NCBI RefSeq assembly: GCF_001591405.1
Contig: NZ_BCUV01000002.1
Location: 372,001-436,000 of the forward strand
DNA from: Janibacter terrae NBRC 107853
GTDB taxonomy: Bacteria > Actinomycetota > Actinomycetes > Actinomycetales > Dermatophilaceae
Reading direction: 5' to 3'
DNA: 64,000 nucleotides
The number at the start of each line of letters is the position of its first letter. Position 1 is the stretch's first letter. The notes beneath the pieces were generated by a model, which saw only the letters and a list, made by a program, of their open reading frames with translations, did not search any database and was not told where the DNA came from. Shown in pieces: positions 1 to 64,000 of this stretch. The position numbers and the translations under genes are program-made.

Positions 1-692
1 TGCAGCACGAGGATCGAGTCGGTGCGGGCCCCGCCGGTGTCCTGGCCGGTGCCGAGGCGGTTGCGCTCCTTCGCGCTCAGCCCCTCCCGCGAGTCGCTGC
101 CGACGAGGAGGACATTGCGTCCCTCGCCCCCGCTCGGACGCTCTCCGGCGGGGGTCGCGTCGACCTTGGCGACGTGGGACCACGCGGAGTTGACCGCCCA
201 GACCATCGCGCCGCCCCAGACGAGGACCAGCACGAGCACGCACGCGAGGAAGGTCCGCATCGGACGCCGGCGACGCGTGCCGCCCGTCGGTCCGTCGCCC
301 GCCGGCCGGGGGGCGGGTCGCCGCGGACCGCCGCCACCGGGGGGCGGACCCTGACGACGTGGGGTCTCACGGTCCTCACGGACGGGGCGCGAAGGGGGAG
401 TCCCCGCGGGCATGACCCGCGTCCGGGGCTCCTCGGCCGGCCGGCGAGACGAGGCCGCCGCGGGGCGCGACGACGCCGCGCCCCGCGGGCGCGGGCGGCC
501 GCTCGTCGGGACGTCGCCCCCCTTCGTCCCCTGGGGGCGTGGACGCGACCGCTTGCCGGTCGGGATGGCGCGCGCGGTCTCGTCGTCGCGACGACCCCTG
601 CGGACGTCGAAGACCATCGGGTCGTCCTCGCCGCGCCGTCGAGGAGATCGGTCGCCGGGGGACCGACCGGGGCGGGAGGGGCGCTCAGACAT
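1..692 (-). CDS. LytR-CpsA-Psr (LCP) family protein, 3' end outside window
   Basis: LCP enzymes transfer lipid-linked glycans (teichoic acid or arabinogalactan type) onto peptidoglycan at the outer membrane face. From the ATG at 690-692 the protein begins with about 144 basic, Pro/Arg-rich, probably cytoplasmic residues, then one membrane segment (about 147-167). The extracellular LCP domain opens at residue 192 with RNVLLVGSDSREG and continues through GARTDSILVL, the family's N-terminal hallmark with the phosphate-binding Arg/Asp residues. The window edge cuts the gene at about residue 230. The long disordered tail is common in actinobacterial LCPs. It is divergent from the glycosyltransferase at 786. 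No good Shine-Dalgarno is visible. A competing reading frame across this stretch lacks the LCP motif. Confidence 0.9.
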   Translation of the reverse strand, partial: MSERPSRPGRSPGDRSPRRRGEDDPMVFDVRRGRRDDETARAIPTGKRSRPRPQGTKGGDVPTSGRPRPRGAASSRPAAASSRRPAEEPRTRVMPAGTPPSRPVREDRETPRRQGPPPGGGGPRRPAPRPAGDGPTGGTRRRRPMRTFLACVLVLVLVWGGAMVWAVNSAWSHVAKVDATPAGERPSGGEGRNVLLVGSDSREGLSAKERNRLGTGQDTGGARTDSILVL

Positions 693-772
693 GACGACGA
701 GGATAGGAGCAATGACTGGGAGAGCGCAGGACGGTGGCGGCGAGTCCGCGGCACCGTCCGCGTGACCTTGTC

Positions 773-778
773 CATACT
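773..778 (+). promoter_or_regulatory. -10 element of leaderless glycosyltransferase gene
   Basis: CATACT lies 7 nt before the GTG at 786, the spacing expected if transcription starts at the start codon. Confidence 0.5.
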
Positions 779-785
779 GGAGCGC

Positions 786-1766
786 GTGCCTCCCCGCGTC
801 AGTGTCGTCATGCCCGTCCTCAACGAGGAGCGCCACCTCGCCGACGCGGTCCGGATGGTCCTGCGCCAGGACTGGCCCGGCGAGCTCGAGCTGGTCCTGG
901 CGCTCGGCCCGTCGACGGACGCGACCGACGAGGTGGCGGCCGGCCTCGCGGCCACCGACCCGCGGGTGCGCACCGTCGCCAACCCCTCCGGGCGCACCCC
1001 CGACGCGCTCAACGCGGCGATCGAGGCCTCGACCGGCGACGTCGTCGCCCGCGTCGATGCCCACGCGGAGATCCCGGTCGACTACCTGAGCCGGGCCGTC
1101 GCGGTCCTCGAGGAGACCGGCGCGGACAACGTCGGCGGGATCATGGACGCGGTCGGCACGACCCCGATGGAGAGCGCCATCGCCTGCGCGATGAAGAGCC
1201 CCCTCGGCGTCGGTGGGGCCCGATTCCACACGGGCGGGGGTGCCGGCGAGGCGGACACGGTCTACCTCGGGGTCTTCCGCCGGTCCGCGCTCGAGCGGGT
1301 GGGTGGGTACGACCCGCACTTCGAGCGGGCGCAGGACTGGGAGATGAACCACCGCCTCCGCAGCTCCGGCGGCCGGGTCTGGTTCACCCCCGAGCTCGTC
1401 GTCACCTACCGCCCGCGGCCGAGCCTGGCCCGGCTCGCCGACCAGTACCGCGGCTACGGCCGGTGGCGGCGGGTCGTCGCCCGGCGTCACCCGGGCACCG
1501 CCAACGCCCGCTACCTCGCCCCGCCGACGATGGTCGCGGGCACCCTCGCGGCGAGTGCGCTCGGTCTCGTCTGGCGGCCCGCGTGGGCCGTGCCGCTCGG
1601 CTACGCGGCGGCCGTCACGGTCGGCGGGTGGCTCATCTCGAAGGGGGAGGACCCCGCCGTGCGCGTCCGGGTCCCGGCCGCGATCGCCACGATGCACTGG
1701 GCCTGGGGTCTCGGTTTCCTCACGAGTCCTGCCGAACTTGGTCAAGCCCTTCCGGATCGGGGCTGA
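786..1766 (+). CDS. family 2 glycosyltransferase (ExoA-like)
   Basis: A 326-residue GT2 enzyme, probably adding a sugar to a lipid-linked envelope glycan at the inner membrane face. The GT-A start SVVMPVLNEERHL is at residues 6-18, the metal/nucleotide motif VDAH near 90, the acceptor-side motif QDWEMNHRL near 183, and hydrophobic C-terminal segments from about 250 to 295. It resembles succinoglycan-type ExoA enzymes, but the substrate cannot be told from sequence. GTG 786 is chosen because a -10 box sits 7 nt upstream; GTG 762 is an in-frame alternative. The frame stays open far upstream, but those residues show no family similarity. Confidence 0.85.
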   Translation: MPPRVSVVMPVLNEERHLADAVRMVLRQDWPGELELVLALGPSTDATDEVAAGLAATDPRVRTVANPSGRTPDALNAAIEASTGDVVARVDAHAEIPVDYLSRAVAVLEETGADNVGGIMDAVGTTPMESAIACAMKSPLGVGGARFHTGGGAGEADTVYLGVFRRSALERVGGYDPHFERAQDWEMNHRLRSSGGRVWFTPELVVTYRPRPSLARLADQYRGYGRWRRVVARRHPGTANARYLAPPTMVAGTLAASALGLVWRPAWAVPLGYAAAVTVGGWLISKGEDPAVRVRVPAAIATMHWAWGLGFLTSPAELGQALPDRG

Positions 1767-1785
1767 GAGGCGGACAATACGCCTC

Positions 1786-3948
1786 ATGCCCCCCCTCTCG
1801 TCCGTGCGGTTCCGACGTGCCCTCGTCGCGGCCCTCGGCTCCCTCGCCCTGCTGCTCACCGCAGCACCCTCCGCCGCGCCCGCCGTGACCGGCACGACCG
1901 GCACGACCGCCAGCAGCGGCGCGGCCGCGGTGCCGTCGTCGTGGACCTTCTCCGGACGCGGCTTCGGCCACGGGGTCGGGATGAGCCAGTACGGCGCCTA
2001 CGCCCAGGCCAAGGCCGGGTGGACGGCCAGGGAGATCCTCGCCTTCTACTACCAGGGCACGACCTACGACGCGGTGGTCGACACCCAGACGATCCGGGTC
2101 AACGTCGTGCGCGGCGCGAGCACGGCGAGCATCGCCGGCCTCGCGACGGGGACGAGCGGCGGCAGGCTGACGATCACCGCCGGCGGGCGCACGATGACCT
2201 CTGCCGCGGGCCAGACCGTCAGCCTGCGCCGCTCCTCGGGCAGTGTCGTGGCGACCTGCTCCGCCTGCTCACCGACCTCGGTGACCGGCACCTCCGTCTC
2301 GGTGACCTGGGACGAGTCCCGGACCGACCTGTCCGTGGGCGGGCGTCGCTACCGTCATGCCCCCTTCGTCGTGACGCCGACGCCGGGCGCGGCGACGCTC
2401 GAGGGGGTGCTGCACCTGCAGCTCTCCAGCGAGTACCTCGACCAGATCCGTGAGGTCCCGTGGTCCTGGCCCGACGCGGTGCTGCAGGCGCAGGCCGCCG
2501 CCGCACGCAGCTACGCGCTGCGCAAGGTCGCCGCCGGCGTCCGCTCCTCGTGCGCCTGCCACGTGACCGACGGCCAGGGCGACCAGGTGTACGGATCGGT
2601 GCCGACCGGGGCCGAGGCGGCCGCCTGGCCGCGCTGGCGTGCCGCGGTGGCCGTGGGGGGCGACCCGAGCACGGGGTTCGTCCCGCGGTACGGCGGCCAG
2701 GTCATCGAGGCGCTGTACTCCTCGTCCTCCGGCGGCCGCACGGTCGCCAACGAGGACGTGTGGCTCGGCGGCGCCCCCGTGCCCTACCTGCGCAGCGTCG
2801 CGGACCCGTGGAGCCTGACCGCGGACAACCCCCGGCGCTCGTGGACGACGACCGTGACGGGCAGCCGGGTCGCTGCGGCCTTCGGCCTGCCGGACGTCGT
2901 CTCGCTGCGGCTGTCCGACCGCTCGAGCGCGGAGACGGTGCGACAGGCCACCGCGACCTCCTCCTCGGGGGCGACGAGCACCCGCAGCGGCAACGCGATG
3001 CGGAGCGCGCTCGGGCTGTCGTCCGCGTCGATCCACCGGCCGATCTCCCGCGTCGCGGGCAGTGCACCGGCCGACCTGGTCGCGGCCTCGGCGCAGAGCG
3101 CCCCGAGCACCGCCGGCACGGTGGTCATCGCCAGCAGCTACGAGGCGGACGTCCCGCACCTGCTGATGGCCCGGCCGCTCGCCGGCTCGCTGCGCGCCCC
3201 GCTGCTGCTCAGCGGTCGCTCGTCGCTCACCTCGTCCGCCGTGCGCGAGCTCGACCGCCGCGGGGGCACCATCACCCGTGCCTACCTCGTCGCCGGCTCA
3301 CCCATGGTCGGCAGCTCGGTCGTCTCCCAGCTGGAGCGACGCGGCATCACCGTCACGCGGGTCGGCCTGTCCGACCGGGACGCCACGGCCGCGGCCGTCG
3401 TCGACCTCATGGAGGCCACGGTCGGGGTGTCCACGGCCGCCGCCTCGACCCGTGACACGGCGCCCGAGGCCGGCGCCTTCTCGGCCGTGGCCGGCGTGCG
3501 CCGAGAGCCGATCGTCTGGGCCGGCGCGACGAAGGTCGGCTGGCGGGCGCGGGCCGCGCTCCAGCGCGCGGGCGTCCGCACGGTCCGGCTGCTGGGCCCG
3601 ACGAGCCGCATCTCCGCCGACGTCGCCACGGACCTCACCGGCCGCGGGTTCCGGGTGACCCGGTTCTCCGGGTCGAGCGCCTCGCTCGTCTCCGCGCAGA
3701 TCGCGGAGTACTTCCGCAACAGCTACCGGGGCGACACCGTCGTCCTCGCCCGCTCGACGAGCACGCGCACCTCGGACCCGGTCGCTGCCGCCGGCTACGG
3801 CCTGCCGGTCCTCGTCCTCACGGGCACCTCGGCGCCGGGGTCGGTGACCTCGCTCGTGCAGCGCAGCCCGCAGTGGCCGCAGGTGCGGGCGATGGGGTCG
3901 ACGTCGAGGGTGACCTCCGCAGCCCTGGTCAAGGTGCGCGACGCCTGA
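1786..3948 (+). CDS. secreted SpoIID/LytB-domain protein with cell-wall-binding repeats
   Basis: A 720-residue exported protein. MPPLSSVRFRRALVAALGS starts a clear signal peptide ending near residue 35. The SpoIID/LytB signature GRGFGHGVGMSQYGAYAQA falls at about 57-75, followed by AAARSYALRK. In the SpoIID family this domain is a lytic transglycosylase acting on peptide-stripped glycan strands. The last 300 or so residues contain repeats resembling cell-wall-binding repeat 2 (LLSGRSSLTSSAVRELDR and VSQLERRGITVTRV type), likely anchoring the protein to the wall. In a non-spore-former this is a wall-remodelling or scaffold protein rather than a sporulation factor. ATG 1786 follows the glycosyltransferase by 19 nt, and the pair may be co-transcribed. 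Confidence 0.88.
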   Translation: MPPLSSVRFRRALVAALGSLALLLTAAPSAAPAVTGTTGTTASSGAAAVPSSWTFSGRGFGHGVGMSQYGAYAQAKAGWTAREILAFYYQGTTYDAVVDTQTIRVNVVRGASTASIAGLATGTSGGRLTITAGGRTMTSAAGQTVSLRRSSGSVVATCSACSPTSVTGTSVSVTWDESRTDLSVGGRRYRHAPFVVTPTPGAATLEGVLHLQLSSEYLDQIREVPWSWPDAVLQAQAAAARSYALRKVAAGVRSSCACHVTDGQGDQVYGSVPTGAEAAAWPRWRAAVAVGGDPSTGFVPRYGGQVIEALYSSSSGGRTVANEDVWLGGAPVPYLRSVADPWSLTADNPRRSWTTTVTGSRVAAAFGLPDVVSLRLSDRSSAETVRQATATSSSGATSTRSGNAMRSALGLSSASIHRPISRVAGSAPADLVAASAQSAPSTAGTVVIASSYEADVPHLLMARPLAGSLRAPLLLSGRSSLTSSAVRELDRRGGTITRAYLVAGSPMVGSSVVSQLERRGITVTRVGLSDRDATAAAVVDLMEATVGVSTAAASTRDTAPEAGAFSAVAGVRREPIVWAGATKVGWRARAALQRAGVRTVRLLGPTSRISADVATDLTGRGFRVTRFSGSSASLVSAQIAEYFRNSYRGDTVVLARSTSTRTSDPVAAAGYGLPVLVLTGTSAPGSVTSLVQRSPQWPQVRAMGSTSRVTSAALVKVRDA

Positions 3949-3963
3949 GGCGACGCAGCGGGG

Positions 3964-4009
3964 ACGACGAAGGGGGCCCGGGTCACGTGACCCGGGCCCC
4001 CTTCGTCGT
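3964..4009. terminator. 46-nt perfect palindrome between convergent genes
   Basis: Arms 3964-3986 and 3987-4009 are perfect reverse complements of 23 nt meeting at a central CACGTG. The palindrome separates the SpoIID gene (ends 3948) from the converging CoA-transferase operon (ends 4018), so it probably terminates both. No U-tract follows, as is usual in actinobacteria. Each arm carries the 9-mer CGAAGGGGG, making an inverted pair of that repeat. Confidence 0.85.
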
Positions 4010-4017
4010 GGTCGTGC

Positions 4018-4656
4018 TCAGTCGAGGTCGATGACGAGATCGGTGCCCGTCTTGTCGACGACCTCCTCCTGGGTCACTCCCGGCGCGAGCTCGCGCAGGA
4101 CGAGGCCCTCGGGGGTGACGTCGATGACGGCGAGGTCGGTGATGATCCGCTGGACGACACCCTTGCCGGTGAGGGGCAGGGAGCAGTCCTGGACGATCTT
4201 GTGGGAGCCGTCCTTGGCGACGTGCTCCATCAGGACGATGACCTTCTTGGCGCCGTGGACGAGGTCCATCGCACCGCCCATGCCCTTGACCATCTTGCCC
4301 GGGATCATCCAGTTGGCGATGTCGCCGTTGGCGGCGACCTGCATCGCGCCGAGGATGGCCGCGTCGACCTTGCCGCCGCGGATCATGCCGAAGCTCGTCG
4401 CCGAGTCGAAGATCGAGGCGCCCTTGCGCAGGGTGACCGTCTCCTTGCCGGCGTTGATGAGGTCGGCGTCGACGGCGTCGTCGGTGGGGTAGGGGCCGAC
4501 GCCGAGGATGCCGTTCTCCGACTGCAGGACGATCTCGACGTCGTCGGGCACGTAGTTGGGCACGAGCGTGGGCAGCCCGATGCCGAGGTTGACGTAGTCG
4601 CCGTCGGCGAGCTCGGCGGCCGCGCGCGCGGCCATGTCCTCACGGGTGAGTGCCAT
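4018..4656 (-). CDS. scoB: 3-oxoacid CoA-transferase subunit B
   Basis: The beta subunit (212 residues) of succinyl-CoA:3-ketoacid (or acetoacetate) CoA-transferase, which moves CoA between acyl donors in ketone-body or branched-chain catabolism. The family landmark QSENGILG is at 45-52, with E47 the expected catalytic glutamate that forms the enzyme-CoA thioester. [12 protein letters not shown] at 26-37 and [15 protein letters not shown] further on are also typical. The ATG at 4654-4656 lies 2 nt downstream of the subunit A stop, so the two are translationally linked. Length is normal for the family. Confidence 0.93.
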
Positions 4657-4658
4657 GG

Positions 4659-5468
4659 TCAGGCCCCTTCCTTCGTCGACGTGACGGTCCGCTTCTCGAT
4701 GCGCTTGTCCGCGGCCTGCTCGGGCGTGAGCGGCAGGACCCGCTGCACGTAGATCCCGGGGAGGTGGACGGAGTCGGGGTCGAGCTCACCGGGCTCGACG
4801 AGCTCCTCGACCTCGGCGATCGTCACGCGGCCGGCCTGGGCGCACAGGGGGTTGAAGTTGCGCGAGGTGGTGCGGAAGACGAGGTTGCCGTGCCGGTCGC
4901 CCTTCCAGGCGCGCACGAGTGCGAAGTCGGTGGCGATGGCCTCCTCTAGGACGAACTCGTGGTCCTCGCTCGTCGTGCTCCCGTCGGCCTGGCGGCTCTT
5001 GACGGCGAAGGTGCGCGTCTCCTTGGCCGGCGAGGCAACCGAGATGTTGCCCTCGGCGTCGTAGCGCCACGGCAGACCGCCGTCGGCGATCTGGGTGCCG
5101 ACGCCGGTGCGCGTCCAGAACCCGGCGATGCCGGCGCCGCCCGCCCGCAGCTTCTCGGCGAGGGTGCCCTGCGGGGTGAGCTCGACCTCGAGCTCGCCCG
5201 AGAGGTACTGGCGGGCGAACTCCTTGTTCTCCCCGACGTAGCTGGAGACCATCCGCCGGATCTGGCCGCCGGCGAGCAGGACGCCCAGGCCCCAGTCATC
5301 GACCCCGCAGTTGTTGGAGACGCACTCCAGGTCGCGCACCCCCTTCGCCTGCAGCTCGGCGATGAGCACGCTCGGGATCCCGCAGAGCCCGAACCCGCCG
5401 ACCGCCAGTGTGGCGCCGTCACGGATGTCCGCGACGGCCTCGGTAGCAGTGGAGATGACCTTGTCCAT
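4659..5468 (-). CDS. scoA: 3-oxoacid CoA-transferase subunit A
   Basis: The alpha subunit, 269 residues. [14 protein letters not shown] near residue 24 is the glycine-rich CoA-binding loop of the family. [40 protein letters not shown] (split over neighbouring positions) and the [17 protein letters not shown] block confirm it. It is slightly longer than typical bacterial subunit A because of an insert around [16 protein letters not shown]. The start at 5468 ([15 protein letters not shown]) is supported by a -10 box 7 nt upstream; longer in-frame extensions have no family support. It forms a two-gene operon with scoB. Confidence 0.92.
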
Positions 5469-5475
5469 GGGCGTC

Positions 5476-5481
5476 ACCCTA
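5476..5481 (-). promoter_or_regulatory. -10 element of leaderless scoA
   Basis: On the minus strand TAGGGT is followed by 7 nt and then the ATG at 5468. Confidence 0.55.
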
Positions 5482-5619
5482 GAGGTCCGGGGAGGCGGCG
5501 CGGGTGTGCTCGGCACACACCGTCCCGGGCGAAGGGGGTGCGCCCCACCCGTGCGTCGCCGCCGGTCACGGCGGTGAACCACAGGGACGTAATTCCACCA
5601 GTGGGTCTGGCGTGTCTGG

Positions 5620-5682
5620 TGTGACTCGTGGAATAAGAGTGACTGGCCTGATGTCTGTGAGCGCTGTGACGCGTGTGATCGG
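5620..5682 (+). promoter_or_regulatory. tandem 9-bp TGTGA repeats, candidate MtrA-binding region
   Basis: Three head-to-tail 9-mers, TGTGAGCGC (5656-5664), TGTGACGCG (5665-5673) and TGTGATCGG (5674-5682), follow two looser copies: TGTGAC at 5620 and AGTGAC at 5638. On the other strand they read as GTCACA/GCTCACA-like units. Mycobacterial MtrA is known to bind direct 9-bp GTCACAgcg-type repeats. The block lies 60-120 nt before a secreted peptidoglycan-binding gene, the target class of MtrA. Binding here is inferred. Confidence 0.5.
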
Positions 5683-5742
5683 ACGAGGGTCGCCACCGCC
5701 CTGATCGGGTTCCCCTGCCCGCTTCCACCAAGGAGCACCTGC

Positions 5743-7371
5743 GTGTCACGTTCCGTCCGCCTGGTTGGCGCCGCTCTCATCCCGGCCTTCACCCTCCCCA
5801 TCGCCACGTCCGCCGTCGCACGCTCCGCCGACGTCCCGCCGCCGCCGGTCAACCGCAACCTGCCGAAAGAGCTGGACGTCGCCTCGCCGTACATCCCGCA
5901 GTCGGTGTGCGACCCCGATCCCAAGCCCGGTGTGACCGCCTTCGCGCGGCTCATGGCCAACCACTACGACGAGTTCAACTACGGCATCTCGCGGGCGTGC
6001 AACTACGGGCTCACCGAGCACTCCGAGGGCCGCGCGCTCGACTGGATGCTCAACGCCTACGACCCGCACGAGCGCGCCGTGGCCGACGGCGTGATCGCCT
6101 GGCTGCTCGCGCCCGACTCCGAGGGACGGCCGGCGGCGATGGCCCGCCGCTTCGGTGTCATGTACATCATCTGGAACCGCCAGATCTGGGGGACCTACCA
6201 GATGAGCACGGGCTGGCGGGCGTACAACGGCGTCAGTCCGCACACCGACCACATCCACTTCAGCTTCAGCTGGGACGGCGCCATGCAGCGCACGTCCTGG
6301 TGGACCGGCAAGGCGTGGACCGGTGTCACGACGACCCCCGGCGGCCCCTCGATGCCGATCCCGGACCCGACGGAGTACCCGACCCTGCGCGTCGGCTCGT
6401 CCGGCCCCGACGTCAAGCTCGCCCAGGAGGTCATCGGCGTGACCGCCGACGGTGCCTTCGGCCCGGCGACCCAGACGGCCCTGAAGACCTGGCAGCGCAC
6501 CAACGGCGTCAAGGTCACCGGCGTCCTGGACGACGCCACGTGGAACCGGATGGTCCTCCTCGGCAAGATCCCCGCCCGCGGCTCCGACCAGGGCGGCGAC
6601 CTCGCCCCGCACATGAAGACCTCGATCCGCCTGGGCTCCACCGGCGAGGCCGTCAAGGCCCTCCAGCGGGTCCTCGGCCTCAAGGTCGACGGCACCTTCG
6701 GCCCCGCGACCAACACTGCGGTGCGCAACTTCCAGAAGGACCGGCAGCTGCGGGTCGACGGCTTCGTCACGCAGAACGTGTGGAAGGCCCTGGCCGGCGT
6801 GCCCTACGTCAAGAACGGCACCGTGCCGAAGCCGAAGCCGGAGCCCGAGAAGGACCACGTCCACCACCCGACCGTCGCCTCCCCCAAGGCGCCGGCCGCC
6901 CCCACGGGCGCGGTCGTCGTCACCAAGACCCAGTTCGCTGCGGTGAAGTCGACCGTGCTGGCCAGCGGTGCACGCGGCGGCTCGGTCAAGGTGCTGCAGC
7001 GCGCGCTCGGCGGCGTCGCCGTCGACGGTGCCTTCGGCAGCGGCACGGCCCGCGCGGTCCGCAGCTTCCAGCGCGCGGCCGGCCTGTCCGCGACCGGCGT
7101 GGTCGACGGGAAGACCTGGGACGCGCTCGAGGCCCGGGAGTACCCCTTCCTCCAGTACCGCAGGACGGTCCTGAAGCCGGGGTCGACGGGCTACCCGGTC
7201 AAGGTGCTGCAGACCTACCTCGGCGTCCGGGCCGACGGAGCCTTCGGCACCTCGACGCGGGACGCCGTGCGCGCGCTGCAGGGGCGCCACGGCCTGGCCC
7301 GCACCGGCTACGTGGGCGGCGTGACCTGGCAGGCCCTCGAGCGCGAGGTCCGCGCCCGACGCGCCGGCTGA
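5743..7371 (+). CDS. secreted peptidase-like protein with four peptidoglycan-binding domains
   Basis: 542 residues. A signal peptide (LVGAALIPAFTLPIATSAVA) ends near residue 26. Residues about 40-185 form a domain with TEHSEGRALDW near 91 and SPHTDHIHFSFSW near 164. This His/Asp pattern resembles LAS/VanY-type D,D-carboxypeptidases; zinc binding is inferred. Four PG_binding_1 repeats follow (about 210-262, 295-345, 405-458 and 480-535), each with VDGxFGxxTxxAVRxFQ. A Pro/Lys linker with a KPKPEPEK segment and an HVHHP stretch separates repeats two and three. GTG 5743 has AAGGAG 8 nt upstream. It is probably an MtrA-regulated wall hydrolase, given the repeats upstream. Confidence 0.82.
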   Translation: MSRSVRLVGAALIPAFTLPIATSAVARSADVPPPPVNRNLPKELDVASPYIPQSVCDPDPKPGVTAFARLMANHYDEFNYGISRACNYGLTEHSEGRALDWMLNAYDPHERAVADGVIAWLLAPDSEGRPAAMARRFGVMYIIWNRQIWGTYQMSTGWRAYNGVSPHTDHIHFSFSWDGAMQRTSWWTGKAWTGVTTTPGGPSMPIPDPTEYPTLRVGSSGPDVKLAQEVIGVTADGAFGPATQTALKTWQRTNGVKVTGVLDDATWNRMVLLGKIPARGSDQGGDLAPHMKTSIRLGSTGEAVKALQRVLGLKVDGTFGPATNTAVRNFQKDRQLRVDGFVTQNVWKALAGVPYVKNGTVPKPKPEPEKDHVHHPTVASPKAPAAPTGAVVVTKTQFAAVKSTVLASGARGGSVKVLQRALGGVAVDGAFGSGTARAVRSFQRAAGLSATGVVDGKTWDALEAREYPFLQYRRTVLKPGSTGYPVKVLQTYLGVRADGAFGTSTRDAVRALQGRHGLARTGYVGGVTWQALEREVRARRAG

Positions 7372-7384
7372 CCCGCATGCCCGA

Positions 7385-7421
7385 CGAGGGCGTCGCCGCC
7401 GATCAGGCGGTGACGCCCTCG
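7385..7421. terminator. hairpin terminator with the opposite gene's stop codon in its loop
   Basis: A 16-nt arm (7385-7400) pairs with 7406-7421 with one mismatch, around a GATCA loop. The TGA of the minus-strand gene (7403-7405) lies inside the loop, so its last codons form the right arm. It serves the gene ending at 7371. Confidence 0.7.
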
Positions 7422-8122
7422 CTGCGTGCCCGGCGGGCGAGGGTCGCCTCGTCATCCTGGCCGAGGTGCACGACGAGCGAACCGTGCTCGGACCACACGG
7501 CGAGGGCGGTGCGCAGCAGCGCCTCGGGAGAGGGGTCGACGAGCTGGACGCGCGCCCCCTTCGACCCGGTGCTCCCGACCGTGCTGCCGCCGGTGCTCAC
7601 GACGCGTGCGTAGGTGGCCTGCTCGCCGCCCACCCGCAGCGCGACGTCGTCGCCCTCGGGCTCGGCCCAGGGCGTGAAGTGGTCGCCGTGCGAGGCGAGC
7701 TCCGCCGCCTCGTCCATGACACCGTCACGGACCTCGACCGCGGCCCAGCGGGCGAGGGCGGCCCGGGTCACGAGGACGGCGGGGCCGTCGTCCGGGAGCC
7801 GCTCCGGGTCGTCGGTGACGACGAGGTCGGCGGCGGCCGGGTCCTCGAGGTCGAGGACGGCGCCGACGGACCACACCGCCCAGGCCCAGTAGAGCAGCCG
7901 CCAGTGCGGCCGCATCGCGACGTGCACGACGGAGCCGGGCTCGATGTCCCACTCCTCCTGCAGGGCGTTGGCCGCCTTGCTCACCCAGGTGCCCAGGACG
8001 CGCCCGGACAGCTCCACGCGTTCGCCGGCGGTCGGGCCGGGCAGGTCGTCGTAGCAGGTGATCCGCGGGGCGGCGGAGTCGGCGGCGTTGATCGCGGCGA
8101 GGACGTCGGCGGGGGTCGGCAT
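7403..8122 (-). CDS. TIGR03089 family protein
   Basis: 239 residues. It matches the actinobacterial TIGR03089 family, which resembles the N-terminal part of AMP-dependent acyl-CoA synthetases but lacks the C-terminal catalytic half. Recognisable parts are ITCYDDLPGPTAGERVELSG near 22-41 (quoted as the family opening), VSKAANALQEEW, and the AHWxLLYWAWAVW-like membrane-proximal helix near 75-90. Biochemical role is unknown. In mycobacteria the homologue (Rv3268) lies beside an LCP gene, and here an LCP gene is 7 kb away in the same envelope block. It is divergent from the membrane glycosyltransferase at 8172. The start is supported by TAGGCT 6 nt before the ATG. Confidence 0.8.
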   Translation of the reverse strand: MPTPADVLAAINAADSAAPRITCYDDLPGPTAGERVELSGRVLGTWVSKAANALQEEWDIEPGSVVHVAMRPHWRLLYWAWAVWSVGAVLDLEDPAAADLVVTDDPERLPDDGPAVLVTRAALARWAAVEVRDGVMDEAAELASHGDHFTPWAEPEGDDVALRVGGEQATYARVVSTGGSTVGSTGSKGARVQLVDPSPEALLRTALAVWSEHGSLVVHLGQDDEATLARRARSEGVTA

Positions 8123-8128
8123 GGACCC

Positions 8129-8134
8129 AGCCTA
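8129..8134 (-). promoter_or_regulatory. -10 element of leaderless TIGR03089 gene
   Basis: On the minus strand TAGGCT is followed by 6 nt and the ATG at 8122. Confidence 0.6.
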
Positions 8135-8158
8135 CGAAGGGAGGTCACCCGCGCCGGA

Positions 8159-8164
8159 TACCGT
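8159..8164 (+). promoter_or_regulatory. -10 element of leaderless membrane glycosyltransferase gene
   Basis: TACCGT is followed by 7 nt and the GTG at 8172. The divergent partner promoter is only 24 nt away. Confidence 0.55.
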
Positions 8165-8171
8165 GGCGGCC

Positions 8172-10262
8172 GTGACGACCCCGACCCCACGCCGTGACCT
8201 CGCCCCGGCGCTCGAGCGGGTCGTCGTCGGCGCCGGGCTCTGGCTCGTGCTCCTGGGGTTCCTCGGGGCGGTCCTCGCCCGGCTCGGGGTGTGGGTCCCG
8301 GTGATCGGGTGGGCGGCGGCGGTCGTCACCGCCGCGGTCGCCGTGCGCCTGTCCCGCGCCGTGCCCCGGCCGGCTGGTGCCGGCCTCGGTCCCGTCCCGG
8401 CTGCCGCGCTCGTCGTCGGCGTGCTCGCCGTGACCGTGTGGACCGGCGTGACCCACTCCGAGCAGGTGCTCCCACGGCGTGACTCGGCGAGCTACCTGCA
8501 GGCGACGATCTACCTCGCCGAGACCGGCAGCCGACCCGTCGCGATCGATCCCGAGAGCATCGGTGGCCCCGAGACGCTGAGGGAGGAGGGGCTGACGCTC
8601 GAGGCTCCGGCCTTCTACGGGACGGGGTCGCCCGAGGACCCCACGGTCCAGCCGCAGTTCATGCCCGGCCCCGCCGTGGCGTACTCCCTGCCGTGGTGGG
8701 CCGGGGGAGCCACCGCCACGCTGTGGGCCCCGGCCGTCGCCGGTGGCCTCGCCCTCCTCGCGCTCGGGCTGCTCGTCGCGCGGACCGTCTCACCGCTCGC
8801 CGCCGCGCCGGCCGCAGTGCTCGTCGGCGCCTGCTTCCCGTGGCTGCACACCGCCCGGTCCACCTACTCCGAGCCGCTCGCCGCGCTGACCCTCGGGGCG
8901 GGGTTCCTCGCCCTGACCCTGCTCGTCCGCGCGGCCGAGGACGCTCCCGTCGGCGACGTGCCGCCGGCCTGGACCCGCTCGGCCGCCCTCCTCGCCGGTG
9001 CCCTCGTCGGGGGCACCTCGATCGTGCGCATCGATGCCCTCCGGGAGACGATGCTCCTCATCCCCGTCGCCGCCCTGCTCCTGGCCCGCGGGCGCGGCTG
9101 GGCCCGGCCGCTGCTCGTCGGCGCCGTCGGCACGACGCTCGGGGGGTTCGCGGTCGCCGGCGTCATGAGCTGGCGCTACCTGGGCGAGATCGGCAGCTCG
9201 CTCGTCCCGCTCGTCGGGCTCGTCGTGCTCATGTCCCTCGGCTGCTGGGGGCTGCTGCGGCTCTCCCGCCGCGGGTGGTCCGTGCCCCTGTGGTTGTCCA
9301 CCCGCCTCCCGGTGCTCCTCGCCGCGGGCGTGGTCCTCGTCGGGGTGCTGCTCTCCCTCCGCCCGCTCGTGCAGGTCACCCGTCAGGACCCGCGCGACCC
9401 CGGCGCGATGTACGTCGCGCGGATGCAGGCCGAGCTCGGCCTGCCCGTCGACGGCGGGCGCACCTACGCCGAGCACTCCGTCGACTGGCTGGCCTGGTGG
9501 GTCGGGCCGGGCACCCTCGTCGTCGCCCTCGTGACCCTCGCCGCGCTCGCCCACGTGCTCGGTCGCTGGTGGACCGGGGGAGGGCGCCTGCCCGCCTGGG
9601 GCGCCGCCCTCGTCGTCGCCACCGGCTCGACCCTGCTCACCCTCGTCCGTCCCGGGATCACCCCCGACCACCCGTGGGCCGACCGTCGCCTGCTCGTCGC
9701 GCTCCCGCTCGCGCTCGTGCTCGCGGTCGCCGGGGCGTCCTGGGCGGCCCGGCAGGCGCGGCACCGTCGTGGCTCCGTCATCGGGGGAGCGGTCCTCGTC
9801 GCCCTCCTCGCCGTCACCGCCGTGCCGACCGCCCTCGCGACGTGGCCGCACCGCTCCGAGCGCGTGGAGCAGGGAGGGCTCGCCGCGGCGGCGACCTACT
9901 GCGCGGCGCTCGAGCCCGGCGACGTCGTCCTCGCCGTCGACGACTGGGCCGTGAACCACTGGACGCAGGTGACCCGCGGCATGTGCGGCGTCCCGGCGAT
10001 CGCCACCACCGGCCGCCTGCGGGACGACCCCGACCGGGTGCTCGCCGCGGCGCAGCGGCTCGACGAGCGGGTCCGGGCCCGCGGCGGACGGGTGCTGCTC
10101 GTCGCGCACCGAGAGCCGCAGACCCTGCAGCGGCTCGGCGCGACCGACGTGCGCACCGTCCTCGACACCACGCTCATGGAGGACCCGCACGTGCTGACCG
10201 AGCGCCCCGAGCGCCTCGACCCGCTGCGCCTCACCGTGTGGACGGGACGCGTCCCGCGATGA
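8172..10262 (+). CDS. polytopic membrane protein, GT-C/GT39-like glycosyltransferase
   Basis: 696 residues with about 11 or more hydrophobic helices, for example LVLLGFLGAVLARLGVWVPV near 25-45, and a C-terminal soluble part from about 575. The first extracytoplasmic loop carries PRRDSASYLQATIYLAETGS, an Asp-containing loop of the kind that holds the catalytic acid in GT-C enzymes using polyprenyl-phosphate sugars. Specific family membership is not certain. It is followed 28 nt later by a GT4 gene with its own -10 box. The likely role is transfer of a lipid-linked sugar outside the membrane, or an uncharacterised envelope membrane protein. Confidence 0.65.
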   Translation: MTTPTPRRDLAPALERVVVGAGLWLVLLGFLGAVLARLGVWVPVIGWAAAVVTAAVAVRLSRAVPRPAGAGLGPVPAAALVVGVLAVTVWTGVTHSEQVLPRRDSASYLQATIYLAETGSRPVAIDPESIGGPETLREEGLTLEAPAFYGTGSPEDPTVQPQFMPGPAVAYSLPWWAGGATATLWAPAVAGGLALLALGLLVARTVSPLAAAPAAVLVGACFPWLHTARSTYSEPLAALTLGAGFLALTLLVRAAEDAPVGDVPPAWTRSAALLAGALVGGTSIVRIDALRETMLLIPVAALLLARGRGWARPLLVGAVGTTLGGFAVAGVMSWRYLGEIGSSLVPLVGLVVLMSLGCWGLLRLSRRGWSVPLWLSTRLPVLLAAGVVLVGVLLSLRPLVQVTRQDPRDPGAMYVARMQAELGLPVDGGRTYAEHSVDWLAWWVGPGTLVVALVTLAALAHVLGRWWTGGGRLPAWGAALVVATGSTLLTLVRPGITPDHPWADRRLLVALPLALVLAVAGASWAARQARHRRGSVIGGAVLVALLAVTAVPTALATWPHRSERVEQGGLAAAATYCAALEPGDVVLAVDDWAVNHWTQVTRGMCGVPAIATTGRLRDDPDRVLAAAQRLDERVRARGGRVLLVAHREPQTLQRLGATDVRTVLDTTLMEDPHVLTERPERLDPLRLTVWTGRVPR

Positions 10263-10277
10263 CCCCGGCAGGTCGCA

Positions 10278-10283
10278 TAGGCT
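10278..10283 (+). promoter_or_regulatory. -10 element of leaderless GT4 gene
   Basis: TAGGCT is followed by 7 nt and the ATG at 10291. Confidence 0.6.
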
Positions 10284-10290
10284 GCCCGCG

Positions 10291-12228
10291 ATGAGCGCGC
10301 ACCTCGCCCCCGATCCCGGCGACCGTCCCGGTGACGCCTCGCTGAAGATCGCCGTCGTCGGTCCCACCCACCCCTACAAGGGCGGCGTGGCCTCGCACAC
10401 GACGACCCTCGCCCACGAGCTCGAGGCCGCCGGCCACGACGTGACGCTCGTGTCGTGGAGCCACCTCTACCCGAGCTTCTTCTACCCGGGCGAGCAGTCG
10501 GTCCCGAGCCAGGGGGACCCGGACGTGCCCCCCTTCCCCCGCACCGTCCGCGCCCTGTCGTGGGCCCGGCCGGACACGCTCCTGAGCGCGGGCCGGCGGT
10601 TGCGGGACGTCGACCTCGTCATCGTCGTCCACGTCATCCCGCCGGTCGTGCCGCTGCACCTCATGCTGCTGCGGGCCGCCGGCGTCGGGCGCACCGCGAT
10701 GTCCGGACGGGGCCCGCGCAGCGTCGTCATCGCGCACAACGTCCTGCCGCACGAGCCGCACCCGGGTGACGCGGCGCTCATGCGGACCCTCTTCCGGCGC
10801 GTGGACGCCGTGCTCGTCCACTCCGCCGAGCAGTCGCGCCTCGCTCGCGAGCTCGACGCCGACCACGTCGTCGTCACCGACCTGCCGCCGCACCTGCCCG
10901 GTGGTGACCCCGCCCCGCGCCCCGCGCACCGCGGCCCCGCCCGGCTCCTCGCGCTCGGCCTGGTGCGGGGGTACAAGGGCATCGACGTGCTGATGCGGGC
11001 CATGCTGCGCGTGCCGGACGTGACCCTGACCGTCGCCGGCGAGATCTGGGGCGACGCGGGCGAGGAGCTGCGGACCCTCGCCGAGCACCGTTCCCTCCGC
11101 GACCGCGTGCGCATCCACAGCGGCTACGTCCCGGCCGACCGGATCGCCGCCCTCCTCGCGCAGCACGACGTGCTCGGCCTGACCTACCGCAGCGCGACCG
11201 CGAGCCAGAACGTCCTGCTCGCCCACCAGCACGGCCTCGCGGTACTCGCGTCCGACGTGGGGACCTTCGGCGACCAGGTCACCGACGAGGTCGACGGCTA
11301 CCTCGTGCCCCCGGCGGACGAGGACGCGGTCGTCGCCGTCCTCGAGCGGCTGCGCGAGCCCGCCGAGGTCGAGCGCATCCGCGCCGGCATCACCCCTCCC
11401 GACCTGCACGCCCCGTGGGCCCGCTACGTCGGCTCGCTCGAGGCGCTCGCCGCCGCGGACCTGCAGGCCGACCCCACGGCCCGCCCGGTCGTGCGCCGGC
11501 GCTCGCGCCTGGGTCGGGTCGCCGACCGCGCCGAGGACCTCGTGACGCTCGCCAGGCTCGCCCGTGACCGTCGCCGACCGCGGCTCGACCTCGGTCGGGC
11601 CGACTTCCCGTCCTGGCTGCGCGCCACCGACGTGCTCGCGCACGACGAGGAGGCCGTCCGCGCCCGTGAGCTCGCCCGCGAGCTCGGCCTGCCCCGTGGC
11701 GGCGACGCGATCGCGGAGTGGGCCGCCCTCGGGGCCCTCGGGGTGCTCGTCGGCATGCGTGACGACCGGCGGCGCGAGGCCCTGATCATCGACGCCTCCG
11801 GCGCGGGGTCCCCCTTCGGGCGGTGGGCCCGGGCCGCCGGCTACGTGCCCGTCGAGGTCGAGCTGCGGGGCTCCCGGTCGTCGATGACGCTCCTCGACGT
11901 CGACACCGCCACCCTCGACCTCATCACGCGTCTGCACCCCGACGACGCGTCCGCCGCAGACATCGACGAGACGCTGACCCAGGCGGGCTGGGCGCTGCGC
12001 GCCGGCGGCCTGCTCTGCCTCACCCTGCCCGTCGGCGGCACCGGGAGCGACGTCGTCGGCGGGGCGGCCGACCTGCGGGCGGTCGTCGCCCGGGCCGCCG
12101 ACGCGGGCTTCACCCTCGTCGGCGACGTGGACGGGGACCTCACCGCCCGGCTGCGCCACGCGTCCAGGGTGAGCACCGAGCCCGAGGCCGCCCACGCCCT
12201 CGTGCGCCTCACCTTCGCGCGGCGATGA
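10291..12228 (+). CDS. GT4 glycosyltransferase fused to a methyltransferase-like C-terminal domain
   Basis: 645 residues in two parts. Residues about 18-390 are a GT-B retaining glycosyltransferase: the N-terminal loop VVGPTHPYKGGVASHT near 21-36, the second Rossmann half beginning ARLLALGLVRGYKGIDVL, and VLASDVGTFGDQV plus GYLVPP in place of the usual E-x7-E region. Residues about 450-645 look like a divergent class I methyltransferase (ALIIDASGAGSPFGRWARA as nucleotide loop, then WALRAGGLLCLTLPVGG), lacking a canonical GxGxG. Its stop overlaps the next gene's start (ATGA), so it is coupled to the flippase-like protein. The activity of the second half is uncertain. Confidence 0.8.
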   Translation: MSAHLAPDPGDRPGDASLKIAVVGPTHPYKGGVASHTTTLAHELEAAGHDVTLVSWSHLYPSFFYPGEQSVPSQGDPDVPPFPRTVRALSWARPDTLLSAGRRLRDVDLVIVVHVIPPVVPLHLMLLRAAGVGRTAMSGRGPRSVVIAHNVLPHEPHPGDAALMRTLFRRVDAVLVHSAEQSRLARELDADHVVVTDLPPHLPGGDPAPRPAHRGPARLLALGLVRGYKGIDVLMRAMLRVPDVTLTVAGEIWGDAGEELRTLAEHRSLRDRVRIHSGYVPADRIAALLAQHDVLGLTYRSATASQNVLLAHQHGLAVLASDVGTFGDQVTDEVDGYLVPPADEDAVVAVLERLREPAEVERIRAGITPPDLHAPWARYVGSLEALAAADLQADPTARPVVRRRSRLGRVADRAEDLVTLARLARDRRRPRLDLGRADFPSWLRATDVLAHDEEAVRARELARELGLPRGGDAIAEWAALGALGVLVGMRDDRRREALIIDASGAGSPFGRWARAAGYVPVEVELRGSRSSMTLLDVDTATLDLITRLHPDDASAADIDETLTQAGWALRAGGLLCLTLPVGGTGSDVVGGAADLRAVVARAADAGFTLVGDVDGDLTARLRHASRVSTEPEAAHALVRLTFARR

Positions 12229-13214
12229 GCGCCCCCGCGCGCCGCCCGCGCAAGCGGGTCCTCGACGTGCTGCGCATCGGCTTCCTGCTGCTCGTCCTCG
12301 TGGTGGTGGCGATCGCGCTGCGCTCCAACTGGGAGGAGGTGCGCGGCGACCTGCGCCGGATCGGTCCGGTCACGCTCCTCGCGGCGACGGCGCTGTCGCT
12401 GCTCTCGCCCTTCTTCACCGTGCTCGGCTGGCGCGTCCTCATGGCCGACCTCGGATCGCGGCTGCACATCGCCCCCGCGAGCGGGGTCTTCTTCGTCGGG
12501 CAGCTCGGCAAGTACCTGCCGGGGTCGGTGTGGTCGGTCGTCGTCCAGACCGACATGGCCGCGCGGCTCGGCGTCCCCCGACGGCGGACGGCGGTCGTCG
12601 GTCTGCTGTGCATCGCGCTGTCCGCGCTCACCGGCATGATCGCGGGCCTGCCCGCGCTGCCCGTCCTGCTCACCCGGGGCGAAGCCGTCATCCCGTGGTG
12701 GTCGCTGCTGCTCATCATCGGCGTGCTGGGGGCGCTGCTGTGGCCGCCGGTGCTCAACCGGGGCATCCGCACCCTCCTGCGACTGCTGCGGCGCGAGCCC
12801 CTCGAGCACGACCTCACGCACGCCGCCGTCGGCCTGTCCAGCCTGTGGTTCACCTCGTCCTGGCTCACCGGCGGACTGGCCGTGTGGGTCATGGCCCGCA
12901 ACGTCGCGCCCGACGACGCCGACGCCTCGCGGTTGCTGCTCGTCGCGGTCTCCGGGTACCTCCTCGCCGCCGGCATCGGGATGTTCAGCATCGTCGTGCC
13001 GGCCGGCGTCGGCGTGCGCGACGGCGTGCTCGCCCTGCTCCTCGCGACCCAGATGCCCTTCTCCGCGGCGACGGCAGTCGTCGTCGTCGCGCGCTTCCTC
13101 ACCGTCCTCGCCGACGTCGTCTGGGCCGCCGTCGGCTGGCTCTGGGCGAAGTCGCACCACCTGCTCCCCTCGCCCCCCGGCTCGGCCCCGACGGGGCCTG
13201 ACCCCGCCCCGTAA
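12225..13214 (+). CDS. lysylphosphatidylglycerol synthase TM-region (UPF0104) membrane protein
   Basis: 329 residues, about eight membrane helices, of the LPG_synthase_TM/UPF0104 type. It starts MSAPARRPRKRVLDVL, and helix one is FLLLVLVVVAIALRS. FFVGQLGKYLPGSVWSVV near 90-107 is the most conserved family block (GKYxPG) and VPAGVGVRDG near 257-266 is the second. Stand-alone members lack the aminoacyltransferase domain and are often found with glycosyltransferases, where they are thought to help move lipid-linked intermediates. The ATG overlaps the stop of the GT4 gene by four bases. Confidence 0.85.
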   Translation: MSAPARRPRKRVLDVLRIGFLLLVLVVVAIALRSNWEEVRGDLRRIGPVTLLAATALSLLSPFFTVLGWRVLMADLGSRLHIAPASGVFFVGQLGKYLPGSVWSVVVQTDMAARLGVPRRRTAVVGLLCIALSALTGMIAGLPALPVLLTRGEAVIPWWSLLLIIGVLGALLWPPVLNRGIRTLLRLLRREPLEHDLTHAAVGLSSLWFTSSWLTGGLAVWVMARNVAPDDADASRLLLVAVSGYLLAAGIGMFSIVVPAGVGVRDGVLALLLATQMPFSAATAVVVVARFLTVLADVVWAAVGWLWAKSHHLLPSPPGSAPTGPDPAP

Positions 13215-13217
13215 GGT
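13212..13217 (+). promoter_or_regulatory. -10 element of leaderless methyltransferase gene
   Basis: TAAGGT overlaps the upstream stop codon region and is followed by 8 nt and the ATG at 13226. Confidence 0.5.
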
Positions 13218-13225
13218 GATCTCCC

Positions 13226-14074
13226 ATGTCTGACTCCACCTCCTCCGGCCAGGTCGCCGCACCCCCGGGTGGTCGCCTCCTGGCGCTCGCCAAGCGCGCC
13301 GCCGAGCACGCCCTCTGGGGCCGCGTCGCGGTCCAGCGGCGCCTCGAGGCCAGGGCGAAGGGGGATCGTCCCGCGCCGACGACCGTCGCCCCGACCGGTG
13401 TGCTCACCGACGCCGCGGCGTGGCGGCGTGCGGCCGACGAGGCCAAGCGCCTGCGCCTGCCGCTCCACCGGGACCTGCCCAAGAACTGGGACGCCCTCGG
13501 TGCCGTCGGCGCCGTCCTCGACCTCGTCGACGACGGGACGCGCAGCGCGCGGGTCATGGACGCCGGCTCGGCGCGCTACTCGCCGGTCCTGCCGTGGCTG
13601 CGGCTCTACGGCTTCGGCTCCACGCCGGGCTCGCTCATCGGGATCAACCTCGAGTTCGGCTCGCAGGTCACCCGCGACGGCGTCGTCTTCCGCTACGGAG
13701 ACGTGACCGACACCGGGTTGCCGAGTGGCCACCTCGACGCCATCACGTGCATGTCGGTCATCGAGCACGGCGTGCCCCTCGAGGGGTTCATCGCCGAGTC
13801 GGCGCGGCTGCTGCGCCCCGGCGGGGTCCTCGCGGTCTCGACCGACTACGACCAGGACCCGCCGGACACGACCGGCAAGGAGATCTACGGGTCGCAGGTC
13901 CACATCTTCTCCCCGGCGGAGATCCGCGACCTCGTGGCGCTGGCCGAGCGGCACGACCTCGAGCTCGTCGGCACCCTGGACGACGCGGCCCTGGCGCACA
14001 CCGAGCGACCCGTGCACTGGACCAGGGTCGACCTCGACTACACCTTCATCCTGCTGACCTTCCGCCGCCGCTGA
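13226..14074 (+). CDS. class I SAM-dependent methyltransferase
   Basis: 282 residues. The Rossmann methyltransferase core is visible: ARVMDAGSARYSP near 109-121 (motif I, with G-S-A instead of GxGxG), LDAITCMSVIEHG near 170-182 (post-motif II) and ESARLLRPGGVLAVSTDY near 190-207 (motif III). The first 90 residues are basic and helical. It lies at the end of the envelope glycan block, so a sugar or lipid-linked acceptor is likely but not shown by sequence. Confidence 0.85.
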   Translation: MSDSTSSGQVAAPPGGRLLALAKRAAEHALWGRVAVQRRLEARAKGDRPAPTTVAPTGVLTDAAAWRRAADEAKRLRLPLHRDLPKNWDALGAVGAVLDLVDDGTRSARVMDAGSARYSPVLPWLRLYGFGSTPGSLIGINLEFGSQVTRDGVVFRYGDVTDTGLPSGHLDAITCMSVIEHGVPLEGFIAESARLLRPGGVLAVSTDYDQDPPDTTGKEIYGSQVHIFSPAEIRDLVALAERHDLELVGTLDDAALAHTERPVHWTRVDLDYTFILLTFRRR

Positions 14075-14084
14075 CCGGCACCGG

Positions 14085-15011
14085 ATGAGCACGCACCCGG
14101 GAGCGACGGTCCGGCGGCACCGCCCGCCCGCGCCGGTCGACCTCGCCCTGGTACTGCCCCCCTTCGTCCGCGGGTCGGGTGACCCGACGAGCCTCAGGGG
14201 CCGCGACGGCTGGTGGTTCGGCTGGACGACGCCCGACGGCCCGGTCACCCTCCACCTGCGCGACGCCGGGGCCGAGGTCCTCGCCTCGGCCTGGGGTGCC
14301 GGCGCGGCGTGGATGCTCGATCGCCTGCCGGACCTCGTGGGGGGCCGGGACGACCCGATGGGGTTCACGCCCCACCACGACCTCGTCGCCCGCGGGTGGC
14401 CGCGGATGCGGACCTGGCGGGTGCCGGCCAACGGGCTCGTCGCCCAGATGCTCGTGTGCTCGGTGCTCGAGCAGAAGGTCACCGGCCGCGAGGCCTTCAG
14501 CAGCCAGCGCCAGCTCGTGCGCCGCTTCGGGTCGCCGGCGCCCGGGCCGGGGGAGGAGCTGGGGCTCGTCTGCCCGCCGAGTGCCGCGGACTGGGCCCGC
14601 ATCCCGTCCTGGGAGTGGCTGCGGGCGGGGGTCGACGGGGCCCGCTCGCGCGTCGTCGTGCGGGCCATGGGCGTCGCCGGACGCCTCGACGAGTGCGCGG
14701 ACCTGCCGCTGACGCAGGCGCACGCCCGGATGCGCTCGTTGCCGGGGATCGGCGTCTGGACGGCCGCCGAGGTGGCCCAGCGGGCGCTCGGGGACGCGGA
14801 CTCGCCGAGCTTCGGCGACTACCACGTGGCCAAGGACGTGACGCTCGCGCTCGACGGCCGGGTGGGCGACGACGACCGCATGGCCGAGCTCCTCGCCCCC
14901 TACGCCGGCCACCGGTACCGCGCGCAGCGGGTCGTCACCGCCACCGCCGGCCCCCGGCCGCGTCGTGGGCCGCGCCGCTCGCTGCCCACGCACCTGCCGA
15001 CGCGGTTCTAG
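14085..15011 (+). CDS. AlkA-like HhH-GPD DNA-3-methyladenine glycosylase
   Basis: 308 residues. The helix-hairpin-helix LPGIGVWTA is near 222-230, followed by the Gly/Pro loop and the region SPSFGDYHVAKDV, where AlkA-type enzymes place the catalytic Asp. QMLVCSVLEQKVTG near 121-134 is the family's other conserved helix (ILxQQVS in classic AlkA). It should excise alkylated bases by base-flipping to start base-excision repair. The basic Arg/Pro-rich C-terminal tail is unusual in composition but short. It is 10 nt after the methyltransferase and converges on fbiA. Confidence 0.85.
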   Translation: MSTHPGATVRRHRPPAPVDLALVLPPFVRGSGDPTSLRGRDGWWFGWTTPDGPVTLHLRDAGAEVLASAWGAGAAWMLDRLPDLVGGRDDPMGFTPHHDLVARGWPRMRTWRVPANGLVAQMLVCSVLEQKVTGREAFSSQRQLVRRFGSPAPGPGEELGLVCPPSAADWARIPSWEWLRAGVDGARSRVVVRAMGVAGRLDECADLPLTQAHARMRSLPGIGVWTAAEVAQRALGDADSPSFGDYHVAKDVTLALDGRVGDDDRMAELLAPYAGHRYRAQRVVTATAGPRPRRGPRRSLPTHLPTRF

Positions 15012-15034
15012 CCGCGCACCCACGACGCACCGGG

Positions 15035-15946
15035 TCAGGGACGCAGTCCGAGCGCGAGGTCGAGGGCGTCGGCGGCCACCTGCTCGGCAGGCCGGCCGAG
15101 GTCGACGTGCCGCGTCGTCCAACGGGACCCGCGCGCCGGGGCCTCGTCCGCGGGCGCGAGCCAGCCGGCGAGGAGGTCCTGGTAGAGGCCGGCGACGCCG
15201 GCGGACGTGGGCTCGATGCCGACCGCGGCGAGCGAGGGGCCGAGGGACGCGAGGTCGGGGCTCACGCCGACGACGGGCGCCGACGTCCCGCGCAGCGCGT
15301 CCCGCACACCGGGGACGCCGAGGACGATGCCGACGGACAGCACCGGGTCGCTCGGCGGGAGCAGGACGACGTCCGCGGAGCGGAGGGCGTCGAGCACGCC
15401 CGGGGCGGCGGCCGCGCGGTCCATGCCGGCGACGACGAAGCGCACGGCCGCCGGCGCGCCGAGCTCGTGCCGCCACCGCTGGACGTGGACCGCCTGCTGG
15501 CCCTCGGCGCCGTCCAGGACCGCGTGGGTCTCGACCGGGACGTCGCTCATCGGCAGGACCCGCACGTGGTCGGGCAGCCCGGCGCGCACCGCGAGGCGCG
15601 CGGTGACCTCGGTCGGTGTCGCGCCCTGACCGAGCCACGCGGTCCGGGCGAGGTGGGTGGCGACCTCGCGGTCGGTGACCGGGTACCACTGGGGGTGGAC
15701 GTCAAGCGCGACGAGCTCGTCGGCGACGACCGAGGACGGGTCGGCGGGGGAGCCGCCGAGCTCGGCCAGCAGGGCATCGACGTCCGGCTGGACGCGCAGT
15801 CCCCACAGCGTGAGGTCGTCCCCGGTGTTGGCGATGACGGTCACCTCGTCGTCGCCGGCCCGATGACGGAGGTGGTCCAGGAGACCGCGGACGAATCGGG
15901 CGCCGGCCGGCCCGCCGGAGATCACGGTGATGCGCATGGGGCACAT
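15035..15946 (-). CDS. fbiA: FbiA/CofD-type 2-phospho-L-lactate (phosphoenolpyruvate) transferase of F420 synthesis
   Basis: 303 residues from ATG 15946 or 300 from ATG 15937 (MRITVISGG). FbiA joins a phospho-carboxylate to the deazaflavin Fo, forming the (dehydro-)F420-0 side chain. Supporting motifs are the N-terminal nucleotide loop GGPAGARF, where the family usually has GGxGGARF, and NTGDDLTLWGLRVQPDVDA, which carries the metal-binding aspartates. VLPMSDVPVETHAVLDG and LLPPSDPVLSVGIVLGVPGV are also typical. As in mycobacteria it lies next to whiB2, divergently. No fbiB follows in this window. The start is uncertain because neither ATG has a clear Shine-Dalgarno or -10 box. Confidence 0.87.
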   Translation of the reverse strand: MCPMRITVISGGPAGARFVRGLLDHLRHRAGDDEVTVIANTGDDLTLWGLRVQPDVDALLAELGGSPADPSSVVADELVALDVHPQWYPVTDREVATHLARTAWLGQGATPTEVTARLAVRAGLPDHVRVLPMSDVPVETHAVLDGAEGQQAVHVQRWRHELGAPAAVRFVVAGMDRAAAAPGVLDALRSADVVLLPPSDPVLSVGIVLGVPGVRDALRGTSAPVVGVSPDLASLGPSLAAVGIEPTSAGVAGLYQDLLAGWLAPADEAPARGSRWTTRHVDLGRPAEQVAADALDLALGLRP

Positions 15947-16022
15947 GGTCTCAGCCGCCGCCGGGGAGGGCGAAGGGGAGGGGAGACGGGGCGACCGTTC
16001 GCCGCTCCATACCGTGCTCGGC

Positions 16023-16064
16023 TTGACGACGCACGCATGACACGCATGTAATTACAGACGTGTC
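16023..16064 (+). promoter_or_regulatory. whiB2 promoter with palindromic operator over the -10
   Basis: TTGACG (16023-16028) and TGTAAT (16047-16052) are 18 nt apart, a good sigma-70-type promoter. A 26-bp imperfect palindrome covers the -10: GACACG at 16039-16044, the perfect core TGTAATTACA at 16047-16056, and CGTGTC at 16059-16064. Only the two intervening pairs mismatch. A dimeric repressor is the natural reading; its identity is unknown. Confidence 0.6.
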
Positions 16065-16120
16065 GTCACCCCGTCGTCCGGGAGCGGCATGGGACCAAGG
16101 GTCGAGGTCGAGGAGGGACC

Positions 16121-16384
16121 ATGCACGAACTTCAGCTGATCACCGGTGACGCCACCGACGACACGGAGCTGTCCTGGCAGGAGCGATCGCTCTGCGCCCA
16201 GACGGATCCCGAGGCGTTCTTCCCCGAGAAGGGCGGATCCACCCGCGAGGCGAAGAAGGTCTGTGTCGGGTGTGACGTCCGCCAGGAGTGCCTCGAGTAC
16301 GCCCTGGCGCACGACGAGCGCTTCGGCATCTGGGGCGGGCTGTCCGAGCGCGAGCGGCGCAAGCTCAAGAAGCGCGCGGTCTGA
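16121..16384 (+). CDS. whiB2: WhiB-family iron-sulfur transcriptional regulator (WhiB2/WhmD type)
   Basis: 87 residues. Four cysteines bind a [4Fe-4S] cluster: SLCAQTDPEAFFP, then KVCVGCDVRQECLEYAL (C-x2-C-x5-C). The glycine motif GIWGGLSERERRKLKK near 67-82 and the basic tail contact DNA or sigma A. The WhiB2/WhmD assignment, linked to septation and cell division, rests on the conserved neighbourhood fbiA-whiB2-large glycosyltransferase-DUF3499-manB. A GAGGAGGG Shine-Dalgarno ends 3 nt before the ATG. Its own promoter carries a palindrome. Confidence 0.92.
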   Translation: MHELQLITGDATDDTELSWQERSLCAQTDPEAFFPEKGGSTREAKKVCVGCDVRQECLEYALAHDERFGIWGGLSERERRKLKKRAV

Positions 16385-16398
16385 CCGTCGGCGAGGTC

Positions 16399-19300
16399 GT
16401 GACGCAGCCCAGTCCCACGCCCTCCGCCACCCCTTCCCGGCGGACGACGGCGCCACCGGTGACCGTGACCGCGGTCGTGGTGGCGCGCACCAGGGAAGGA
16501 GCCGGACAGGTCCTCAGCGCCCTCCTCGCGCAGGACCGCCTCCCTGACCGCCTGCTCCTCGTCGACGGCGCGATCGGCGGTCTGGACGACCCGAGCGACC
16601 TCCTGGCCCCGGTCGACCGCGCCGGCATCGACGTCCTGACGACCACCCTCGGACCCCGGCGAGGGCTGCGCCGGATCCTGCCGGCGATGATCGACAGCCT
16701 GCCGCGGGCGGACGTCGGCCGGGACCTCGTCTGGATCCTCACCTCGCGGACCCGCCCGCACCCCGAGGCGCTGCGCCGCCTCGTCGCCGCGACGGGGCGG
16801 GGCGTCGGCATGGCCACCCCCAAGCTCGTCGACGAGGCGGACCCGAGCCGCCTCGTCCGCTTCGGCCTCCAGGTGACGCGGTCGGGACGCATCGTCCCCG
16901 ATCCCGTCGCCGGGACGACCGACCAGGGCCAGTACGACGCCGATGTCGACGCGGTCGCGGCCCCGCTCGAGGGCCTGCTCGTCGACCGGGCCACCTACGA
17001 GCTCCTCGACGGCCACGACCCGGCCCTGGGCGACTTCGGCGGCGACCTCGACCTCGGCTGGCGCTCGCAGCGCGCCGGGCGGCGCGTCGTCCTCGTGCCC
17101 GGAGCCGCCGTCGCGGTCCGCCCGACCGCAGCCGAGCGCCGCCCGGGCGCGCAGCACCGCCGTCAGGCGAGACGCGCCGCCCTCACCCGCGCGCACGTCG
17201 TCACCGCACCCTTCCTCGCCCTGTGGATCGCCGTGTCCAGCCTGCTCGTCGGCCTCGGGCTGGTCGTCCTGAAGCGGCCCGGGCTGGGGGCGGAGGAGCT
17301 CGCGAGCATCCCCGCCACGCTCGACCCGCGTCGGTTGCGCTCCCGCCTGCGTGGCCACGCGCCCCGCGAGGTGGCCAGGGGCGACCTCGACTCCCTCTTC
17401 GTCACCTCCGCCGATGCCCGTCGCCGACTGGTGGACGACGCGCGGGGGAGCGCCCGGCGGCACACGGGCGTCGAGGCCCGCTCGCTCGAGGTCGAGCGCG
17501 GTGGGCGCTGGCTCACCCACCCGCTGCCCTGGCTCGTCATCGGGGTCACCGCCTTCTCGGCGTGGTCGGCCCGGCACATCACCGGTGAGCTGCGGCACCG
17601 ACCGGACGCCGGTCTCGTCGGGGGCGAGCTCGCGGGCGGTCGGGCCACGGCCGGGCAGCTCTGGGACTCGTGGTGGATGGCCTGGCACGGCCAGGGCTGG
17701 GGTGACGGGGCCGAGCAGAGCCCGGCGCTCGTCGTCCTCGCCGCGCTCGCCCGGGTCGTCGGCTGGATCCCCGGCCTCGGCTCCGGGCAGTCGCCGGCGG
17801 GTCTCGTCCTCGCGCTCCTCGTCATCCTGGCGCTCCCGGTCGCGGCCGTCGTCGCGTGGTCGGCCACAGCCACCTTCACCGACCGCAGGTGGCTGCGGGC
17901 TGCCGCGGCGCTCGCGTGGGTGACGACCGTCCCCGCCGCGCTCGCCGTGGGCGAAGGGCGGGTCGGTGCCCTCCTCCTGCTGGTCCTGCTGCCGCGTGTC
18001 GTCGCCGGCGTCGCCCGCGCCGCCCGGGGGTGCTCGTCCTTCAGCGACGGCGTGCGGACAGCCCTGTGGGCCACCCTGCTGGCGACGGTCGCTCCCTTCG
18101 TCCTGCCGGTGCTCGTCGTCGTCGGGGTCGCGCTGCTCCTCGTCGGCGACGCGCGCCGACGGGTGCGGGGCATCGTCCTCGCGGTCACCCCCGTGCTCCT
18201 CCTCGGGCCCTGGTTGCTCACCCTGCGTGACCACCCGCGGCGCCTGCTCGCCGGATGGGGCCTCACCGACGCCCCGGTGACCACTCCCGCGCCGCAGCTC
18301 GCCCTCGGGCAGCTCGACGGCGGCGCCGCGACGACGTGGTGGACCGCCGCGATCCTCGCCCTGGGGCTCCTCGCGCTGCTCGTCCCGGGCCGCCGACCGG
18401 GTACCTGGGTCGCGGCCGTCGTCGCGCTCGTCGGCCTCGCCGCGGCCGTGGCCGCGCCCCGCGTCGTCATCGGCTACCGCCCCTCCGGGTCCGTCGACGC
18501 GGGCAGCGAGATCACGCCCTGGGCCGGCACCGGGCAGATCCTGCTCGTCGGGTCGGCGCTCGTCGCGGTGCTCCTGGCCGCCGACGTCCTGCCCGCGCGA
18601 CTGCGCTCGGGTGGGCACCGGCGTTGGCTCGTCCTGCCGGCGCTCGCCCTGCCGGTCGCGGCCATCGGCAGCGCGGTCGTCGTCGGCCAGCACTCCTACG
18701 GCGACGACCTGACGACCTGGCGCGACCCGCGGCCGCTCGTCGCCGTCGCCGCCGCGGAGGGCCCCTCGGCCTCCCGCACCCTCGTCGTGGAGCCCGCTCC
18801 CGCCGGCGTCCGCTACCGGCTCGTCGGTGCGGAGCCGGGAGAGCTCGTGCGCGACCTGCCCCCCGCCACGCGTCCCGTCCCCGGCGAGGAGCAGGTGGCC
18901 TCCGCCGTGGCCCAGCTCCTCGGGGTCGGCGAGGGCGAGGGCTCCCCGGGCGACGTCCTCGCGCGGCACGCCGTCTCGCACGTCGTCGTCGTCGACCCCA
19001 GCGAGTCCCAGCGCCGCCTCGTCGACGCCGCGCCCGGTCTGGCGCGCCTCGGCTCGAGCGCGGGCTCGATCACCTGGGCGGTCCGCGCCGAGGAGACCGA
19101 CGGCGCCCTCCCCTCCCGGCTGCGGGTCACCTCGCAGGACGGCAGCCACCCCGTCCTCGCCTCGGGGGCCCACGCCGACACCGACGGCCCCGTCGAGGTC
19201 CCGAGCGGGGAGGAGCTCGTCATCGCCGAGTCCCTTGACTGGAGCGACCGCGTCGAGGTGCGCGCCGACGGGCGCCGGCTGCAGCCGCAGACCCACAGCG

Positions 19301-19467
19301 CCGTCCCGACCTACGAGCTGCCCGAGCGCACCGACGAGGTGAGCGTCGCCGTCGGCGCCGGCCACCCGTGGTGGAAGGTCGGTCAGGGCGCCGCGCTGCT
19401 GCTCGCCCTCTACCTCGCCCTGCCGACCGAACGGCGCGTCGAGCCCGACGAGGAGGAGCAGCGATGA
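16399..19467 (+). CDS. large membrane-bound family 2 glycosyltransferase
   Basis: 1022 residues. The N-terminal 230 residues are a GT2-type domain: TVTAVVVARTREGAGQVLSA at the start, VWILTSRTRPHPEALR near 110, LEGLLVDRATYELLDGHD near 190, and GGDLDLGWRSQRAGRRV near 214-230. A membrane segment near 270-292 is followed by a soluble insert, then about ten hydrophobic helices from 375 to 760 and an extracytoplasmic C-terminal domain ending with one more helix. Proteins of this build sit beside whiB2 in many actinobacteria; the substrate is unknown. GTG 16399 has GGCGAGG just upstream. The frame is open further upstream into whiB2, without similarity. Confidence 0.82.
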   Translation: MTQPSPTPSATPSRRTTAPPVTVTAVVVARTREGAGQVLSALLAQDRLPDRLLLVDGAIGGLDDPSDLLAPVDRAGIDVLTTTLGPRRGLRRILPAMIDSLPRADVGRDLVWILTSRTRPHPEALRRLVAATGRGVGMATPKLVDEADPSRLVRFGLQVTRSGRIVPDPVAGTTDQGQYDADVDAVAAPLEGLLVDRATYELLDGHDPALGDFGGDLDLGWRSQRAGRRVVLVPGAAVAVRPTAAERRPGAQHRRQARRAALTRAHVVTAPFLALWIAVSSLLVGLGLVVLKRPGLGAEELASIPATLDPRRLRSRLRGHAPREVARGDLDSLFVTSADARRRLVDDARGSARRHTGVEARSLEVERGGRWLTHPLPWLVIGVTAFSAWSARHITGELRHRPDAGLVGGELAGGRATAGQLWDSWWMAWHGQGWGDGAEQSPALVVLAALARVVGWIPGLGSGQSPAGLVLALLVILALPVAAVVAWSATATFTDRRWLRAAAALAWVTTVPAALAVGEGRVGALLLLVLLPRVVAGVARAARGCSSFSDGVRTALWATLLATVAPFVLPVLVVVGVALLLVGDARRRVRGIVLAVTPVLLLGPWLLTLRDHPRRLLAGWGLTDAPVTTPAPQLALGQLDGGAATTWWTAAILALGLLALLVPGRRPGTWVAAVVALVGLAAAVAAPRVVIGYRPSGSVDAGSEITPWAGTGQILLVGSALVAVLLAADVLPARLRSGGHRRWLVLPALALPVAAIGSAVVVGQHSYGDDLTTWRDPRPLVAVAAAEGPSASRTLVVEPAPAGVRYRLVGAEPGELVRDLPPATRPVPGEEQVASAVAQLLGVGEGEGSPGDVLARHAVSHVVVVDPSESQRRLVDAAPGLARLGSSAGSITWAVRAEETDGALPSRLRVTSQDGSHPVLASGAHADTDGPVEVPSGEELVIAESLDWSDRVEVRADGRRLQPQTHSAVPTYELPERTDEVSVAVGAGHPWWKVGQGAALLLALYLALPTERRVEPDEEEQR

Positions 19468-20933
19468 GCCCGCGCCCCGCCCGCTCGGCCTGGCTGCCGG
19501 CCGCCGCACGCGTCGTCGTGGTGGGCGCCGCGGCGACCGGCGTTGTCCTCGGGGCCGACCGGCTCGGCGCGGTGGCCCCCCAGGCGTCCCCGCCGGTGGG
19601 GGCGCCCTCGATCGCGACGAGCCTCACGAGCACGTACTGCCCGGGTGACCCCTTCGCCGGTGTCGAGGGCGCGCCCGACGTCGACCTCACGGGGGGCGTC
19701 GTGGCCCACGCCGCACCTGCGCAGGTGCTCGACGGGGTCATCACCCCGCCCGGCGAGCCGGGCACGATCACGGTCGAGGACCTGCGGGGCGAGCCGGCCC
19801 CGACCCCTGACGCCGAGCCGCGCAGCGGACCGACGAGCGAGTCGACCCGCGACCTGGGGTCGCGCCCGGTGCGGGTGCGCGCCACGCAGGAGCGGGCCCC
19901 GGGGCTCGTGGCGACCGAGGGCTTCGTTGCCTCGGGCGAGAGCGTCCAGGGCCTGGCCGCGCAGCCCTGCGGCACCGCGACCGCCGACGCGTGGCTCGTC
20001 GGCGGCGGTGGCGACAAGGGCCGCCAGGAGCGGCTCGTCCTCACCAACCCCGGGGCCAATCCCGTCACGACCCGCATCGAGCCCGTCGGGGCGAAGGGGG
20101 AGGACCGCGGCCGCTCCGTCGTCGTCCCCGCGCACGGCCGCAGCGTCGTCCTCCTCGACGCGGTCGGCGGTACGGACGCCCCGCAGGCGGTCCACGTGAG
20201 TGCCACCGATGGCCTCGTCGTCCCGACCCTCGTCGACCACCACACCGACGGGCTGACGCCCGCCGGGGTCGAGCTCGTCGGGCCGACTGCTGCCCCCGCG
20301 CGACGACTCGTCGTCCCGGGCAACGCCAACGGCGCACGGCGGGGCATCGTCCTCGCGGCGCCGGGTGACCAGGACGCGGTCGTCGAGGTGCGCGCCGTCG
20401 GCGAGGAGCGGGCCCGCAGCGCCGGCGTGCGCACCATCCCCGCGGGCCGGGCCGTCGACGTCGCGCTGCCCGAGTCGCCGGGCGTGCACTCCTGGGTCGT
20501 CGAGTCCGACGAGCCGGTCGTGGCCGCCGCCCACGTCTCCACCGAGGACTCCGGCGGGCGCAGGGACATGGCGTGGTCGGTCGCCACCCCCGCCATCGGC
20601 ACGCTCGGGGGAGCGGCCCTGCCGACCTCCCCCTCGAGCGACGTGCGGCGCTTCGTCGAGGTGACCGCCGACGAGGAGGCGGCCACCGCCGACCTGCTCG
20701 TCCTGCGCGACGGCGAGATCACGACCCGCGAGGTCGACCTCGAGGCCGGCCGCAGCAAGGCCCTGTCGATCGGTCGGGCGAGCGCCGTCTGGGTGCGTCC
20801 GACGGACGGTCGTGTGCACGCGGCGGTCCTGCTCATCGGCAGGGAGCAGGGCGCCCGGGCCGAGACGACCTCGATCCCCGTGCTGCCCTCGCGCGTCACG
20901 GTGCGCGACGTGCCGGTCGTGCAGGCCCGCTGA
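19464..20933 (+). CDS. DUF5719 family secreted/anchored protein
   Basis: 489 residues, starting in the ATGA overlap with the large glycosyltransferase, so the two are made together. An N-terminal hydrophobic stretch (residues 12-32) is a signal peptide or anchor. The rest is beta-rich with repeating sandwich-like segments: LVLTNPGANPVTTRIEPVG, GIVLAAPGDQDAVVEVRAVG and ADLLVLRDGEITTREVDLEAG. This matches actinobacterial DUF5719 proteins, which accompany that glycosyltransferase. No catalytic residues can be assigned. It may be an extracytoplasmic partner of the glycosyltransferase (inference). Confidence 0.8.
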   Translation: MSPRPARSAWLPAAARVVVVGAAATGVVLGADRLGAVAPQASPPVGAPSIATSLTSTYCPGDPFAGVEGAPDVDLTGGVVAHAAPAQVLDGVITPPGEPGTITVEDLRGEPAPTPDAEPRSGPTSESTRDLGSRPVRVRATQERAPGLVATEGFVASGESVQGLAAQPCGTATADAWLVGGGGDKGRQERLVLTNPGANPVTTRIEPVGAKGEDRGRSVVVPAHGRSVVLLDAVGGTDAPQAVHVSATDGLVVPTLVDHHTDGLTPAGVELVGPTAAPARRLVVPGNANGARRGIVLAAPGDQDAVVEVRAVGEERARSAGVRTIPAGRAVDVALPESPGVHSWVVESDEPVVAAAHVSTEDSGGRRDMAWSVATPAIGTLGGAALPTSPSSDVRRFVEVTADEEAATADLLVLRDGEITTREVDLEAGRSKALSIGRASAVWVRPTDGRVHAAVLLIGREQGARAETTSIPVLPSRVTVRDVPVVQAR

Positions 20934-20958
20934 GGCTCGCTGCGGACCCGGGGGGCGG

Positions 20959-21357
20959 TCAGCGGCGCTCGGGGTCCACCTCGTCCGGGTCGACGCCGAG
21001 CAGGAGCGCGACCTGCTCGACCATCACCTCGTGGACCACGTCGACCGGGTCGCTCCCGCGCGCGATCGTCTCGACCGGTCGCCGGTAGACGACGATCCGG
21101 GCGGGCAACCTCCCTTCGGCGGGCCACAACCTGGCGAGGGGGACCCCCTCCTCCCAGCGGGCCGGGTCGGACGGGGGGATGTCCTCGACGGCGAACTCCA
21201 CGTCGTCCCACCGTCGGCCCAGGACCCGGCGGAAGCGCTGCGCGGTGTCCACGACGAGGTCGTCGAAGGCCTCTGCGCGGGTCGCCATCGCCGGCACGGC
21301 CGGCTGGGCGAGCGGTCCGCGCAGGCCGCGGCCACGACGATCCCGATGACGACTCAC
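20959..21357 (-). CDS. metallopeptidase-family (zincin-fold) protein with degenerate active site
   Basis: 132 residues. FDDLVVDTAQRFRRVLGRRW, EFAVEDIPPSD, PARIVVYRRPVETIA and VVHEVMVEQVALLLGVDPDEVDP align with the small bacterial metallopeptidase family (formerly DUF1025) that normally ends with an HExxH zinc site. Here HEVMV lacks the second histidine, so classical zinc hydrolysis is unlikely unless other residues substitute. GTG 21357 is supported by TACGAT 7 nt upstream. It is divergent from DUF3499, 71 bp apart. Confidence 0.75.
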   Translation of the reverse strand: MSRHRDRRGRGLRGPLAQPAVPAMATRAEAFDDLVVDTAQRFRRVLGRRWDDVEFAVEDIPPSDPARWEEGVPLARLWPAEGRLPARIVVYRRPVETIARGSDPVDVVHEVMVEQVALLLGVDPDEVDPERR

Positions 21358-21364
21358 CCTCCCG

Positions 21365-21370
21365 ATCGTA
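21365..21370 (-). promoter_or_regulatory. -10 element of leaderless metallopeptidase-family gene
   Basis: Minus-strand TACGAT is followed by 7 nt and the GTG at 21357. Confidence 0.55.
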
Positions 21371-21416
21371 GGTGCCCCGGTGCGGCGTGGCGTCACCGAT
21401 CCTCTCCTGCGTGGCC

Positions 21417-21422
21417 TAGCCT
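21417..21422 (+). promoter_or_regulatory. -10 element of leaderless DUF3499 gene
   Basis: TAGCCT is followed by 6 nt and the GTG at 21429. Confidence 0.6.
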
Positions 21423-21428
21423 GCACGG

Positions 21429-21812
21429 GTGACCGTCTCCCGCCAGTGCTCCCGTGCCGCCTGCGCACGACCGGCCTCCGGGACCCTCACGTACGTCTAC
21501 TCCGACTCCACGGTCGTCCTCGGGCCCCTCGCCACCTACGCCGAGCCGCACGCCTACGACCTGTGCCAGGACCACGCCCAGCGCCTCACCGCGCCGCGCG
21601 GCTGGGACGTCGTGCGGCTCTCCACGGACCAGCCCGCCCCGGCCACCTACGACGACCTCGTGGCCCTCGCCGAGGTGGTCCGTCGGCGCCCCGAGCCGAT
21701 GACCGACTCGGAGCGGACCCGCGGCATCGCCACGACCGCGCGTCCGGAGCCCGCGAGCGTCACCGAGACCGGTCGGCGCGGCCACCTGCGCGTGCTGCGC
21801 GACCGCGACTGA
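21429..21812 (+). CDS. DUF3499 family protein
   Basis: 127 residues. VSRQCSRAACARPASGTLTY carries two cysteines, and YAEPHAYDLCQDHAQRLTAPRGW adds a third with two histidines, forming a probable zinc-binding knuckle (inference). The C-terminal 50 residues are charged and disordered. DUF3499 (Rv3258c in M. tuberculosis) lies between whiB2 and manB throughout actinobacteria; its function is unknown. The leaderless GTG start is well supported by a -10 box. Confidence 0.88.
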   Translation: MTVSRQCSRAACARPASGTLTYVYSDSTVVLGPLATYAEPHAYDLCQDHAQRLTAPRGWDVVRLSTDQPAPATYDDLVALAEVVRRRPEPMTDSERTRGIATTARPEPASVTETGRRGHLRVLRDRD

Positions 21813-21865
21813 GCGCCCGACCCGGCGCTGCAGGACCGGCGCACGCCCGGCACGCGGTCGCGAAC

Positions 21866-21871
21866 TAGGCT
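21866..21871 (+). promoter_or_regulatory. -10 element of leaderless manB
   Basis: TAGGCT is followed by 7 nt and the GTG at 21879. Confidence 0.6.
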
Positions 21872-21878
21872 GCTGCCC

Positions 21879-23312
21879 GTGACCATCCAGCTCGCCGACT
21901 TCGTCAAGGCCTACGACGTGCGGGGCCTCGTGCCCGACCAGCTCAACATCGACGTCGCGCACGCACTGGGCGCGGCCTTCGCCGAGGTCGTCGCCATCGC
22001 CGAGGGCGCCCCGGCGGTCGTCATCGGCCACGACATGCGCCCGAGCTCTCCGGAGCTCGTCGACGCCCTGGCCCGGGGCATCACCGCCCGGGGCGTCGAC
22101 GCGATCCTCATCGGCCTGGCCAGCACGGACGGGCTCTACTACGCGAGCGGGGCCCTCGGCCTGCCCGGTGCGATGTTCACCGCGAGCCACAACCCGGCCC
22201 GGTACAACGGCATCAAGTTCTGCCGCGCGGGCGCGCGGCCGGTCGGCCAGGAGAGCGGCTTGGCGCAGGTCCGCGACCTCGCCCAGGAGCACCTCGACGC
22301 GGGCGTCTCGGCCTTCGACGGCGTGACGCCCGGCGCGGTCACCGAGCGCGACGTCCTCGCCGACTACGCCGCCTTCCTGCGCGGTCTCGTCGACCTGTCG
22401 GGCTCGCGCCCGCTGCGGGTCACGGTCGACGCCGGCAACGGCATGGGGGGGCTCACCGTCCCCGCGGTCCTCGGGACGCGCTCGGGCCTGCCCGAGCTGC
22501 CCCTGACGATCGACCCGATGTACTTCGAGCTGGACGGGACCTTCCCCAACCACGAGGCGAACCCGCTCGACCCCAAGAACCTCGTCGACCTCCAGGCGCG
22601 CGTGCGCAGCCACGGGGCCGACATCGGCATCGCCTTCGACGGCGACGCCGACCGGTGCTTCGTCGTCGACGAGCACGGTGACCCGATCAGCCCGAGCGCG
22701 ATCACCGCGATGATCGCCCGGCGCGAGATCGCCCGTGAGGTCGCTGCTGGCCGCGACCTTGCGGAGATCTCGATCGTCCACAACGCGATCACCTCCGCCG
22801 CGGTCCCCGAGATCATCGGCGAGGACGGCGCCCGACCGGTCCGCACGCGCGTCGGGCACTCGTACGTCAAGGCCGACATGAGCGAGCACGACGCGGTCTT
22901 CGGCGGCGAGCACTCCGCGCACTACTACTTCCGCGACTTCTGGTTCGCCGACACGGGCATGCTCGCGGCGATGCACGTGCTCGCCGCCCTCGGGGAGACC
23001 GACCGGCCCCTCAGCGAGGTCATGGCTCCCTTCGAGCGGTACGTCGCCTCCGGCGAGATCAACTCCACGGTCGCGGACGCCGCCGCCGTCACCGAGGTGG
23101 TACGCGGGCGCCACGTCACCGACGGTGCGGTCGTCGACGAGCTCGACGGCCTCACCGTGACCCACCCGGCCACCGACCGCGAGCCGATGTGGTGGTTCAA
23201 CCTGCGGCCGAGCAACACCGAGCCGCTGCTGCGCCTGAACGTCGAGGCCGCCGACGAGGCGACCATGGCCCGGGTGCGGGACGATGTCCTGACGACGATC
23301 CGGGAGGCATGA
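21879..23312 (+). CDS. manB: phosphomannomutase/phosphoglucomutase
   Basis: 477 residues of the alpha-D-phosphohexomutase family, interconverting mannose-6- and mannose-1-phosphate. This leads to GDP-mannose for mannolipids and glycans. The phospho-serine loop TASHNPARYNG has S103, the metal loop DGDADR is near 253-258, the sugar-binding GEHSAHYYFRDF follows near 346, and the phosphate-binding RPSNTEPLLRLNVEA is at the C-terminus. All four domains are present at normal length. It heads a tight run manB, Trm112-like, SIS protein, mycothione reductase, with overlapping or 4-nt-spaced starts. Confidence 0.93.
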   Translation: MTIQLADFVKAYDVRGLVPDQLNIDVAHALGAAFAEVVAIAEGAPAVVIGHDMRPSSPELVDALARGITARGVDAILIGLASTDGLYYASGALGLPGAMFTASHNPARYNGIKFCRAGARPVGQESGLAQVRDLAQEHLDAGVSAFDGVTPGAVTERDVLADYAAFLRGLVDLSGSRPLRVTVDAGNGMGGLTVPAVLGTRSGLPELPLTIDPMYFELDGTFPNHEANPLDPKNLVDLQARVRSHGADIGIAFDGDADRCFVVDEHGDPISPSAITAMIARREIAREVAAGRDLAEISIVHNAITSAAVPEIIGEDGARPVRTRVGHSYVKADMSEHDAVFGGEHSAHYYFRDFWFADTGMLAAMHVLAALGETDRPLSEVMAPFERYVASGEINSTVADAAAVTEVVRGRHVTDGAVVDELDGLTVTHPATDREPMWWFNLRPSNTEPLLRLNVEAADEATMARVRDDVLTTIREA

Positions 23313-23314
23313 CC

Positions 23315-23506
23315 ATGAGCGAGTCGACCATCGAGCCCTGGCTGCGGGAGATCCTGCGCTGCCCCGCGTGCCGCGCCGAGCTGCGCGACGAGACCGGGGC
23401 ACAGGGGCCCGAGCTGGTGTGCACCGGTCCGGACTGCGGTCTGGCCTACCGGGTGGACGAGGGCATCCCCGTCCTCCTCGTCGACGAGGCACGACCGCGG
23501 GCCTGA
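23315..23506 (+). CDS. Trm112-like zinc-ribbon protein
   Basis: 63 residues. CPACRAELRDETG and VCTGPDCGLAYRVDEGIPVLL give the Cys-x2-Cys and Cys-x5-Cys pairs of the Trm112/YcaR family. Eukaryotic and archaeal members activate methyltransferases; bacterial ones are small partner proteins of uncertain role. ATG 23315 is preferred because GGGAGG ends 7 nt upstream. ATG 23309 overlaps the manB stop but would leave only 1 nt after that site. This gene between manB and the sugar isomerase is a standard actinobacterial arrangement. Confidence 0.88.
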   Translation: MSESTIEPWLREILRCPACRAELRDETGAQGPELVCTGPDCGLAYRVDEGIPVLLVDEARPRA

Positions 23507-23510
23507 GGCG

Positions 23511-24689
23511 ATGCCCCCCTTCGACACCGGGCTCCTCGACGACGACGGGCGTCGCGCCGCCGTCGACACGACCGACATGCTGCGAGCCCTTGCCGGCGCC
23601 GGCGCCCAGGTGCGACGCGCGCTGACCCTGGCGGCGGAGACCGATCTCGCGAGCGTCACGGCGGGGGAGCGGCCGCGTGCCGTGCACGTCGCCGCCGTCG
23701 GCGGCGCCGAGACGGTCGGGACGGTCCTCGACCTGCTCGTCTCGCGCAGCGGCCCGGTGCTCCTGACGGCCGACGGGTCGGGGCCGCTCCCCGGCTGGGT
23801 CGGCACGCTCGACCTCGTCGTCGCGATCTCCCGCTCGGGCCGCGCCGAGGGGCCGGTGCGCCAAGCGCGCGAGGCCGCGCGACGCGGCGCCCACGTCCTG
23901 ACGATCGGTGCACCCGACAGCCCGCTCGCGGAGGCCGCCCACGCCGCCCGCGGCCTCCACCTGGCCATGGACCCGGGGGTGGGCCACTCGCGGACCGCGT
24001 TGTGGGGCATGGCCGCCCGTGCCGTCCTCGGGGTGACGGGGAGTGGTGTCGTCGACATCGCCCCGAAAGTGCTCGCAGGGGTCGCCGACCGGCTCGACGA
24101 GCAGGCGGAGCGCTTCCGGCCCGATGCCGAGCACTTCGTCAACCCGGCCAAGGTGCTGGCCGCCGACCTCGCGGACGTCGCCGGCGTCGTGCTCGGGGAC
24201 GGCCCCGTCACGGGGGTGGCCGCGCGCCGCACGAGCGCGATGCTCGCGCGGACGGCACGCACCCCGAGCACCTGGGGGCGCCTGCCCGACTCCGCCGCGC
24301 AGGTCGTCGCCTGCCTGTCCGGGCCGTGGGCCCGCGGGCGGCAGGCGCCCGACGGTGGTCGGGACATCTTCGCCGACCCCTACCTGGACGGCCCGTCGGG
24401 GCCGCAGCTCGGGCTGCTGCTCCTGCGGGACCCCGTGCCCGCGGACGACGCCGACCCGATGGAGGTCGAACGGCACAACACCGCGCAGTCGGTCGCCGAC
24501 CACGCCCGCACGACCGGGGTGCGGGTGCTCGAGCACACCGCCCGCCCGGGCCACGACCTCGAGCGCCTCGCGGAGCTCGTCGCGCTCACCGACTACGCCG
24601 CGACCTACCTCGCCATCGGGCACGGGCTCGACCCGGCCACCGCCCCCGGCATCTCCGACCTCCACCTCCCACGGAAGGCCACCGAGTGA
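23511..24689 (+). CDS. SIS-domain protein, phosphoglucose/phosphomannose isomerase-like
   Basis: 392 residues. The SIS core is visible: HVAAVGGAETVGTVLDLLVS near 58-77, LDLVVAISRSGRAEGPVRQA near 101-120 (the Ser-rich sugar-phosphate loop), and AARRGAHVLTIGAPDSPLAEAA. The C-terminal half (FVNPAKVLAADLADVAGV onward) matches the bacterial PGI/PMI C-terminal domain. In mycobacteria the homologue (Rv3256c) lies between manB and manA. It may isomerise fructose-6- to mannose-6-phosphate or regulate it; activity is not proven by sequence. Its stop overlaps the next GTG. Confidence 0.8.
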   Translation: MPPFDTGLLDDDGRRAAVDTTDMLRALAGAGAQVRRALTLAAETDLASVTAGERPRAVHVAAVGGAETVGTVLDLLVSRSGPVLLTADGSGPLPGWVGTLDLVVAISRSGRAEGPVRQAREAARRGAHVLTIGAPDSPLAEAAHAARGLHLAMDPGVGHSRTALWGMAARAVLGVTGSGVVDIAPKVLAGVADRLDEQAERFRPDAEHFVNPAKVLAADLADVAGVVLGDGPVTGVAARRTSAMLARTARTPSTWGRLPDSAAQVVACLSGPWARGRQAPDGGRDIFADPYLDGPSGPQLGLLLLRDPVPADDADPMEVERHNTAQSVADHARTTGVRVLEHTARPGHDLERLAELVALTDYAATYLAIGHGLDPATAPGISDLHLPRKATE

Positions 24690-26110
24690 TCGACGTCGAC
24701 ATCGCCGTCATCGGCAGCGGATCGGGCAACAGCCTGCTGACCGATGACCTCGCGGACCGCACCTTCGCGATGATCGAGGGCGGTGACGTCTTCGGGGGCA
24801 CCTGCCTCAACGTCGGGTGCATCCCGACCAAGATGTTCGTCCACGTCGCGGAGATCGCCACGGCCGTGCGCGAAGGGGGACGCCTCGGCGTCGACGCGAC
24901 GCTCGAGCGGGTGCGCTTCACCGACGTGCGCGACCGCGTCTTCGGTCGGATCGACCCGATCGCGGCCGCCGGTGAGGCCTACCGCCGCGACGACGAGGAC
25001 GTCCACCTGCTGCGCGGCCACGCGAGGTTCACGGGACCGCGGACCCTGTCGGTCGAGATGCCCGACGGCAGCACGCAGGACGTGCGGGCCGGGCAGGTCG
25101 TCATCGCCACCGGGTCGCACCCGGTGGTCCCTGACGAGCTGGCGCAGGCGGCCGCCCGCGCGGGGGTCACCCTGCACACCTCCGACAGCGTCATGCGGCT
25201 GCCCGAGCTGCCCGGGCGGATGCTCGTCATCGGTGGGGGCTACATCGCCGCCGAGATGGCGCACGTCTTCTCCGCCTTCGGCACCCAGGTGGTCCTCGCG
25301 GTGCGCAGCGACACGCTGCTGCGCCACCTCGACGAGGACATCTCCCGGGCCTTCACCGCGGCCGCGCGCGAGCAGTGGGACGTGCGCAGCGGGACGACCG
25401 TCACGGACCTCACTCGCGACGAAGGGGGCATCACCGCCACCCTGTCCGACGGGTCGAGGGTCGAGGTCGACGCCGTCCTCGTCGCCGCTGGCCGGGCACC
25501 CAGCACGGACGACCTCGGGCTCGAGGCGGCCGGGGTGGACGTCCACGACGACGGCCGCGTCGTCGTCGACGAGTACGGCCGGACCAGCGTCGACGGCGTG
25601 TGGTCCCTCGGGGACGCCAGCTCCCCCTTCCAGCTCAAGCACGTGGCCAACCAGGAGGCCCGCGCCGTGGCGCACAACCTGGCGCACCCGGACGACCTGC
25701 GGGCCTTCGACCACGACGCCGTGCCGGCCGCCGTCTTCACCCACCCCCAGATCGCCTCGGTGGGCCTGACCCAGGCCGAGGCCGTCGAGCGGGGCATCGA
25801 CGTCACCGTCAAGGTGCAGCGGTACGGCGACACGGCCTACGGCTGGGCCATGGAGGACACGACGAGCGTGTGCAAGGTCATCGCCGACCGGCGGACCGGC
25901 GCCCTCGTCGGGGGACACATCCTCGGCCCCCAGGCCTCCACGCTCGTGCAGCCGCTCATCCAGATGATGGCCTTCGACCAGCCCGTCGCCGACATGGTCC
26001 GGGGTCAGTACTGGATCCACCCGGCCCTGACCGAGGTCGTCGAGAACGCGCTGCTCGGCCTCGAGCTCAACCCGGCCGAGGACGTCCTCGAGTCGCCACC
26101 GATGGCGTGA
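24686..26110 (+). CDS. mtr: mycothione reductase
   Basis: 474 residues of the pyridine nucleotide-disulfide oxidoreductase family. FAD-binding IAVIGSGSGNS is near 6-16, and the redox pair GGTCLNVGCIPTKM has C40 and C45. The NADPH Rossmann motif VIGGGYIAAEMAHVFSAFG is near 182-200, and the dimer-interface HPALTEVVENALLGLE is at the C-terminus and carries the catalytic His-Glu pair. GSGSGNS and the absence of glutathione reductase features point to mycothione, the actinobacterial thiol. GTG 24686 overlaps the preceding stop. Confidence 0.9.
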   Translation: MIDVDIAVIGSGSGNSLLTDDLADRTFAMIEGGDVFGGTCLNVGCIPTKMFVHVAEIATAVREGGRLGVDATLERVRFTDVRDRVFGRIDPIAAAGEAYRRDDEDVHLLRGHARFTGPRTLSVEMPDGSTQDVRAGQVVIATGSHPVVPDELAQAAARAGVTLHTSDSVMRLPELPGRMLVIGGGYIAAEMAHVFSAFGTQVVLAVRSDTLLRHLDEDISRAFTAAAREQWDVRSGTTVTDLTRDEGGITATLSDGSRVEVDAVLVAAGRAPSTDDLGLEAAGVDVHDDGRVVVDEYGRTSVDGVWSLGDASSPFQLKHVANQEARAVAHNLAHPDDLRAFDHDAVPAAVFTHPQIASVGLTQAEAVERGIDVTVKVQRYGDTAYGWAMEDTTSVCKVIADRRTGALVGGHILGPQASTLVQPLIQMMAFDQPVADMVRGQYWIHPALTEVVENALLGLELNPAEDVLESPPMA

Positions 26111-26153
26111 GCGTCTCGGCGTGGCTGGAGGCCGGGCGCCGGCGTGTGCTGGC

Positions 26154-26159
26154 TACGCT
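26154..26159 (+). promoter_or_regulatory. -10 element before a 12-codon leader and DUF808 gene
   Basis: TACGCT is followed by 6 nt and a GTG at 26166. Confidence 0.5.
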
Positions 26160-26165
26160 GTGCAC

Positions 26166-26204
26166 GTGCTGACGACCCACGTGACCCCCGGGCCCCTGCG
26201 ATGA
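26166..26204 (+). CDS. putative leaderless 12-residue leader peptide
   Basis: GTG 26166 opens a 12-codon frame (MLTTHVTPGPLR) ending in a TGA at 26202-26204 that overlaps the ATG of the DUF808 gene (ATGA at 26201-26204). With the -10 box 6 nt upstream, the transcript would start at or next to this GTG. Ribosomes finishing the leader would restart on the DUF808 start, which has no convincing Shine-Dalgarno of its own. The tract is Thr/Pro-rich. No homology can be judged at this length. Confidence 0.4.
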   Translation: MLTTHVTPGPLR

Positions 26205-27163
26205 GCGGCGGCCTCGTCGCGCTTCTCGACGACATCTCCGTCCTGGCCCGTGCCGCAGCGGCGTCCATCGACGACGTGGCGGCCGCCTCCGGCCGGGCGA
26301 GCGTCAAGGCCGCGGGCGTCGTCGTCGACGACACCGCCGTCACACCGCGCTACGTCGAGGGCCTGGACCCCAAGCGCGAGCTGCCGATCATCAAGCGGAT
26401 CACCATCGGCTCGCTGCGCAACAAGCTCGTCTTCATCGTCCCGGCGATCCTGCTGCTCAACGCCTTCCTGCCCTGGCTGCTCTCGCCCCTGCTCATGCTC
26501 GGCGGCACCTACCTGTGCTTCGAGGGCGCCGAGAAGATCTGGGAGAAGATCGCCGGGCACGACGACGGTGCGCACGCCGAGCCACGGCCCGCCGACGAGG
26601 AGACGATCGTCAAGGGTGCGGTGACCACGGACTTCATCCTGTCCGCGGAGATCATGGTCATCTCGCTCAAGGCCGTCCTGGACGAGGGGCTCAACGACTC
26701 CTTCTGGTACCTGCTCGCGGTCATGGTCGCCGTGGCCATCGCCATCACGTTCGTCGTCTACGGCACCGTCGCCCTCATCGTGAAGATGGACGACATCGGT
26801 CTGGCCCTCACGCAGAGGGAGTCAGGCTTCGCGCAGACCCTGGGTCGTGGCCTCGTCACGGGCATGCCCAAGCTGCTCACGGTGCTGTCCGTCGTCGGCG
26901 TCGCCGCGATGATCTGGGTCGGTGGACACATCATCCTCGTCGGCCTCGACGAGACCGGCTGGCTGCCGCAGCCCTACGAGCTCGTCCACCACCTCGAGGA
27001 GGTCGTGCACGAGGCGACCGGCGCACTCGGGGGTGCGCTCGGCTGGTTGACCAACACCGTCGCCTCGGCGGTCCTCGGTGGCCTCGTCGGTGCCGTCGTC
27101 GTCGCCGTCATGCACGTGCTGCCCTTCGGGAAGAAGGACGAGGGCGCGCACGCCGCGCACTGA
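26201..27163 (+). CDS. DUF808 (YedI-like) inner-membrane protein
   Basis: 320 residues matching the DUF808/YedI family, whose function is unknown. Diagnostic blocks are LVALLDDISVLARAAAASID near 5-24, ASVKAAGVVVDDTAVTPRYV near 32-51, and the membrane stretch with GGTYLCFEGAEKIWEK near 103-118. TDFILSAEIMVISLKAV, GRGLVTGMPKLLTVLSVVG and further helices follow. About six membrane segments are expected. ATG 26201 is chosen because family similarity begins there; upstream codons in frame are unlike the family. It may be translationally coupled to the tiny frame before it. Confidence 0.85.
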   Translation: MSGGLVALLDDISVLARAAAASIDDVAAASGRASVKAAGVVVDDTAVTPRYVEGLDPKRELPIIKRITIGSLRNKLVFIVPAILLLNAFLPWLLSPLLMLGGTYLCFEGAEKIWEKIAGHDDGAHAEPRPADEETIVKGAVTTDFILSAEIMVISLKAVLDEGLNDSFWYLLAVMVAVAIAITFVVYGTVALIVKMDDIGLALTQRESGFAQTLGRGLVTGMPKLLTVLSVVGVAAMIWVGGHIILVGLDETGWLPQPYELVHHLEEVVHEATGALGGALGWLTNTVASAVLGGLVGAVVVAVMHVLPFGKKDEGAHAAH

Positions 27164-27191
27164 CGCGACCCGCGCACCGGGGCCCAGCGCC

Positions 27192-27282
27192 TACACTGCT
27201 GTGAGCCGGCGTGGGTGATGCCCCGCGAGAGCCCAGAAGGGCCGCGCCGGGTCCGATCCCACACCTGTCACAGGAGTTTCAC
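27192..27282 (+). promoter_or_regulatory. ahcY promoter and structured 5' leader
   Basis: A TACACT -10 box at 27192-27197 predicts a transcript start near 27204, giving a leader of about 79 nt before GTG 27283, with CAGGAG at 27271-27276. The leader can fold: CCGGCG (27206-27211) with CGCCGG (27245-27250), an inner GCCC-AGAA-GGGC hairpin (27231-27242), and an alternative pairing of GTGGG (27211-27215) with CCCAC (27258-27262). It does not match riboswitch consensus sequences I know. Confidence 0.4.
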
Positions 27283-28731
<1,449 letters not shown>

Positions 28732-28747
28732 GCGCCGACCCGTGGGC

Positions 28748-28788
28748 CGCGAGGGGCCGCCGTCCGACACGGACGGCGGCCCCTCGCG
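28748..28788. terminator. strong 19-bp hairpin terminator
   Basis: Arms 28748-28766 and 28770-28788 are perfect complements around an ACA loop. It lies between convergent ahcY and the SMR gene (ends 28795) and probably serves both. Confidence 0.9.
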
Positions 28789-28794
28789 CTCTCG

Positions 28795-29319
28795 TCAGCC
28801 GCTGGGCTCGCGGGCGGGGACGAGCTTGAGGCCCATGACGGCGGCGATGATGCCCGCGACGAGCAGGGCCCTGACGGGGGAGAAGGGCTCGTCGCCGGTC
28901 ACCACGGCCCAGGTGACGGTGAGCGCGGCGCCGACCCCCGTCCAGACGGCGTAGTCGGTGCCGATGGGGATCGACCGGACGGCGACGCCGAGCCCGCCCA
29001 TGCTGATCGCGAGGGTGAGGACGAAGATGACGGTCGGGAGCGGTCTGCTGAGCCCGTCGGACCGCCCCAGGGCCGTCGCCCACACCGCCTCGAAGACCGC
29101 GCTGACGAGCAGGACGAGCAGAGTGGTGCGGGCGCGGGAGGCGAGCTCGTCCCCCTTCGCCATGGACCACACGACGGTGAGGGTCGCGCCGGTGCCCACC
29201 CAGACGGCGTAGGCCGTGCCGGTGGGGATCGTGGTCATCGCCCACGCGAGGCCGGCCGTGCTGGCGGTGGCCCAGACGGCCTCGAGCATCCCCGAGACGA
29301 CGAGGACGAGCCAGGACAT
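28795..29319 (-). CDS. fused tandem small multidrug resistance (SMR) transporter with shortened first unit
   Basis: 174 residues joining two SMR units in one frame. Unit two is intact: FEAVWATALGRSDGLSRPLP, then SMGGLGVAVRSIPIGTDYAV, ending GLKLVPA. Unit one starts MSWLVLVVSGMLEAVWATA but jumps to STAGLAWAMTTIPTGTAYAV. About 22-25 residues (the start of helix 2) are missing, and its fourth helix and the first helix of unit two are merged. SMR proteins normally have about 105 residues and work as dimers, often as products of paired genes. AGGAA lies 5 nt before the ATG. Function of the product is uncertain. Confidence 0.75.
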   Translation of the reverse strand: MSWLVLVVSGMLEAVWATASTAGLAWAMTTIPTGTAYAVWVGTGATLTVVWSMAKGDELASRARTTLLVLLVSAVFEAVWATALGRSDGLSRPLPTVIFVLTLAISMGGLGVAVRSIPIGTDYAVWTGVGAALTVTWAVVTGDEPFSPVRALLVAGIIAAVMGLKLVPAREPSG

Positions 29320-29482
29320 GAAGTTCCTTGCTGAGTCCGTCGTGTCGTGGTGCGGGTACGGCTCCCTCGTCCGCAGGCCCGGTCGCGGGCCTCGCCGACC
29401 AGACGAGCCGCACGGGTACCCGGGCCCGGCAGCCCGCTGTGTGATGATTGGCGGGCAGCGACACCGTGTGAAAGGGATCAAG
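29320..29482. other. divergent intergenic region, SMR gene / mtrA
   Basis: 163 bp holding both promoters. Nothing decisive is visible apart from AAAGGG (29471-29476) as the mtrA ribosome site and AGGAA before the SMR gene. CTGGTCGGCGAG on the minus strand loosely recalls the guanidine-I riboswitch, but the rest of that consensus is missing. Confidence 0.4.
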
Positions 29483-30160
29483 GTGAAGGGACGCGTCCTC
29501 GTCGTCGACGACGACCAGGCACTGGCCGAGATGCTCGGGATCGTGCTGCGCAAGGAGGGGCTGGACGTCGCACACGTCGCGGACGGCGCGCGTGCGCTCG
29601 ATGCCTTCCACGAGTCCCGACCGGACCTGGTGCTCCTCGACGTCATGCTGCCCGGCATGGACGGGATCGAGATCTGCCGCCGGCTGCGCCAGGAGTCGGG
29701 CGTGCCGATCGTCATGCTCACCGCCCGGACCGACACCGTCGACGTCGTCGTCGGCCTCGAGTCCGGTGCCGACGACTACATCGTCAAGCCCTTCAAGCCG
29801 CAGGAGCTCATCGCCCGGCTGCGCGCCCGGCTGCGTCGTGGTGACGAGCCCGAGCCCGAGCGCCTGACGATCGGCGACCTGACGATCGACGTCGCCGGCC
29901 ACTCCGTCAAGCGCGGTGACCAGTCGCTCGGCCTGACGCCGCTGGAGTTCGACCTGCTCGTGGCCCTGGCCCGCAAGCCGTGGCAGGTCTTCAGCCGCGA
30001 GGTCCTCCTCGAGCAGGTGTGGGGCTACCGGCACGCGGGCGACACCCGTCTGGTGAACGTCCACGTCCAGCGCCTGCGCAGCAAGATCGAGCACGACCCG
30101 GAGAACCCGCAGATCGTCGTCACCGTCCGGGGTGTCGGGTACAAGGCGGGGCCGTCCTGA
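29483..30160 (+). CDS. mtrA: response regulator MtrA
   Basis: 225 residues, an OmpR-class regulator nearly colinear with mycobacterial MtrA. The receiver domain runs from VKGRVLVVDDDQALAEML, with the phospho-acceptor D53 in LLDVMLPGMDG and the conserved Lys in IVKPFKPQEL. The winged-helix domain includes LTPLEFDLLVALARKPWQVF and LVNVHVQRLRSKIE, ending TVRGVGYKAGPS. MtrA controls cell-wall hydrolase, division and replication genes in actinobacteria. GTG 29483 is preferred (AAAGGG 6 nt upstream); GTG 29468 is in frame. It heads mtrA-mtrB-lpqB. Confidence 0.95.
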   Translation: MKGRVLVVDDDQALAEMLGIVLRKEGLDVAHVADGARALDAFHESRPDLVLLDVMLPGMDGIEICRRLRQESGVPIVMLTARTDTVDVVVGLESGADDYIVKPFKPQELIARLRARLRRGDEPEPERLTIGDLTIDVAGHSVKRGDQSLGLTPLEFDLLVALARKPWQVFSREVLLEQVWGYRHAGDTRLVNVHVQRLRSKIEHDPENPQIVVTVRGVGYKAGPS

Positions 30161-30162
30161 CG

Positions 30163-31881
30163 ATGGCCTCCGCACCCGCGGTCGAGCCGACCGGGGTCTC
30201 GGACTCCGCCGGGCCCGAGGGCCCCGTCGGGGGCAGGTCCGGCGACGGGTTCGTCGTCCGCAGGATCAAGGCGCTGGTCGACCTGTGGCGCCGTTCGCTG
30301 CGCTTCCGCGTCGTCACGAGCACCCTCCTCCTCGGTGTCGTCGTCGTCTCGATCATCAGCCTGACGATGTACCGGTCCATCGCGGACGGACTGGTCGACA
30401 ACCGGATCAGCCTCGCCCAGGCGGAGTCACGCAAGCTCACCGACGACGCCCAGGCGGGTTTCAACGGCTGGACGGGCACCCCGGAGCTGCCCGTCTTCAC
30501 CAACTCCCTCGTCAACCGCACCCTCAAGGCACCGGCAGGGGACAACAGCCGCTACGTCATCTTCACCCGGGGCGGTAACAACACCTCCGACATGCGCATC
30601 CCCTCGGAGGAGTCCGAGGCGGTGACGCTCGAGTCCATCCCGACCTCCCTGCGGGACGCCGTGGCAGCCGACCCGGCCCGCCAGCAGACGGTGACGATCG
30701 AGCTGAACCGCCAGGTGACCGAAGGGGTCGGCGCCGAGTTCCCCGGGTCCGTGTCCGAGTCCGTGCCTGCCGTCGTCGTGGGTTCCCAGGTGGAGATCCC
30801 CTCGGCGGGCCCCTACGACATCTACTTCATCTACCCGATGGACCAGGAGCAGGCGACCCTCGGGACGATCTCGCGCTCCTTCACCCTCGGAGCCCTCTTC
30901 CTCATCGCGCTCGTCTCGGCCATCGCCTACATCGTGACGAGCATGATCGTCACCCCGGTGCGGCGGGCCGCCGCCGCGGCCGAGCGACTCTCCTCGGGCC
31001 ACCTCAACGAGCGGATGTCGGCACGCGGCCACGACGACCTGGCCCTGCTCGGGCAGTCCTTCAACGACATGGCCGACAACCTGCAGACGCAGATCCGCCA
31101 GCTCGAGGGCCTCTCGCGCGTCCAGCAGCGCTTCGTCTCGGACGTCTCGCACGAGCTGCGGACCCCGCTCACGACGATCCGCATGGCCGCCGACCTGCTC
31201 CACTCCTCCCGCGACGAGATGGACCCGGTCGCCGGGCGCTCGGCGGAGCTGCTCCACGACGAGCTCGACCGCTTCGAGGAGCTGCTCGCGGACCTGCTGG
31301 AGATCAGTCGCTACGACGCCGGCGCCGCGGTGCTGGAGCAGGACCCCGTCGACCTCTTCGCGATCGTCGACCGGGTCGTCAGCTCGACGGAGTCCATCGC
31401 CGACGCCCGCGGGAGCGACGTCACGGTCCACCGCGAGCCGGGCCAGACCGCGGTCGCGGAGGTCGACGCCCGGCGCATCGAGCGCGTCCTGCGCAACCTC
31501 GTCGTCAACGCCATCGAGCACGGTGAGGGCCGCCCCGTCGACATCTGGGTGGGTGGCGACGACCAGGCCTGCGCAGTCCTCGTCGAGGACCACGGTGTGG
31601 GCCTCAGGGCAGGAGAGGCCTCGCTCGTCTTCAACCGCTTCTGGCGCGCCGACCCGGCCCGCACGCGCACGACGGGCGGGTCGGGGCTCGGTCTGGCCAT
31701 CGCCCTCGAGGACGCGCGACTGCACCACGGGTGGCTGCAGGCCTGGGGCGAGCCGGGCGAGGGCTCGCGCTTCCGTCTCACCGTCCCGCGCACCGCGGGC
31801 GGTCCGCTCACCGCCTCGCCGCTGCCCCTCACGCCGCGCGAGGGCGACCTGCCCGGGAGCCCCGATGAGTCGTCCCGGTGA
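30163..31881 (+). CDS. mtrB: sensor histidine kinase MtrB
   Basis: 572 residues. A cytoplasmic N-terminus of about 45 residues precedes helix one (STLLLGVVVVSIISLTMY near 47-64), an extracytoplasmic sensor of about 180 residues, and helix two (LGALFLIALVSAIAYIVTSM near 245-264). HAMP, a dimerisation domain with H330 in SDVSHELRTPLTT, and an ATPase domain with VNAIEHGEG (N box), EDHGVG and GGSGLGLAIA follow. It phosphorylates MtrA. The start is 2 nt after the mtrA stop, and its 3' end overlaps lpqB by 17 nt. Confidence 0.95.
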   Translation: MASAPAVEPTGVSDSAGPEGPVGGRSGDGFVVRRIKALVDLWRRSLRFRVVTSTLLLGVVVVSIISLTMYRSIADGLVDNRISLAQAESRKLTDDAQAGFNGWTGTPELPVFTNSLVNRTLKAPAGDNSRYVIFTRGGNNTSDMRIPSEESEAVTLESIPTSLRDAVAADPARQQTVTIELNRQVTEGVGAEFPGSVSESVPAVVVGSQVEIPSAGPYDIYFIYPMDQEQATLGTISRSFTLGALFLIALVSAIAYIVTSMIVTPVRRAAAAAERLSSGHLNERMSARGHDDLALLGQSFNDMADNLQTQIRQLEGLSRVQQRFVSDVSHELRTPLTTIRMAADLLHSSRDEMDPVAGRSAELLHDELDRFEELLADLLEISRYDAGAAVLEQDPVDLFAIVDRVVSSTESIADARGSDVTVHREPGQTAVAEVDARRIERVLRNLVVNAIEHGEGRPVDIWVGGDDQACAVLVEDHGVGLRAGEASLVFNRFWRADPARTRTTGGSGLGLAIALEDARLHHGWLQAWGEPGEGSRFRLTVPRTAGGPLTASPLPLTPREGDLPGSPDESSR

Positions 31882-33646
31882 GGTGACCCGGCGCACGGCG
31901 CTCGGCGCCGCAGCCGCCGGCCTGCTGGCGGGGTGCGGTCTCGGGGCCGACTCCACCGTGCGGCCGGGGCTCAAGGTCGACGGCGAGCCCCCGGCGCCGC
32001 TCAACCGCATCCCCAACAGACCCGAGACCGGCGCCTCGCCGCAGGACATCATCCTCGGGTTCCTGCACGCGGGCGCGACGAGCGGGCAACGGCTCGACAT
32101 CACCCGGGCCTACCTGACCGACACCCTCGCCAGGGGGTGGATCCCCGACAGCCAGACGGTCATCTACGTGGGCGGTGACCCCACGGTCCGACGCGTCAGG
32201 GGACAGCAGGACGTCTTCAGGGTGCGGGTGCGGGTGGCGGCGACGATCGACACCGAGGGCCGGTACGAGGTGGCCCCGCCCAACCTCTGGGAGAGCTTCG
32301 ACTTCACGATGACCCGGGTCGAGGGGCAGTGGCGCATCGACCAGCTCGAGGCAGGCTTCGGCCGGCTGCTCCAGGAGCAGGAGGTCGGCTTCATCTTCCG
32401 GGACTACCCCGTGCACTACCCGGCGATCGGGTGGAACACCCTCGTCGTCGACCAGCGGTGGTTCCCCCAGGACCAGCTGGCGACACGGCTCGTGAGAGCA
32501 CAGCTCGGGCGCGTGCCGGACTACCTCGAGGACGCGGTCTCCACGGACAACGGGGCCCGGCTCGTCATCGACGCCGTCCCCGTCCGGGAGGGCGTGGCCC
32601 AGGTCGACCTCGACGCGGAGTCGGTCGCCGAGGACACCACGACCCGCACGAAGCTCGCCGCCCAGCTCGTCGCGACGCTCATGACGCTCCCGGCCGTCAC
32701 CGAGGTGGCGATCACCCTCTCCGGCAACACGCTCGAGCTGGGCGTCGACGGCCCGTTGACGTCCCCGGAGCAGCTGGGGTTCGTCGACCGCACGCGGGCG
32801 TCGGCGCCGATCGTGCTCGGCCGCTCGGGGAGCAAGGTGCTGACGATCGGTGACCGTCTCTCCTCGGTCTCGGAGCAGCACGTCCGGGCGGCCACGTCCC
32901 GCTTCGCACCGATCCCCTCGTCGGTCTCCCGTCTCGGCCTGCGACTCGACGCCAAGGAGCTGGCCACGGTCGACGGCCGCGGCCGGGACCTCGTGCGACT
33001 GCGTGACGACCGCAGCCGGATCGAGGTCCCGACCTTCGCCGCCGACCTCACCCGTCCCTGCTACGACTACGGCGGCGTGCTCTGGGTCGGTGGGGCGGGG
33101 CTGGGCCGTGAGTCGGGCAACCGCCTGTGGGCGATCAATGCCACCGCCGACCCCGAGGACGAGTCGGCGTCGGCGCCCCGTCGCATCCCCGCGCCCTGGC
33201 TCGGCCGGCGGTACGTCCGTGCGGCGGTCGTCTCGCCGGAGGGCAGCCGCATCGCCGTGGTGTCCGAGGAGTCCCCCCACACCGGCAGCATGCTCGAGGT
33301 GGCCGGGGTGGTGCGACGGTCCAACGGGCTGCCCACCAAGCTCTCGGCGCAGACCTTCCGCGTCGCCGCGGAGCTCGTGGAGATGATCGACGCGGTGTGG
33401 GTCGGACCCACGACGCTCGCCGTCCTCGGGCGTCGGGACAAGCAGGCGCAGCTCCAGCCCTACCTCGTGCACGTCGGCGGCAAGGTCGAGCCGATGGCGG
33501 AGCGCGCCGGCGCGGTCCGGGTCATGACCACCGGCGACGACACGGATGTGGTGCTCACGACCCCGGGAGGCCGCGTCTTCCAGCGTGCCGGTGGTCGATG
33601 GGTCGAGCAGCCGCTCCTCGACGGCGTCGTGAGTGCCGGTCTCTGA
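31865..33646 (+). CDS. lpqB: lipoprotein LpqB
   Basis: 593 residues. MSRPGEVTRRTALGAAAAG leads into the lipobox LLAGC with C24, so it is a lipoprotein; the Arg-Arg pair is Tat-like. LpqB lies beside MtrB throughout actinobacteria and modulates the kinase. A GerMN domain occupies roughly 190-300 (AQVDLDAESVAEDT, VATLMTLPAVTEVAITLSG). A beta-propeller-like C-terminal half follows, with GGAGLGRESGNRLWAI and VSPEGSRIAVVSEES. The start lies inside the 3' end of mtrB. Confidence 0.94.
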   Translation: MSRPGEVTRRTALGAAAAGLLAGCGLGADSTVRPGLKVDGEPPAPLNRIPNRPETGASPQDIILGFLHAGATSGQRLDITRAYLTDTLARGWIPDSQTVIYVGGDPTVRRVRGQQDVFRVRVRVAATIDTEGRYEVAPPNLWESFDFTMTRVEGQWRIDQLEAGFGRLLQEQEVGFIFRDYPVHYPAIGWNTLVVDQRWFPQDQLATRLVRAQLGRVPDYLEDAVSTDNGARLVIDAVPVREGVAQVDLDAESVAEDTTTRTKLAAQLVATLMTLPAVTEVAITLSGNTLELGVDGPLTSPEQLGFVDRTRASAPIVLGRSGSKVLTIGDRLSSVSEQHVRAATSRFAPIPSSVSRLGLRLDAKELATVDGRGRDLVRLRDDRSRIEVPTFAADLTRPCYDYGGVLWVGGAGLGRESGNRLWAINATADPEDESASAPRRIPAPWLGRRYVRAAVVSPEGSRIAVVSEESPHTGSMLEVAGVVRRSNGLPTKLSAQTFRVAAELVEMIDAVWVGPTTLAVLGRRDKQAQLQPYLVHVGGKVEPMAERAGAVRVMTTGDDTDVVLTTPGGRVFQRAGGRWVEQPLLDGVVSAGL

Positions 33647-33737
33647 CGAGGTCCCCAGACCCCCGGCTCGCGTCCCGCCGTCCACAGCCTGACGAAGGGG
33701 GCCGCCCCCGCCCGCATGGGGCTCGAGACTCGAGCAC

Positions 33738-34493
33738 GTGGCAGAGCAGGGCAAGGGGTCGGTGGCCGCTGTGGCGGCGGCCATCGACCTCGTCCTGCCG
33801 CGTGGCTGCGCCGGGTGCGGGTGCGCCGGTGCCGCCCTGTGCGCCTCGTGCCGCTGCGCGTTGGCGGACCTGGCGCTCACGGACCTCGGCCGGGTGGCGC
33901 CCCACCCCGTCCCCGTCGGGTGGCCGGGGTGCACCGGGACGGTGCGCTACGAGGGCCTGGCCGCTCGGGTCATGAAGTCCTTCAAGGACGGTGACCGACG
34001 CGACCTGACCGACCCGCTCGGGCGCCTGCTCGCCGACGCCGTGCTCCGCGCGGTGGCGGGGCCCCCCTTCGTCGGCACGGGCTCTGGGGTGGGCGCCGTG
34101 CTGCTCGTCCCCATCCCCTCTGCGCCGGCCACAGTCCGCCGGCGTGGGGACCGACCCACGGTCCTGCTCGCGCGTCGTGCCGCCCGCCTCGTCGCGGGAG
34201 TCGAGGTCGCGCCCGCCCTGGTGATGGCTCGGGGGACCGCCGACCAGGCGGGCCTCGACCGCGCCCACCGGCTGGACAACCTGCGCGGCGCGATGACCGT
34301 GCCGCGGCCCGAGCGGGTCCTCGGGAGGGACTGCCTCCTCGTCGACGACGTCCTCACCTCGGGCGCCACGCTCGCCGAGGGCCGGCGTGCGCTGCTCGCC
34401 GTGGGGGCCGCGCGGGTGGGGATGGCGGTGTGCATGGTGACGCCCCGCAGATCGCGCAGACCCGCCCTACCTTTCCCTCGGCCCACCGACTAA
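33738..34493 (+). CDS. comFC: ComF family phosphoribosyltransferase-like protein
   Basis: 251 residues. The N-terminal zinc knuckle CAGCGCAGAALCASCRC lies near 24-40. The phosphoribosyltransferase fold shows YEGLAARVMKSFKDGDRRDL near 71-90, and the PRPP loop CLLVDDVLTSGATL near 198-211. ComFC/GntX proteins aid DNA uptake in competent bacteria such as Bacillus and Haemophilus, although homologues occur in species not known to be competent. It sits between lpqB and hpf, the standard actinobacterial order. No close Shine-Dalgarno precedes GTG 33738, and 91 bp after lpqB carry no other gene. Confidence 0.88.
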   Translation: MAEQGKGSVAAVAAAIDLVLPRGCAGCGCAGAALCASCRCALADLALTDLGRVAPHPVPVGWPGCTGTVRYEGLAARVMKSFKDGDRRDLTDPLGRLLADAVLRAVAGPPFVGTGSGVGAVLLVPIPSAPATVRRRGDRPTVLLARRAARLVAGVEVAPALVMARGTADQAGLDRAHRLDNLRGAMTVPRPERVLGRDCLLVDDVLTSGATLAEGRRALLAVGAARVGMAVCMVTPRRSRRPALPFPRPTD

Positions 34494-34496
34494 CGT
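34491..34496 (+). promoter_or_regulatory. -10 element upstream of hpf
   Basis: TAACGT overlaps the comFC stop codon and lies 6 nt before an ATG at 34503. The hpf transcript therefore probably starts near 34503, leaving about 166 nt ahead of hpf. Confidence 0.5.
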
Positions 34497-34502
34497 GACG
34501 TC

Positions 34503-34634
34503 ATGGGTCCCTCGATCGACCGGCGCAGCCGGTGCGGTGCAGGGGCCCTTCGCGTTCGCGGGCGGCAGCCGGCGACGACAGGCCTCCCGGGACGGGGGGT
34601 GGTGCCACGGTCAGTGCGCCCTCGCCAGGCGTAA
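34503..34634 (+). CDS. possible 43-codon leaderless upstream ORF in the hpf leader
   Basis: From ATG 34503 the frame is MGPSIDRRSRCGAGALRVRG and on to a TAA at 34632-34634. It is 34 nt short of hpf and fits the leaderless spacing. The residues are basic and low in complexity, and third positions use A/T more often than neighbouring genes, so it may be an untranslated leader instead. Confidence 0.3.
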   Translation: MGPSIDRRSRCGAGALRVRGRQPATTGLPGRGVVPRSVRPRQA

Positions 34635-34668
34635 CCCACTGCATCACCGATGTCCCAAGGAGGACTCC

Positions 34669-35349
34669 GTGGAAATTGCCATCACCGGACGCCATGTCAA
34701 CGTCTCCGACCGACTGCGCGACTACGTCGACACCAAGCTGTCGAAGGTCCAGCAGCTCGACCCTCGCGTGCAGCGGATCGAGGTCATGGTGAGTCACGAG
34801 GCCAACCCACGTCAGGCGAAGCTCAGCGAGCGCGTCGAGATCACGTGCCGCTCCAAGGGCCCGGTCATCCGCGCCGAGGCCTGCCACGAGGACCGACAGG
34901 CAGCCGTCGACCTCGCCGCCGAAAAGCTCCTCGAGCGTCTCCGTCGCGCCCACGACAAGCGCCACGTCCTGCGCGGTCGCCGGCGCACCTCGGTCGCCGA
35001 CGCGACCGCCGAGCTCACCGACACCCTGCAGACCGGACCCAGCGAGGAGAGCGTCGAGGCGCCCGACCAGTTCGGCTCCATCGGCGACAGCCCCATCGAG
35101 GTCCGCGAGAAGGTCCACGAGAGCGCGCCCATGACGCTCGCGGAGGCCGTGCGACGGATGGAGCTCGTCGGGCACGACTTCTTCCTCTTCCACGACTCCG
35201 ACACCCAGCGCCCCAGCGTCGTCTACCGACGACGCGGCTGGTCGTACGGCGTGATCCACCTCGACGTCCAGGACGCCGCCCACGACGCGGCCGTCAACGG
35301 CACCGCCGTCGAGTCGCCCGTCACCGAGACGGCGCGCGTCGGGGTCTGA
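34669..35349 (+). CDS. hpf: long-form ribosome hibernation promoting factor
   Basis: 226 residues. An S30AE domain covers 1-105 (IAITGRHVNVSDRLRDYVDT, KLSERVEITCRSKGPVIRAE, AVDLAAEKLLERLRRAHDK). A flexible acidic linker and a C-terminal dimerisation domain (MTLAEAVRRMELVGHDFFLF, then RPSVVYRRRGWSYGVIHLD) follow. Long HPF dimerises 70S ribosomes into inactive 100S particles in stationary phase or stress. GTG 34669 has AAGGAGGA at 34657-34664, the strongest ribosome site in the window. It lies upstream of secA as in other actinobacteria. Confidence 0.95.
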   Translation: MEIAITGRHVNVSDRLRDYVDTKLSKVQQLDPRVQRIEVMVSHEANPRQAKLSERVEITCRSKGPVIRAEACHEDRQAAVDLAAEKLLERLRRAHDKRHVLRGRRRTSVADATAELTDTLQTGPSEESVEAPDQFGSIGDSPIEVREKVHESAPMTLAEAVRRMELVGHDFFLFHDSDTQRPSVVYRRRGWSYGVIHLDVQDAAHDAAVNGTAVESPVTETARVGV

Positions 35350-35361
35350 CCCCCAGCCGGT

Positions 35362-35393
35362 GATGGCCGCGACCCGACCGGGTCGCGGCCATC
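35362..35393 (+). terminator. hpf terminator hairpin
   Basis: A perfect 14-bp stem (35362-35375 with 35380-35393) and a GACC loop, 12 nt after the hpf stop. Confidence 0.85.
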
Positions 35394-35440
35394 GTCCGTG
35401 CCCGGCGCGGTTGTCGTCGGGACAGGGCAGGGTGGGGGAC

Positions 35441-36634
35441 GTGACCCGCAGACTCAGCGCGCCGGCCGCCCGCAGGATTGCCCTCGCGGCGCAGGGCTTC
35501 GCCCGACCACGGCCCGATCACGCGCCCACCACCCGTGACCTGCAACGCGTCGTCGACACCGTCGGGCTGGTGCAGATCGACAGCGTCAACGTGCTCACAC
35601 GGAGCCACTACCTCCCCTTCTTCTCGCGCGTCGGCCCGTACGAGACAGGGCTGCTGGACCGCATGCGTGACCGGGCGCCGCGACGTCTGGTCGAGTACTG
35701 GGCCCACGAGGCGAGCCTGCTGCCCCCGAGCACCTGGCCGCTGATGGAGCACCCCCGCATGCGCCGTGCCGTCGACGACTCGTGGGGCGGCATGCAGCGG
35801 GTGGCCCGCGACCACCCGGAGGTCGTCGCCGCCGTGCTCGACGAGGTGCGCGCAGGCCCGCCGCGCACCGCCCGAGAGATCGAAGCCGCGCTGGGTCACC
35901 AGCGCGACGGCGACCGGGAGCACTGGGGCTGGAACTGGTCGCTCGTCAAGCACGCCCTCGAGCACCTCTTCTGGGCCGGGACGATCTCGTCGGTGGGGCG
36001 GACCAGCCAGTTCGAGCGGCGCTACGCGTCCCTCGAGCGGGTCGTGCCGCCCGCGGACGCCCGCGCGTGGCTCGACCCCACGGCCCGCCCCACCGAGGAG
36101 GCGGCCTACACCGAGCTCGTGCGCATCTCCGCGCGTGCCATGGGGGTCGCCACCGAGACCGACCTCGCCGACTACTTCCGGATCAAGCGCGTGCACGTGC
36201 GCCCGGCGGTCGAGCGGCTCGTGGCCGACGGCGAGCTGGAACCGGTGGACGTCGACGGCTGGGTCGCGCCGGCGTGGCTGCACGCGGACGCCCGCCGACC
36301 GCGGTGGGTCCGGGCACGGGCCCTGGTGTCCCCCTTCGACAGCCTGGTGTGGTGCCGGCCGCGCGTCGAGCGGGTCTTCGACTTCCACTACCGGATCGAG
36401 ATCTACACGCCGGCCGCACAACGGGTGCACGGGTACTACGTGCTCCCCTTCCTCCTCGGGGAGGACCTCGTCGGCCGGGTGGACCTCAAGGCCGACCGGG
36501 CCGCCGGGGCGCTCCGGGCGCAGCGGGTCGGCTGGGAGCCGGGGCGCGGGGGAGCGGACGACCGCCGGGAGCTCGCCGAGGAGCTCGGGCAGATGGCCAC
36601 CTGGCTCGGCCTCACCGAGGTGGTGGGGGCCTGA
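35441..36634 (+). CDS. YcaQ-like winged-helix DNA-binding protein (putative crosslink-repair glycosylase)
   Basis: 397 residues. Repeated winged-helix units match the YcaQ/AlkX (HTH_42) family. VDTVGLVQIDSVNVLTRSHY near 35-54 contains the Q-I-D motif where E. coli YcaQ has its catalytic QxD residues. AHEASLLP, WGWNWSLVKHALEHLFWAG and SPFDSLVWCRPRVERVFDF are further family blocks. E. coli YcaQ unhooks interstrand DNA crosslinks; actinobacterial homologues are poorly characterised. GTG 35441 follows a G-rich run (GGGTGGGGGAC). Confidence 0.88.
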   Translation: MTRRLSAPAARRIALAAQGFARPRPDHAPTTRDLQRVVDTVGLVQIDSVNVLTRSHYLPFFSRVGPYETGLLDRMRDRAPRRLVEYWAHEASLLPPSTWPLMEHPRMRRAVDDSWGGMQRVARDHPEVVAAVLDEVRAGPPRTAREIEAALGHQRDGDREHWGWNWSLVKHALEHLFWAGTISSVGRTSQFERRYASLERVVPPADARAWLDPTARPTEEAAYTELVRISARAMGVATETDLADYFRIKRVHVRPAVERLVADGELEPVDVDGWVAPAWLHADARRPRWVRARALVSPFDSLVWCRPRVERVFDFHYRIEIYTPAAQRVHGYYVLPFLLGEDLVGRVDLKADRAAGALRAQRVGWEPGRGGADDRRELAEELGQMATWLGLTEVVGA

Positions 36635-36639
36635 TCAGG

Positions 36640-37245
36640 CGAGGCGCTCCCAGTGGATCGCCGCGCGCTGGCCGCGTCCGCGATGCACCAGTTGACCCCG
36701 CGGCCGAGCGACATGCCCTCGCGACGCCGCAGCAGCCAGTCGTCGAAGGTCTGCGGGCTCGGGATCTCCCGCGCGGGCAGGTGATGTTCCGGGTGGACCC
36801 AGACGTGCTGCGGGGTCATCGGGTGACCCGGCAGGAGCGACGCCACCCAAGCGTCGACGGCGCCGACCCGGCGCAGAACCAGTACAGGCTCGGCGCCCCG
36901 TGGTCGAAGGCCCAGCCGGCCGCCGTCCGCAGCGCGGTGGACATCGTCGAGCGCCCACGGGCCGCCGGGTGGAGGGCGAAACCCACCTCCCACGGCCCAG
37001 TAGCGGCGGCCGGCGGGCTCGCCCCACTCATGCGCCTGCCGCTGGAGGAACTCGCGCGCCTGATCCGGGCCGTAGGGCTGCGCCACGGTGGTCCAGCGCA
37101 CGCACTCGGCGTCGTTGCTCTGCTCCACGAGTGCGGGCAGGTCCGCCTCGGCCATCGGGCGCAGTCGCACCGCCCCACGCGTCAGCACCGGCACGATGTC
37201 GGGGAACGCCCCGGTCGGAACGCCGGGGGTGCGGTGGTCGTTCAC
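36640..37245 (-). pseudogene. decayed tandem-domain GNAT acetyltransferase
   Basis: Pieces of one GNAT protein lie in different minus-strand frames. From GTG 37245 comes TRGAVRLRPMAEADLPALVE through FLQRQAHEWGEPAGRRYWAV. The acetyl-CoA core EVGFALHPAARGRSTMSTAL then appears in another frame near 36900-36980. DAWVASLLPGHPMTPQHVWV and DDWLLRRREGMSLGRGVNWC follow in the first frame. Segments expected between them, including most of the second domain, are missing. Several small deletions and frameshifts are needed, so it is not functional. Intact actinobacterial relatives are two-domain proteins of over 350 residues. Confidence 0.75.
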
Positions 37246-37287
37246 CCGGGTCAGGGTGTCCGGTCCGTGGCCGGCCCCGCAACCGAT

Positions 37288-37364
37288 TAGCCTGTGGGCA
37301 GACTGTTCCGCGCAGCGGCGTTCGTGCCGTGCCCGGATCGTAGAGACGTCAGGAGCTTTGTTTC
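37288..37364 (+). promoter_or_regulatory. secA promoter and leader
   Basis: TAGCCT (37288-37293) is a likely -10 box, giving a leader of about 65 nt. AGGAG near 37351 is the ribosome site for GTG 37365. Confidence 0.45.
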
Positions 37365-40136
<2,772 letters not shown>

Positions 40137-40137
40137 G

Positions 40138-40665
40138 CTAGCCCACCTGCAGCGCCTCGACCACCCACCGGCGGTCGCGGCCGACCAGGCGAAGCGCGAG
40201 GGCGCGGACCCGGCCCCCGTCGACGAGCACGACGGCCGCCTCGACGACGTCGGGTGCGGGCTCGCAGGTGTGCACACGCACGACCCGCGTGCGGTGGCTG
40301 CGGCCGGTCGTCGTGGCGCGTCGCGCGGCGCGTGACCCGCGGCGGGCGACGACGACGTACACCTCGGGGCTCGTCCAGCGCATGACCTGGCCGGGCGGGC
40401 GCACCCCGTGCATGACCTCGACGAGGCCCTGGGCGATGTGCGCGGCCCACTCCCGCGGGTCCGGCAGGTCGCAGGCTCGCGTGGGCTGCCGACCGAAGAC
40501 CTGCTCGTCGCTGGCCGCCGCGAAGTCCACGGCCAGCGCGTCCTGCACGTAGGGGGCCTGCCCGCGGGCGCGCTCCTCCCGTCCCTGCCGGTGCGTCGGC
40601 AGCGGGATCCCGGGTGGGCTGTGCCGCGGTGCGGGCAGGACCTGGATGGGTGCGGTGGTGGTCAT
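40138..40665 (-). CDS. DUF6459 (Rv3239-region type) family protein
   Basis: 175 residues. The C-terminal half holds the family features: HIAQGLVEVMHGVRPPGQVM near 92-111, WTSPEVYVVVARRGSRAARR, and VRVHTCEPAPDVVEAAVVLV, then ALRLVGRDRRWVVEALQVG. The NTF2-like fold is an inference. The N-terminal 60 residues are Pro/Arg-rich and probably disordered. Function is unknown; such genes often lie downstream of secA on the opposite strand. Its ATG overlaps the stop of the LysM gene (ATGA), so the two form an operon. Confidence 0.7.
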   Translation of the reverse strand: MTTTAPIQVLPAPRHSPPGIPLPTHRQGREERARGQAPYVQDALAVDFAAASDEQVFGRQPTRACDLPDPREWAAHIAQGLVEVMHGVRPPGQVMRWTSPEVYVVVARRGSRAARRATTTGRSHRTRVVRVHTCEPAPDVVEAAVVLVDGGRVRALALRLVGRDRRWVVEALQVG

Positions 40666-41477
40666 GGTCTCCCCTTCGTGGCCGGGACGGTCGCCCGGGT
40701 CGTGTCGCTCGGTGCTTGCAGCTGGGTGCCCGGCAGGAGGATGTGCGGGTCGGGGCCGATGAGCTCGGCGTTGGCGAGGTGCCAGCGGGGCCACGCCTCG
40801 GCGACCTCGGCGTCGGAGGCACCCGGACCGAGGTGGGCCGCGGCGATGGACCACAAGGTGTCGCCACGTCGGACGACGACCTCCGGGCCGGACGCGTCGC
40901 GCTGCCTGCCGGTGAGCAGGGTGGGGTCGGTGCGTTGCCGGCGGGCCGGGCGGTGCGGTGTCCAGCCGGGGGCCGGCGCGGTCACCGTGACCCGCGGGCC
41001 GGGTGCGCTCCACCCCGGCGAAGGGAGGGACGTCGCGTCTGCCGTCATCGGCCTGGGGGACGTGGGCGCGGTCGGGGACGTGGCCCCCCACCCGGGTGAC
41101 GGCGGGTCGCCGTGCTCGACCCGGACCGCGGCGACGGCGGTGCCCGGCAGGACCGTGGCGGTGACCGAGGCGCCGAGGACGACGGCCGCCCACTGGCGCA
41201 CGACGGCCGGCGTCACGCGGTCGCGGACCCGGAGGGCCAGTCGTCCCGGGCCGCCCGGAAGGGCGGTGGCGATGCTCAGGCCGAGGCAGGACGTGAGCCA
41301 TCCGGCGACGAGGGTCGCGAGCAGCGACGCGAGTCCGGCGACCGCCGCGGCCGGGTCGCTGCCCGGGTCCGCGACGCCGTCGAGCAGTCGTGCGGTCCCG
41401 GCCGCGGTCGCCGTGGTGAGGGCCGCGCCCCCGAGGAGCCCCGCCCCCGCCAGCGCCACCGTCGTCGTGCGTCGCAT
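40662..41477 (-). CDS. LysM-domain membrane protein
   Basis: 271 residues. The start MRRTTTVALAGAG leads into three hydrophobic stretches (8-30, 45-70 and 85-115), then a Pro/Thr-rich linker and a C-terminal LysM domain. The LysM sequence begins EVVVRRGDTLWSIAAAHLG and ends GPDPHILLPGTQLQAP. LysM binds N-acetylglucosamine in peptidoglycan, so the domain probably faces the wall. ATG 41477 is chosen because an AGGGGG ribosome site (part of a CGAAGGGGG repeat) lies just upstream; a longer frame reaches into the repeat block. It is co-transcribed with DUF6459. Confidence 0.8.
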   Translation of the reverse strand: MRRTTTVALAGAGLLGGAALTTATAAGTARLLDGVADPGSDPAAAVAGLASLLATLVAGWLTSCLGLSIATALPGGPGRLALRVRDRVTPAVVRQWAAVVLGASVTATVLPGTAVAAVRVEHGDPPSPGWGATSPTAPTSPRPMTADATSLPSPGWSAPGPRVTVTAPAPGWTPHRPARRQRTDPTLLTGRQRDASGPEVVVRRGDTLWSIAAAHLGPGASDAEVAEAWPRWHLANAELIGPDPHILLPGTQLQAPSDTTRATVPATKGRP

Positions 41478-41500
41478 CGCTGCCCCCTTCGTATCCTCGG

Positions 41501-41550
41501 TAGCAAACGGTGTCGTTTGATGTCGTTTGCTGTTGATTGATAGCAAACCA
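41501..41550. repeat. five phased decamers, candidate operator
   Basis: The block is five consecutive 10-mers: TAGCAAACGG, TGTCGTTTGA, TGTCGTTTGC, TGTTGATTGA and TAGCAAACCA. TAGCAAAC recurs exactly 40 nt apart, GTCGTTTG repeats 10 nt apart, and CAAACG/CGTTTG are inverted. All elements face one side of the helix. It is AT-rich against the background and sits between the divergent LysM gene and the gene at 41607, upstream of both promoters. Confidence 0.6.
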
Positions 41551-41594
41551 TGGCATCCGGCATCGCGCAACGGGTGGGCGCAGCCAGCCGCGCC

Positions 41595-41600
41595 TACATT
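41595..41600 (+). promoter_or_regulatory. -10 element of leaderless 179-residue protein gene
   Basis: TACATT is followed by 6 nt and the GTG at 41607. Confidence 0.55.
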
Positions 41601-41606
41601 GGGACC

Positions 41607-42146
41607 GTGCGCTGGGACCGGCTCTTCGACGACCTCGAGGCGCAGCTGGCTGCCCAGGCACGGCTCGAGCTCGACGCCGAGGTCGCCGAGCGCACCCGCA
41701 CCGAGCGGGCGCGGATCACCCTCGGTGAACGCTTCGCCGGAGCCGTGGGCACGCCGCTGGTCGTGCGCCTACGCGGTGGGGCGCTCGCTCGCGGCGTCCT
41801 CGAGGACACGGGGGACGGGTGGCTGCTCCTCGTCGAGGGCACCGGTCGTCAGGTCCTCGTCGCCACCGCGGCGGTGCTCGGGGTCTCCGGGCTGCGTCGG
41901 CCGCGCGACGACACGCGTGCACGCCGCTTCGGCATCGGGTCCGCGGTGCGGGGCATCAGCAGGGACCGCCGTGCCGTGGTCGTCGTCGACGTCGACGGGG
42001 GCGCCGTGCACGGGACGATCGACGCCGTGGGGGCGGACGCCTTCGACGTCGCCGAGCATCCCCTGGACGCGCCTCGTCGGGCCGAGCACCTGCGCGGCGA
42101 GCGGGTCATCCCCTTCGCCGCCGTGGCGATGATCGCCTCGTCGTGA
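41607..42146 (+). CDS. conserved actinobacterial hypothetical protein
   Basis: 179 residues, not recognised as a named domain. The start VRWDRLFDDLEAQLAAQARL gives an N-terminal amphipathic, coiled-coil-like helix (1-40) rich in Glu/Arg. A beta-rich region follows with two similar barrel-like repeats: PLVVRLRGGALARGVLEDTG near 53-72 and AVVVVDVDGGAVHGTIDAVG near 123-142. These look Sm/SH3-like (inference). It ends VIPFAAVAMIASS. No signal peptide, so it is likely cytoplasmic. It is divergent from the LysM operon across a phased repeat block and converges on the HTH gene. Confidence 0.65.
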   Translation: MRWDRLFDDLEAQLAAQARLELDAEVAERTRTERARITLGERFAGAVGTPLVVRLRGGALARGVLEDTGDGWLLLVEGTGRQVLVATAAVLGVSGLRRPRDDTRARRFGIGSAVRGISRDRRAVVVVDVDGGAVHGTIDAVGADAFDVAEHPLDAPRRAEHLRGERVIPFAAVAMIASS

Positions 42147-42156
42147 GGTGGGGCGA

Positions 42157-42372
42157 TCAGCCCTCCGGGCCGCCGCGGGCGACGAACTCGCGCGTCTGCG
42201 CGTACATCCGCTCGATGTAGGCGTCGAGCTCGTCGACCTCGACGCGCCACTGGCCGCGACCGCCGACCTTGATCGCCGGGAGCTCCCCGCTGCGCACCAG
42301 CGCGTAGGCCTGGGCGGCGGAGACGCCGAGGACCTCGGAGACCTCGGTGAGCGGGACGAACTTGCGCGGCAT
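42157..42372 (-). CDS. excisionase/AlpA-type helix-turn-helix protein
   Basis: 71 residues. PLTEVSEVLGVSAAQAYALV near 7-26 is a MerR-like helix-turn-helix. SGELPAIKVGGRGQWRVEVDELDAYI (given here as the stretch 28-53) is the wing of the excisionase/AlpA family, ending YAQTREFVARGG. In chromosomes without phages these are small transcription factors or DNA-bending proteins. It is divergent from the SAF-CpaE pair and could regulate it or the nearby phased repeats (inference). Confidence 0.82.
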   Translation of the reverse strand: MPRKFVPLTEVSEVLGVSAAQAYALVRSGELPAIKVGGRGQWRVEVDELDAYIERMYAQTREFVARGGPEG

Positions 42373-42505
42373 GGGGCTAAGTCTGCCATCGGGTCCGGAC
42401 GGCCCGAGGCCGCGGCACGGCTGCCTGTGGATGGTCGTCGGGCGTGGTGGGCCGGGTTTGGGCATGATGCTGAGCGACGCCCGCACCCGAGACCCGAGGA
42501 GCATC

Positions 42506-43192
42506 GTGAGCCCGTTGCCCACTCCCACCGCACGCCGTCTGACGGCGCCGTCGTGGAAGGATGCCCGCCTGCTCGTCGGGATCCTGCTCGTCCTGCTCTC
42601 CGTCGTCCTCGGCGCCGTGGCCCTGAGCGCGGCGGACGACCGTGTCGGTGTCTGGGCGGCGAAGGGGGAGATCACCCCCGGGCAGCAGATCGAGGAGAGC
42701 GATCTCGTGCGCGTCGACGTCCAGCTCGGCGACGCCGCACCGGAGTACGTGCTCGCCAACGAGCGCCTGCCCAACGGCGCGGTCATGGGCCGGGAGCTGC
42801 ACGACGGCGAGCTGCTGCCGCGCGCCGCCGTCGTCGACCCGGTCGACCTGCGGGTGAGCCAGGTCGCCGTGCACGTCGAGCCCGCGTACCTGAGCAACCT
42901 CGTCAAGGGGTCGCGGGTCTCGGTGCACGCGGTCGACCCGCGCACGACGACCGCATCGGGCACCGACGAGCAGGCGGCCGACGACCGTCCTCGCTACGAG
43001 GAGATCGTCGAGCGGGCGACGGTCCATGCGCTGCCCACGAGCGGCGGTGGCGTCATGACCTCGGCCTCGGGGTCGACGGCCATCATCGTCGTGCCGGACG
43101 GGGTTGTGAACGAGCTGCTCTCGCTCGACACCCGCGAGACGCCCATCAAGCTCGTCCTCGAGTCGGGCAGCCCGGAGAAGAAGGACGGATGA
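42506..43192 (+). CDS. SAF-domain (CpaB/RcpC-like) membrane protein
   Basis: 228 residues. One N-terminal membrane helix (LLVGILLVLLSVVLGAVAL near 20-38) precedes a SAF domain: VGVWAAKGEITPGQQIEESD near 47-66, LVRVDVQL, and RLPNGAVMGRELHDGELLPR near 90-109. SAF proteins of the CpaB/RcpC group help assemble Flp/Tad pili, but no other pilus gene is here. GTG 42506 has GAGGAG 4 nt upstream; ATG 42464 is an in-frame alternative. Its stop overlaps the next ATG (ATGA), so the products act together. Confidence 0.78.
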   Translation: MSPLPTPTARRLTAPSWKDARLLVGILLVLLSVVLGAVALSAADDRVGVWAAKGEITPGQQIEESDLVRVDVQLGDAAPEYVLANERLPNGAVMGRELHDGELLPRAAVVDPVDLRVSQVAVHVEPAYLSNLVKGSRVSVHAVDPRTTTASGTDEQAADDRPRYEEIVERATVHALPTSGGGVMTSASGSTAIIVVPDGVVNELLSLDTRETPIKLVLESGSPEKKDG

Positions 43193-44502
43193 GCGTCACC
43201 GTCCTCACCGCCCTCGCGCACGACTGGGAGGGACGCATGGTCGAGATCGTCGACCGGCTCCCCGGGGTCTCCGTCGGTCGACGGTGCGTCGACCTCGCCG
43301 ACCTGCTCGCCGCCGCCTCGGCGGGTCTCGGCGACGTCGCCCTGGTCTCCGCGGACCTGCGGGGTCTCGACCGCGACGCCCTCGGCCACCTGCGCACCCA
43401 CGGGGTCGACGTCGTGGGCGCCAGCCGGGACGGCGACGAGGCACAGGAGCGCCATCTCCGTCGCCTCGGCGTCGAGCGACACGTCCACACGGGCACGCCC
43501 GGTGAGGACCTGGTCGAGGTCCTGACGTCCGGCCCGACGACGCCGGGGGGAGGGATGCCCCTCGTCACGGACCCGGCCGAGCCGTGGCCGGGCGAGGACC
43601 CCCCGACCGCACCCCGCAGGTCGGTCCCCGACGGCCCCGACCCGCAGGAGGCACCGCCCGTCCGCGGTCGCGTCGTCGCGGTCTGGGGGCCCACCGGGGC
43701 CCCGGGGCGCAGCACCCTCGCGGTCAACCTCGCCAGCGAGATCGCCGCATCGGGGCACCCGGTCGTCCTGCTCGACCTCGACACCTATGGCGCCGCGGTG
43801 GCCCAGCTGCTCAGCGTGCTCGACGAGGCACCCGGCCTCGCCGCGGCCGCCCGCGCCTCCGAGCTCGGCACGCTCGACCTGCCCTCGCTCGCCCGCCTGG
43901 CCGTCGAGGTCTCGCCGGCCTTCCGCGTCCTCACCGGCATCCCCACGCCCACCCGCTGGACCGAGGTACGGGCCTCGGCGGTCGAGCACGTCATCTCGCT
44001 CTCCCGGGCGCTCGCCCCCTTCGTCGTCCTGGACCTGGCGTTCTGCCTCGAGGACGACGAGGAGCTCAGCTACGACACCGTCGCCCCGCGTCGCAACGCC
44101 ACGACCCTCACGGCGCTCGCCGAGGCCGACGACCTGCTCCTCGTCGGGGCGGGCGACCCGGTCGGTCTGCAGCGCATGGTCCGCGCCGTCCAGGCCGTCG
44201 GGCAGGTCGCCTCCCCGCCACCGCGACCGGTCGTCAACCGGTTGCGCGCGTCCTCGGTCGGGCCCGACCCGCGACGCCGCGTCGCGGAGTCGCTCGCGCG
44301 CTTCGCCGGTCTGGAGGACATCGCCTTCCTGCCCGACGACCCGATGGCGACCGATGCCGCCCTGCTCGCCGGGCGCACCCTCGTCGAGTGCGCCCCCGAG
44401 TCGCCGCTGCGCCACGCGATCGCCGAGCTCGCCGCGGGGTTCACCGGGGTCGCGGCGCCGGCCCGCGCCCGTGCCCGGAGGGGACTCCTGCGCAGGGCCT
44501 GA
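43189..44502 (+). CDS. CpaE-like MinD/ParA-family ATPase with altered P-loop
   Basis: 437 residues. A pseudo-receiver N-terminal domain (about 1-110: VTVLTALAHDWEGRMVEIVD) is followed by an acidic, Pro-rich linker and a MinD-like domain. The P-loop reads WGPTGAPGRSTLAVNLA near 165-181, where classic deviant Walker A has KGGxGKT, so neither Lys is present. GHPVVLLDLDTYGAAVAQLL (switch/Walker A-prime) and FVVLDLAFCLEDDEE (Walker B) follow. This resembles actinobacterial CpaE/septum-site-like proteins next to SAF proteins. ATP use may differ from MinD. Confidence 0.78.
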   Translation: MSVTVLTALAHDWEGRMVEIVDRLPGVSVGRRCVDLADLLAAASAGLGDVALVSADLRGLDRDALGHLRTHGVDVVGASRDGDEAQERHLRRLGVERHVHTGTPGEDLVEVLTSGPTTPGGGMPLVTDPAEPWPGEDPPTAPRRSVPDGPDPQEAPPVRGRVVAVWGPTGAPGRSTLAVNLASEIAASGHPVVLLDLDTYGAAVAQLLSVLDEAPGLAAAARASELGTLDLPSLARLAVEVSPAFRVLTGIPTPTRWTEVRASAVEHVISLSRALAPFVVLDLAFCLEDDEELSYDTVAPRRNATTLTALAEADDLLLVGAGDPVGLQRMVRAVQAVGQVASPPPRPVVNRLRASSVGPDPRRRVAESLARFAGLEDIAFLPDDPMATDAALLAGRTLVECAPESPLRHAIAELAAGFTGVAAPARARARRGLLRRA

Positions 44503-44551
44503 CATGGGCGGCGCGGGACGAGGGGTGCCCGGCGGCCCCGTCCGTGCCACG

Positions 44552-45991
44552 ATGTCGTCCGTGGTGAGCAGACTCAGTCCCGTCGATGCCGCGTTCCTCC
44601 ACGTGGAGGAACCGACCGTGCCGATGCACGTCGGCTCCGTCATGCTCTTCGAGCCACCCGCGGAGGGCGTCGTCGACCACGACGGCTTCGTCGAGGTCGT
44701 GGGGGACCGGATCGCCGGTCACGGCCGGTACCGTCAGCGCATCCGTCAGGTGCCCGCCGGGCTGGACAACCCGGTCTGGGTCGACGACGAGCACTTCGAC
44801 CTGACCTACCACGTGCGACGTGCCGGGACGCCGGCACCGGGTGGCCGGCGCGAGCTCGAGGACTTCGTGGCCCGGATCATGGCCCGACCGCTCGACCGGG
44901 ACCGCCCCCTGTGGGAGGCCTACTTCGTCGAGGGCCTGCAGGGCGGTCGGTTCGCGGTCGTCACCAAGGCGCACCAGGCGATGGTCGACGGCATCCACGC
45001 GGTGGACCTCGCCCACCTGCTCGTCGACCCGGATGCCATGCCGGTCGACGAGCGTGGCCAGGCGTCCGTCCCCGCCCCTTCCGACCTGCGCCTCGTGGCC
45101 GACGCCCTGCTCGGCTCCGTCCTCAACCCCGCCAAGGTGGTCCGCGGGGTGGGGCGCGGGGTGCGTGACGTCTCCCGCACGGGGCGGCGCCTCACCGAGA
45201 CCGCCGGCGCGCTCGCGGTGACCCTCACCAGGGTCGGCGTGCGCCCCGCGCCCCCCTCATCGCTGCGGGCCCACGTGGGCGCCTCCCGGCGCTACGTCAT
45301 GGTCGAGACGGAGCTCGACGACTACCGCCGCATCCGCAGCCGGCTGACGCGCGGGCGCTATGTCGCCGACGTGACGATCAACGACGTCATCCTCGCAACC
45401 GTGACCGGCGCCCTGCGCGCGTGGATGCAGAACCGCGGCCTGCCGGTCACGGGGTCCTCGAGCCTGCGGGTCATGGTGCCGGTGAGCGTCGTCGACGGCA
45501 CCGGTGACCAGCTCACCGACAGCTCGCTGACGGCGTGCTTCATCGACCTGCCGATCGGGGAGAACACCCCGTCGATGCGGCTGCACCAGATCTCCTTCGC
45601 GATGCGCCAGCAGATCGAGTCCGCGGCCGCCGAAGGGGTCGATGCCTCGTCCCTGGCCTCCATGGGCGGCTTCGCCCCGCCCACGCTGCACTCGCTGGGT
45701 GCCCGCCTCGGCAGCGCGATGACCAGGCGCTTGTTCAACCTCGTCATCACCAACGTCCCTGGCCCCCAGCAGGCGCTGTACGTCGAGGGCTGCCGGCTCA
45801 TCGAGACCTACCCCGTCATGCCGCTCGGGCGCAGCCAGGGGCTGGCCATCGGGCTGACGTCCTACGACGGCAAGGTCTACTACGGGCTCACGGCCGACCG
45901 GGACTCGATGCCCGACGTCGACATGCTCGCGGACTCGATCCACGAGGCCCTCGCCGAGCTGAGCTCGGCCGCCCGGTCGGCGCGCGACTGA
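44552..45991 (+). CDS. WS/DGAT-family wax ester synthase/diacylglycerol acyltransferase
   Basis: 479 residues. RLSPVDAAFLHVEEPTVPMH near 6-25 opens the acyltransferase domain (actinobacterial Tgs type). The catalytic motif normally HHxxxDG is HQAMVDG at 141-147, so the second histidine, the expected base, is Gln. Further family blocks are LRVMVPVSVV and the C-terminal NLVITNVPGPQQALYVEGCR. The family esterifies diacylglycerol or fatty alcohols with acyl-CoA for storage lipids. Possible starts are ATG 44552 and GTG 44561; the latter has CACGAT 7 nt upstream. Confidence 0.85.
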   Translation: MSSVVSRLSPVDAAFLHVEEPTVPMHVGSVMLFEPPAEGVVDHDGFVEVVGDRIAGHGRYRQRIRQVPAGLDNPVWVDDEHFDLTYHVRRAGTPAPGGRRELEDFVARIMARPLDRDRPLWEAYFVEGLQGGRFAVVTKAHQAMVDGIHAVDLAHLLVDPDAMPVDERGQASVPAPSDLRLVADALLGSVLNPAKVVRGVGRGVRDVSRTGRRLTETAGALAVTLTRVGVRPAPPSSLRAHVGASRRYVMVETELDDYRRIRSRLTRGRYVADVTINDVILATVTGALRAWMQNRGLPVTGSSSLRVMVPVSVVDGTGDQLTDSSLTACFIDLPIGENTPSMRLHQISFAMRQQIESAAAEGVDASSLASMGGFAPPTLHSLGARLGSAMTRRLFNLVITNVPGPQQALYVEGCRLIETYPVMPLGRSQGLAIGLTSYDGKVYYGLTADRDSMPDVDMLADSIHEALAELSSAARSARD

Positions 45992-46371
45992 TGCGCGTCT
46001 ACCTCCCGCTCCTGCTCGCCGAGCTGGGCGCCGTCGCCGCCGACGCGCGCCTGCCGGAGCGATCCGGTTACATCGTCTCGGACGCCCTGCGCGCCGCTGA
46101 CACCGAGGCCGACGAGGAGGACCTCGAGTTCGAGGCCATGTGCCAGGCGCTCGACGCCGCTCGGGGACTGGGCCCGGGGCGGCGTGTCGTCGCCGCGGCC
46201 GACATCGCGGACGCGCCGGCGACCGGCAGGGGTGCCGGGCTCGACCGGCCCGTCGTCGTCCCGCTCGGGGACGTCGTCTCCTTCCACGTCGAGGAGGAGG
46301 CGGGGGAGGTCGGCGCCGGCTACGACGACCTCCTCTGGTACGACGTGACGGAGCTGTCCGACCTCACCTGA
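45991..46371 (+). CDS. DUF6912 family protein
   Basis: 126 residues: MRVYLPLLLAELGAVAADAR, LPERSGYIVSDALRAADTEA, EFEAMCQALDAARG, then GRRVVAAADIADAP and a short acidic C-terminus ending YDVTELSDL. It matches the DUF6912 group found in actinobacteria, function unknown. No membrane helix or signal peptide. Its ATG shares one base with the stop of the acyltransferase (TGATG), so it is coupled to that gene. Confidence 0.78.
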   Translation: MRVYLPLLLAELGAVAADARLPERSGYIVSDALRAADTEADEEDLEFEAMCQALDAARGLGPGRRVVAAADIADAPATGRGAGLDRPVVVPLGDVVSFHVEEEAGEVGAGYDDLLWYDVTELSDLT

Positions 46372-46378
46372 GGCACGC

Positions 46379-46406
46379 ACCGGCCCTCGGGGCGAGGCGC
46401 GCCGGT
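46379..46406. terminator. interrupted hairpin between convergent genes
   Basis: ACCGG (46379-46383) pairs with CCGGT (46402-46406), and CCTCG (46385-46389) with CGAGG (46393-46397). Its last base is part of the converging DUF2505 stop codon. A plausible weak terminator. Confidence 0.5.
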
Positions 46407-46891
46407 CAGCTCAGACGCTCGGTGAGCAGCCGCACCTCGGTGTCCATCGACTGCTGGACCGGCGTCATCGCGGCCTCCTCGACCTTGCGACCCAGGAGGG
46501 GGATGGAGCAGCGCAGGTCCCCGTCGACGGTCATCGTCGAGCCGACGGCCGCGGCAGCGAGCACGATGTGCCCCCGCAGGGTCACCGGGACGCCACCGAC
46601 GGTGATCTCCAGGTCCGCGGTGCGGGAACCGTCCGCGGCGGGCGGTCGCCAGGTCTGCTGCTCGGTGATCTGCAGCGTGTCGCCCACCATCGAGGTCACG
46701 GGGCCGGGCATGCCCCGTGTCGGCAGCACCCTCTCGGTGTGCACGGCCGTGAGCCCCCCCACCTGCTCCGTGACCGAGGCGCGCCCCTCGGGCCCGGCGC
46801 CGATCTTGGCCTGCTGGTACTCCGTCGTCGAGATGATCGCGAAGACGTCCTCGACGCCAGCGGGCAGGGGTGCGGTGTGGCTGATCCTCAT
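46406..46891 (-). CDS. DUF2505 (START-like fold) protein
   Basis: 161 residues: MRISHTAPLPAGVEDVFAII, then STTEYQQAKIGAGPEGRASV, DTLQITEQQTWRPPA, and a C-terminal helix EEAAMTPVQQSMDTEVRLLT. This is the DUF2505 pattern of a ligand-binding SRPBCC/START fold, widespread in actinobacteria, with unknown ligand. No signal peptide is seen. The start is supported by TAGCGT 6 nt before the ATG. Confidence 0.85.
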   Translation of the reverse strand: MRISHTAPLPAGVEDVFAIISTTEYQQAKIGAGPEGRASVTEQVGGLTAVHTERVLPTRGMPGPVTSMVGDTLQITEQQTWRPPAADGSRTADLEITVGGVPVTLRGHIVLAAAAVGSTMTVDGDLRCSIPLLGRKVEEAAMTPVQQSMDTEVRLLTERLS

Positions 46892-46897
46892 GGGGTC

Positions 46898-46903
46898 ACG
46901 CTA
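46898..46903 (-). promoter_or_regulatory. -10 element of leaderless DUF2505 gene
   Basis: Minus-strand TAGCGT is followed by 6 nt and the ATG at 46891. Confidence 0.6.
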
Positions 46904-46931
46904 GCGCCGCCCGCCCCTCGGCGCGCACGCG

Positions 46932-47453
46932 TCAGGCGCGCAGCGCGTCGCCGGCGGCGGTCAGGGCGTGGCGCGCCTGCTCGCACTCGGCGCTGAGGCG
47001 CGTGCGGTGCCGCGACATCGTCGTGACGGTCTGGTGCACCCGCTCCTGGAGGCTCTGGCGCATGCGGTCCCCGTCCTCCTCGGCCCGTCGGTCGGCCAGA
47101 CCGGTGATGCCCCACGGGCGGCCGACGGTGCCGTCCCGGACTTCCAGGCCGGCCTCTCGCGCCTCCTCCTCGAGCGTGCGCAGGCGGGCGATCGACGCCG
47201 CGAGCTCGGTCGCGGCCAGCTGCAGGCGCGAGCCGGAGTCCTCGAGGGCCGTGGCGACCTCGGCGCTCGCACCGGCGAGGACGTCGACCCGGCGTCGCGT
47301 CGCGACGGCCATGGGGCCGGTCCACCCCGGGGCGGCATCCGCCGCGGCCCGTTCGAGGTCCTCGACGTCGGCGCGCAGCCGCACCGCGGTGCGGCGCAGG
47401 GTGGAGGCGAGGGCGCTCATCGAGGCCGGGTCGCCGAGCAGGGGATGGGTCAT
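46932..47453 (-). CDS. WXG-like helical protein, possible type VII substrate or partner
   Basis: 173 residues, almost all helical. ASMSALASTLRRTAVRLRAD near 10-29 and PGWTGPMAVATRRRVDVLAG near 42-61 give the helix-W-x-G-helix layout of WXG100 proteins. Further coiled-coil helices (LRTLEEEAREAGLEVRDG, LQERVHQTVTTMSRHRTRLS) make it longer than the usual 100 residues. No signal peptide. Its ATG overlaps the stop of the 91-residue gene (ATGA), an arrangement like EsxA/EsxB pairs. Function is inferred from shape only. Confidence 0.5.
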   Translation of the reverse strand: MTHPLLGDPASMSALASTLRRTAVRLRADVEDLERAAADAAPGWTGPMAVATRRRVDVLAGASAEVATALEDSGSRLQLAATELAASIARLRTLEEEAREAGLEVRDGTVGRPWGITGLADRRAEEDGDRMRQSLQERVHQTVTTMSRHRTRLSAECEQARHALTAAGDALRA

Positions 47454-47725
47454 CGGTGCTCCCGCGCGCCCTCGGCCAGCGGGGCCGCGGCGCGCGCGTG
47501 GGACCCGAGGGAGAGTGCGACCTCGCGGCAGCCGGAGGACAGCTCGCGCAGCACGTCGACCGCGTCGTCGACCAGCCCGTCGACGGCCGCCTGGGCGGTG
47601 CGGTCACCGACCGTCACCATGTGGTCGAGCAGCTCCTCGTCGGCCGAGACGGCGTGCCCCGCCAGGCTCGACAGCGCGGCGCCGAGCGCTGTCAGGTCCT
47701 CGGGTCGGGGGTGCGAAGGGGGCAT
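47450..47725 (-). CDS. small helical partner of the WXG-like protein
   Basis: 91 residues. LTALGAALSSLAGHAVSADE, LLDHMVTVGDRTAQAAVDGL and VDDAVDVLRELSSGCREVAL form two long amphipathic helices. The size is right for WXG100/ESAT-6-like proteins, but there is no W-x-G in the turn. It is the first gene of a two-gene operon; TAGGCT lies 9 nt before the ATG, so the leader is minimal. Without the downstream gene it would be an unassigned hypothetical. Confidence 0.5.
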   Translation of the reverse strand: MPPSHPRPEDLTALGAALSSLAGHAVSADEELLDHMVTVGDRTAQAAVDGLVDDAVDVLRELSSGCREVALSLGSHARAAAPLAEGAREHR

Positions 47726-47734
47726 GGTCCGGCC

Positions 47735-47740
47735 AGCCTA
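47735..47740 (-). promoter_or_regulatory. -10 element of the WXG-like operon
   Basis: Minus-strand TAGGCT is 9 nt before the ATG at 47725, slightly wider than the other leaderless cases. Confidence 0.4.
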
Positions 47741-47851
47741 TCCGCGCACCCCGCTCCTGCCGGGGGCCTCGTCCACAGCGTCCACGCAGTTCCTCCGCGG
47801 GCCTCGCGCAGGCGCGTCCCTCCCGGTGGATGTGATCTGCGCCATGGGTAC

Positions 47852-47857
47852 TACGCT
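47852..47857 (+). promoter_or_regulatory. gdh -10 element
   Basis: TACGCT predicts a transcript start near 47864 and a leader of about 59 nt, containing a GGGACGACGACGTCCC hairpin (about 47869-47884). Confidence 0.45.
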
Positions 47858-47922
47858 CGGAGTCGGGCGGGACGACGACGTCCCGCAGGAACCGAAGACA
47901 TGCATCTCGAGGACGCTCATCC

Positions 47923-50900
47923 ATGGCCCAGCCGCCTGTCCACCCTGCCATCGACCCCGCGCCCGTCACGGCCGAGGACATCGCCGCCGCCGCCCGCGCG
48001 GCAGGTGCCGACCCTGCCTTCGTCGATCGATACCTCCGGGACGTCGACGTCGAGGTCCTGCGGGAGCGCAGCGCGACCGAGCTCGTCGCACTCGCGACAG
48101 CCCACCGGGAAGCCGCCGCCCGCCGACCCGAGGGCACGTCCGTCGTCGAGGTCGTCCGCGGGGTCGTGCACATCGTGACCGCGGACCGGCCCTTCCTCGT
48201 CGACTCCGTGCTCGGCGAGCTCGCGAGCGAGGGCCTGGGTGTCTCCATGCTCATCCACCCGCTCTTCGTCGTGCGTCGCGACGAGGACGGGGTCCTCACC
48301 GAGGTCGTCGACCTCGACCCGCGCACCCCGCAAGAGGACGGGCTGGTCGACGAGTCGTGGATCCGTGTGGAGCTCGACGGGCGCTGCGACACGATGGTCG
48401 TCCAGGAGCGCATCAGCGAGGTCGTCGACGCCGTGGCCCTGGCGGTCGACGACTGGGAGCCGATGCGCGCTGCGGCCCTCGAGCTGGCCGACGCGCTGGA
48501 CGCCGGGCACGGCACGGGGGACGCGCCCTCGCAGCGTGCGGCGGCCGACTTCCTGCGCTGGCTCGTCGACGACCACTTCACCTTCATCGGTGCCCGCGAC
48601 CACCTCGTCGAGGCGGACGGGGTGCGGGCCATCCCGGGCACCGGCATCGGCATCCTGCGCTCGGACTCGACGGCCGAGGCGATCACGCCCCTCGGCGAGA
48701 GCCCCGTCGACCCGGAGGAGCTCGGCTGCGTCACCGTGGGCAAGTCCCACGCGGTGCTGCCGGTCCGCCGCGCGACCCACCCGGACCTCATCGCCGTGCG
48801 GTTCCACGACGCCGAGGGCCGCCTCGTCGAGCGCCGCTTCGCCGGGCTCTTTGCCTCGACGGCCTACACCAGCTCGGTCCTGACGATCCCGCTCATCAAG
48901 GACAAGGTCGAGCAGGTCCTCGCCGAGTCGGGCTGGGCGCGCCAGAGCCACTCGGGCGGCTTCGCGATGCGCCTGTTCGAGACCTTCCCGCGCGACGAGC
49001 TCTTCCAGGCGCCCGTCGACCACCTGCTGCGGGTCGTCACCCGGATCCAGCAGATGGTCCACCGCATGCGCACCGCGACCTTCCTGCGCCTCGACTCGGG
49101 TCGGCAGTTCGTCACCGCGATCATCTACCTGCCGCGCGACCGCTACACGACCAAGGTGCGGCACCGCATCGAGCAGGAGCTCTGCGAGGCGACGGGGGCC
49201 GACGAGGTCTCCTTCACCGCGCACGTCTCCGAGGAGCCGATGGCGCGGCTGTACTACATCCTCAGGGGGTCGACGGGGGTCCGGCTGCCCCGCGGAGAGG
49301 TGCGGGCCGAGCTCGAGTACTCCGTGGGCCAGGCCGTGCTCACGTGGGAGGAGCGCCTCGTCACCACCGCCCGCGAGCTCGTCGGTGACCGCTCCGAGCA
49401 CCTGCTGGAGTCGTGGATCGACGGCTTCCCGCTCGACTACCAGGAGGACTTCGCGCCCGCCCAGGCCGTCGCGGACCTGAAGAACCTCGTCACCCTCGAC
49501 GAGGGGACCCCCTTCGCCTGCGCGCTCTACGACCCGCGACGTGGCCACGGAGGGGGTGAGGACCCGTCCGTGCGCCGCTTCAAGCTCTTCAGCATCGCGG
49601 AGCTGATCCTCGACGACCTCATGCCGATGTTCCGCGACCTCGGGGTGCAGGTCATCGAGGAGGAGCCCTACACGCTGACCCGCACGGACGGGGTGAGCGC
49701 CGGCGTCTACGACTTCGCGCTGCGCGTCTCCGACCCCGCGCTGTGGGAGGCGTACAGCCACGAGGACCTGCGGGCCCTCGTCGAGTCGACCGTGCTCGCC
49801 GTGCGCGCCGGGCGGACCGAGTCCGACGGGTTCAACGCCCTCGTCATCCGGGCCGGCCTCACCTGGCGCCAGGTCGGGCTGCTGCGCGCGCTCGCCCGCT
49901 ACCTGCGCCAGGGCGGCGGCAGCCGGAGCCAGCGCAGCCTCGAGGCTGCACTGGTGGAGCACCACGAGATCGCCCGCGACATCGTCGACCTCTTCGAGAC
50001 CCGCTTCGACCCGGAGCGCTACGCCGGCCTTGCCGACGACGCGCGCGCCGCCGCCGAGCAGGAGATCACCCAGCGCATCGACGACGCGCTCGAGCACGTC
50101 TCCTCGCTCGAGCACGACCGGATCATCCGTGCCTTCGTCGGGGTGGTCGGCGCGACCCTGCGCACGAGCTACTTCGTGCGTGACGCCGACGGCCGACCGC
50201 TGCCGCGGATGTCCTTCAAGCTCGAGCCGGCCAGGGTGCCGGACCTGCCCAAGCCGCACCCTGCCTTCGAGATCTGGGTGCACAGCCCCCAGGTCGAGGG
50301 TGTCCACCTGCGGTTCGGCGCGGTCGCCCGGGGTGGCCTGCGGTGGAGCGACCGACGCGACGACTTCCGCACCGAGGTGCTCGGTCTCGTCAAGGCCCAG
50401 ATGGTCAAGAACGCCGTCATCGTCCCGACCGGCAGCAAGGGCGGCTTCGTCGGCAAGCTGCTGCCCGACCCCGCCGCCGACCGCGAGGCCTGGCTCGAGG
50501 CCGGTCGCTCGGCCTACCGCGCCTTCATCTGCGGGCTGCTCGACGTCACCGACAACCGGGTGGACGGCGCGATCGTGCCGCCGGAGCGCGTCGTGCGCCA
50601 CGACGGGGACGACTCCTACCTCGTCGTCGCGGCCGACAAGGGCACCGCGACCTTCTCCGACCTCGCGAACTCCATCGCCCGCGAGTACGGCTTCTGGCTC
50701 GACGACGCCTTCGCCTCCGGCGGCTCGGTCGGCTACGACCACAAGGGCATGGGCATCACCGCCCGAGGCGCGTGGGAGTCGGTCAAGCGGCACTTCCGGG
50801 AGCTGGGTCACGACACCCAGACCGAGGACTTCACGGTCGTCGGCATCGGTGACATGAGCGGCGACGTCTTCGGCAACGGCATGCTGCTCTCCGAGCACAT

Positions 50901-52722
50901 CCGCCTCGTCGCGGCGTTCAACCACCTCCACGTCTTCATCGACCCCGAGCCCGACGCGGCCACGTCCTTCGCCGAGCGCCGCCGCCTCTTCGACCTGCCG
51001 CGCAGCACCTGGGACGACTACGACCGCTCGCTCATCAGCGAGGGGGGCGGCGTCTGGCCGCGCAGCGCCAAGTCGGTCCCGGTGAGCGAGCAGGCCGCTC
51101 GTGCGCTCGGCCTCGAAGGGATCACGTCGCTGACGCCCAACGAGCTGATCAACCACGTGCTCAAGGCCCCCGTCGACCTGCTGTGGAACGGCGGCATCGG
51201 GACCTACGTCAAGGCCACCGACGAGGACCACGCCGAGGTCGGTGACCGCGCCAACGACGCGATCCGCGTCGACGGCACCCAGCTGCGCGCCCGCGTCGTC
51301 GGCGAGGGCGGCAACCTCGGCGCCACCCAGCGCGGTCGGATCGAGGCCGCCGTGGCCGGGGTGCGCATCAACACCGACGCCGTCGACAACTCCGCCGGCG
51401 TCGACACCTCCGACCACGAGGTCAACATCAAGATCCTCCTCGGAGAGGCGATCCGCCGCGGCACCCTCGACGAGGACGCCCGCGTCGAGCTGCTCGCGTC
51501 GATGACCGACGAGGTGGCCGAGCAGGTCCTGCGCGACAACTACGAGCAGAACGTCCTGCTGGGCAATGCCCGGGCCCAGGACGGGACCATGCTCGTCGTC
51601 CACGAGCGGCTCATGGAGACTCTGACGGCACGCGGCGAGCTCGACCGCGAGATCGAGTTCCTGCCGACCCGCGCACAGGTCCACGACCGCATGGCGGCGG
51701 GGGAGGGGCTCTCCTCGCCGGAGCTGTCGGTGCTCCTCGCGTACTCGAAGCTGGCGCTCAAGACCGACCTGCTCGACTCCGACCTGCCGGACGACCCGGC
51801 GACGGAGCGCCGGCTCGTCGACTACTTCCCGACGCCGCTGCGCGAGCGCTTCCGCGAGGAGCTGCGGGCACACCCCCTTCGTCGGGAGATCGTGACGACC
51901 GTCGTCGCCAACGACCTCGTCAACCGCGGCGGGATCACCTTCGTCCAGCGCGCGACGGAGGAGACGAGTGCGACGTCGGTACAGGTGGCGCGCGCCTACC
52001 TCGTGTGCCGCGAGGTCTTCGGCCTCGACGAGTACGTCGCCGCCGTCGAGGCGCTCGACAACGTCGTGCCGACCCGCGTGCAGACGCGCCTCTACCTGGA
52101 GCTGCGGCGACTCATGGACCGGTCGGTGCGGTGGTTCCTCGCCAACCGGTCCGGGCGTCTGGACGTGACGGCGGAGATCGAGCGCTTCCGCGAGCCGGTC
52201 GCCGAGATCGCGCCGCACATCCCCCAGCTGCTGCGGGGGGAGCAGGCCGACCGCTTGGCCCGCAAGACCCAGGACCTCGTCGACGCCGGGGTGCCCACCG
52301 ACCTGGCCCGGCGCAGCGCCGGCCTGCTCGACCTCTACCCCGTCCTCGACATGGTCGACATGGCGCGCGACGGCGGGCGCACGACCCGCGAGGTGGCGGA
52401 GACGTACTACCTCGTCTCGGAGGCCTTCGGCATCGACGAGCTGCTCATCATGGTCACCCAGCTGCCCCGGGAGGAGCAGTGGGACGCCATGGCCCGTGCC
52501 GCGCTGCGCGACGACCTCTACGCGACGCTGCACACGCTCACCGGGTCGGTGCTCGGGCACGCCGGCGACGACCCGGCGGCCCGTTTCGCCCAATGGTCGG
52601 ACGAGCACGACGAGGCGCTCGAGCGGGTGCAGGGCCAGCTCGCCGGCATCCGTCAGCTCAACCGCCCCGGCGTCGCCGCGCTGTCCGTCGCGCTGCGCAC
52701 CCTGCGGTCCGTCACCCGGTGA
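47923..52722 (+). CDS. gdh: NAD-specific glutamate dehydrogenase, large type
   Basis: 1599 residues, the GDH-180/L_180 class, oxidatively deaminating glutamate to 2-oxoglutarate. N-terminal ACT-like regulatory segments (VVRGVVHIVTADRPFLVDSV near 71-90) are followed by the catalytic domain: RFGAVARGGLRWSDRRDDFR near 796-815, VKAQMVKNAVIVPTGSKGGF with the substrate Lys near 825-844, and VVGIGDMSGDVFGNGML near 973-989. The NAD domain has VVGEGGNLGATQRGRIEAA near 1126-1144. The mycobacterial homologue (Rv2476c) is regulated by the FHA protein GarA. Monocistronic by appearance. Confidence 0.95.
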   Translation: MAQPPVHPAIDPAPVTAEDIAAAARAAGADPAFVDRYLRDVDVEVLRERSATELVALATAHREAAARRPEGTSVVEVVRGVVHIVTADRPFLVDSVLGELASEGLGVSMLIHPLFVVRRDEDGVLTEVVDLDPRTPQEDGLVDESWIRVELDGRCDTMVVQERISEVVDAVALAVDDWEPMRAAALELADALDAGHGTGDAPSQRAAADFLRWLVDDHFTFIGARDHLVEADGVRAIPGTGIGILRSDSTAEAITPLGESPVDPEELGCVTVGKSHAVLPVRRATHPDLIAVRFHDAEGRLVERRFAGLFASTAYTSSVLTIPLIKDKVEQVLAESGWARQSHSGGFAMRLFETFPRDELFQAPVDHLLRVVTRIQQMVHRMRTATFLRLDSGRQFVTAIIYLPRDRYTTKVRHRIEQELCEATGADEVSFTAHVSEEPMARLYYILRGSTGVRLPRGEVRAELEYSVGQAVLTWEERLVTTARELVGDRSEHLLESWIDGFPLDYQEDFAPAQAVADLKNLVTLDEGTPFACALYDPRRGHGGGEDPSVRRFKLFSIAELILDDLMPMFRDLGVQVIEEEPYTLTRTDGVSAGVYDFALRVSDPALWEAYSHEDLRALVESTVLAVRAGRTESDGFNALVIRAGLTWRQVGLLRALARYLRQGGGSRSQRSLEAALVEHHEIARDIVDLFETRFDPERYAGLADDARAAAEQEITQRIDDALEHVSSLEHDRIIRAFVGVVGATLRTSYFVRDADGRPLPRMSFKLEPARVPDLPKPHPAFEIWVHSPQVEGVHLRFGAVARGGLRWSDRRDDFRTEVLGLVKAQMVKNAVIVPTGSKGGFVGKLLPDPAADREAWLEAGRSAYRAFICGLLDVTDNRVDGAIVPPERVVRHDGDDSYLVVAADKGTATFSDLANSIAREYGFWLDDAFASGGSVGYDHKGMGITARGAWESVKRHFRELGHDTQTEDFTVVGIGDMSGDVFGNGMLLSEHIRLVAAFNHLHVFIDPEPDAATSFAERRRLFDLPRSTWDDYDRSLISEGGGVWPRSAKSVPVSEQAARALGLEGITSLTPNELINHVLKAPVDLLWNGGIGTYVKATDEDHAEVGDRANDAIRVDGTQLRARVVGEGGNLGATQRGRIEAAVAGVRINTDAVDNSAGVDTSDHEVNIKILLGEAIRRGTLDEDARVELLASMTDEVAEQVLRDNYEQNVLLGNARAQDGTMLVVHERLMETLTARGELDREIEFLPTRAQVHDRMAAGEGLSSPELSVLLAYSKLALKTDLLDSDLPDDPATERRLVDYFPTPLRERFREELRAHPLRREIVTTVVANDLVNRGGITFVQRATEETSATSVQVARAYLVCREVFGLDEYVAAVEALDNVVPTRVQTRLYLELRRLMDRSVRWFLANRSGRLDVTAEIERFREPVAEIAPHIPQLLRGEQADRLARKTQDLVDAGVPTDLARRSAGLLDLYPVLDMVDMARDGGRTTREVAETYYLVSEAFGIDELLIMVTQLPREEQWDAMARAALRDDLYATLHTLTGSVLGHAGDDPAARFAQWSDEHDEALERVQGQLAGIRQLNRPGVAALSVALRTLRSVTR

Positions 52723-52757
52723 CCGAGGCGCCCGGGCCGGCGGTGTCCGCACGTCAC

Positions 52758-52763
52758 TAGGAT
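52758..52763 (+). promoter_or_regulatory. -10 element of leaderless pdtaS
   Basis: TAGGAT is followed by 6 nt and the GTG at 52770. Confidence 0.6.
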
Positions 52764-52769
52764 CACGAC

Positions 52770-54233
52770 GTGCGGACACTGGCGGACTTCCTGAGGACCA
52801 CCCCCGGCCTGGACGCGGCCGACACCGAGTGGCTCCACCTGCTCGTCGAGGACTGGCAGCTGCTCGCCGACCTGCTCTTCAGCGACCTCGTGCTGTGGTT
52901 GCCGAACGACAACAGCTGGGTGGCCGTCGCGCACGCCCGGCCGATGACCGGGCCGATGGTCTTCGTGGAGGAGGTCGTCGGGCAGGACGCGACCGTGGTC
53001 TTCGGCGACCTCATCGACCAGGCGGCGCGCGAGGGGCAGAGCGAGCACGTGCGGGAGCGCGGCCAGGACCTGCTCCACGAGCGGGCGCGCACGGTGGTGC
53101 GTGCCGGCCGCACGATCGGGGTCCTGAGCATCCACGACCAGCTCGACAGCGGCCGTCCGCAGACCCGCCTCGAGGAGAACTACGCCGGCATGGGCGACGA
53201 GCTCTTCGCCATGGTCACGCAGGGCAGCTGGCCCACGCAGGTGGCGCCGAGCGGGGCGCGTCGTGGCGCACCGCGCGTCGGGGACGGCGTCATGCGGCTC
53301 AGCGAGTCCGGTGTCGTCGAGTACGCCTCGCCCAACGCCCTGAGCGCCGTCCGGCAGCTCGGGCACCAGGGCCCGATCGAGGGGCAGGTGCTCCTCCAGG
53401 TCCTGAGCGGCCTGCCGCACCTCGAGGGGCACGTGGACGAGGGCCTCGCGCTCGTCGCCATGGGCCGCGCCGCCTGGCGAGCGGACGTGAGCGCCAAGGG
53501 GGCGGCGCTCGCCCTGCGGGCCGTGCCGCTGATGAGCGGTCGCCGGCGCCACGGCGCCATCGTCCTGGCGCGTGACGTCTCCGAGCTGCGTCGTCGCGGC
53601 GAGGAGCTGATGACCAAGGACCAGACGATCCGCGAGATCCACCACCGGGTGAAGAACAACCTGCAGACGGTCGCCGCGCTCCTGCGGATGCAGTCGCGCC
53701 GCGTGCCCGACACCTCCGCCAAGGTGGCCCTGGACGAGGCCGTGCGCCGGGTCGGGGTGATCGCCATGGTCTACGAGGCCCTCAGCACCGGCTTCGCCGA
53801 GGCCGTCGACTTCGACGACGTCGCGGTGCGCGGTCTGCGGGCGATCGTCGAGGTGGCCCGCACGTCCGGGGCGATCGACTCCCACTTCACCGGCTCCTTC
53901 GGCCAGGTGCGCGCCGAGGAGGCCACGGCGGTCGGGCTCATCCTCTCCGAGCTCGTGCAGAACGCCGTCGAGCACGGCGTCCCCGACGGGGGCAATGTCC
54001 ACGTCGACGCCCAGCGCACGACCGAGGAGGAGGGCGAGGACATCCTGCGCGTGAGCGTCGTCGACGACGGCCGGGGGCTGCCGACCGGGTTCCGACCGAG
54101 CCGGGCGGGGCTCGGCACGCGCATCGTCACCTCGATGATCCACGACCTCGGGGGCCAGATCCGGTGGGACGACGCCGAGCCGCGCGGCACCCGGGTGAGG
54201 TTCAGCGTGCGGCTGCGGAGCGTCGACTCCTGA
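52770..54233 (+). CDS. pdtaS: sensor histidine kinase PdtaS
   Basis: 487 residues. An N-terminal GAF-like domain (about 1-150: TPGLDAADTEWLHLLVEDWQ, FSDLVLWLPNDNSW) is followed by a PAS domain (175-275: VMRLSESGVVEYASPNALSA). The HisKA_2 motif REIHHRVKNNLQTVAALLRM has H291, and the ATPase domain shows LILSELVQNAVEHGV, VVDDGRGL and GLGTRIV. It is a soluble cytosolic kinase; in mycobacteria it signals to the RNA-binding antiterminator PdtaR. It converges with whiB1, as Rv3220c does with Rv3219. No pdtaR is in the window. Confidence 0.93.
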   Translation: MRTLADFLRTTPGLDAADTEWLHLLVEDWQLLADLLFSDLVLWLPNDNSWVAVAHARPMTGPMVFVEEVVGQDATVVFGDLIDQAAREGQSEHVRERGQDLLHERARTVVRAGRTIGVLSIHDQLDSGRPQTRLEENYAGMGDELFAMVTQGSWPTQVAPSGARRGAPRVGDGVMRLSESGVVEYASPNALSAVRQLGHQGPIEGQVLLQVLSGLPHLEGHVDEGLALVAMGRAAWRADVSAKGAALALRAVPLMSGRRRHGAIVLARDVSELRRRGEELMTKDQTIREIHHRVKNNLQTVAALLRMQSRRVPDTSAKVALDEAVRRVGVIAMVYEALSTGFAEAVDFDDVAVRGLRAIVEVARTSGAIDSHFTGSFGQVRAEEATAVGLILSELVQNAVEHGVPDGGNVHVDAQRTTEEEGEDILRVSVVDDGRGLPTGFRPSRAGLGTRIVTSMIHDLGGQIRWDDAEPRGTRVRFSVRLRSVDS

Positions 54234-54261
54234 GCCGCGGGACCGGGCCGAGCACGACGAA

Positions 54262-54294
54262 ACCGCCCCCGAGCAGGTGCTCGGAGACGGCGGT
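54262..54294. terminator. hairpin between convergent pdtaS and whiB1
   Basis: CCGAGCA (54269-54275) pairs with TGCTCGG (54278-54284), flanked by ACCGCC (54262-54267) pairing with GGCGGT (54289-54294). Confidence 0.65.
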
Positions 54295-54310
54295 CAGGGT
54301 GCGGGTGCGC

Positions 54311-54559
54311 TCAGCCGGCGCGCCGGGCGCGGGCCTTGCGGCGCTTCAGGGCACGACGCTCGTCCTCGGAGAGGCCACCCCAGACACCGGCGTCCTGGCC
54401 GGACTCGATGGCCCACTTGAGGCAGGTGTCGACGACCTCGCAGCGACGGCACACCTTCTTGGCCTCCTCGATCTGGGCGATCGCCGGGCCGGTGTTGCCG
54501 ATGGGAAAGAACAGTTCCGGATCTTCGTCCAGACAGGCTGCGCGGTCGCGCCAATCCAT
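54311..54559 (-). CDS. whiB1: WhiB-family regulator WhiB1
   Basis: 82 residues: MDWRDRAACLDEDPELFFPI, then KKVCRRCEVVDTCLKWAIES with the cluster cysteines (C9, C-x2-C-x5-C), GVWGGLSEDERRALKRRK and a basic tail. This is colinear with WhiB1, an essential [4Fe-4S], NO-sensitive regulator that binds sigma A domain 4. The adjacency to pdtaS confirms it. GGAG lies a few nt before the ATG. The leader is long: the only -10-like box upstream (TATCTT at 54675-54680) is about 115 nt away, and the leader contains another short Cys-rich frame. Confidence 0.95.
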   Translation of the reverse strand: MDWRDRAACLDEDPELFFPIGNTGPAIAQIEEAKKVCRRCEVVDTCLKWAIESGQDAGVWGGLSEDERRALKRRKARARRAG

Positions 54560-54744
54560 GGGGGTGGTGCTCCTTGTCGTCGGGAGGGTCGTGTGCGGCC
54601 GGGGACTGGCCTGACGACCATGGTGCGCACACAGCCCGTGGCGTGTCCACAGGCCAATACACACACCATTGTCCAAGATACCGCTCGGGATGCCAACGGT
54701 GTGGGACGTCCTCATTGTTCCCGCACGGCGTGTGTTCGGTCACC

Positions 54745-54750
54745 TACGCT
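54745..54750 (+). promoter_or_regulatory. -10 element of leaderless membrane protein gene
   Basis: TACGCT is followed by 7 nt and the GTG at 54758. Confidence 0.6.
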
Positions 54751-54757
54751 GCTCGTC

Positions 54758-55156
54758 GTGACCCCCAGCCAACCCCCTTCGCACCCTCGCCCCGCCGTCC
54801 TCGCCGCCGCCGGGGTATGCCTCCTGCAGGTCCTCATGCTGCTCGTCACGGCCGGTCTGTACGCCCTGGAGCTGACGCGTGGGGACGGTGAGGACCCGAG
54901 CACCGCCTCGATGACGATGGTCGTGTGCATCATCTTCGCGATCCTGCTCGCGGTGCTCGCCTCGGCCTGGTTCAAGGGCGCCTCGTGGCCGCGCACGCCG
55001 ACCATCGTGTGGAATGTCCTGCTCCTGCCCGCCGCGTGGACACTCGCGACGAGCAGCGGGCTCTGGTTCGGCCTCGGCCTGGCCGTCCTCGCGCTCGTCG
55101 GGATCGCCGCCGCCCTCCTCACGCCCGTGCCCGAGCTGCCGGACCGGGCCCTCTGA
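54758..55156 (+). CDS. hypothetical four-helix membrane protein
   Basis: 132 residues. Four predicted membrane helices: LAAAGVCLLQVLMLLVTAGL near 15-34, MVVCIIFAILLAVLASAWF near 54-72, IVWNVLLLPAAWTLATSSG near 83-101, and FGLGLAVLALVGIAAALL near 104-121. The N-terminus is Pro-rich and cytoplasmic, the C-terminus short (TPVPELPDRAL). It resembles the many small actinobacterial membrane proteins with no known role. The amidase start follows its stop by 1 nt. Confidence 0.7.
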   Translation: MTPSQPPSHPRPAVLAAAGVCLLQVLMLLVTAGLYALELTRGDGEDPSTASMTMVVCIIFAILLAVLASAWFKGASWPRTPTIVWNVLLLPAAWTLATSSGLWFGLGLAVLALVGIAAALLTPVPELPDRAL

Positions 55157-55157
55157 G

Positions 55158-56954
55158 ATGGCTCCCTTCGACGTCGTCGAGGCGGACATCGCCTCCCTCC
55201 GGGCTGCGCTGGAGAGTGGGGCGACGACGAGCGAGGAGCTCGTCACCGCCTACCTGGCCCGCATCGCCGCCTACGACAGCGCCGGCCCGCGGCTCAACGC
55301 CGTCGTCGTGCCCAACACCGCGGCCCTCGACGATGCCCGCGCCAGCGATGCCCGCCGGGCGAAGGGGGAGACCCTCGGCCCGCTCGACGGCATCCCGTAC
55401 ACGGCCAAGGACTCCTACCTGGCCACCGGGCTCACCTGTGCCAGCGGGTCGCCGGCCTTCGCCGACCTCGTCGCGCAGCGCGATGCCTTCACCATCGAGC
55501 GGCTGCGCGGCGTCGGCGCGGTGCTCATCGGCCTGACCAACATGCCGCCGATGGCCAACGGCGGCATGCAGCGCGGGGTCTACGGCCGGGCCGAGAGCCC
55601 CTACAACGGCGACTACCTCACCGCGGCCTTCGGCTCCGGCAGCTCCAACGGCTCGGGGACGGCGACGGCGGCGAGCTTCGCGGCCTTCGGCCTGGGGGAG
55701 GAAACCTGGTCCTCCGGGCGGGCGCCGGCGAGCAACAACGCGCTGTGCGCCTACACGCCCTCGCGGGGCGTGATCTCGGTGCGGGGCAACTGGCCGCTCG
55801 TGCCGTCGATGGACGTCGTCGTGCCGCACGCGCGGACGATGGCCGACCTGCTCGAGGTGCTCGACGTCGTCGTCGCCGACGATCCGGACACCACGGGTGA
55901 CCTGTGGCGCACCCAGCCGTGGATCGAGGTGCCCGCGGCCTCGCAGGTGCGGCCGGAGTCCTACCCGGCACTCGCGCAGGACGGCGCGGCGCCGCTGCGC
56001 GGGCTGCGACTCGGCGTGCCGCGGATGTACCTCGGCACCGATGAAGGGGCGGGCACCGGCGTCGGCTTCGGTGGACCGATCGGTGAACGGATCGTGCCGC
56101 GGCCCAGCTCGCTGGAGCTCTTCGCGGCGGCGCGGGCGGACCTCGAGGCAGCGGGGGCGGAGGTCGTCGAGACCGACTTCCCCGTGGTGTCCAACTACGA
56201 CGGTGACCGTGCCGGTGCGCCGACGATCGCGACGCGCGGCCAGCTCCCGGAGGGCTATCTCGAGGAGGAGATCTGGGAGCAGTCGATGTGGGGGTGGGAG
56301 ACCTTCCTGCGGGCCAACGGCGACCCCGCGCTGCACCGGCTCGCCGACGTCGACGGCCCGCGGATCTTCCCGCACCCCGAGGGCGCGCTGCCCGACCGCT
56401 ACGGCGAGCTCGACTTCGACCTCGCCGACTACGTCACCCGGGCGCGGCAGGCAGGGGTGGTCGAGGACGTCACGACCCTGCCCCTGCTCGAAGGGGGTCT
56501 GCGTGGCCTGGAGGAGACGCGCCGCGTCGACCTCGAGGCGTGGATGGACGACCTGGGGCTCGACGCGGTGATCTTTCCGGCGGTGGCCGATGTCGGGCCG
56601 GCCGATGCGGACGTGCGTGAGGAGTCGGCCGACCTCGCGTGGCGCAACGGCGTGTGGGTGGCCAACGGCAACCTCGTGCCCCGCCACCTCGGCATCCCGA
56701 CGGTCACGGTGCCGATGGGCACGATGAGCGACATCGGCATGCCGATCGGGTTGACCTTCGCCGGGCGCGGCTGGGAAGACAACCGCCTGCTGACGATCGC
56801 CGCGGCCTTCGAGGCGACGGGTCAGCGGCGCACCGAGCCGCCGCGCACGCCGCGGCTGGAGAAGTCTGCGTGGGTCTTGGTCCCGGTTGGGTCTCGATCG
56901 CCCGGTTGCCGCGGGCAGGCGTTGACGGGCCGACTGTCTGACGCCACGGTATGA
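55158..56954 (+). CDS. amidase-signature hydrolase
   Basis: 598 residues. The amidase catalytic triad is recognisable: Lys in LDGIPYTAKDSYLATG near 83, the Gly/Ser-rich FGSGSSNGSGTATAASFAA near 156-174 with the bridging Ser, and the nucleophile in GEETWSSGRAPASNNA near 179-194. NADGVI-type substrate blocks cannot be assigned, so the amide substrate is unknown. ATG 55158 directly follows the preceding stop. The last 25 residues (VPVGSRSPGCRGQALTGR) look unlike family C-termini and read into the edge of the low-GC insert, so the end may have been altered. Confidence 0.85.
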   Translation: MAPFDVVEADIASLRAALESGATTSEELVTAYLARIAAYDSAGPRLNAVVVPNTAALDDARASDARRAKGETLGPLDGIPYTAKDSYLATGLTCASGSPAFADLVAQRDAFTIERLRGVGAVLIGLTNMPPMANGGMQRGVYGRAESPYNGDYLTAAFGSGSSNGSGTATAASFAAFGLGEETWSSGRAPASNNALCAYTPSRGVISVRGNWPLVPSMDVVVPHARTMADLLEVLDVVVADDPDTTGDLWRTQPWIEVPAASQVRPESYPALAQDGAAPLRGLRLGVPRMYLGTDEGAGTGVGFGGPIGERIVPRPSSLELFAAARADLEAAGAEVVETDFPVVSNYDGDRAGAPTIATRGQLPEGYLEEEIWEQSMWGWETFLRANGDPALHRLADVDGPRIFPHPEGALPDRYGELDFDLADYVTRARQAGVVEDVTTLPLLEGGLRGLEETRRVDLEAWMDDLGLDAVIFPAVADVGPADADVREESADLAWRNGVWVANGNLVPRHLGIPTVTVPMGTMSDIGMPIGLTFAGRGWEDNRLLTIAAAFEATGQRRTEPPRTPRLEKSAWVLVPVGSRSPGCRGQALTGRLSDATV

Positions 56955-57026
56955 CGTGCCCCACAGTGACGTGGGTTCGCGATCCGGAGGGGGAGCCGTG
57001 CGACATCAGGTACTTAGGGGGGGGGC

Positions 57027-58367
57027 GTGGCGCTAGCTCTCGCTGTTGCAGTCACGTCCTCCGGAGGGGGCTCAGCGTTGGGGCGCACCGCGGGTGCTCC
57101 TGTCACGAATGTAGCGACGAACGCACTGGATCCGGAGGTTGACCGGGCCTTCACAATTCTGGACGCCCAGCCTGCGGACAGGGCGGCAGCGCTCGACGAG
57201 GCTTTCGATGGCGTGGACCGACAGGGGCCCGACGGAACGTGGCGGGGCGATATCGGAGGGTTCTCGCCTGCAGAGATCCTCGACATGCACACGATGTCTC
57301 AACCTGTTGGGGATTCGGCGGCGAACGCGGTGGCAAAGATGCAGCGCGAGCAGGTTTTCAACGAACTTGTCGAAAAGGTGCGGCGGGACGCACCTGACCG
57401 ATACGTGGCCGCGAGCTTTTCCTCCACGACCGCGACCATCTACGTGACGGGGGACGCCGGAGACTTCGCATCGACCGAGCGCGCCTCGTCGGTGGCTGTG
57501 AATTTCGTAGGTGGGTATCAGTACTCCGAGAGTGAGCTGCTCGAGAAGCATCGAGAGATCGTCGAGGGAGTAGACGCACCAGACATCGAGCGACTCTCAT
57601 CGGAACTCAATCCGAAGGAGTCCACCGTCGTCATCAGAACTGATCAGCCGAGCAAGGTGGCCAGTTCGTCGAAGTCCGTGGACCTGGCGGATCCTGCTGA
57701 TGGGCTACAGGTGACCGTCCTGCCGTCCAAGGATGTGCCTGGAGAGGGGCTGGACGCGCTGTTGCGGGGAGGTGGGTACTTGGGGTCGTGCACATCTGGA
57801 TTTGTGCTGCGCAGCGATTACAGCGGCACCAAACGATTGGCGACCGCGGCGCACTGCGGCTACCGGCAAGATCGCGTTAAGTATCAAAATAGGAATCAAT
57901 CCGCTTTCACTACTGTCGAGTACATGTGGCGTCACTGGGGGTCCAACGGTGATATCGCCTACACGAGTACGGGCGCTTTCGATCCCTATCCAAGTTTCTA
58001 TGCTGGAGTGAGTGAGATCCGTGCTGTTCGCGGGGTCACGAATGACTTCCATGAGGGTAAGTCGTTCTGCAGGTTTGGGCGGACTTCAGGAAACAAGTGC
58101 AGCACCTCGCGAGGCATCTTCTCTAGCAGGAAGGCTCGCAGCGATGAGCGTGACGCTGGCAAGACCGCGCACAATCTCGTGTCGATGAACTACGACCGAG
58201 GCGAAGGTGGTGACAGTGGGGGGCCGTGGTATTCACCGTCCCAGAATTCGGCGGCGGCAGGTATCCACTCGGGTAGCAATGGCTGCTGGACGATCACCGT
58301 TCTGTGCGACCAATTCACGCCTGTCAGCGCATTTCATCAGTATGGATTCAGGGTGTGGACGCTGTGA
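57027..58367 (+). CDS. secreted trypsin-like serine protease (S1 family)
   Basis: 446 residues from GTG 57027. The triad is complete: H276 in LATAAHCGY, D309 in GDIAYT and S397 in GEGGDSGGPW. Cysteine pairs (CTSGF/AHC, SFC/NKC, GCW/LCD) suggest disulfides and export. About 230 residues precede the protease domain, like a streptogrisin-type pro-region. The N-terminus VALALAVAVTSSGGGS looks like the core of a signal peptide lacking its basic n-region. A G9 run (57017-57025) abuts the start. An upstream GTG (56998) with GGAGGGGG would supply MRHQVLRGGG in frame if the run had one more G. Confidence 0.82.
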   Translation: MALALAVAVTSSGGGSALGRTAGAPVTNVATNALDPEVDRAFTILDAQPADRAAALDEAFDGVDRQGPDGTWRGDIGGFSPAEILDMHTMSQPVGDSAANAVAKMQREQVFNELVEKVRRDAPDRYVAASFSSTTATIYVTGDAGDFASTERASSVAVNFVGGYQYSESELLEKHREIVEGVDAPDIERLSSELNPKESTVVIRTDQPSKVASSSKSVDLADPADGLQVTVLPSKDVPGEGLDALLRGGGYLGSCTSGFVLRSDYSGTKRLATAAHCGYRQDRVKYQNRNQSAFTTVEYMWRHWGSNGDIAYTSTGAFDPYPSFYAGVSEIRAVRGVTNDFHEGKSFCRFGRTSGNKCSTSRGIFSSRKARSDERDAGKTAHNLVSMNYDRGEGGDSGGPWYSPSQNSAAAGIHSGSNGCWTITVLCDQFTPVSAFHQYGFRVWTL

Positions 58368-58837
58368 CTTGGCGCGCCCGTGCGGCAGGGCTCGCTGCAG
58401 CCGCCATAGTGCTGGCTGCTTGCCAAGCGTCTGATACGTCGCCGAGGTCGAGAACTTCCCCGGCGGATTCGAGCCCACGGGCTGTCTCGTCGTCCGGCGT
58501 CGTGGTTCCCATCGTCCCGCTCATGGGACATTCCGACGTTGCCAAGACCTACCACGTCAAGGGGCTCAATGATCGTGGCTGCGTCATCGGTCACGTGGAT
58601 GGTCCTTCGGGCAAGCCGTTCAAGGGGGTGTTCGTCGGCAACGAGGGGACGAAGGTGACCGGAGATAGGGGCAACTTCACCATCACCTTCGCGAAGGGAA
58701 AGGTCGCGCGGAAGGGCGCCACCTTCACGGGGAGCGGTTATGCATTGTCGAGGGGCGACAACTCGGAATCTGAGACAGCGGTGATGGACGCTGTGCACGA
58801 GACGTGCGGTGAAGACTCGGTTATCGCTGTGGAGTGA
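58364..58837 (+). CDS. putative lipoprotein of the low-GC insert
   Basis: 157 residues. GTG 58364 overlaps the protease stop (GTGA). VTWRARAAGLAAAAIVLAAC is a lipoprotein signal with the lipobox Cys at residue 20, followed by a Ser/Thr/Pro-rich tether. A beta-rich domain follows (YHVKGLNDRGCVIGHVDGPS, KPFKGVFVGNEGTKVTGDRG) with two cysteines (VIG- and HETCGED-flanking). No family is recognised. Co-translation with the protease suggests an inhibitor, chaperone or surface tether for it (inference). Its last 17 nt overlap the converging FtsK gene. Confidence 0.65.
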   Translation: MTWRARAAGLAAAAIVLAACQASDTSPRSRTSPADSSPRAVSSSGVVVPIVPLMGHSDVAKTYHVKGLNDRGCVIGHVDGPSGKPFKGVFVGNEGTKVTGDRGNFTITFAKGKVARKGATFTGSGYALSRGDNSESETAVMDAVHETCGEDSVIAVE

Positions 58838-61800
58838 GGTGCGTGGCTCGCATCTCGACCCATGGAAGCGCGACCTGCACCTCATCCGCTGGCCCGTCGA
58901 CGACGAGGTATCCCCGACCGGCCACGCGCGGCAGCGGCGGGACCCGCAGGCCCAGGGCGTCGCCGTCGGAGCGAGCCGACGGCTGGAGCAGCAGGCCGGT
59001 GCGGGTGCGCGCGAGGTCGGAGACCAGCCCGCGCACCTGGCCGACGGCCGTCTGGGTGGCCGTCGCGCCGATGACGAGCCCGCGGTCGGCGTCGAGCCGG
59101 CGCAGGATCTCCTTGAGCACGTCGGCGACGGGGGCGCCCTCGAGCCGGTCGAGGTCGTCGGCGATGACCGCGAGGTCGGGGTGCCTCTGGCGCATGGCGA
59201 TCAGCTCGTCCCGGTCGTCCGCACCGAGGACCGGGCAGTCGAGCCCGTCGGCGATCGCCCCCGAGCCGACGACGACGAGCGGCGCCCCGGAGGCGGCCAC
59301 CTGACGGGCGAGCAGTGCCAGCGTCGTCGACCGGCCGCTGCGCGGCGGGCCGCAGACGAGGAAGCGCCGCGCGCCGTCCGTCCGCCACACCACCGGGTCG
59401 CGACCGGAGCCGCCGAGCCCGAGCGGGATCCGCTCCCGCGCCGCTGCGGGCAGCACGTCGGGCGGCACCGACCCGGGGAGCTCCTCGACGACCCACGGCG
59501 GCACGGTCGCTTCGCCCCCTCCAGAGGGGGCAAGTGACGGCAGCGCCACCTGCACGAGGTCGCCGCCCGGCTTGAGCCGAGCTCGCCCGGCGACGAGCCG
59601 GTCGGAGACCTCGGTGCGGGTGAGCCCGGCCAAGGCGGCATCGCCCCGGTCGCTCAGGTGCAGCACGAGGCGGGTGCCGACGAGGGAGGAGACCCGGCCG
59701 GACAGCAGCTCGCGGCCACCCGCAACGACAACGCGCAGCCCGAGGGCGACGCCGTCGCGCATCAGCGTCTCGAGGGACTCGGCCGTCTCGCCGAGGTCGA
59801 GCGAGCCGCGCGGTCGCGTCACCCGACCCCAGCCGTCGATCGCCAGCAGCAGGTGCGGCGGGGGCAGCGGACCCCCTTCGCTCTCGTGGGTGGCCCACCA
59901 CGCGTCGAGGGTCGGGTGACCACTGGCCCGCAGGGCCACCCGTCGCGCCGCGAGGTCGGACTCGAGACGCTCGAGGAATCGGCCCACGACCGTCGGTTCC
60001 TCCCCGTCGACGATGCTCCCGACGTGCGGCAGGGCGGACAGCCCGGCCAGCCGCGCGGACCCGTCACCGACGACCTGCACCTGCAGCCGGTCCGCCGACC
60101 ACCGGTGCGCGGCAGCGGTGACGAGCGAGGCGAGGGCCGTGGTCCGGCCGGAGCCGGGACCGCCGACGAGCATCCAGTGCCCGTCGGTCGTGGCCCACTC
60201 CAGCGGCGACTGGCGCTGCTGCGCCGGCAGGTCCACGAGGCCGAAGGGAGCCCCCGTCGCCTCGTCGTCGGGTAGCCGCGCCGCCTCGATGGTCTCCGGC
60301 AGCGGCGGCAGCCAGGGTCGGTGGGGTGCCGGGATGGCCAGCGACTGCGCCACCCGGGTCATCGTGCGGGCGAGACGCTGCAGGTCGGTCGGTCCGAGGT
60401 CGTCGACGACGGGCGGCGCGGGCCAGGCCTCGCCGGGGTGGCGCACGAGCAGCGCACCGCCGACACCAGCGGCGTGCCCGGCGACCCGGCCCGTCTGGAA
60501 GGCACGCGGCGGACCACCACCGGTGCTCGCCAGGGCCCGGCCGGGAGCCGTCTCGGGGATCTCGGCCGCGTCGGGGCAGCCGATGACGTCGTCGCTGTCG
60601 GCACGGTCGCGTACGCGCAGCGCGATGCGCAGGTTGACGTTGGCCTTGATGTCCGCGGAGACGATGCCGCCGGGTCTCTGGGTCGCGAGCACGAGGTGCA
60701 CGCCGAGCGAGCGGCCCACGGCGGCGATGCGCATGAGGTGGGCCATGACGTCGGGCTGCTCCTCGGCGAGCATGCGGAACTCGTCGATGACGATCATCAG
60801 CCGGGGCAGCAGGTCGCCGCGGTGGTCGTCGATGTCCTTGGCCCCCGACGCGGCGAGGACGTGCTCGCGGCGGGTCAGCTCGGCGTCGAGGCTGGTCAGG
60901 GCGCGCTCGGCCGCGGCGGGGTCGAGGTCGGTGAGCATGCCGACGGTGTGCGGCAGCCGCGCGCACTCGGCGAAGGCCGCCCCGCCCTTGTAGTCGACGA
61001 GGACGAAGGTCATCTCCTGCGGCGACAGGCGCGTCGCGAGCGCCGCGACCCAGCTCTGGAGGAACTCGGACTTGCCCGACCCGGTCGTGCCCGCGACGAG
61101 GGCGTGCGGCCCGTCGCGGCGAAGGTCGATGCGGAAGGTGCCCTCGCCCGCGGCCCCCACGACGACCTCGAGGTCGTCGCCAGCAGAGCACCAGAGGCCG
61201 CGGATCTGTTCCTCGTCGTCGGGATCGAGATCGCCCAGGTCGACGAGCCGGGCGGCCCAGGGCAGGCCGGCGCCCTGCGCGTCGGGCGTCGCGTCGCGCA
61301 GCGGCAGCAGCGCGGCGGCGATGCGGCGCGCCCACGGCTCGCCGGTGCCGTCGAGCACACCCCGCGCCGCCTGCTCGCCGGCGAGCAGCAGCCGCAGGTC
61401 GTCGCCGGCGAGGACGGCGACCGCGCGGGCCTCGTGCGGCAGGTCGGCGGGGGTGTCGGCGAGGGCGATGACGAGGACGCGCTGGGGGCCCCCTTCGCTC
61501 ATGATCGTGCGCAGCCCGGGGTCGGTCCGCCACGCACCGGCCCCGTCGACGACGACCACCTGGGCGACGGGCAGCGGATCGCCCTCGCGGCGTCGCTCGG
61601 GCCCGCTCGCGGCGCGTTCGGTGGTCAGGCGGGCGAGCCCGGCGAGCAGCGCGGCGCCCGCCTCGGGGTCGGTCGCGACCCGTGCGGACCCCGGCAGGTC
61701 GTCGTGTGCGCGCAGGTGCACCAGGCCGGCGAAGGGGGACCACCACCCGTCCTCGTCCGCGACCACGCCCACCCGCACGTCGTGGTGGGAGTGCAGGACC

Positions 61801-63002
61801 ACGAGCCCCCCGAGCAGATGGCGCGCGAGCCGGTCACGGGAGGCGCGTGGACCCGCGATGCCGAGCACCGCGATGTCCGCCAGGTCGACCGTCAGGGGGA
61901 CGTCCTCGAGCACCGGGTGCTCGCGCACGCCGGCGCGGTGCTCGACCTCGAGCCGGGCGGGCAGCGCCCCGAGGCCAAGCCGCAGGCACAGGTGCTCCTC
62001 GTGCTGGGCGCGCCTCTCCCACAGGCGTGCCGACTCGCCGCGAGCCGCGTCCTGGAGGGCCGAGGCGTCGGGTGCGGCGCGCAGGCGTTCGCGCCGCTCG
62101 TCGGCCAGGGCCGCGGTGAGCCGCTCCCCGGCGCGGGCGCGCTCGCGGACCCACGACGCGTGGGCCTCCCGGTGCTCGCGGCGCGAGCTCGTGCGGTCGG
62201 AGAGCGTCGAGCCGAGGACGAGCAGCGGGGAGAGCAGGCCGAAGAGCAGCATCCGCGGCCCGAAGAAGTAGGCCAGCACCCCCGCGAAGGGCAGCGGCAG
62301 CAGCACCATGACCCAGGGGATGCGGCGGCGTGCCGGCGGCCTGGGCTCCTCGGGGACCCGGATCGTCGTGGGCTTGCCGGTGCGGGGCAGGTGCGGCGTC
62401 GGGTTGACGCCCAGGGTGCCGTCGCCGGTCGCCACCGGTCGGGTCGGCCGCGGCCGGTGGGCCTCGACGGCGAAGGTCGTGTGCCCCGCCCGCAGCTGGC
62501 TCCCGGCACGCACCCGCACCCCGTCGGTGGGGACGGTCGCGTCGTCCACGCGGGTGCCGTTGGTCGTGCCGAGGTCGCGCAGGTGCACCCCGTCGCGGTC
62601 GACGGCCAGCTCGAGGTGCTCGCGGGAGAGCGCGTCGTCGGCGACCCGCAGCGTCGCGGCGTCGCCGCGGCCGATGGTGTGACGACCGGAGGTGAGCTCG
62701 TGGGTGCGACCGGCGTCGGGCCCGCTGAGCGTGACGAGGCGAAGGGGGGACCGCCGGGCTGCTCGCGTGGTGGGCTCCCGGGCAGGGCGCATGGCGTCGA
62801 GGACGAGCGCGGCGCCGTCGAGCAGGGGTGGGAGCCCGACGGGCGCGTCGGGAGTGAGGCGCTGCGGCCCGACCCGGACGGTCGCGCCCGGGCGCCCGGC
62901 CGCGGCGAGCAGGTCACCGAGGGTGTGGTGCTCCTCGGCGAGGACGTCGATCGTCTCGGTCCCCCCGCCGCCGGCGTCGATGATCGTCATCCGCAGCTGC
63001 AT
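58821..63002 (-). CDS. FHA-domain FtsK/SpoIIIE ATPase, EssC/EccC-like
   Basis: 1393 residues. N-terminal ubiquitin-like part (1-75), then FHA (about 92-180: GRHTIGRGDAATLRV, LSREHLEL, LGTTNGTRV), two membrane helices (about 230-268) and three ATPase modules. Module one is complete: GTTGSGKSE near 636 and LMIVIDEFRML. Modules two and three have Arg for the Walker A Lys (GGPGSGRTT near 946, GPPRSGRST near 1217). This is the layout of type VII secretion motor proteins of the EssC kind. The ATG is leaderless (TACCGT 6 nt upstream). The 3' end overlaps the insert lipoprotein gene. Confidence 0.88.
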   Translation of the reverse strand: MQLRMTIIDAGGGGTETIDVLAEEHHTLGDLLAAAGRPGATVRVGPQRLTPDAPVGLPPLLDGAALVLDAMRPAREPTTRAARRSPLRLVTLSGPDAGRTHELTSGRHTIGRGDAATLRVADDALSREHLELAVDRDGVHLRDLGTTNGTRVDDATVPTDGVRVRAGSQLRAGHTTFAVEAHRPRPTRPVATGDGTLGVNPTPHLPRTGKPTTIRVPEEPRPPARRRIPWVMVLLPLPFAGVLAYFFGPRMLLFGLLSPLLVLGSTLSDRTSSRREHREAHASWVRERARAGERLTAALADERRERLRAAPDASALQDAARGESARLWERRAQHEEHLCLRLGLGALPARLEVEHRAGVREHPVLEDVPLTVDLADIAVLGIAGPRASRDRLARHLLGGLVVLHSHHDVRVGVVADEDGWWSPFAGLVHLRAHDDLPGSARVATDPEAGAALLAGLARLTTERAASGPERRREGDPLPVAQVVVVDGAGAWRTDPGLRTIMSEGGPQRVLVIALADTPADLPHEARAVAVLAGDDLRLLLAGEQAARGVLDGTGEPWARRIAAALLPLRDATPDAQGAGLPWAARLVDLGDLDPDDEEQIRGLWCSAGDDLEVVVGAAGEGTFRIDLRRDGPHALVAGTTGSGKSEFLQSWVAALATRLSPQEMTFVLVDYKGGAAFAECARLPHTVGMLTDLDPAAAERALTSLDAELTRREHVLAASGAKDIDDHRGDLLPRLMIVIDEFRMLAEEQPDVMAHLMRIAAVGRSLGVHLVLATQRPGGIVSADIKANVNLRIALRVRDRADSDDVIGCPDAAEIPETAPGRALASTGGGPPRAFQTGRVAGHAAGVGGALLVRHPGEAWPAPPVVDDLGPTDLQRLARTMTRVAQSLAIPAPHRPWLPPLPETIEAARLPDDEATGAPFGLVDLPAQQRQSPLEWATTDGHWMLVGGPGSGRTTALASLVTAAAHRWSADRLQVQVVGDGSARLAGLSALPHVGSIVDGEEPTVVGRFLERLESDLAARRVALRASGHPTLDAWWATHESEGGPLPPPHLLLAIDGWGRVTRPRGSLDLGETAESLETLMRDGVALGLRVVVAGGRELLSGRVSSLVGTRLVLHLSDRGDAALAGLTRTEVSDRLVAGRARLKPGGDLVQVALPSLAPSGGGEATVPPWVVEELPGSVPPDVLPAAARERIPLGLGGSGRDPVVWRTDGARRFLVCGPPRSGRSTTLALLARQVAASGAPLVVVGSGAIADGLDCPVLGADDRDELIAMRQRHPDLAVIADDLDRLEGAPVADVLKEILRRLDADRGLVIGATATQTAVGQVRGLVSDLARTRTGLLLQPSARSDGDALGLRVPPLPRVAGRGYLVVDGPADEVQVALPWVEMRATHLTPQR

Positions 63003-63008
63003 GAGGGC

Positions 63009-63014
63009 ACGGTA
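63009..63014 (-). promoter_or_regulatory. -10 element of leaderless FHA-FtsK gene
   Basis: Minus-strand TACCGT is followed by 6 nt and the ATG at 63002. Confidence 0.6.
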
Positions 63015-63064
63015 GGTCGATCGCCCTCATCGACCGCGGGAGTTGTCCACAGGCCCGGCCGGGC

Positions 63065-63661
63065 TCAGTCGTCCAGCCCCCGCGCGGCGAGGGCGTCGCC
63101 CATGGCGTCGGCCCGCCTCAGGGCGCCGACGACGAGCGGCACGGCGAAGGCGCGTGGGCTCGCCCCGAGGCCGCGCGCGTGCTGCGCCTCGCGCACGCGG
63201 CCGCCCAGGTCGATGACGAGCGGCACGGCGCGGATGGCCAGCTGCAGCATCAGGCCGACGCGCTCGGGGTCGACGCCGACCCGTCGCAGCGGCCCGCACA
63301 CCCGCACGACGACGTCGATGAGGTCGCTCGTACGGGTCGTGAGCGTCACGAGGTTGGCGAGCAGCACGAGCGCGATGAGGACCCCGACGATGACGAAGGC
63401 CCGCTCCCAGCCCGCGACCACCGTCTGGAAGACCCCGAGCGGCACCATGACGAGCAGCAGCGGGCGCAGCATCTGCAGCAGCACCGCCGCCGGCATCTGC
63501 GCGGTCGCGTAGCCCGCGAGCACCACGGCCAGGGCGACCGCGGTCACCACCGGCGAGCGGACGAAGGGGGAGACCAGCCCGGCGAGCAGCAGCCCGGCGA
63601 GCTTCGCACCGGCCGGCAGCCGGTGCAGGAGCGACCCGCCGTCGCGGTAGAGCCCGATCAC
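63065..63661 (-). CDS. energy-coupling factor transporter transmembrane protein (EcfT/BioN-like)
   Basis: 198 residues: [20 protein letters not shown] at the start (typical of BioN), several helices ([39 protein letters not shown]), and the coupling motif [20 protein letters not shown] with AQHARGLG near the C-terminus. EcfT joins the ATPases to a vitamin-binding S component. The N-terminal sequence favours a biotin (BioMNY) system, but no bioY is in view. GTG 63661 overlaps the ATPase stop (GTGA). Confidence 0.87.
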
Positions 63662-64000
63662 CGGTCGCGGTCCATGAGCTCGAGGTAGCGCGCGACCGAG
63701 TCCGCCGGGGACCCGTCGTGCACGAGCCGGCTGTCGTCGAAGACGAGCACCCGGTCGAAGTCGGCGAGCAGGTCGAGGTGGTGGGTCACGAGGACGACCT
63801 GCTGGGGCAGGGCGCGCACCGCGTCGGCGACCCGGCGCGCGTTGCGGATGTCGAGCAGCGTCGTCGGCTCGTCCATGACGAGCAGGTCGGGCTCGGTGAC
63901 GAGCACGGCGGCGAGGGCGAGCAGCTGCTTCTGCCCGCCGCTGAGGAGGTGCGCCGGGTGGTCACCGCGACCGGCGAGGCCGTGGGCCGCCAGGGCCCCC
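63658..64000 (-). CDS. ECF transporter ATPase (EcfA/BioM-like), N-terminal part outside window
   Basis: The last 113 codons of an ABC ATPase: signature [16 protein letters not shown], Walker [13 protein letters not shown] with the catalytic Glu, and the switch His in [14 protein letters not shown]. The C-terminus ends YLELMDRDR, as in cobalt/biotin-type EcfA. The Walker A half lies beyond the right edge. It forms an operon with the EcfT gene through a 4-nt overlap. Confidence 0.88.

What the first reader, a model, noticed from the sequence alone, without database searches (positions are those of the whole stretch)
390..63570. CGAAGGGGG is hugely over-represented and strand-balanced: a DNA-uptake-like signal?
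I count 34 exact copies by eye (positions in the repeat feature), 17 in each orientation. With about 73% GC, a random 64-kb sequence should hold about two. Copies occur in genes of both strands and several frames, so they are not one protein motif. Some use the rare Glu codon GAA (24871, 25420, 40055, 56489), although neighbouring Glu codons are nearly all GAG. They are absent from the low-GC insert. Known signals that are short, frequent, not strand-skewed and found as inverted pairs in terminators are the DNA uptake sequences of Neisseriaceae and Pasteurellaceae. To my knowledge none is described in Actinobacteria. FtsK-guiding and Chi sites are strand-skewed, which this is not. A comFC gene is present.
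Basis: partly seen in the sequence, partly recalled or inferred. Interest (0 to 1): 0.8.

Follow-up and report, generated by a model that had tools for sequence, protein, structure and literature searches.

The report
Uptake-like DNA word with dialects
A nine-letter DNA word repeated about 1,800 times through this actinobacterium's genome looks like a 'self' tag for taking up DNA from kin, and it is one of several dialects within its family; such tags have been described from two unrelated bacterial families.

Summary
CGAAGGGGG occurs 35 times in the window (17 + / 18 -) and 1,797 times in the 3.58-Mb genome; the reversed word occurs 22 times. It shows no local strand skew, lies in genes of both orientations and all frames, is 2.1-fold over-represented between genes, often forms inverted pairs, and has an extended consensus GRCGAAGGGGG. 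Of 659 genomes counted, 8 are enriched: all 8 sampled members of two neighbouring genera. Of the 51 other sampled genera of the family, 38 carry GTATGCCG, GGATGCCG or GTACGCCG, at some 300-4,700 copies: dialects, as in Neisseriaceae. Sites are kept within a dialect and lost outside it. None of 6 genera lacking a second tad-pilus cluster carries a tested word, against 40 of 47 having it. ComEC, DprA and tad are nearly universal; comEC is split in the window's own strain. Best reading: a DNA-uptake signal read by a com/tad machine. Uptake is untested and no receptor was identified. A 2025 paper names Neisseriaceae and Pasteurellaceae as the only families known to do this.

The parts
390..398 (+). 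CGAAGGGGG copy
   Evidence: intergenic
518..526 (-). CGAAGGGGG copy
   Evidence: intergenic
1639..1647 (+). CGAAGGGGG copy
2360..2368 (-). CGAAGGGGG copy
3968..3976 (+). CGAAGGGGG copy, left arm of inverted pair between convergent genes
3997..4005 (-). CGAAGGGGG copy, right arm of the inverted pair
3964..4009 (.). perfect 21-bp stem formed by the inverted motif pair between convergent genes (terminator-like, no T run)
   Evidence: -57.1 kcal/mol for 3952-4021, z -7.3
5339..5347 (-). CGAAGGGGG copy
5530..5538 (+). CGAAGGGGG copy
   Evidence: intergenic
7555..7563 (-). CGAAGGGGG copy
11810..11818 (-). CGAAGGGGG copy
13356..13364 (+). CGAAGGGGG copy
14158..14166 (-). CGAAGGGGG copy
20092..20100 (+). 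CGAAGGGGG copy
23515..23523 (-). CGAAGGGGG copy
24871..24879 (+). CGAAGGGGG copy
25420..25428 (+). CGAAGGGGG copy
29151..29159 (-). CGAAGGGGG copy
33693..33701 (+). CGAAGGGGG copy
   Evidence: intergenic
34063..34071 (-). CGAAGGGGG copy, inside the comFC-like gene
36330..36338 (-). CGAAGGGGG copy
40055..40063 (+). CGAAGGGGG copy, inside secA
41483..41491 (-). CGAAGGGGG copy
   Evidence: intergenic
42660..42668 (+). CGAAGGGGG copy
44015..44023 (-). CGAAGGGGG copy
47714..47722 (+). CGAAGGGGG copy
49508..49516 (-). CGAAGGGGG copy
51873..51881 (-). CGAAGGGGG copy
54773..54781 (-). CGAAGGGGG copy
   Evidence: intergenic
55360..55368 (+). CGAAGGGGG copy
56489..56497 (+). CGAAGGGGG copy
59872..59880 (-). 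CGAAGGGGG copy
61489..61497 (-). CGAAGGGGG copy
61730..61738 (+). CGAAGGGGG copy
62740..62748 (+). CGAAGGGGG copy
63562..63570 (+). CGAAGGGGG copy
33738..34493 (+). comFC-like phosphoribosyltransferase gene between a Germane-domain (LpqB-like) gene and an S30AE (hpf) gene (name by domain and recalled synteny)
   Evidence: Pribosyltran E 3.4e-8; neighbours as named, then SecA

Best explanation
CGAAGGGGG (extended GRCGAAGGGGG; the last two positions tolerate AG, GA or GT) is a DNA-uptake signal. Proposed mechanism: in competent cells a DNA-binding component of the com/tad machine (a minor pilin of one of two tad clusters, or ComEA) prefers duplex DNA with this word; the tad pilus and ComEA deliver it to ComEC; the strand enters, is loaded by DprA/RecA and recombines. 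Because fragments with the word enter preferentially, alleles that create it spread until about one per 2 kb is reached, mostly where proteins tolerate it and between genes, where inverted pairs may also serve as terminator hairpins. Related genera use other words (GTATGCCG, GGATGCCG, GTACGCCG), so the words act as dialects that bias exchange to kin. Shown here: the words, their distribution, conservation, dialect boundaries, presence of the genes. Inferred: uptake, the receptor, and the drive.
For: Density 1 per 1.99 kb, 82-fold over the reversed word. Most one-base variants are rare, but GR+CGAAGGGAG is 42 vs 1 and GR+CGAAGGGGT 34 vs 1 in 608 kb of dialect DNA vs 1,336 kb of other genera. 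No local strand skew, no gene-orientation bias (58 sense, 60 antisense), random-like spacing (CV 1.02). Intergenic 35 of 153 against 10.9% of sequence; 15 of 20 close pairs are in hairpin order. Dialects; the two words tested outside the family are not enriched there. Sites kept 66/197 within g1 vs 13.7% of flanking words; GTATGCCG kept 136/272 vs 11.8% among six of its genera and 0/417 in the CGAAGGGGG genera. Fewer in the mobile element inside comEC: 10 vs 31 expected. comEC in 115/119 family genomes, DprA in 16/16 tested, PF00437 ATPases in 30/30 tested, ComEA in 46 of 47 com loci, ComEA and ComEC domains verified in G117. Second tad cluster absent in 6 genera, 0 of 6 with a tested word; present in 47, 40 with one. 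In Micrococcus luteus both tad clusters are needed for transformation (PMC4322843, passages seen).
Against: No uptake or competence data for these organisms were seen. No receptor: tad pilins, ComEA and ComEC show no dialect signature beyond 3 diagnostic columns in one minor pilin. In the window's own genome comEC is split by a mobile element, and the rest of comEC, comEA and leuS were not found in the 80 kb that I fetched there, so it may not be competent now. Four near-complete genomes (G017, G092, G037, G047) and one 68%-complete one (G085) carry a word without tad cluster B; I read these as recent loss because genus-mates have B. By genome the link is weaker than by genus: 71 of 101 B+ and 5 of 18 B- genomes word-bearing (before GTACGCCG was added). 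Seven genera with cluster B (g2, g9, g10, g11, g20, g29, g37) have none of the four tested words above threshold (g20 borderline). comEC presence does not separate word-bearing from word-less genera. Comparisons reuse sites and are not independent; the tad-B test is not corrected for phylogeny. Six of the 15 hairpin pairs lie inside called genes, and some pairs are orthologous copies.
Confidence: 0.74

Rival explanations
1. Chi-like recombination signal read by a helicase-nuclease (RecBCD/AdnAB type) that spares the chromosome.
For: G-rich, asymmetric, conserved, sparser in a mobile element, family-specific variants; a paper on Chi evolution in Proteobacteria exists (PMC8022716, search listing only).
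Against: No strand skew: 102/98, chi-square 9.6 for 21 stretches where a 75:25 skew would give roughly 71. Enrichment of 82-fold over control is beyond Chi sites that I recall. Does not predict inverted hairpin pairs nor the link with tad cluster B.
Confidence: 0.11
2. Binding site of a chromosome-organising or nucleoid protein (HIP1-like or unknown role), with no role in uptake.
For: High, strand-balanced density genome-wide with random-like spacing. HIP1 of cyanobacteria (recalled) shows that very frequent words with unclear roles exist.
Against: HIP1 is palindromic (recalled) and this is not. Presence goes with tad cluster B, an uptake-pilus candidate. No evident reason for dialect switching between neighbouring genera.
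Confidence: 0.09
3. Methylation or restriction target.
For: Non-palindromic words of this length could be methyltransferase targets.
Against: Restriction is expected to lead to avoidance, not 82-fold excess; conservation and hairpin pairs are unexplained. Methylome not testable here.
Confidence: 0.03
4. By-product of base composition, codon usage or a protein motif.
For: In-gene copies favour Lys-Gly and Pro-Phe frames, and synonymous shuffling keeps 58 of 153 (35 of these are intergenic copies that the shuffle leaves alone).
Against: 27 vs 4.0 +/- 1.6 expected from codon usage in the window; the 111 other family genomes have 11-80 copies; intergenic excess.
Confidence: 0.01
5. Small mobile repeat (REP/MITE-type) scattered through the genome.
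For: Some copies are paired as hairpins.
Against: Beyond 11 bp there is no strong conserved sequence in 153 genic and 47 intergenic copies; most copies are single and lie inside genes in several frames.
Confidence: 0.02

Closest known systems
DNA uptake sequence (DUS) of Neisseriaceae, with eight dialects and the ComP minor pilin
   Same: Thousands of copies of a short word, in genes and between them; inverted pairs at terminators; dialects that differ by few bases and follow phylogeny (PMC3630211 abstract and passages). Lack of strand skew there is recalled.
   Different: Different phylum, monoderm cell wall, tad instead of type IVa pili (recalled), unrelated word (GTATGCCG happens to share ATGCCG with ATGCCGTCTGAA, the DUS given in PMC5031613), no known receptor, no uptake data; one dialect (CGAAGGGGG) is not a near variant of the others.
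Uptake signal sequence (USS) of Pasteurellaceae
   Same: 9-base word (AAGTGCGGT / ACAAGCGGT; PMC12616744 passages); mismatched forms over-represented too (PMC1939737 passages). Similar density is recalled.
   Different: Unrelated sequence; two USS types, here at least four words in one family; no counterpart of the receptor candidate ComN was identified here.
com/tad transformation system of Micrococcus luteus (Actinobacteria)
   Same: ComEA, ComEC, DprA and two tad clusters (PMC4322843 passages); same gene kinds found here.
   Different: The term 'uptake sequence' has 0 occurrences in the main texts of PMC4322843 and PMC8467076.
Chi and KOPS/AIMS chromosome words
   Same: Short, frequent, non-palindromic (recalled).
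   Different: Those are skewed along replichores (recalled); this shows no local skew.

Membership tests
DNA uptake sequences (DUS/USS kind) | Very high genome-wide over-representation of one short non-palindromic word | tested here: met
   1,797 vs 22 control
DNA uptake sequences (DUS/USS kind) | No strand skew, in genes of both orientations | tested here: met
   (local stretches; no replichore map)
DNA uptake sequences (DUS/USS kind) | Intergenic excess and inverted pairs at gene ends | tested here: met
   9 of 15 hairpin pairs are between genes, 5 of them convergent, 6 are inside called genes
DNA uptake sequences (DUS/USS kind) | Related species share or vary the word as dialects | tested here: met
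DNA uptake sequences (DUS/USS kind) | Competence genes present | tested here: met
   for the family; in the window's own genome comEC is split and comEA was not located
DNA uptake sequences (DUS/USS kind) | Word-bearing DNA is taken up preferentially | not testable with these tools
   needs an uptake assay
DNA uptake sequences (DUS/USS kind) | Sequence-specific receptor | tested here: inconclusive
   no dialect signature in tad pilins, ComEA or ComEC except 3 columns in TadE2 of cluster B
Chi sites | Orientation skew with replication (recalled) | tested here: not met
   locally
KOPS / AIMS | Strong replichore polarity (recalled) | tested here: not met
   locally
REP/MITE repeats | Conserved sequence longer than the core, mostly extragenic (recalled) | tested here: not met
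HIP1 | Palindromic word GCGATCGC (recalled) | tested here: not met
   the word itself is not palindromic

The most novel reading that the evidence does not exclude
A third, independently evolved self-recognition system for natural transformation, the first in Gram-positive (monoderm) bacteria, spread over most sampled genera of one actinobacterial family, working through tad pili, with at least four interchangeable dialects and one wholesale switch to an unrelated word (CGAAGGGGG) in two neighbouring genera.
Probability: 0.7. Interest if true: 0.93.

Novelty: new variant of a known kind. Interest (0 to 1): 0.88.

Why it matters
Uptake sequences are described as limited to Neisseriaceae and Pasteurellaceae (PMC12616744, 2025, passage seen). 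A case in Actinobacteria would show a further origin, in cells with no outer membrane and with a different pilus, and would imply that transformation has been frequent enough in this family to shape whole genomes. It gives an immediate test (one 11-bp word, present or scrambled), a set of natural dialect switches with which to find the receptor, and a marker of past competence in genomes where it had not been suspected.

Tried and rejected
Receptor search: identity ratios within and between dialects for ComEA, ComEC, LeuS and 13 tad proteins were all 0.95-1.10; diagnostic columns were 0-3 per protein, highest in TadE2 of cluster B (3 against 10 conserved in both; 58 usable columns; 6 CGAAGGGGG genomes, G037 lacks the cluster). 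A 442-aa protein found beside tad-B in 6 of 6 CGAAGGGGG loci and 0 of 14 others looked like a candidate but is an AI-2E-type transporter, probably local synteny. Maximum-order Markov ranking in the window failed to show the word because its sub-words are nearly all the word itself. The first conservation count for GTATGCCG compared nine letters for an eight-letter word and is void; one search replaces it. One search failed on a syntax error. Words seen only in 20-80 kb samples (GTATGACG, GTATGCGG, GAATGCCG, CGATGCGG, GTACGGCG) are leads, not whole-genome counts. Literature: searches listed no actinobacterial uptake sequence; GTATGCCG 0 papers; CGAAGGGGG 3 papers, on unrelated topics by title. 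The library lacks most subscription journals and all bioRxiv.

Thresholds and dropped rows: for a genome counted as word-bearing with GTATGCCG >= 300 and >= 2.4 x control, or if it was one of the 8 CGAAGGGGG or 7 GGATGCCG genomes; the counts were typed by hand. That gave 35 of 47 B+ genera and 0 of 6 B- genera. Five more genera (g3, g24, g25, g40, g48) were added by eye (GTACGCCG >= 700 and >= 4.5 x control in at least one genome; g20, 752 vs 163, left out as borderline), giving 40 of 47. The tad-B idea arose from 3 genera (g15, g41, g45); on the 3 others (g7, g14, g49) alone Fisher p = 0.006. One search left out the comEC-element stretches L013-L016, trimmed the window overlap from L153, and used 68 of 88 negative loci (GC above 69%).
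Full report
OBSERVATION. CGAAGGGGG occurs 35 times in the window, 17 on + and 18 on -. Markov simulations (order 1-4) give means of 1.0-2.1 copies, and codon resampling that keeps the proteins gives 4.0 +/- 1.6 against 27 in called genes. In the 3,576,202-bp genome there are 905 + 892 copies against 14 + 8 of the reversed word: one per 1,990 bp.

ANATOMY. I read 344 kb of this genome (window plus 14 stretches; genes by my own caller). Of 153 copies, 118 lie in called genes and 35 between genes, which make up 10.9% of the sequence. In genes they are 58 sense and 60 antisense, in all three frames. Gaps between copies have a CV of 1.02, i.e. near-random spacing. Over 21 stretches from seven genomes of two genera the strands hold 102 and 98 copies with no excess local imbalance, which counts against Chi and KOPS. 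The flanks add a G at -2 (78% genic, 77% intergenic) and a purine at -1 (79%, 87%) in 153 genic and 47 intergenic copies, with a deficit of G after the fifth G; genic copies also show a three-base codon rhythm further out, and in intergenic copies no other position within 12 bases exceeds 0.17 bits. Compared with 1,336 kb of other genera of the family, 608 kb of the two genera hold 287 against 24 copies; of the 27 one-base variants, CGAAGGGAG (78 vs 6), CGAAGGGGA (44 vs 17) and CGAAGGGGT (49 vs 17) are clearly enriched, the rest at most 4.6-fold, mostly on small counts. So the recognised element is about GRCGAAGGGGG with a tolerant 3' end. There are 20 pairs within 60 bp (about 8 expected at random), 15 of them in hairpin order; 9 of the 15 lie between genes (5 between convergent genes) and 6 inside called genes, and some are orthologous copies in several genomes. 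The pair at 3968/3997 between convergent genes makes a perfect 21-bp stem. Gaps between convergent genes hold 1.69 copies per kb, tandem 1.06, divergent 1.18, against 0.47 on average.

DISTRIBUTION. I counted the word in 659 genomes of the class in all (G000-G658). Eight are enriched (1,265-1,939 copies): all five sampled genomes of genus g1 (the window's) and all three of g38. The other 111 family genomes hold 11-80; 229 genomes of other families of the order at most 101; the class sample at most 231 (reversed control 139 in the same genome). The best named matches to the LeuS of G117 were an Intrasporangiaceae bacterium (72%) and Austwickia (68%), and nearer records may have been left out, so the family is probably the one GTDB calls Dermatophilaceae (inference, recalled name).

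DIALECTS. K-mer scans of comEC loci (14-20 kb) from 40 other genomes of the family showed a second strand-balanced word, GTATGCCG, in about half (19 of 40 by my reading of the top lists). Whole-genome counts over the same 119 genomes: GTATGCCG passes my threshold in 31 of 53 genera, with 322-4,724 copies and balanced strands, and is at background (7-41) in the eight CGAAGGGGG genomes. It is at background in 139 genomes of 19 other families. GGATGCCG is at 2,099-4,480 copies in g17, g27 and g44, against about 240-1,340 elsewhere. GTACGCCG is at 785-4,185 in g40, g48, g24, g25, in one of three g26 species and in two of four g3 species, against at most 752 elsewhere. Species of g44 carry mixtures of GGATGCCG and GTATGCCG, and g26 contains both GTATGCCG and GTACGCCG species, so switches occur within genera. 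GGATGCCG and GTACGCCG each differ from GTATGCCG by one base; CGAAGGGGG is unrelated. In a LeuS+ComEC tree of 40 genomes, three g1 genomes and two of three g38 genomes form one group next to a GTATGCCG genus (g43); G037 falls elsewhere. The tree is unrooted and G000 is not in it.

CONSERVATION. In alignable DNA, a CGAAGGGGG copy is kept exactly in 66 of 197 comparisons within g1 (flanking words identical in 13.7%), 27 of 64 within g38 (14.7%) and 21 of 115 from g1 to g38 (10.4%), but in 4 of 190 against six GTATGCCG genera (8.0%). GTATGCCG is kept in 136 of 272 comparisons among those genera (11.8%) and in 0 of 417 in the CGAAGGGGG genera (10.5%); the reversed control word was kept in 4 of 22 and 0 of 33. 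The same site enters several comparisons, so p-values are only descriptive. GTA and TAT are poor codons at this base composition, so rapid decay once the maintaining force is gone is expected; the point is that the force exists in one set and not in the other.

MACHINE. comEC is found in 115 of 119 family genomes, DprA in 16 of 16 tested, PF00437 (TadA-like) ATPases in 30 of 30 tested, and ComEA in 46 of 47 com loci, the exception being G000's; domains were checked in G117. Two tad clusters exist: A (L023:11099-14827 in G000) and B (L153:9226-13832, i.e. 3.2 kb beyond the window's end). Searched over 119 genomes, the cluster-B TadC is found in 101 and is missing from six genera altogether (g7, g14, g15, g41, g45, g49; 13 genomes). 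None of these carries one of the four tested words; of the 47 genera with cluster B, 40 do (Fisher p 7e-5; 35 of 47 and p 8e-4 before GTACGCCG was added; not corrected for phylogeny). By genome, before GTACGCCG, 71 of 101 with B and 5 of 18 without were word-bearing (p 0.001). The five are G017, G092, G037, G047 and the 68%-complete G085; genus-mates of each have B. In M. [quoted passage not shown] This is the best link between word and uptake machine that I found; it was suggested by three of the six genera before the full test.

WINDOW STRAIN. In G000 comEC is cut: the part from about residue 261 lies beside a serine recombinase and phage-like genes that run at least 62 kb to the end of what I fetched; the remainder of comEC, comEA and leuS were not found there. 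That stretch holds 10 copies against 31 expected (P 9e-6), still more than the background of other genera, as might be expected of a newcomer. The strain itself may thus have lost competence recently; the seven other genomes of its dialect show one uninterrupted comEC match each.

JUDGEMENT. What it works like: an uptake sequence. Whether it is a member of that kind: every genomic criterion tested is met, the functional one is untested, and the receptor test is inconclusive. Rivals explain less: Chi and KOPS predict skew, methylation predicts no excess, repeats predict longer conserved sequence, composition is excluded by sister genera. [quoted passage not shown] PMC5031613 likewise names two families (passages); PMC3630211 describes the eight DUS dialects and inverted pairs (abstract and passages). 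Searches for an actinobacterial case found none in the held library, which lacks preprints and most subscription journals.

Noticed in passing
G000 C6:462554-525000 (L013:17554 to L016 end): Prophage- or ICE-like element with a serine recombinase inserted in comEC. The PF03772 match breaks at nearly the same profile position (27-33) in G080, G049 and G095 of other genera (their insertions were not looked at), so comEC may be a recurrent integration site.
   Followed up: partly
L014:2575 and L016:7072 regions: Two motif pairs exactly 833 bp apart and two similar lower-GC patches 44 kb apart suggest a duplicated or tandem element.
   Followed up: no
L131 (G015, genus g16): All six GTATGCCG copies are intergenic and extended to GTATGCCGCTSRGC, unlike the mostly genic copies of other genera; may be a repeat family built on the word.
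   Followed up: no
G043, G029, G109 (GTATGCCG genomes): GTACGCCG, one base away, is below its reversed control (91 vs 205, 39 vs 98, 54 vs 146), as if near-miss words were converted or avoided.
   Followed up: no
L017 (G037): G037 (g38) groups with g44 in the LeuS+ComEC tree although its genus-mates do not; possible transfer, and it lacks tad cluster B.
   Followed up: no
L153:12916-13356: TadE2 of cluster B has three residues near its C-terminus fixed differently in six CGAAGGGGG genomes and in at least 80% of the eight others compared; weak receptor lead.
   Followed up: partly
L193:10865-12310 (G038) and L195:11183-12634 (G117): In these two g1 genomes an opposite-strand gene of about 480 aa sits between tadC and flp of cluster A.
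   Followed up: no
window 58821-63002: FHA domain plus three FtsK/SpoIIIE stretches (EssC-like, by recall a type VII secretion ATPase) on the minus strand.
   Followed up: no
L120, L143: The palindrome GCGATCGC (HIP1 word, recalled) or GGCGATCGCC is moderately over-represented in stretches of two genera.
   Followed up: no
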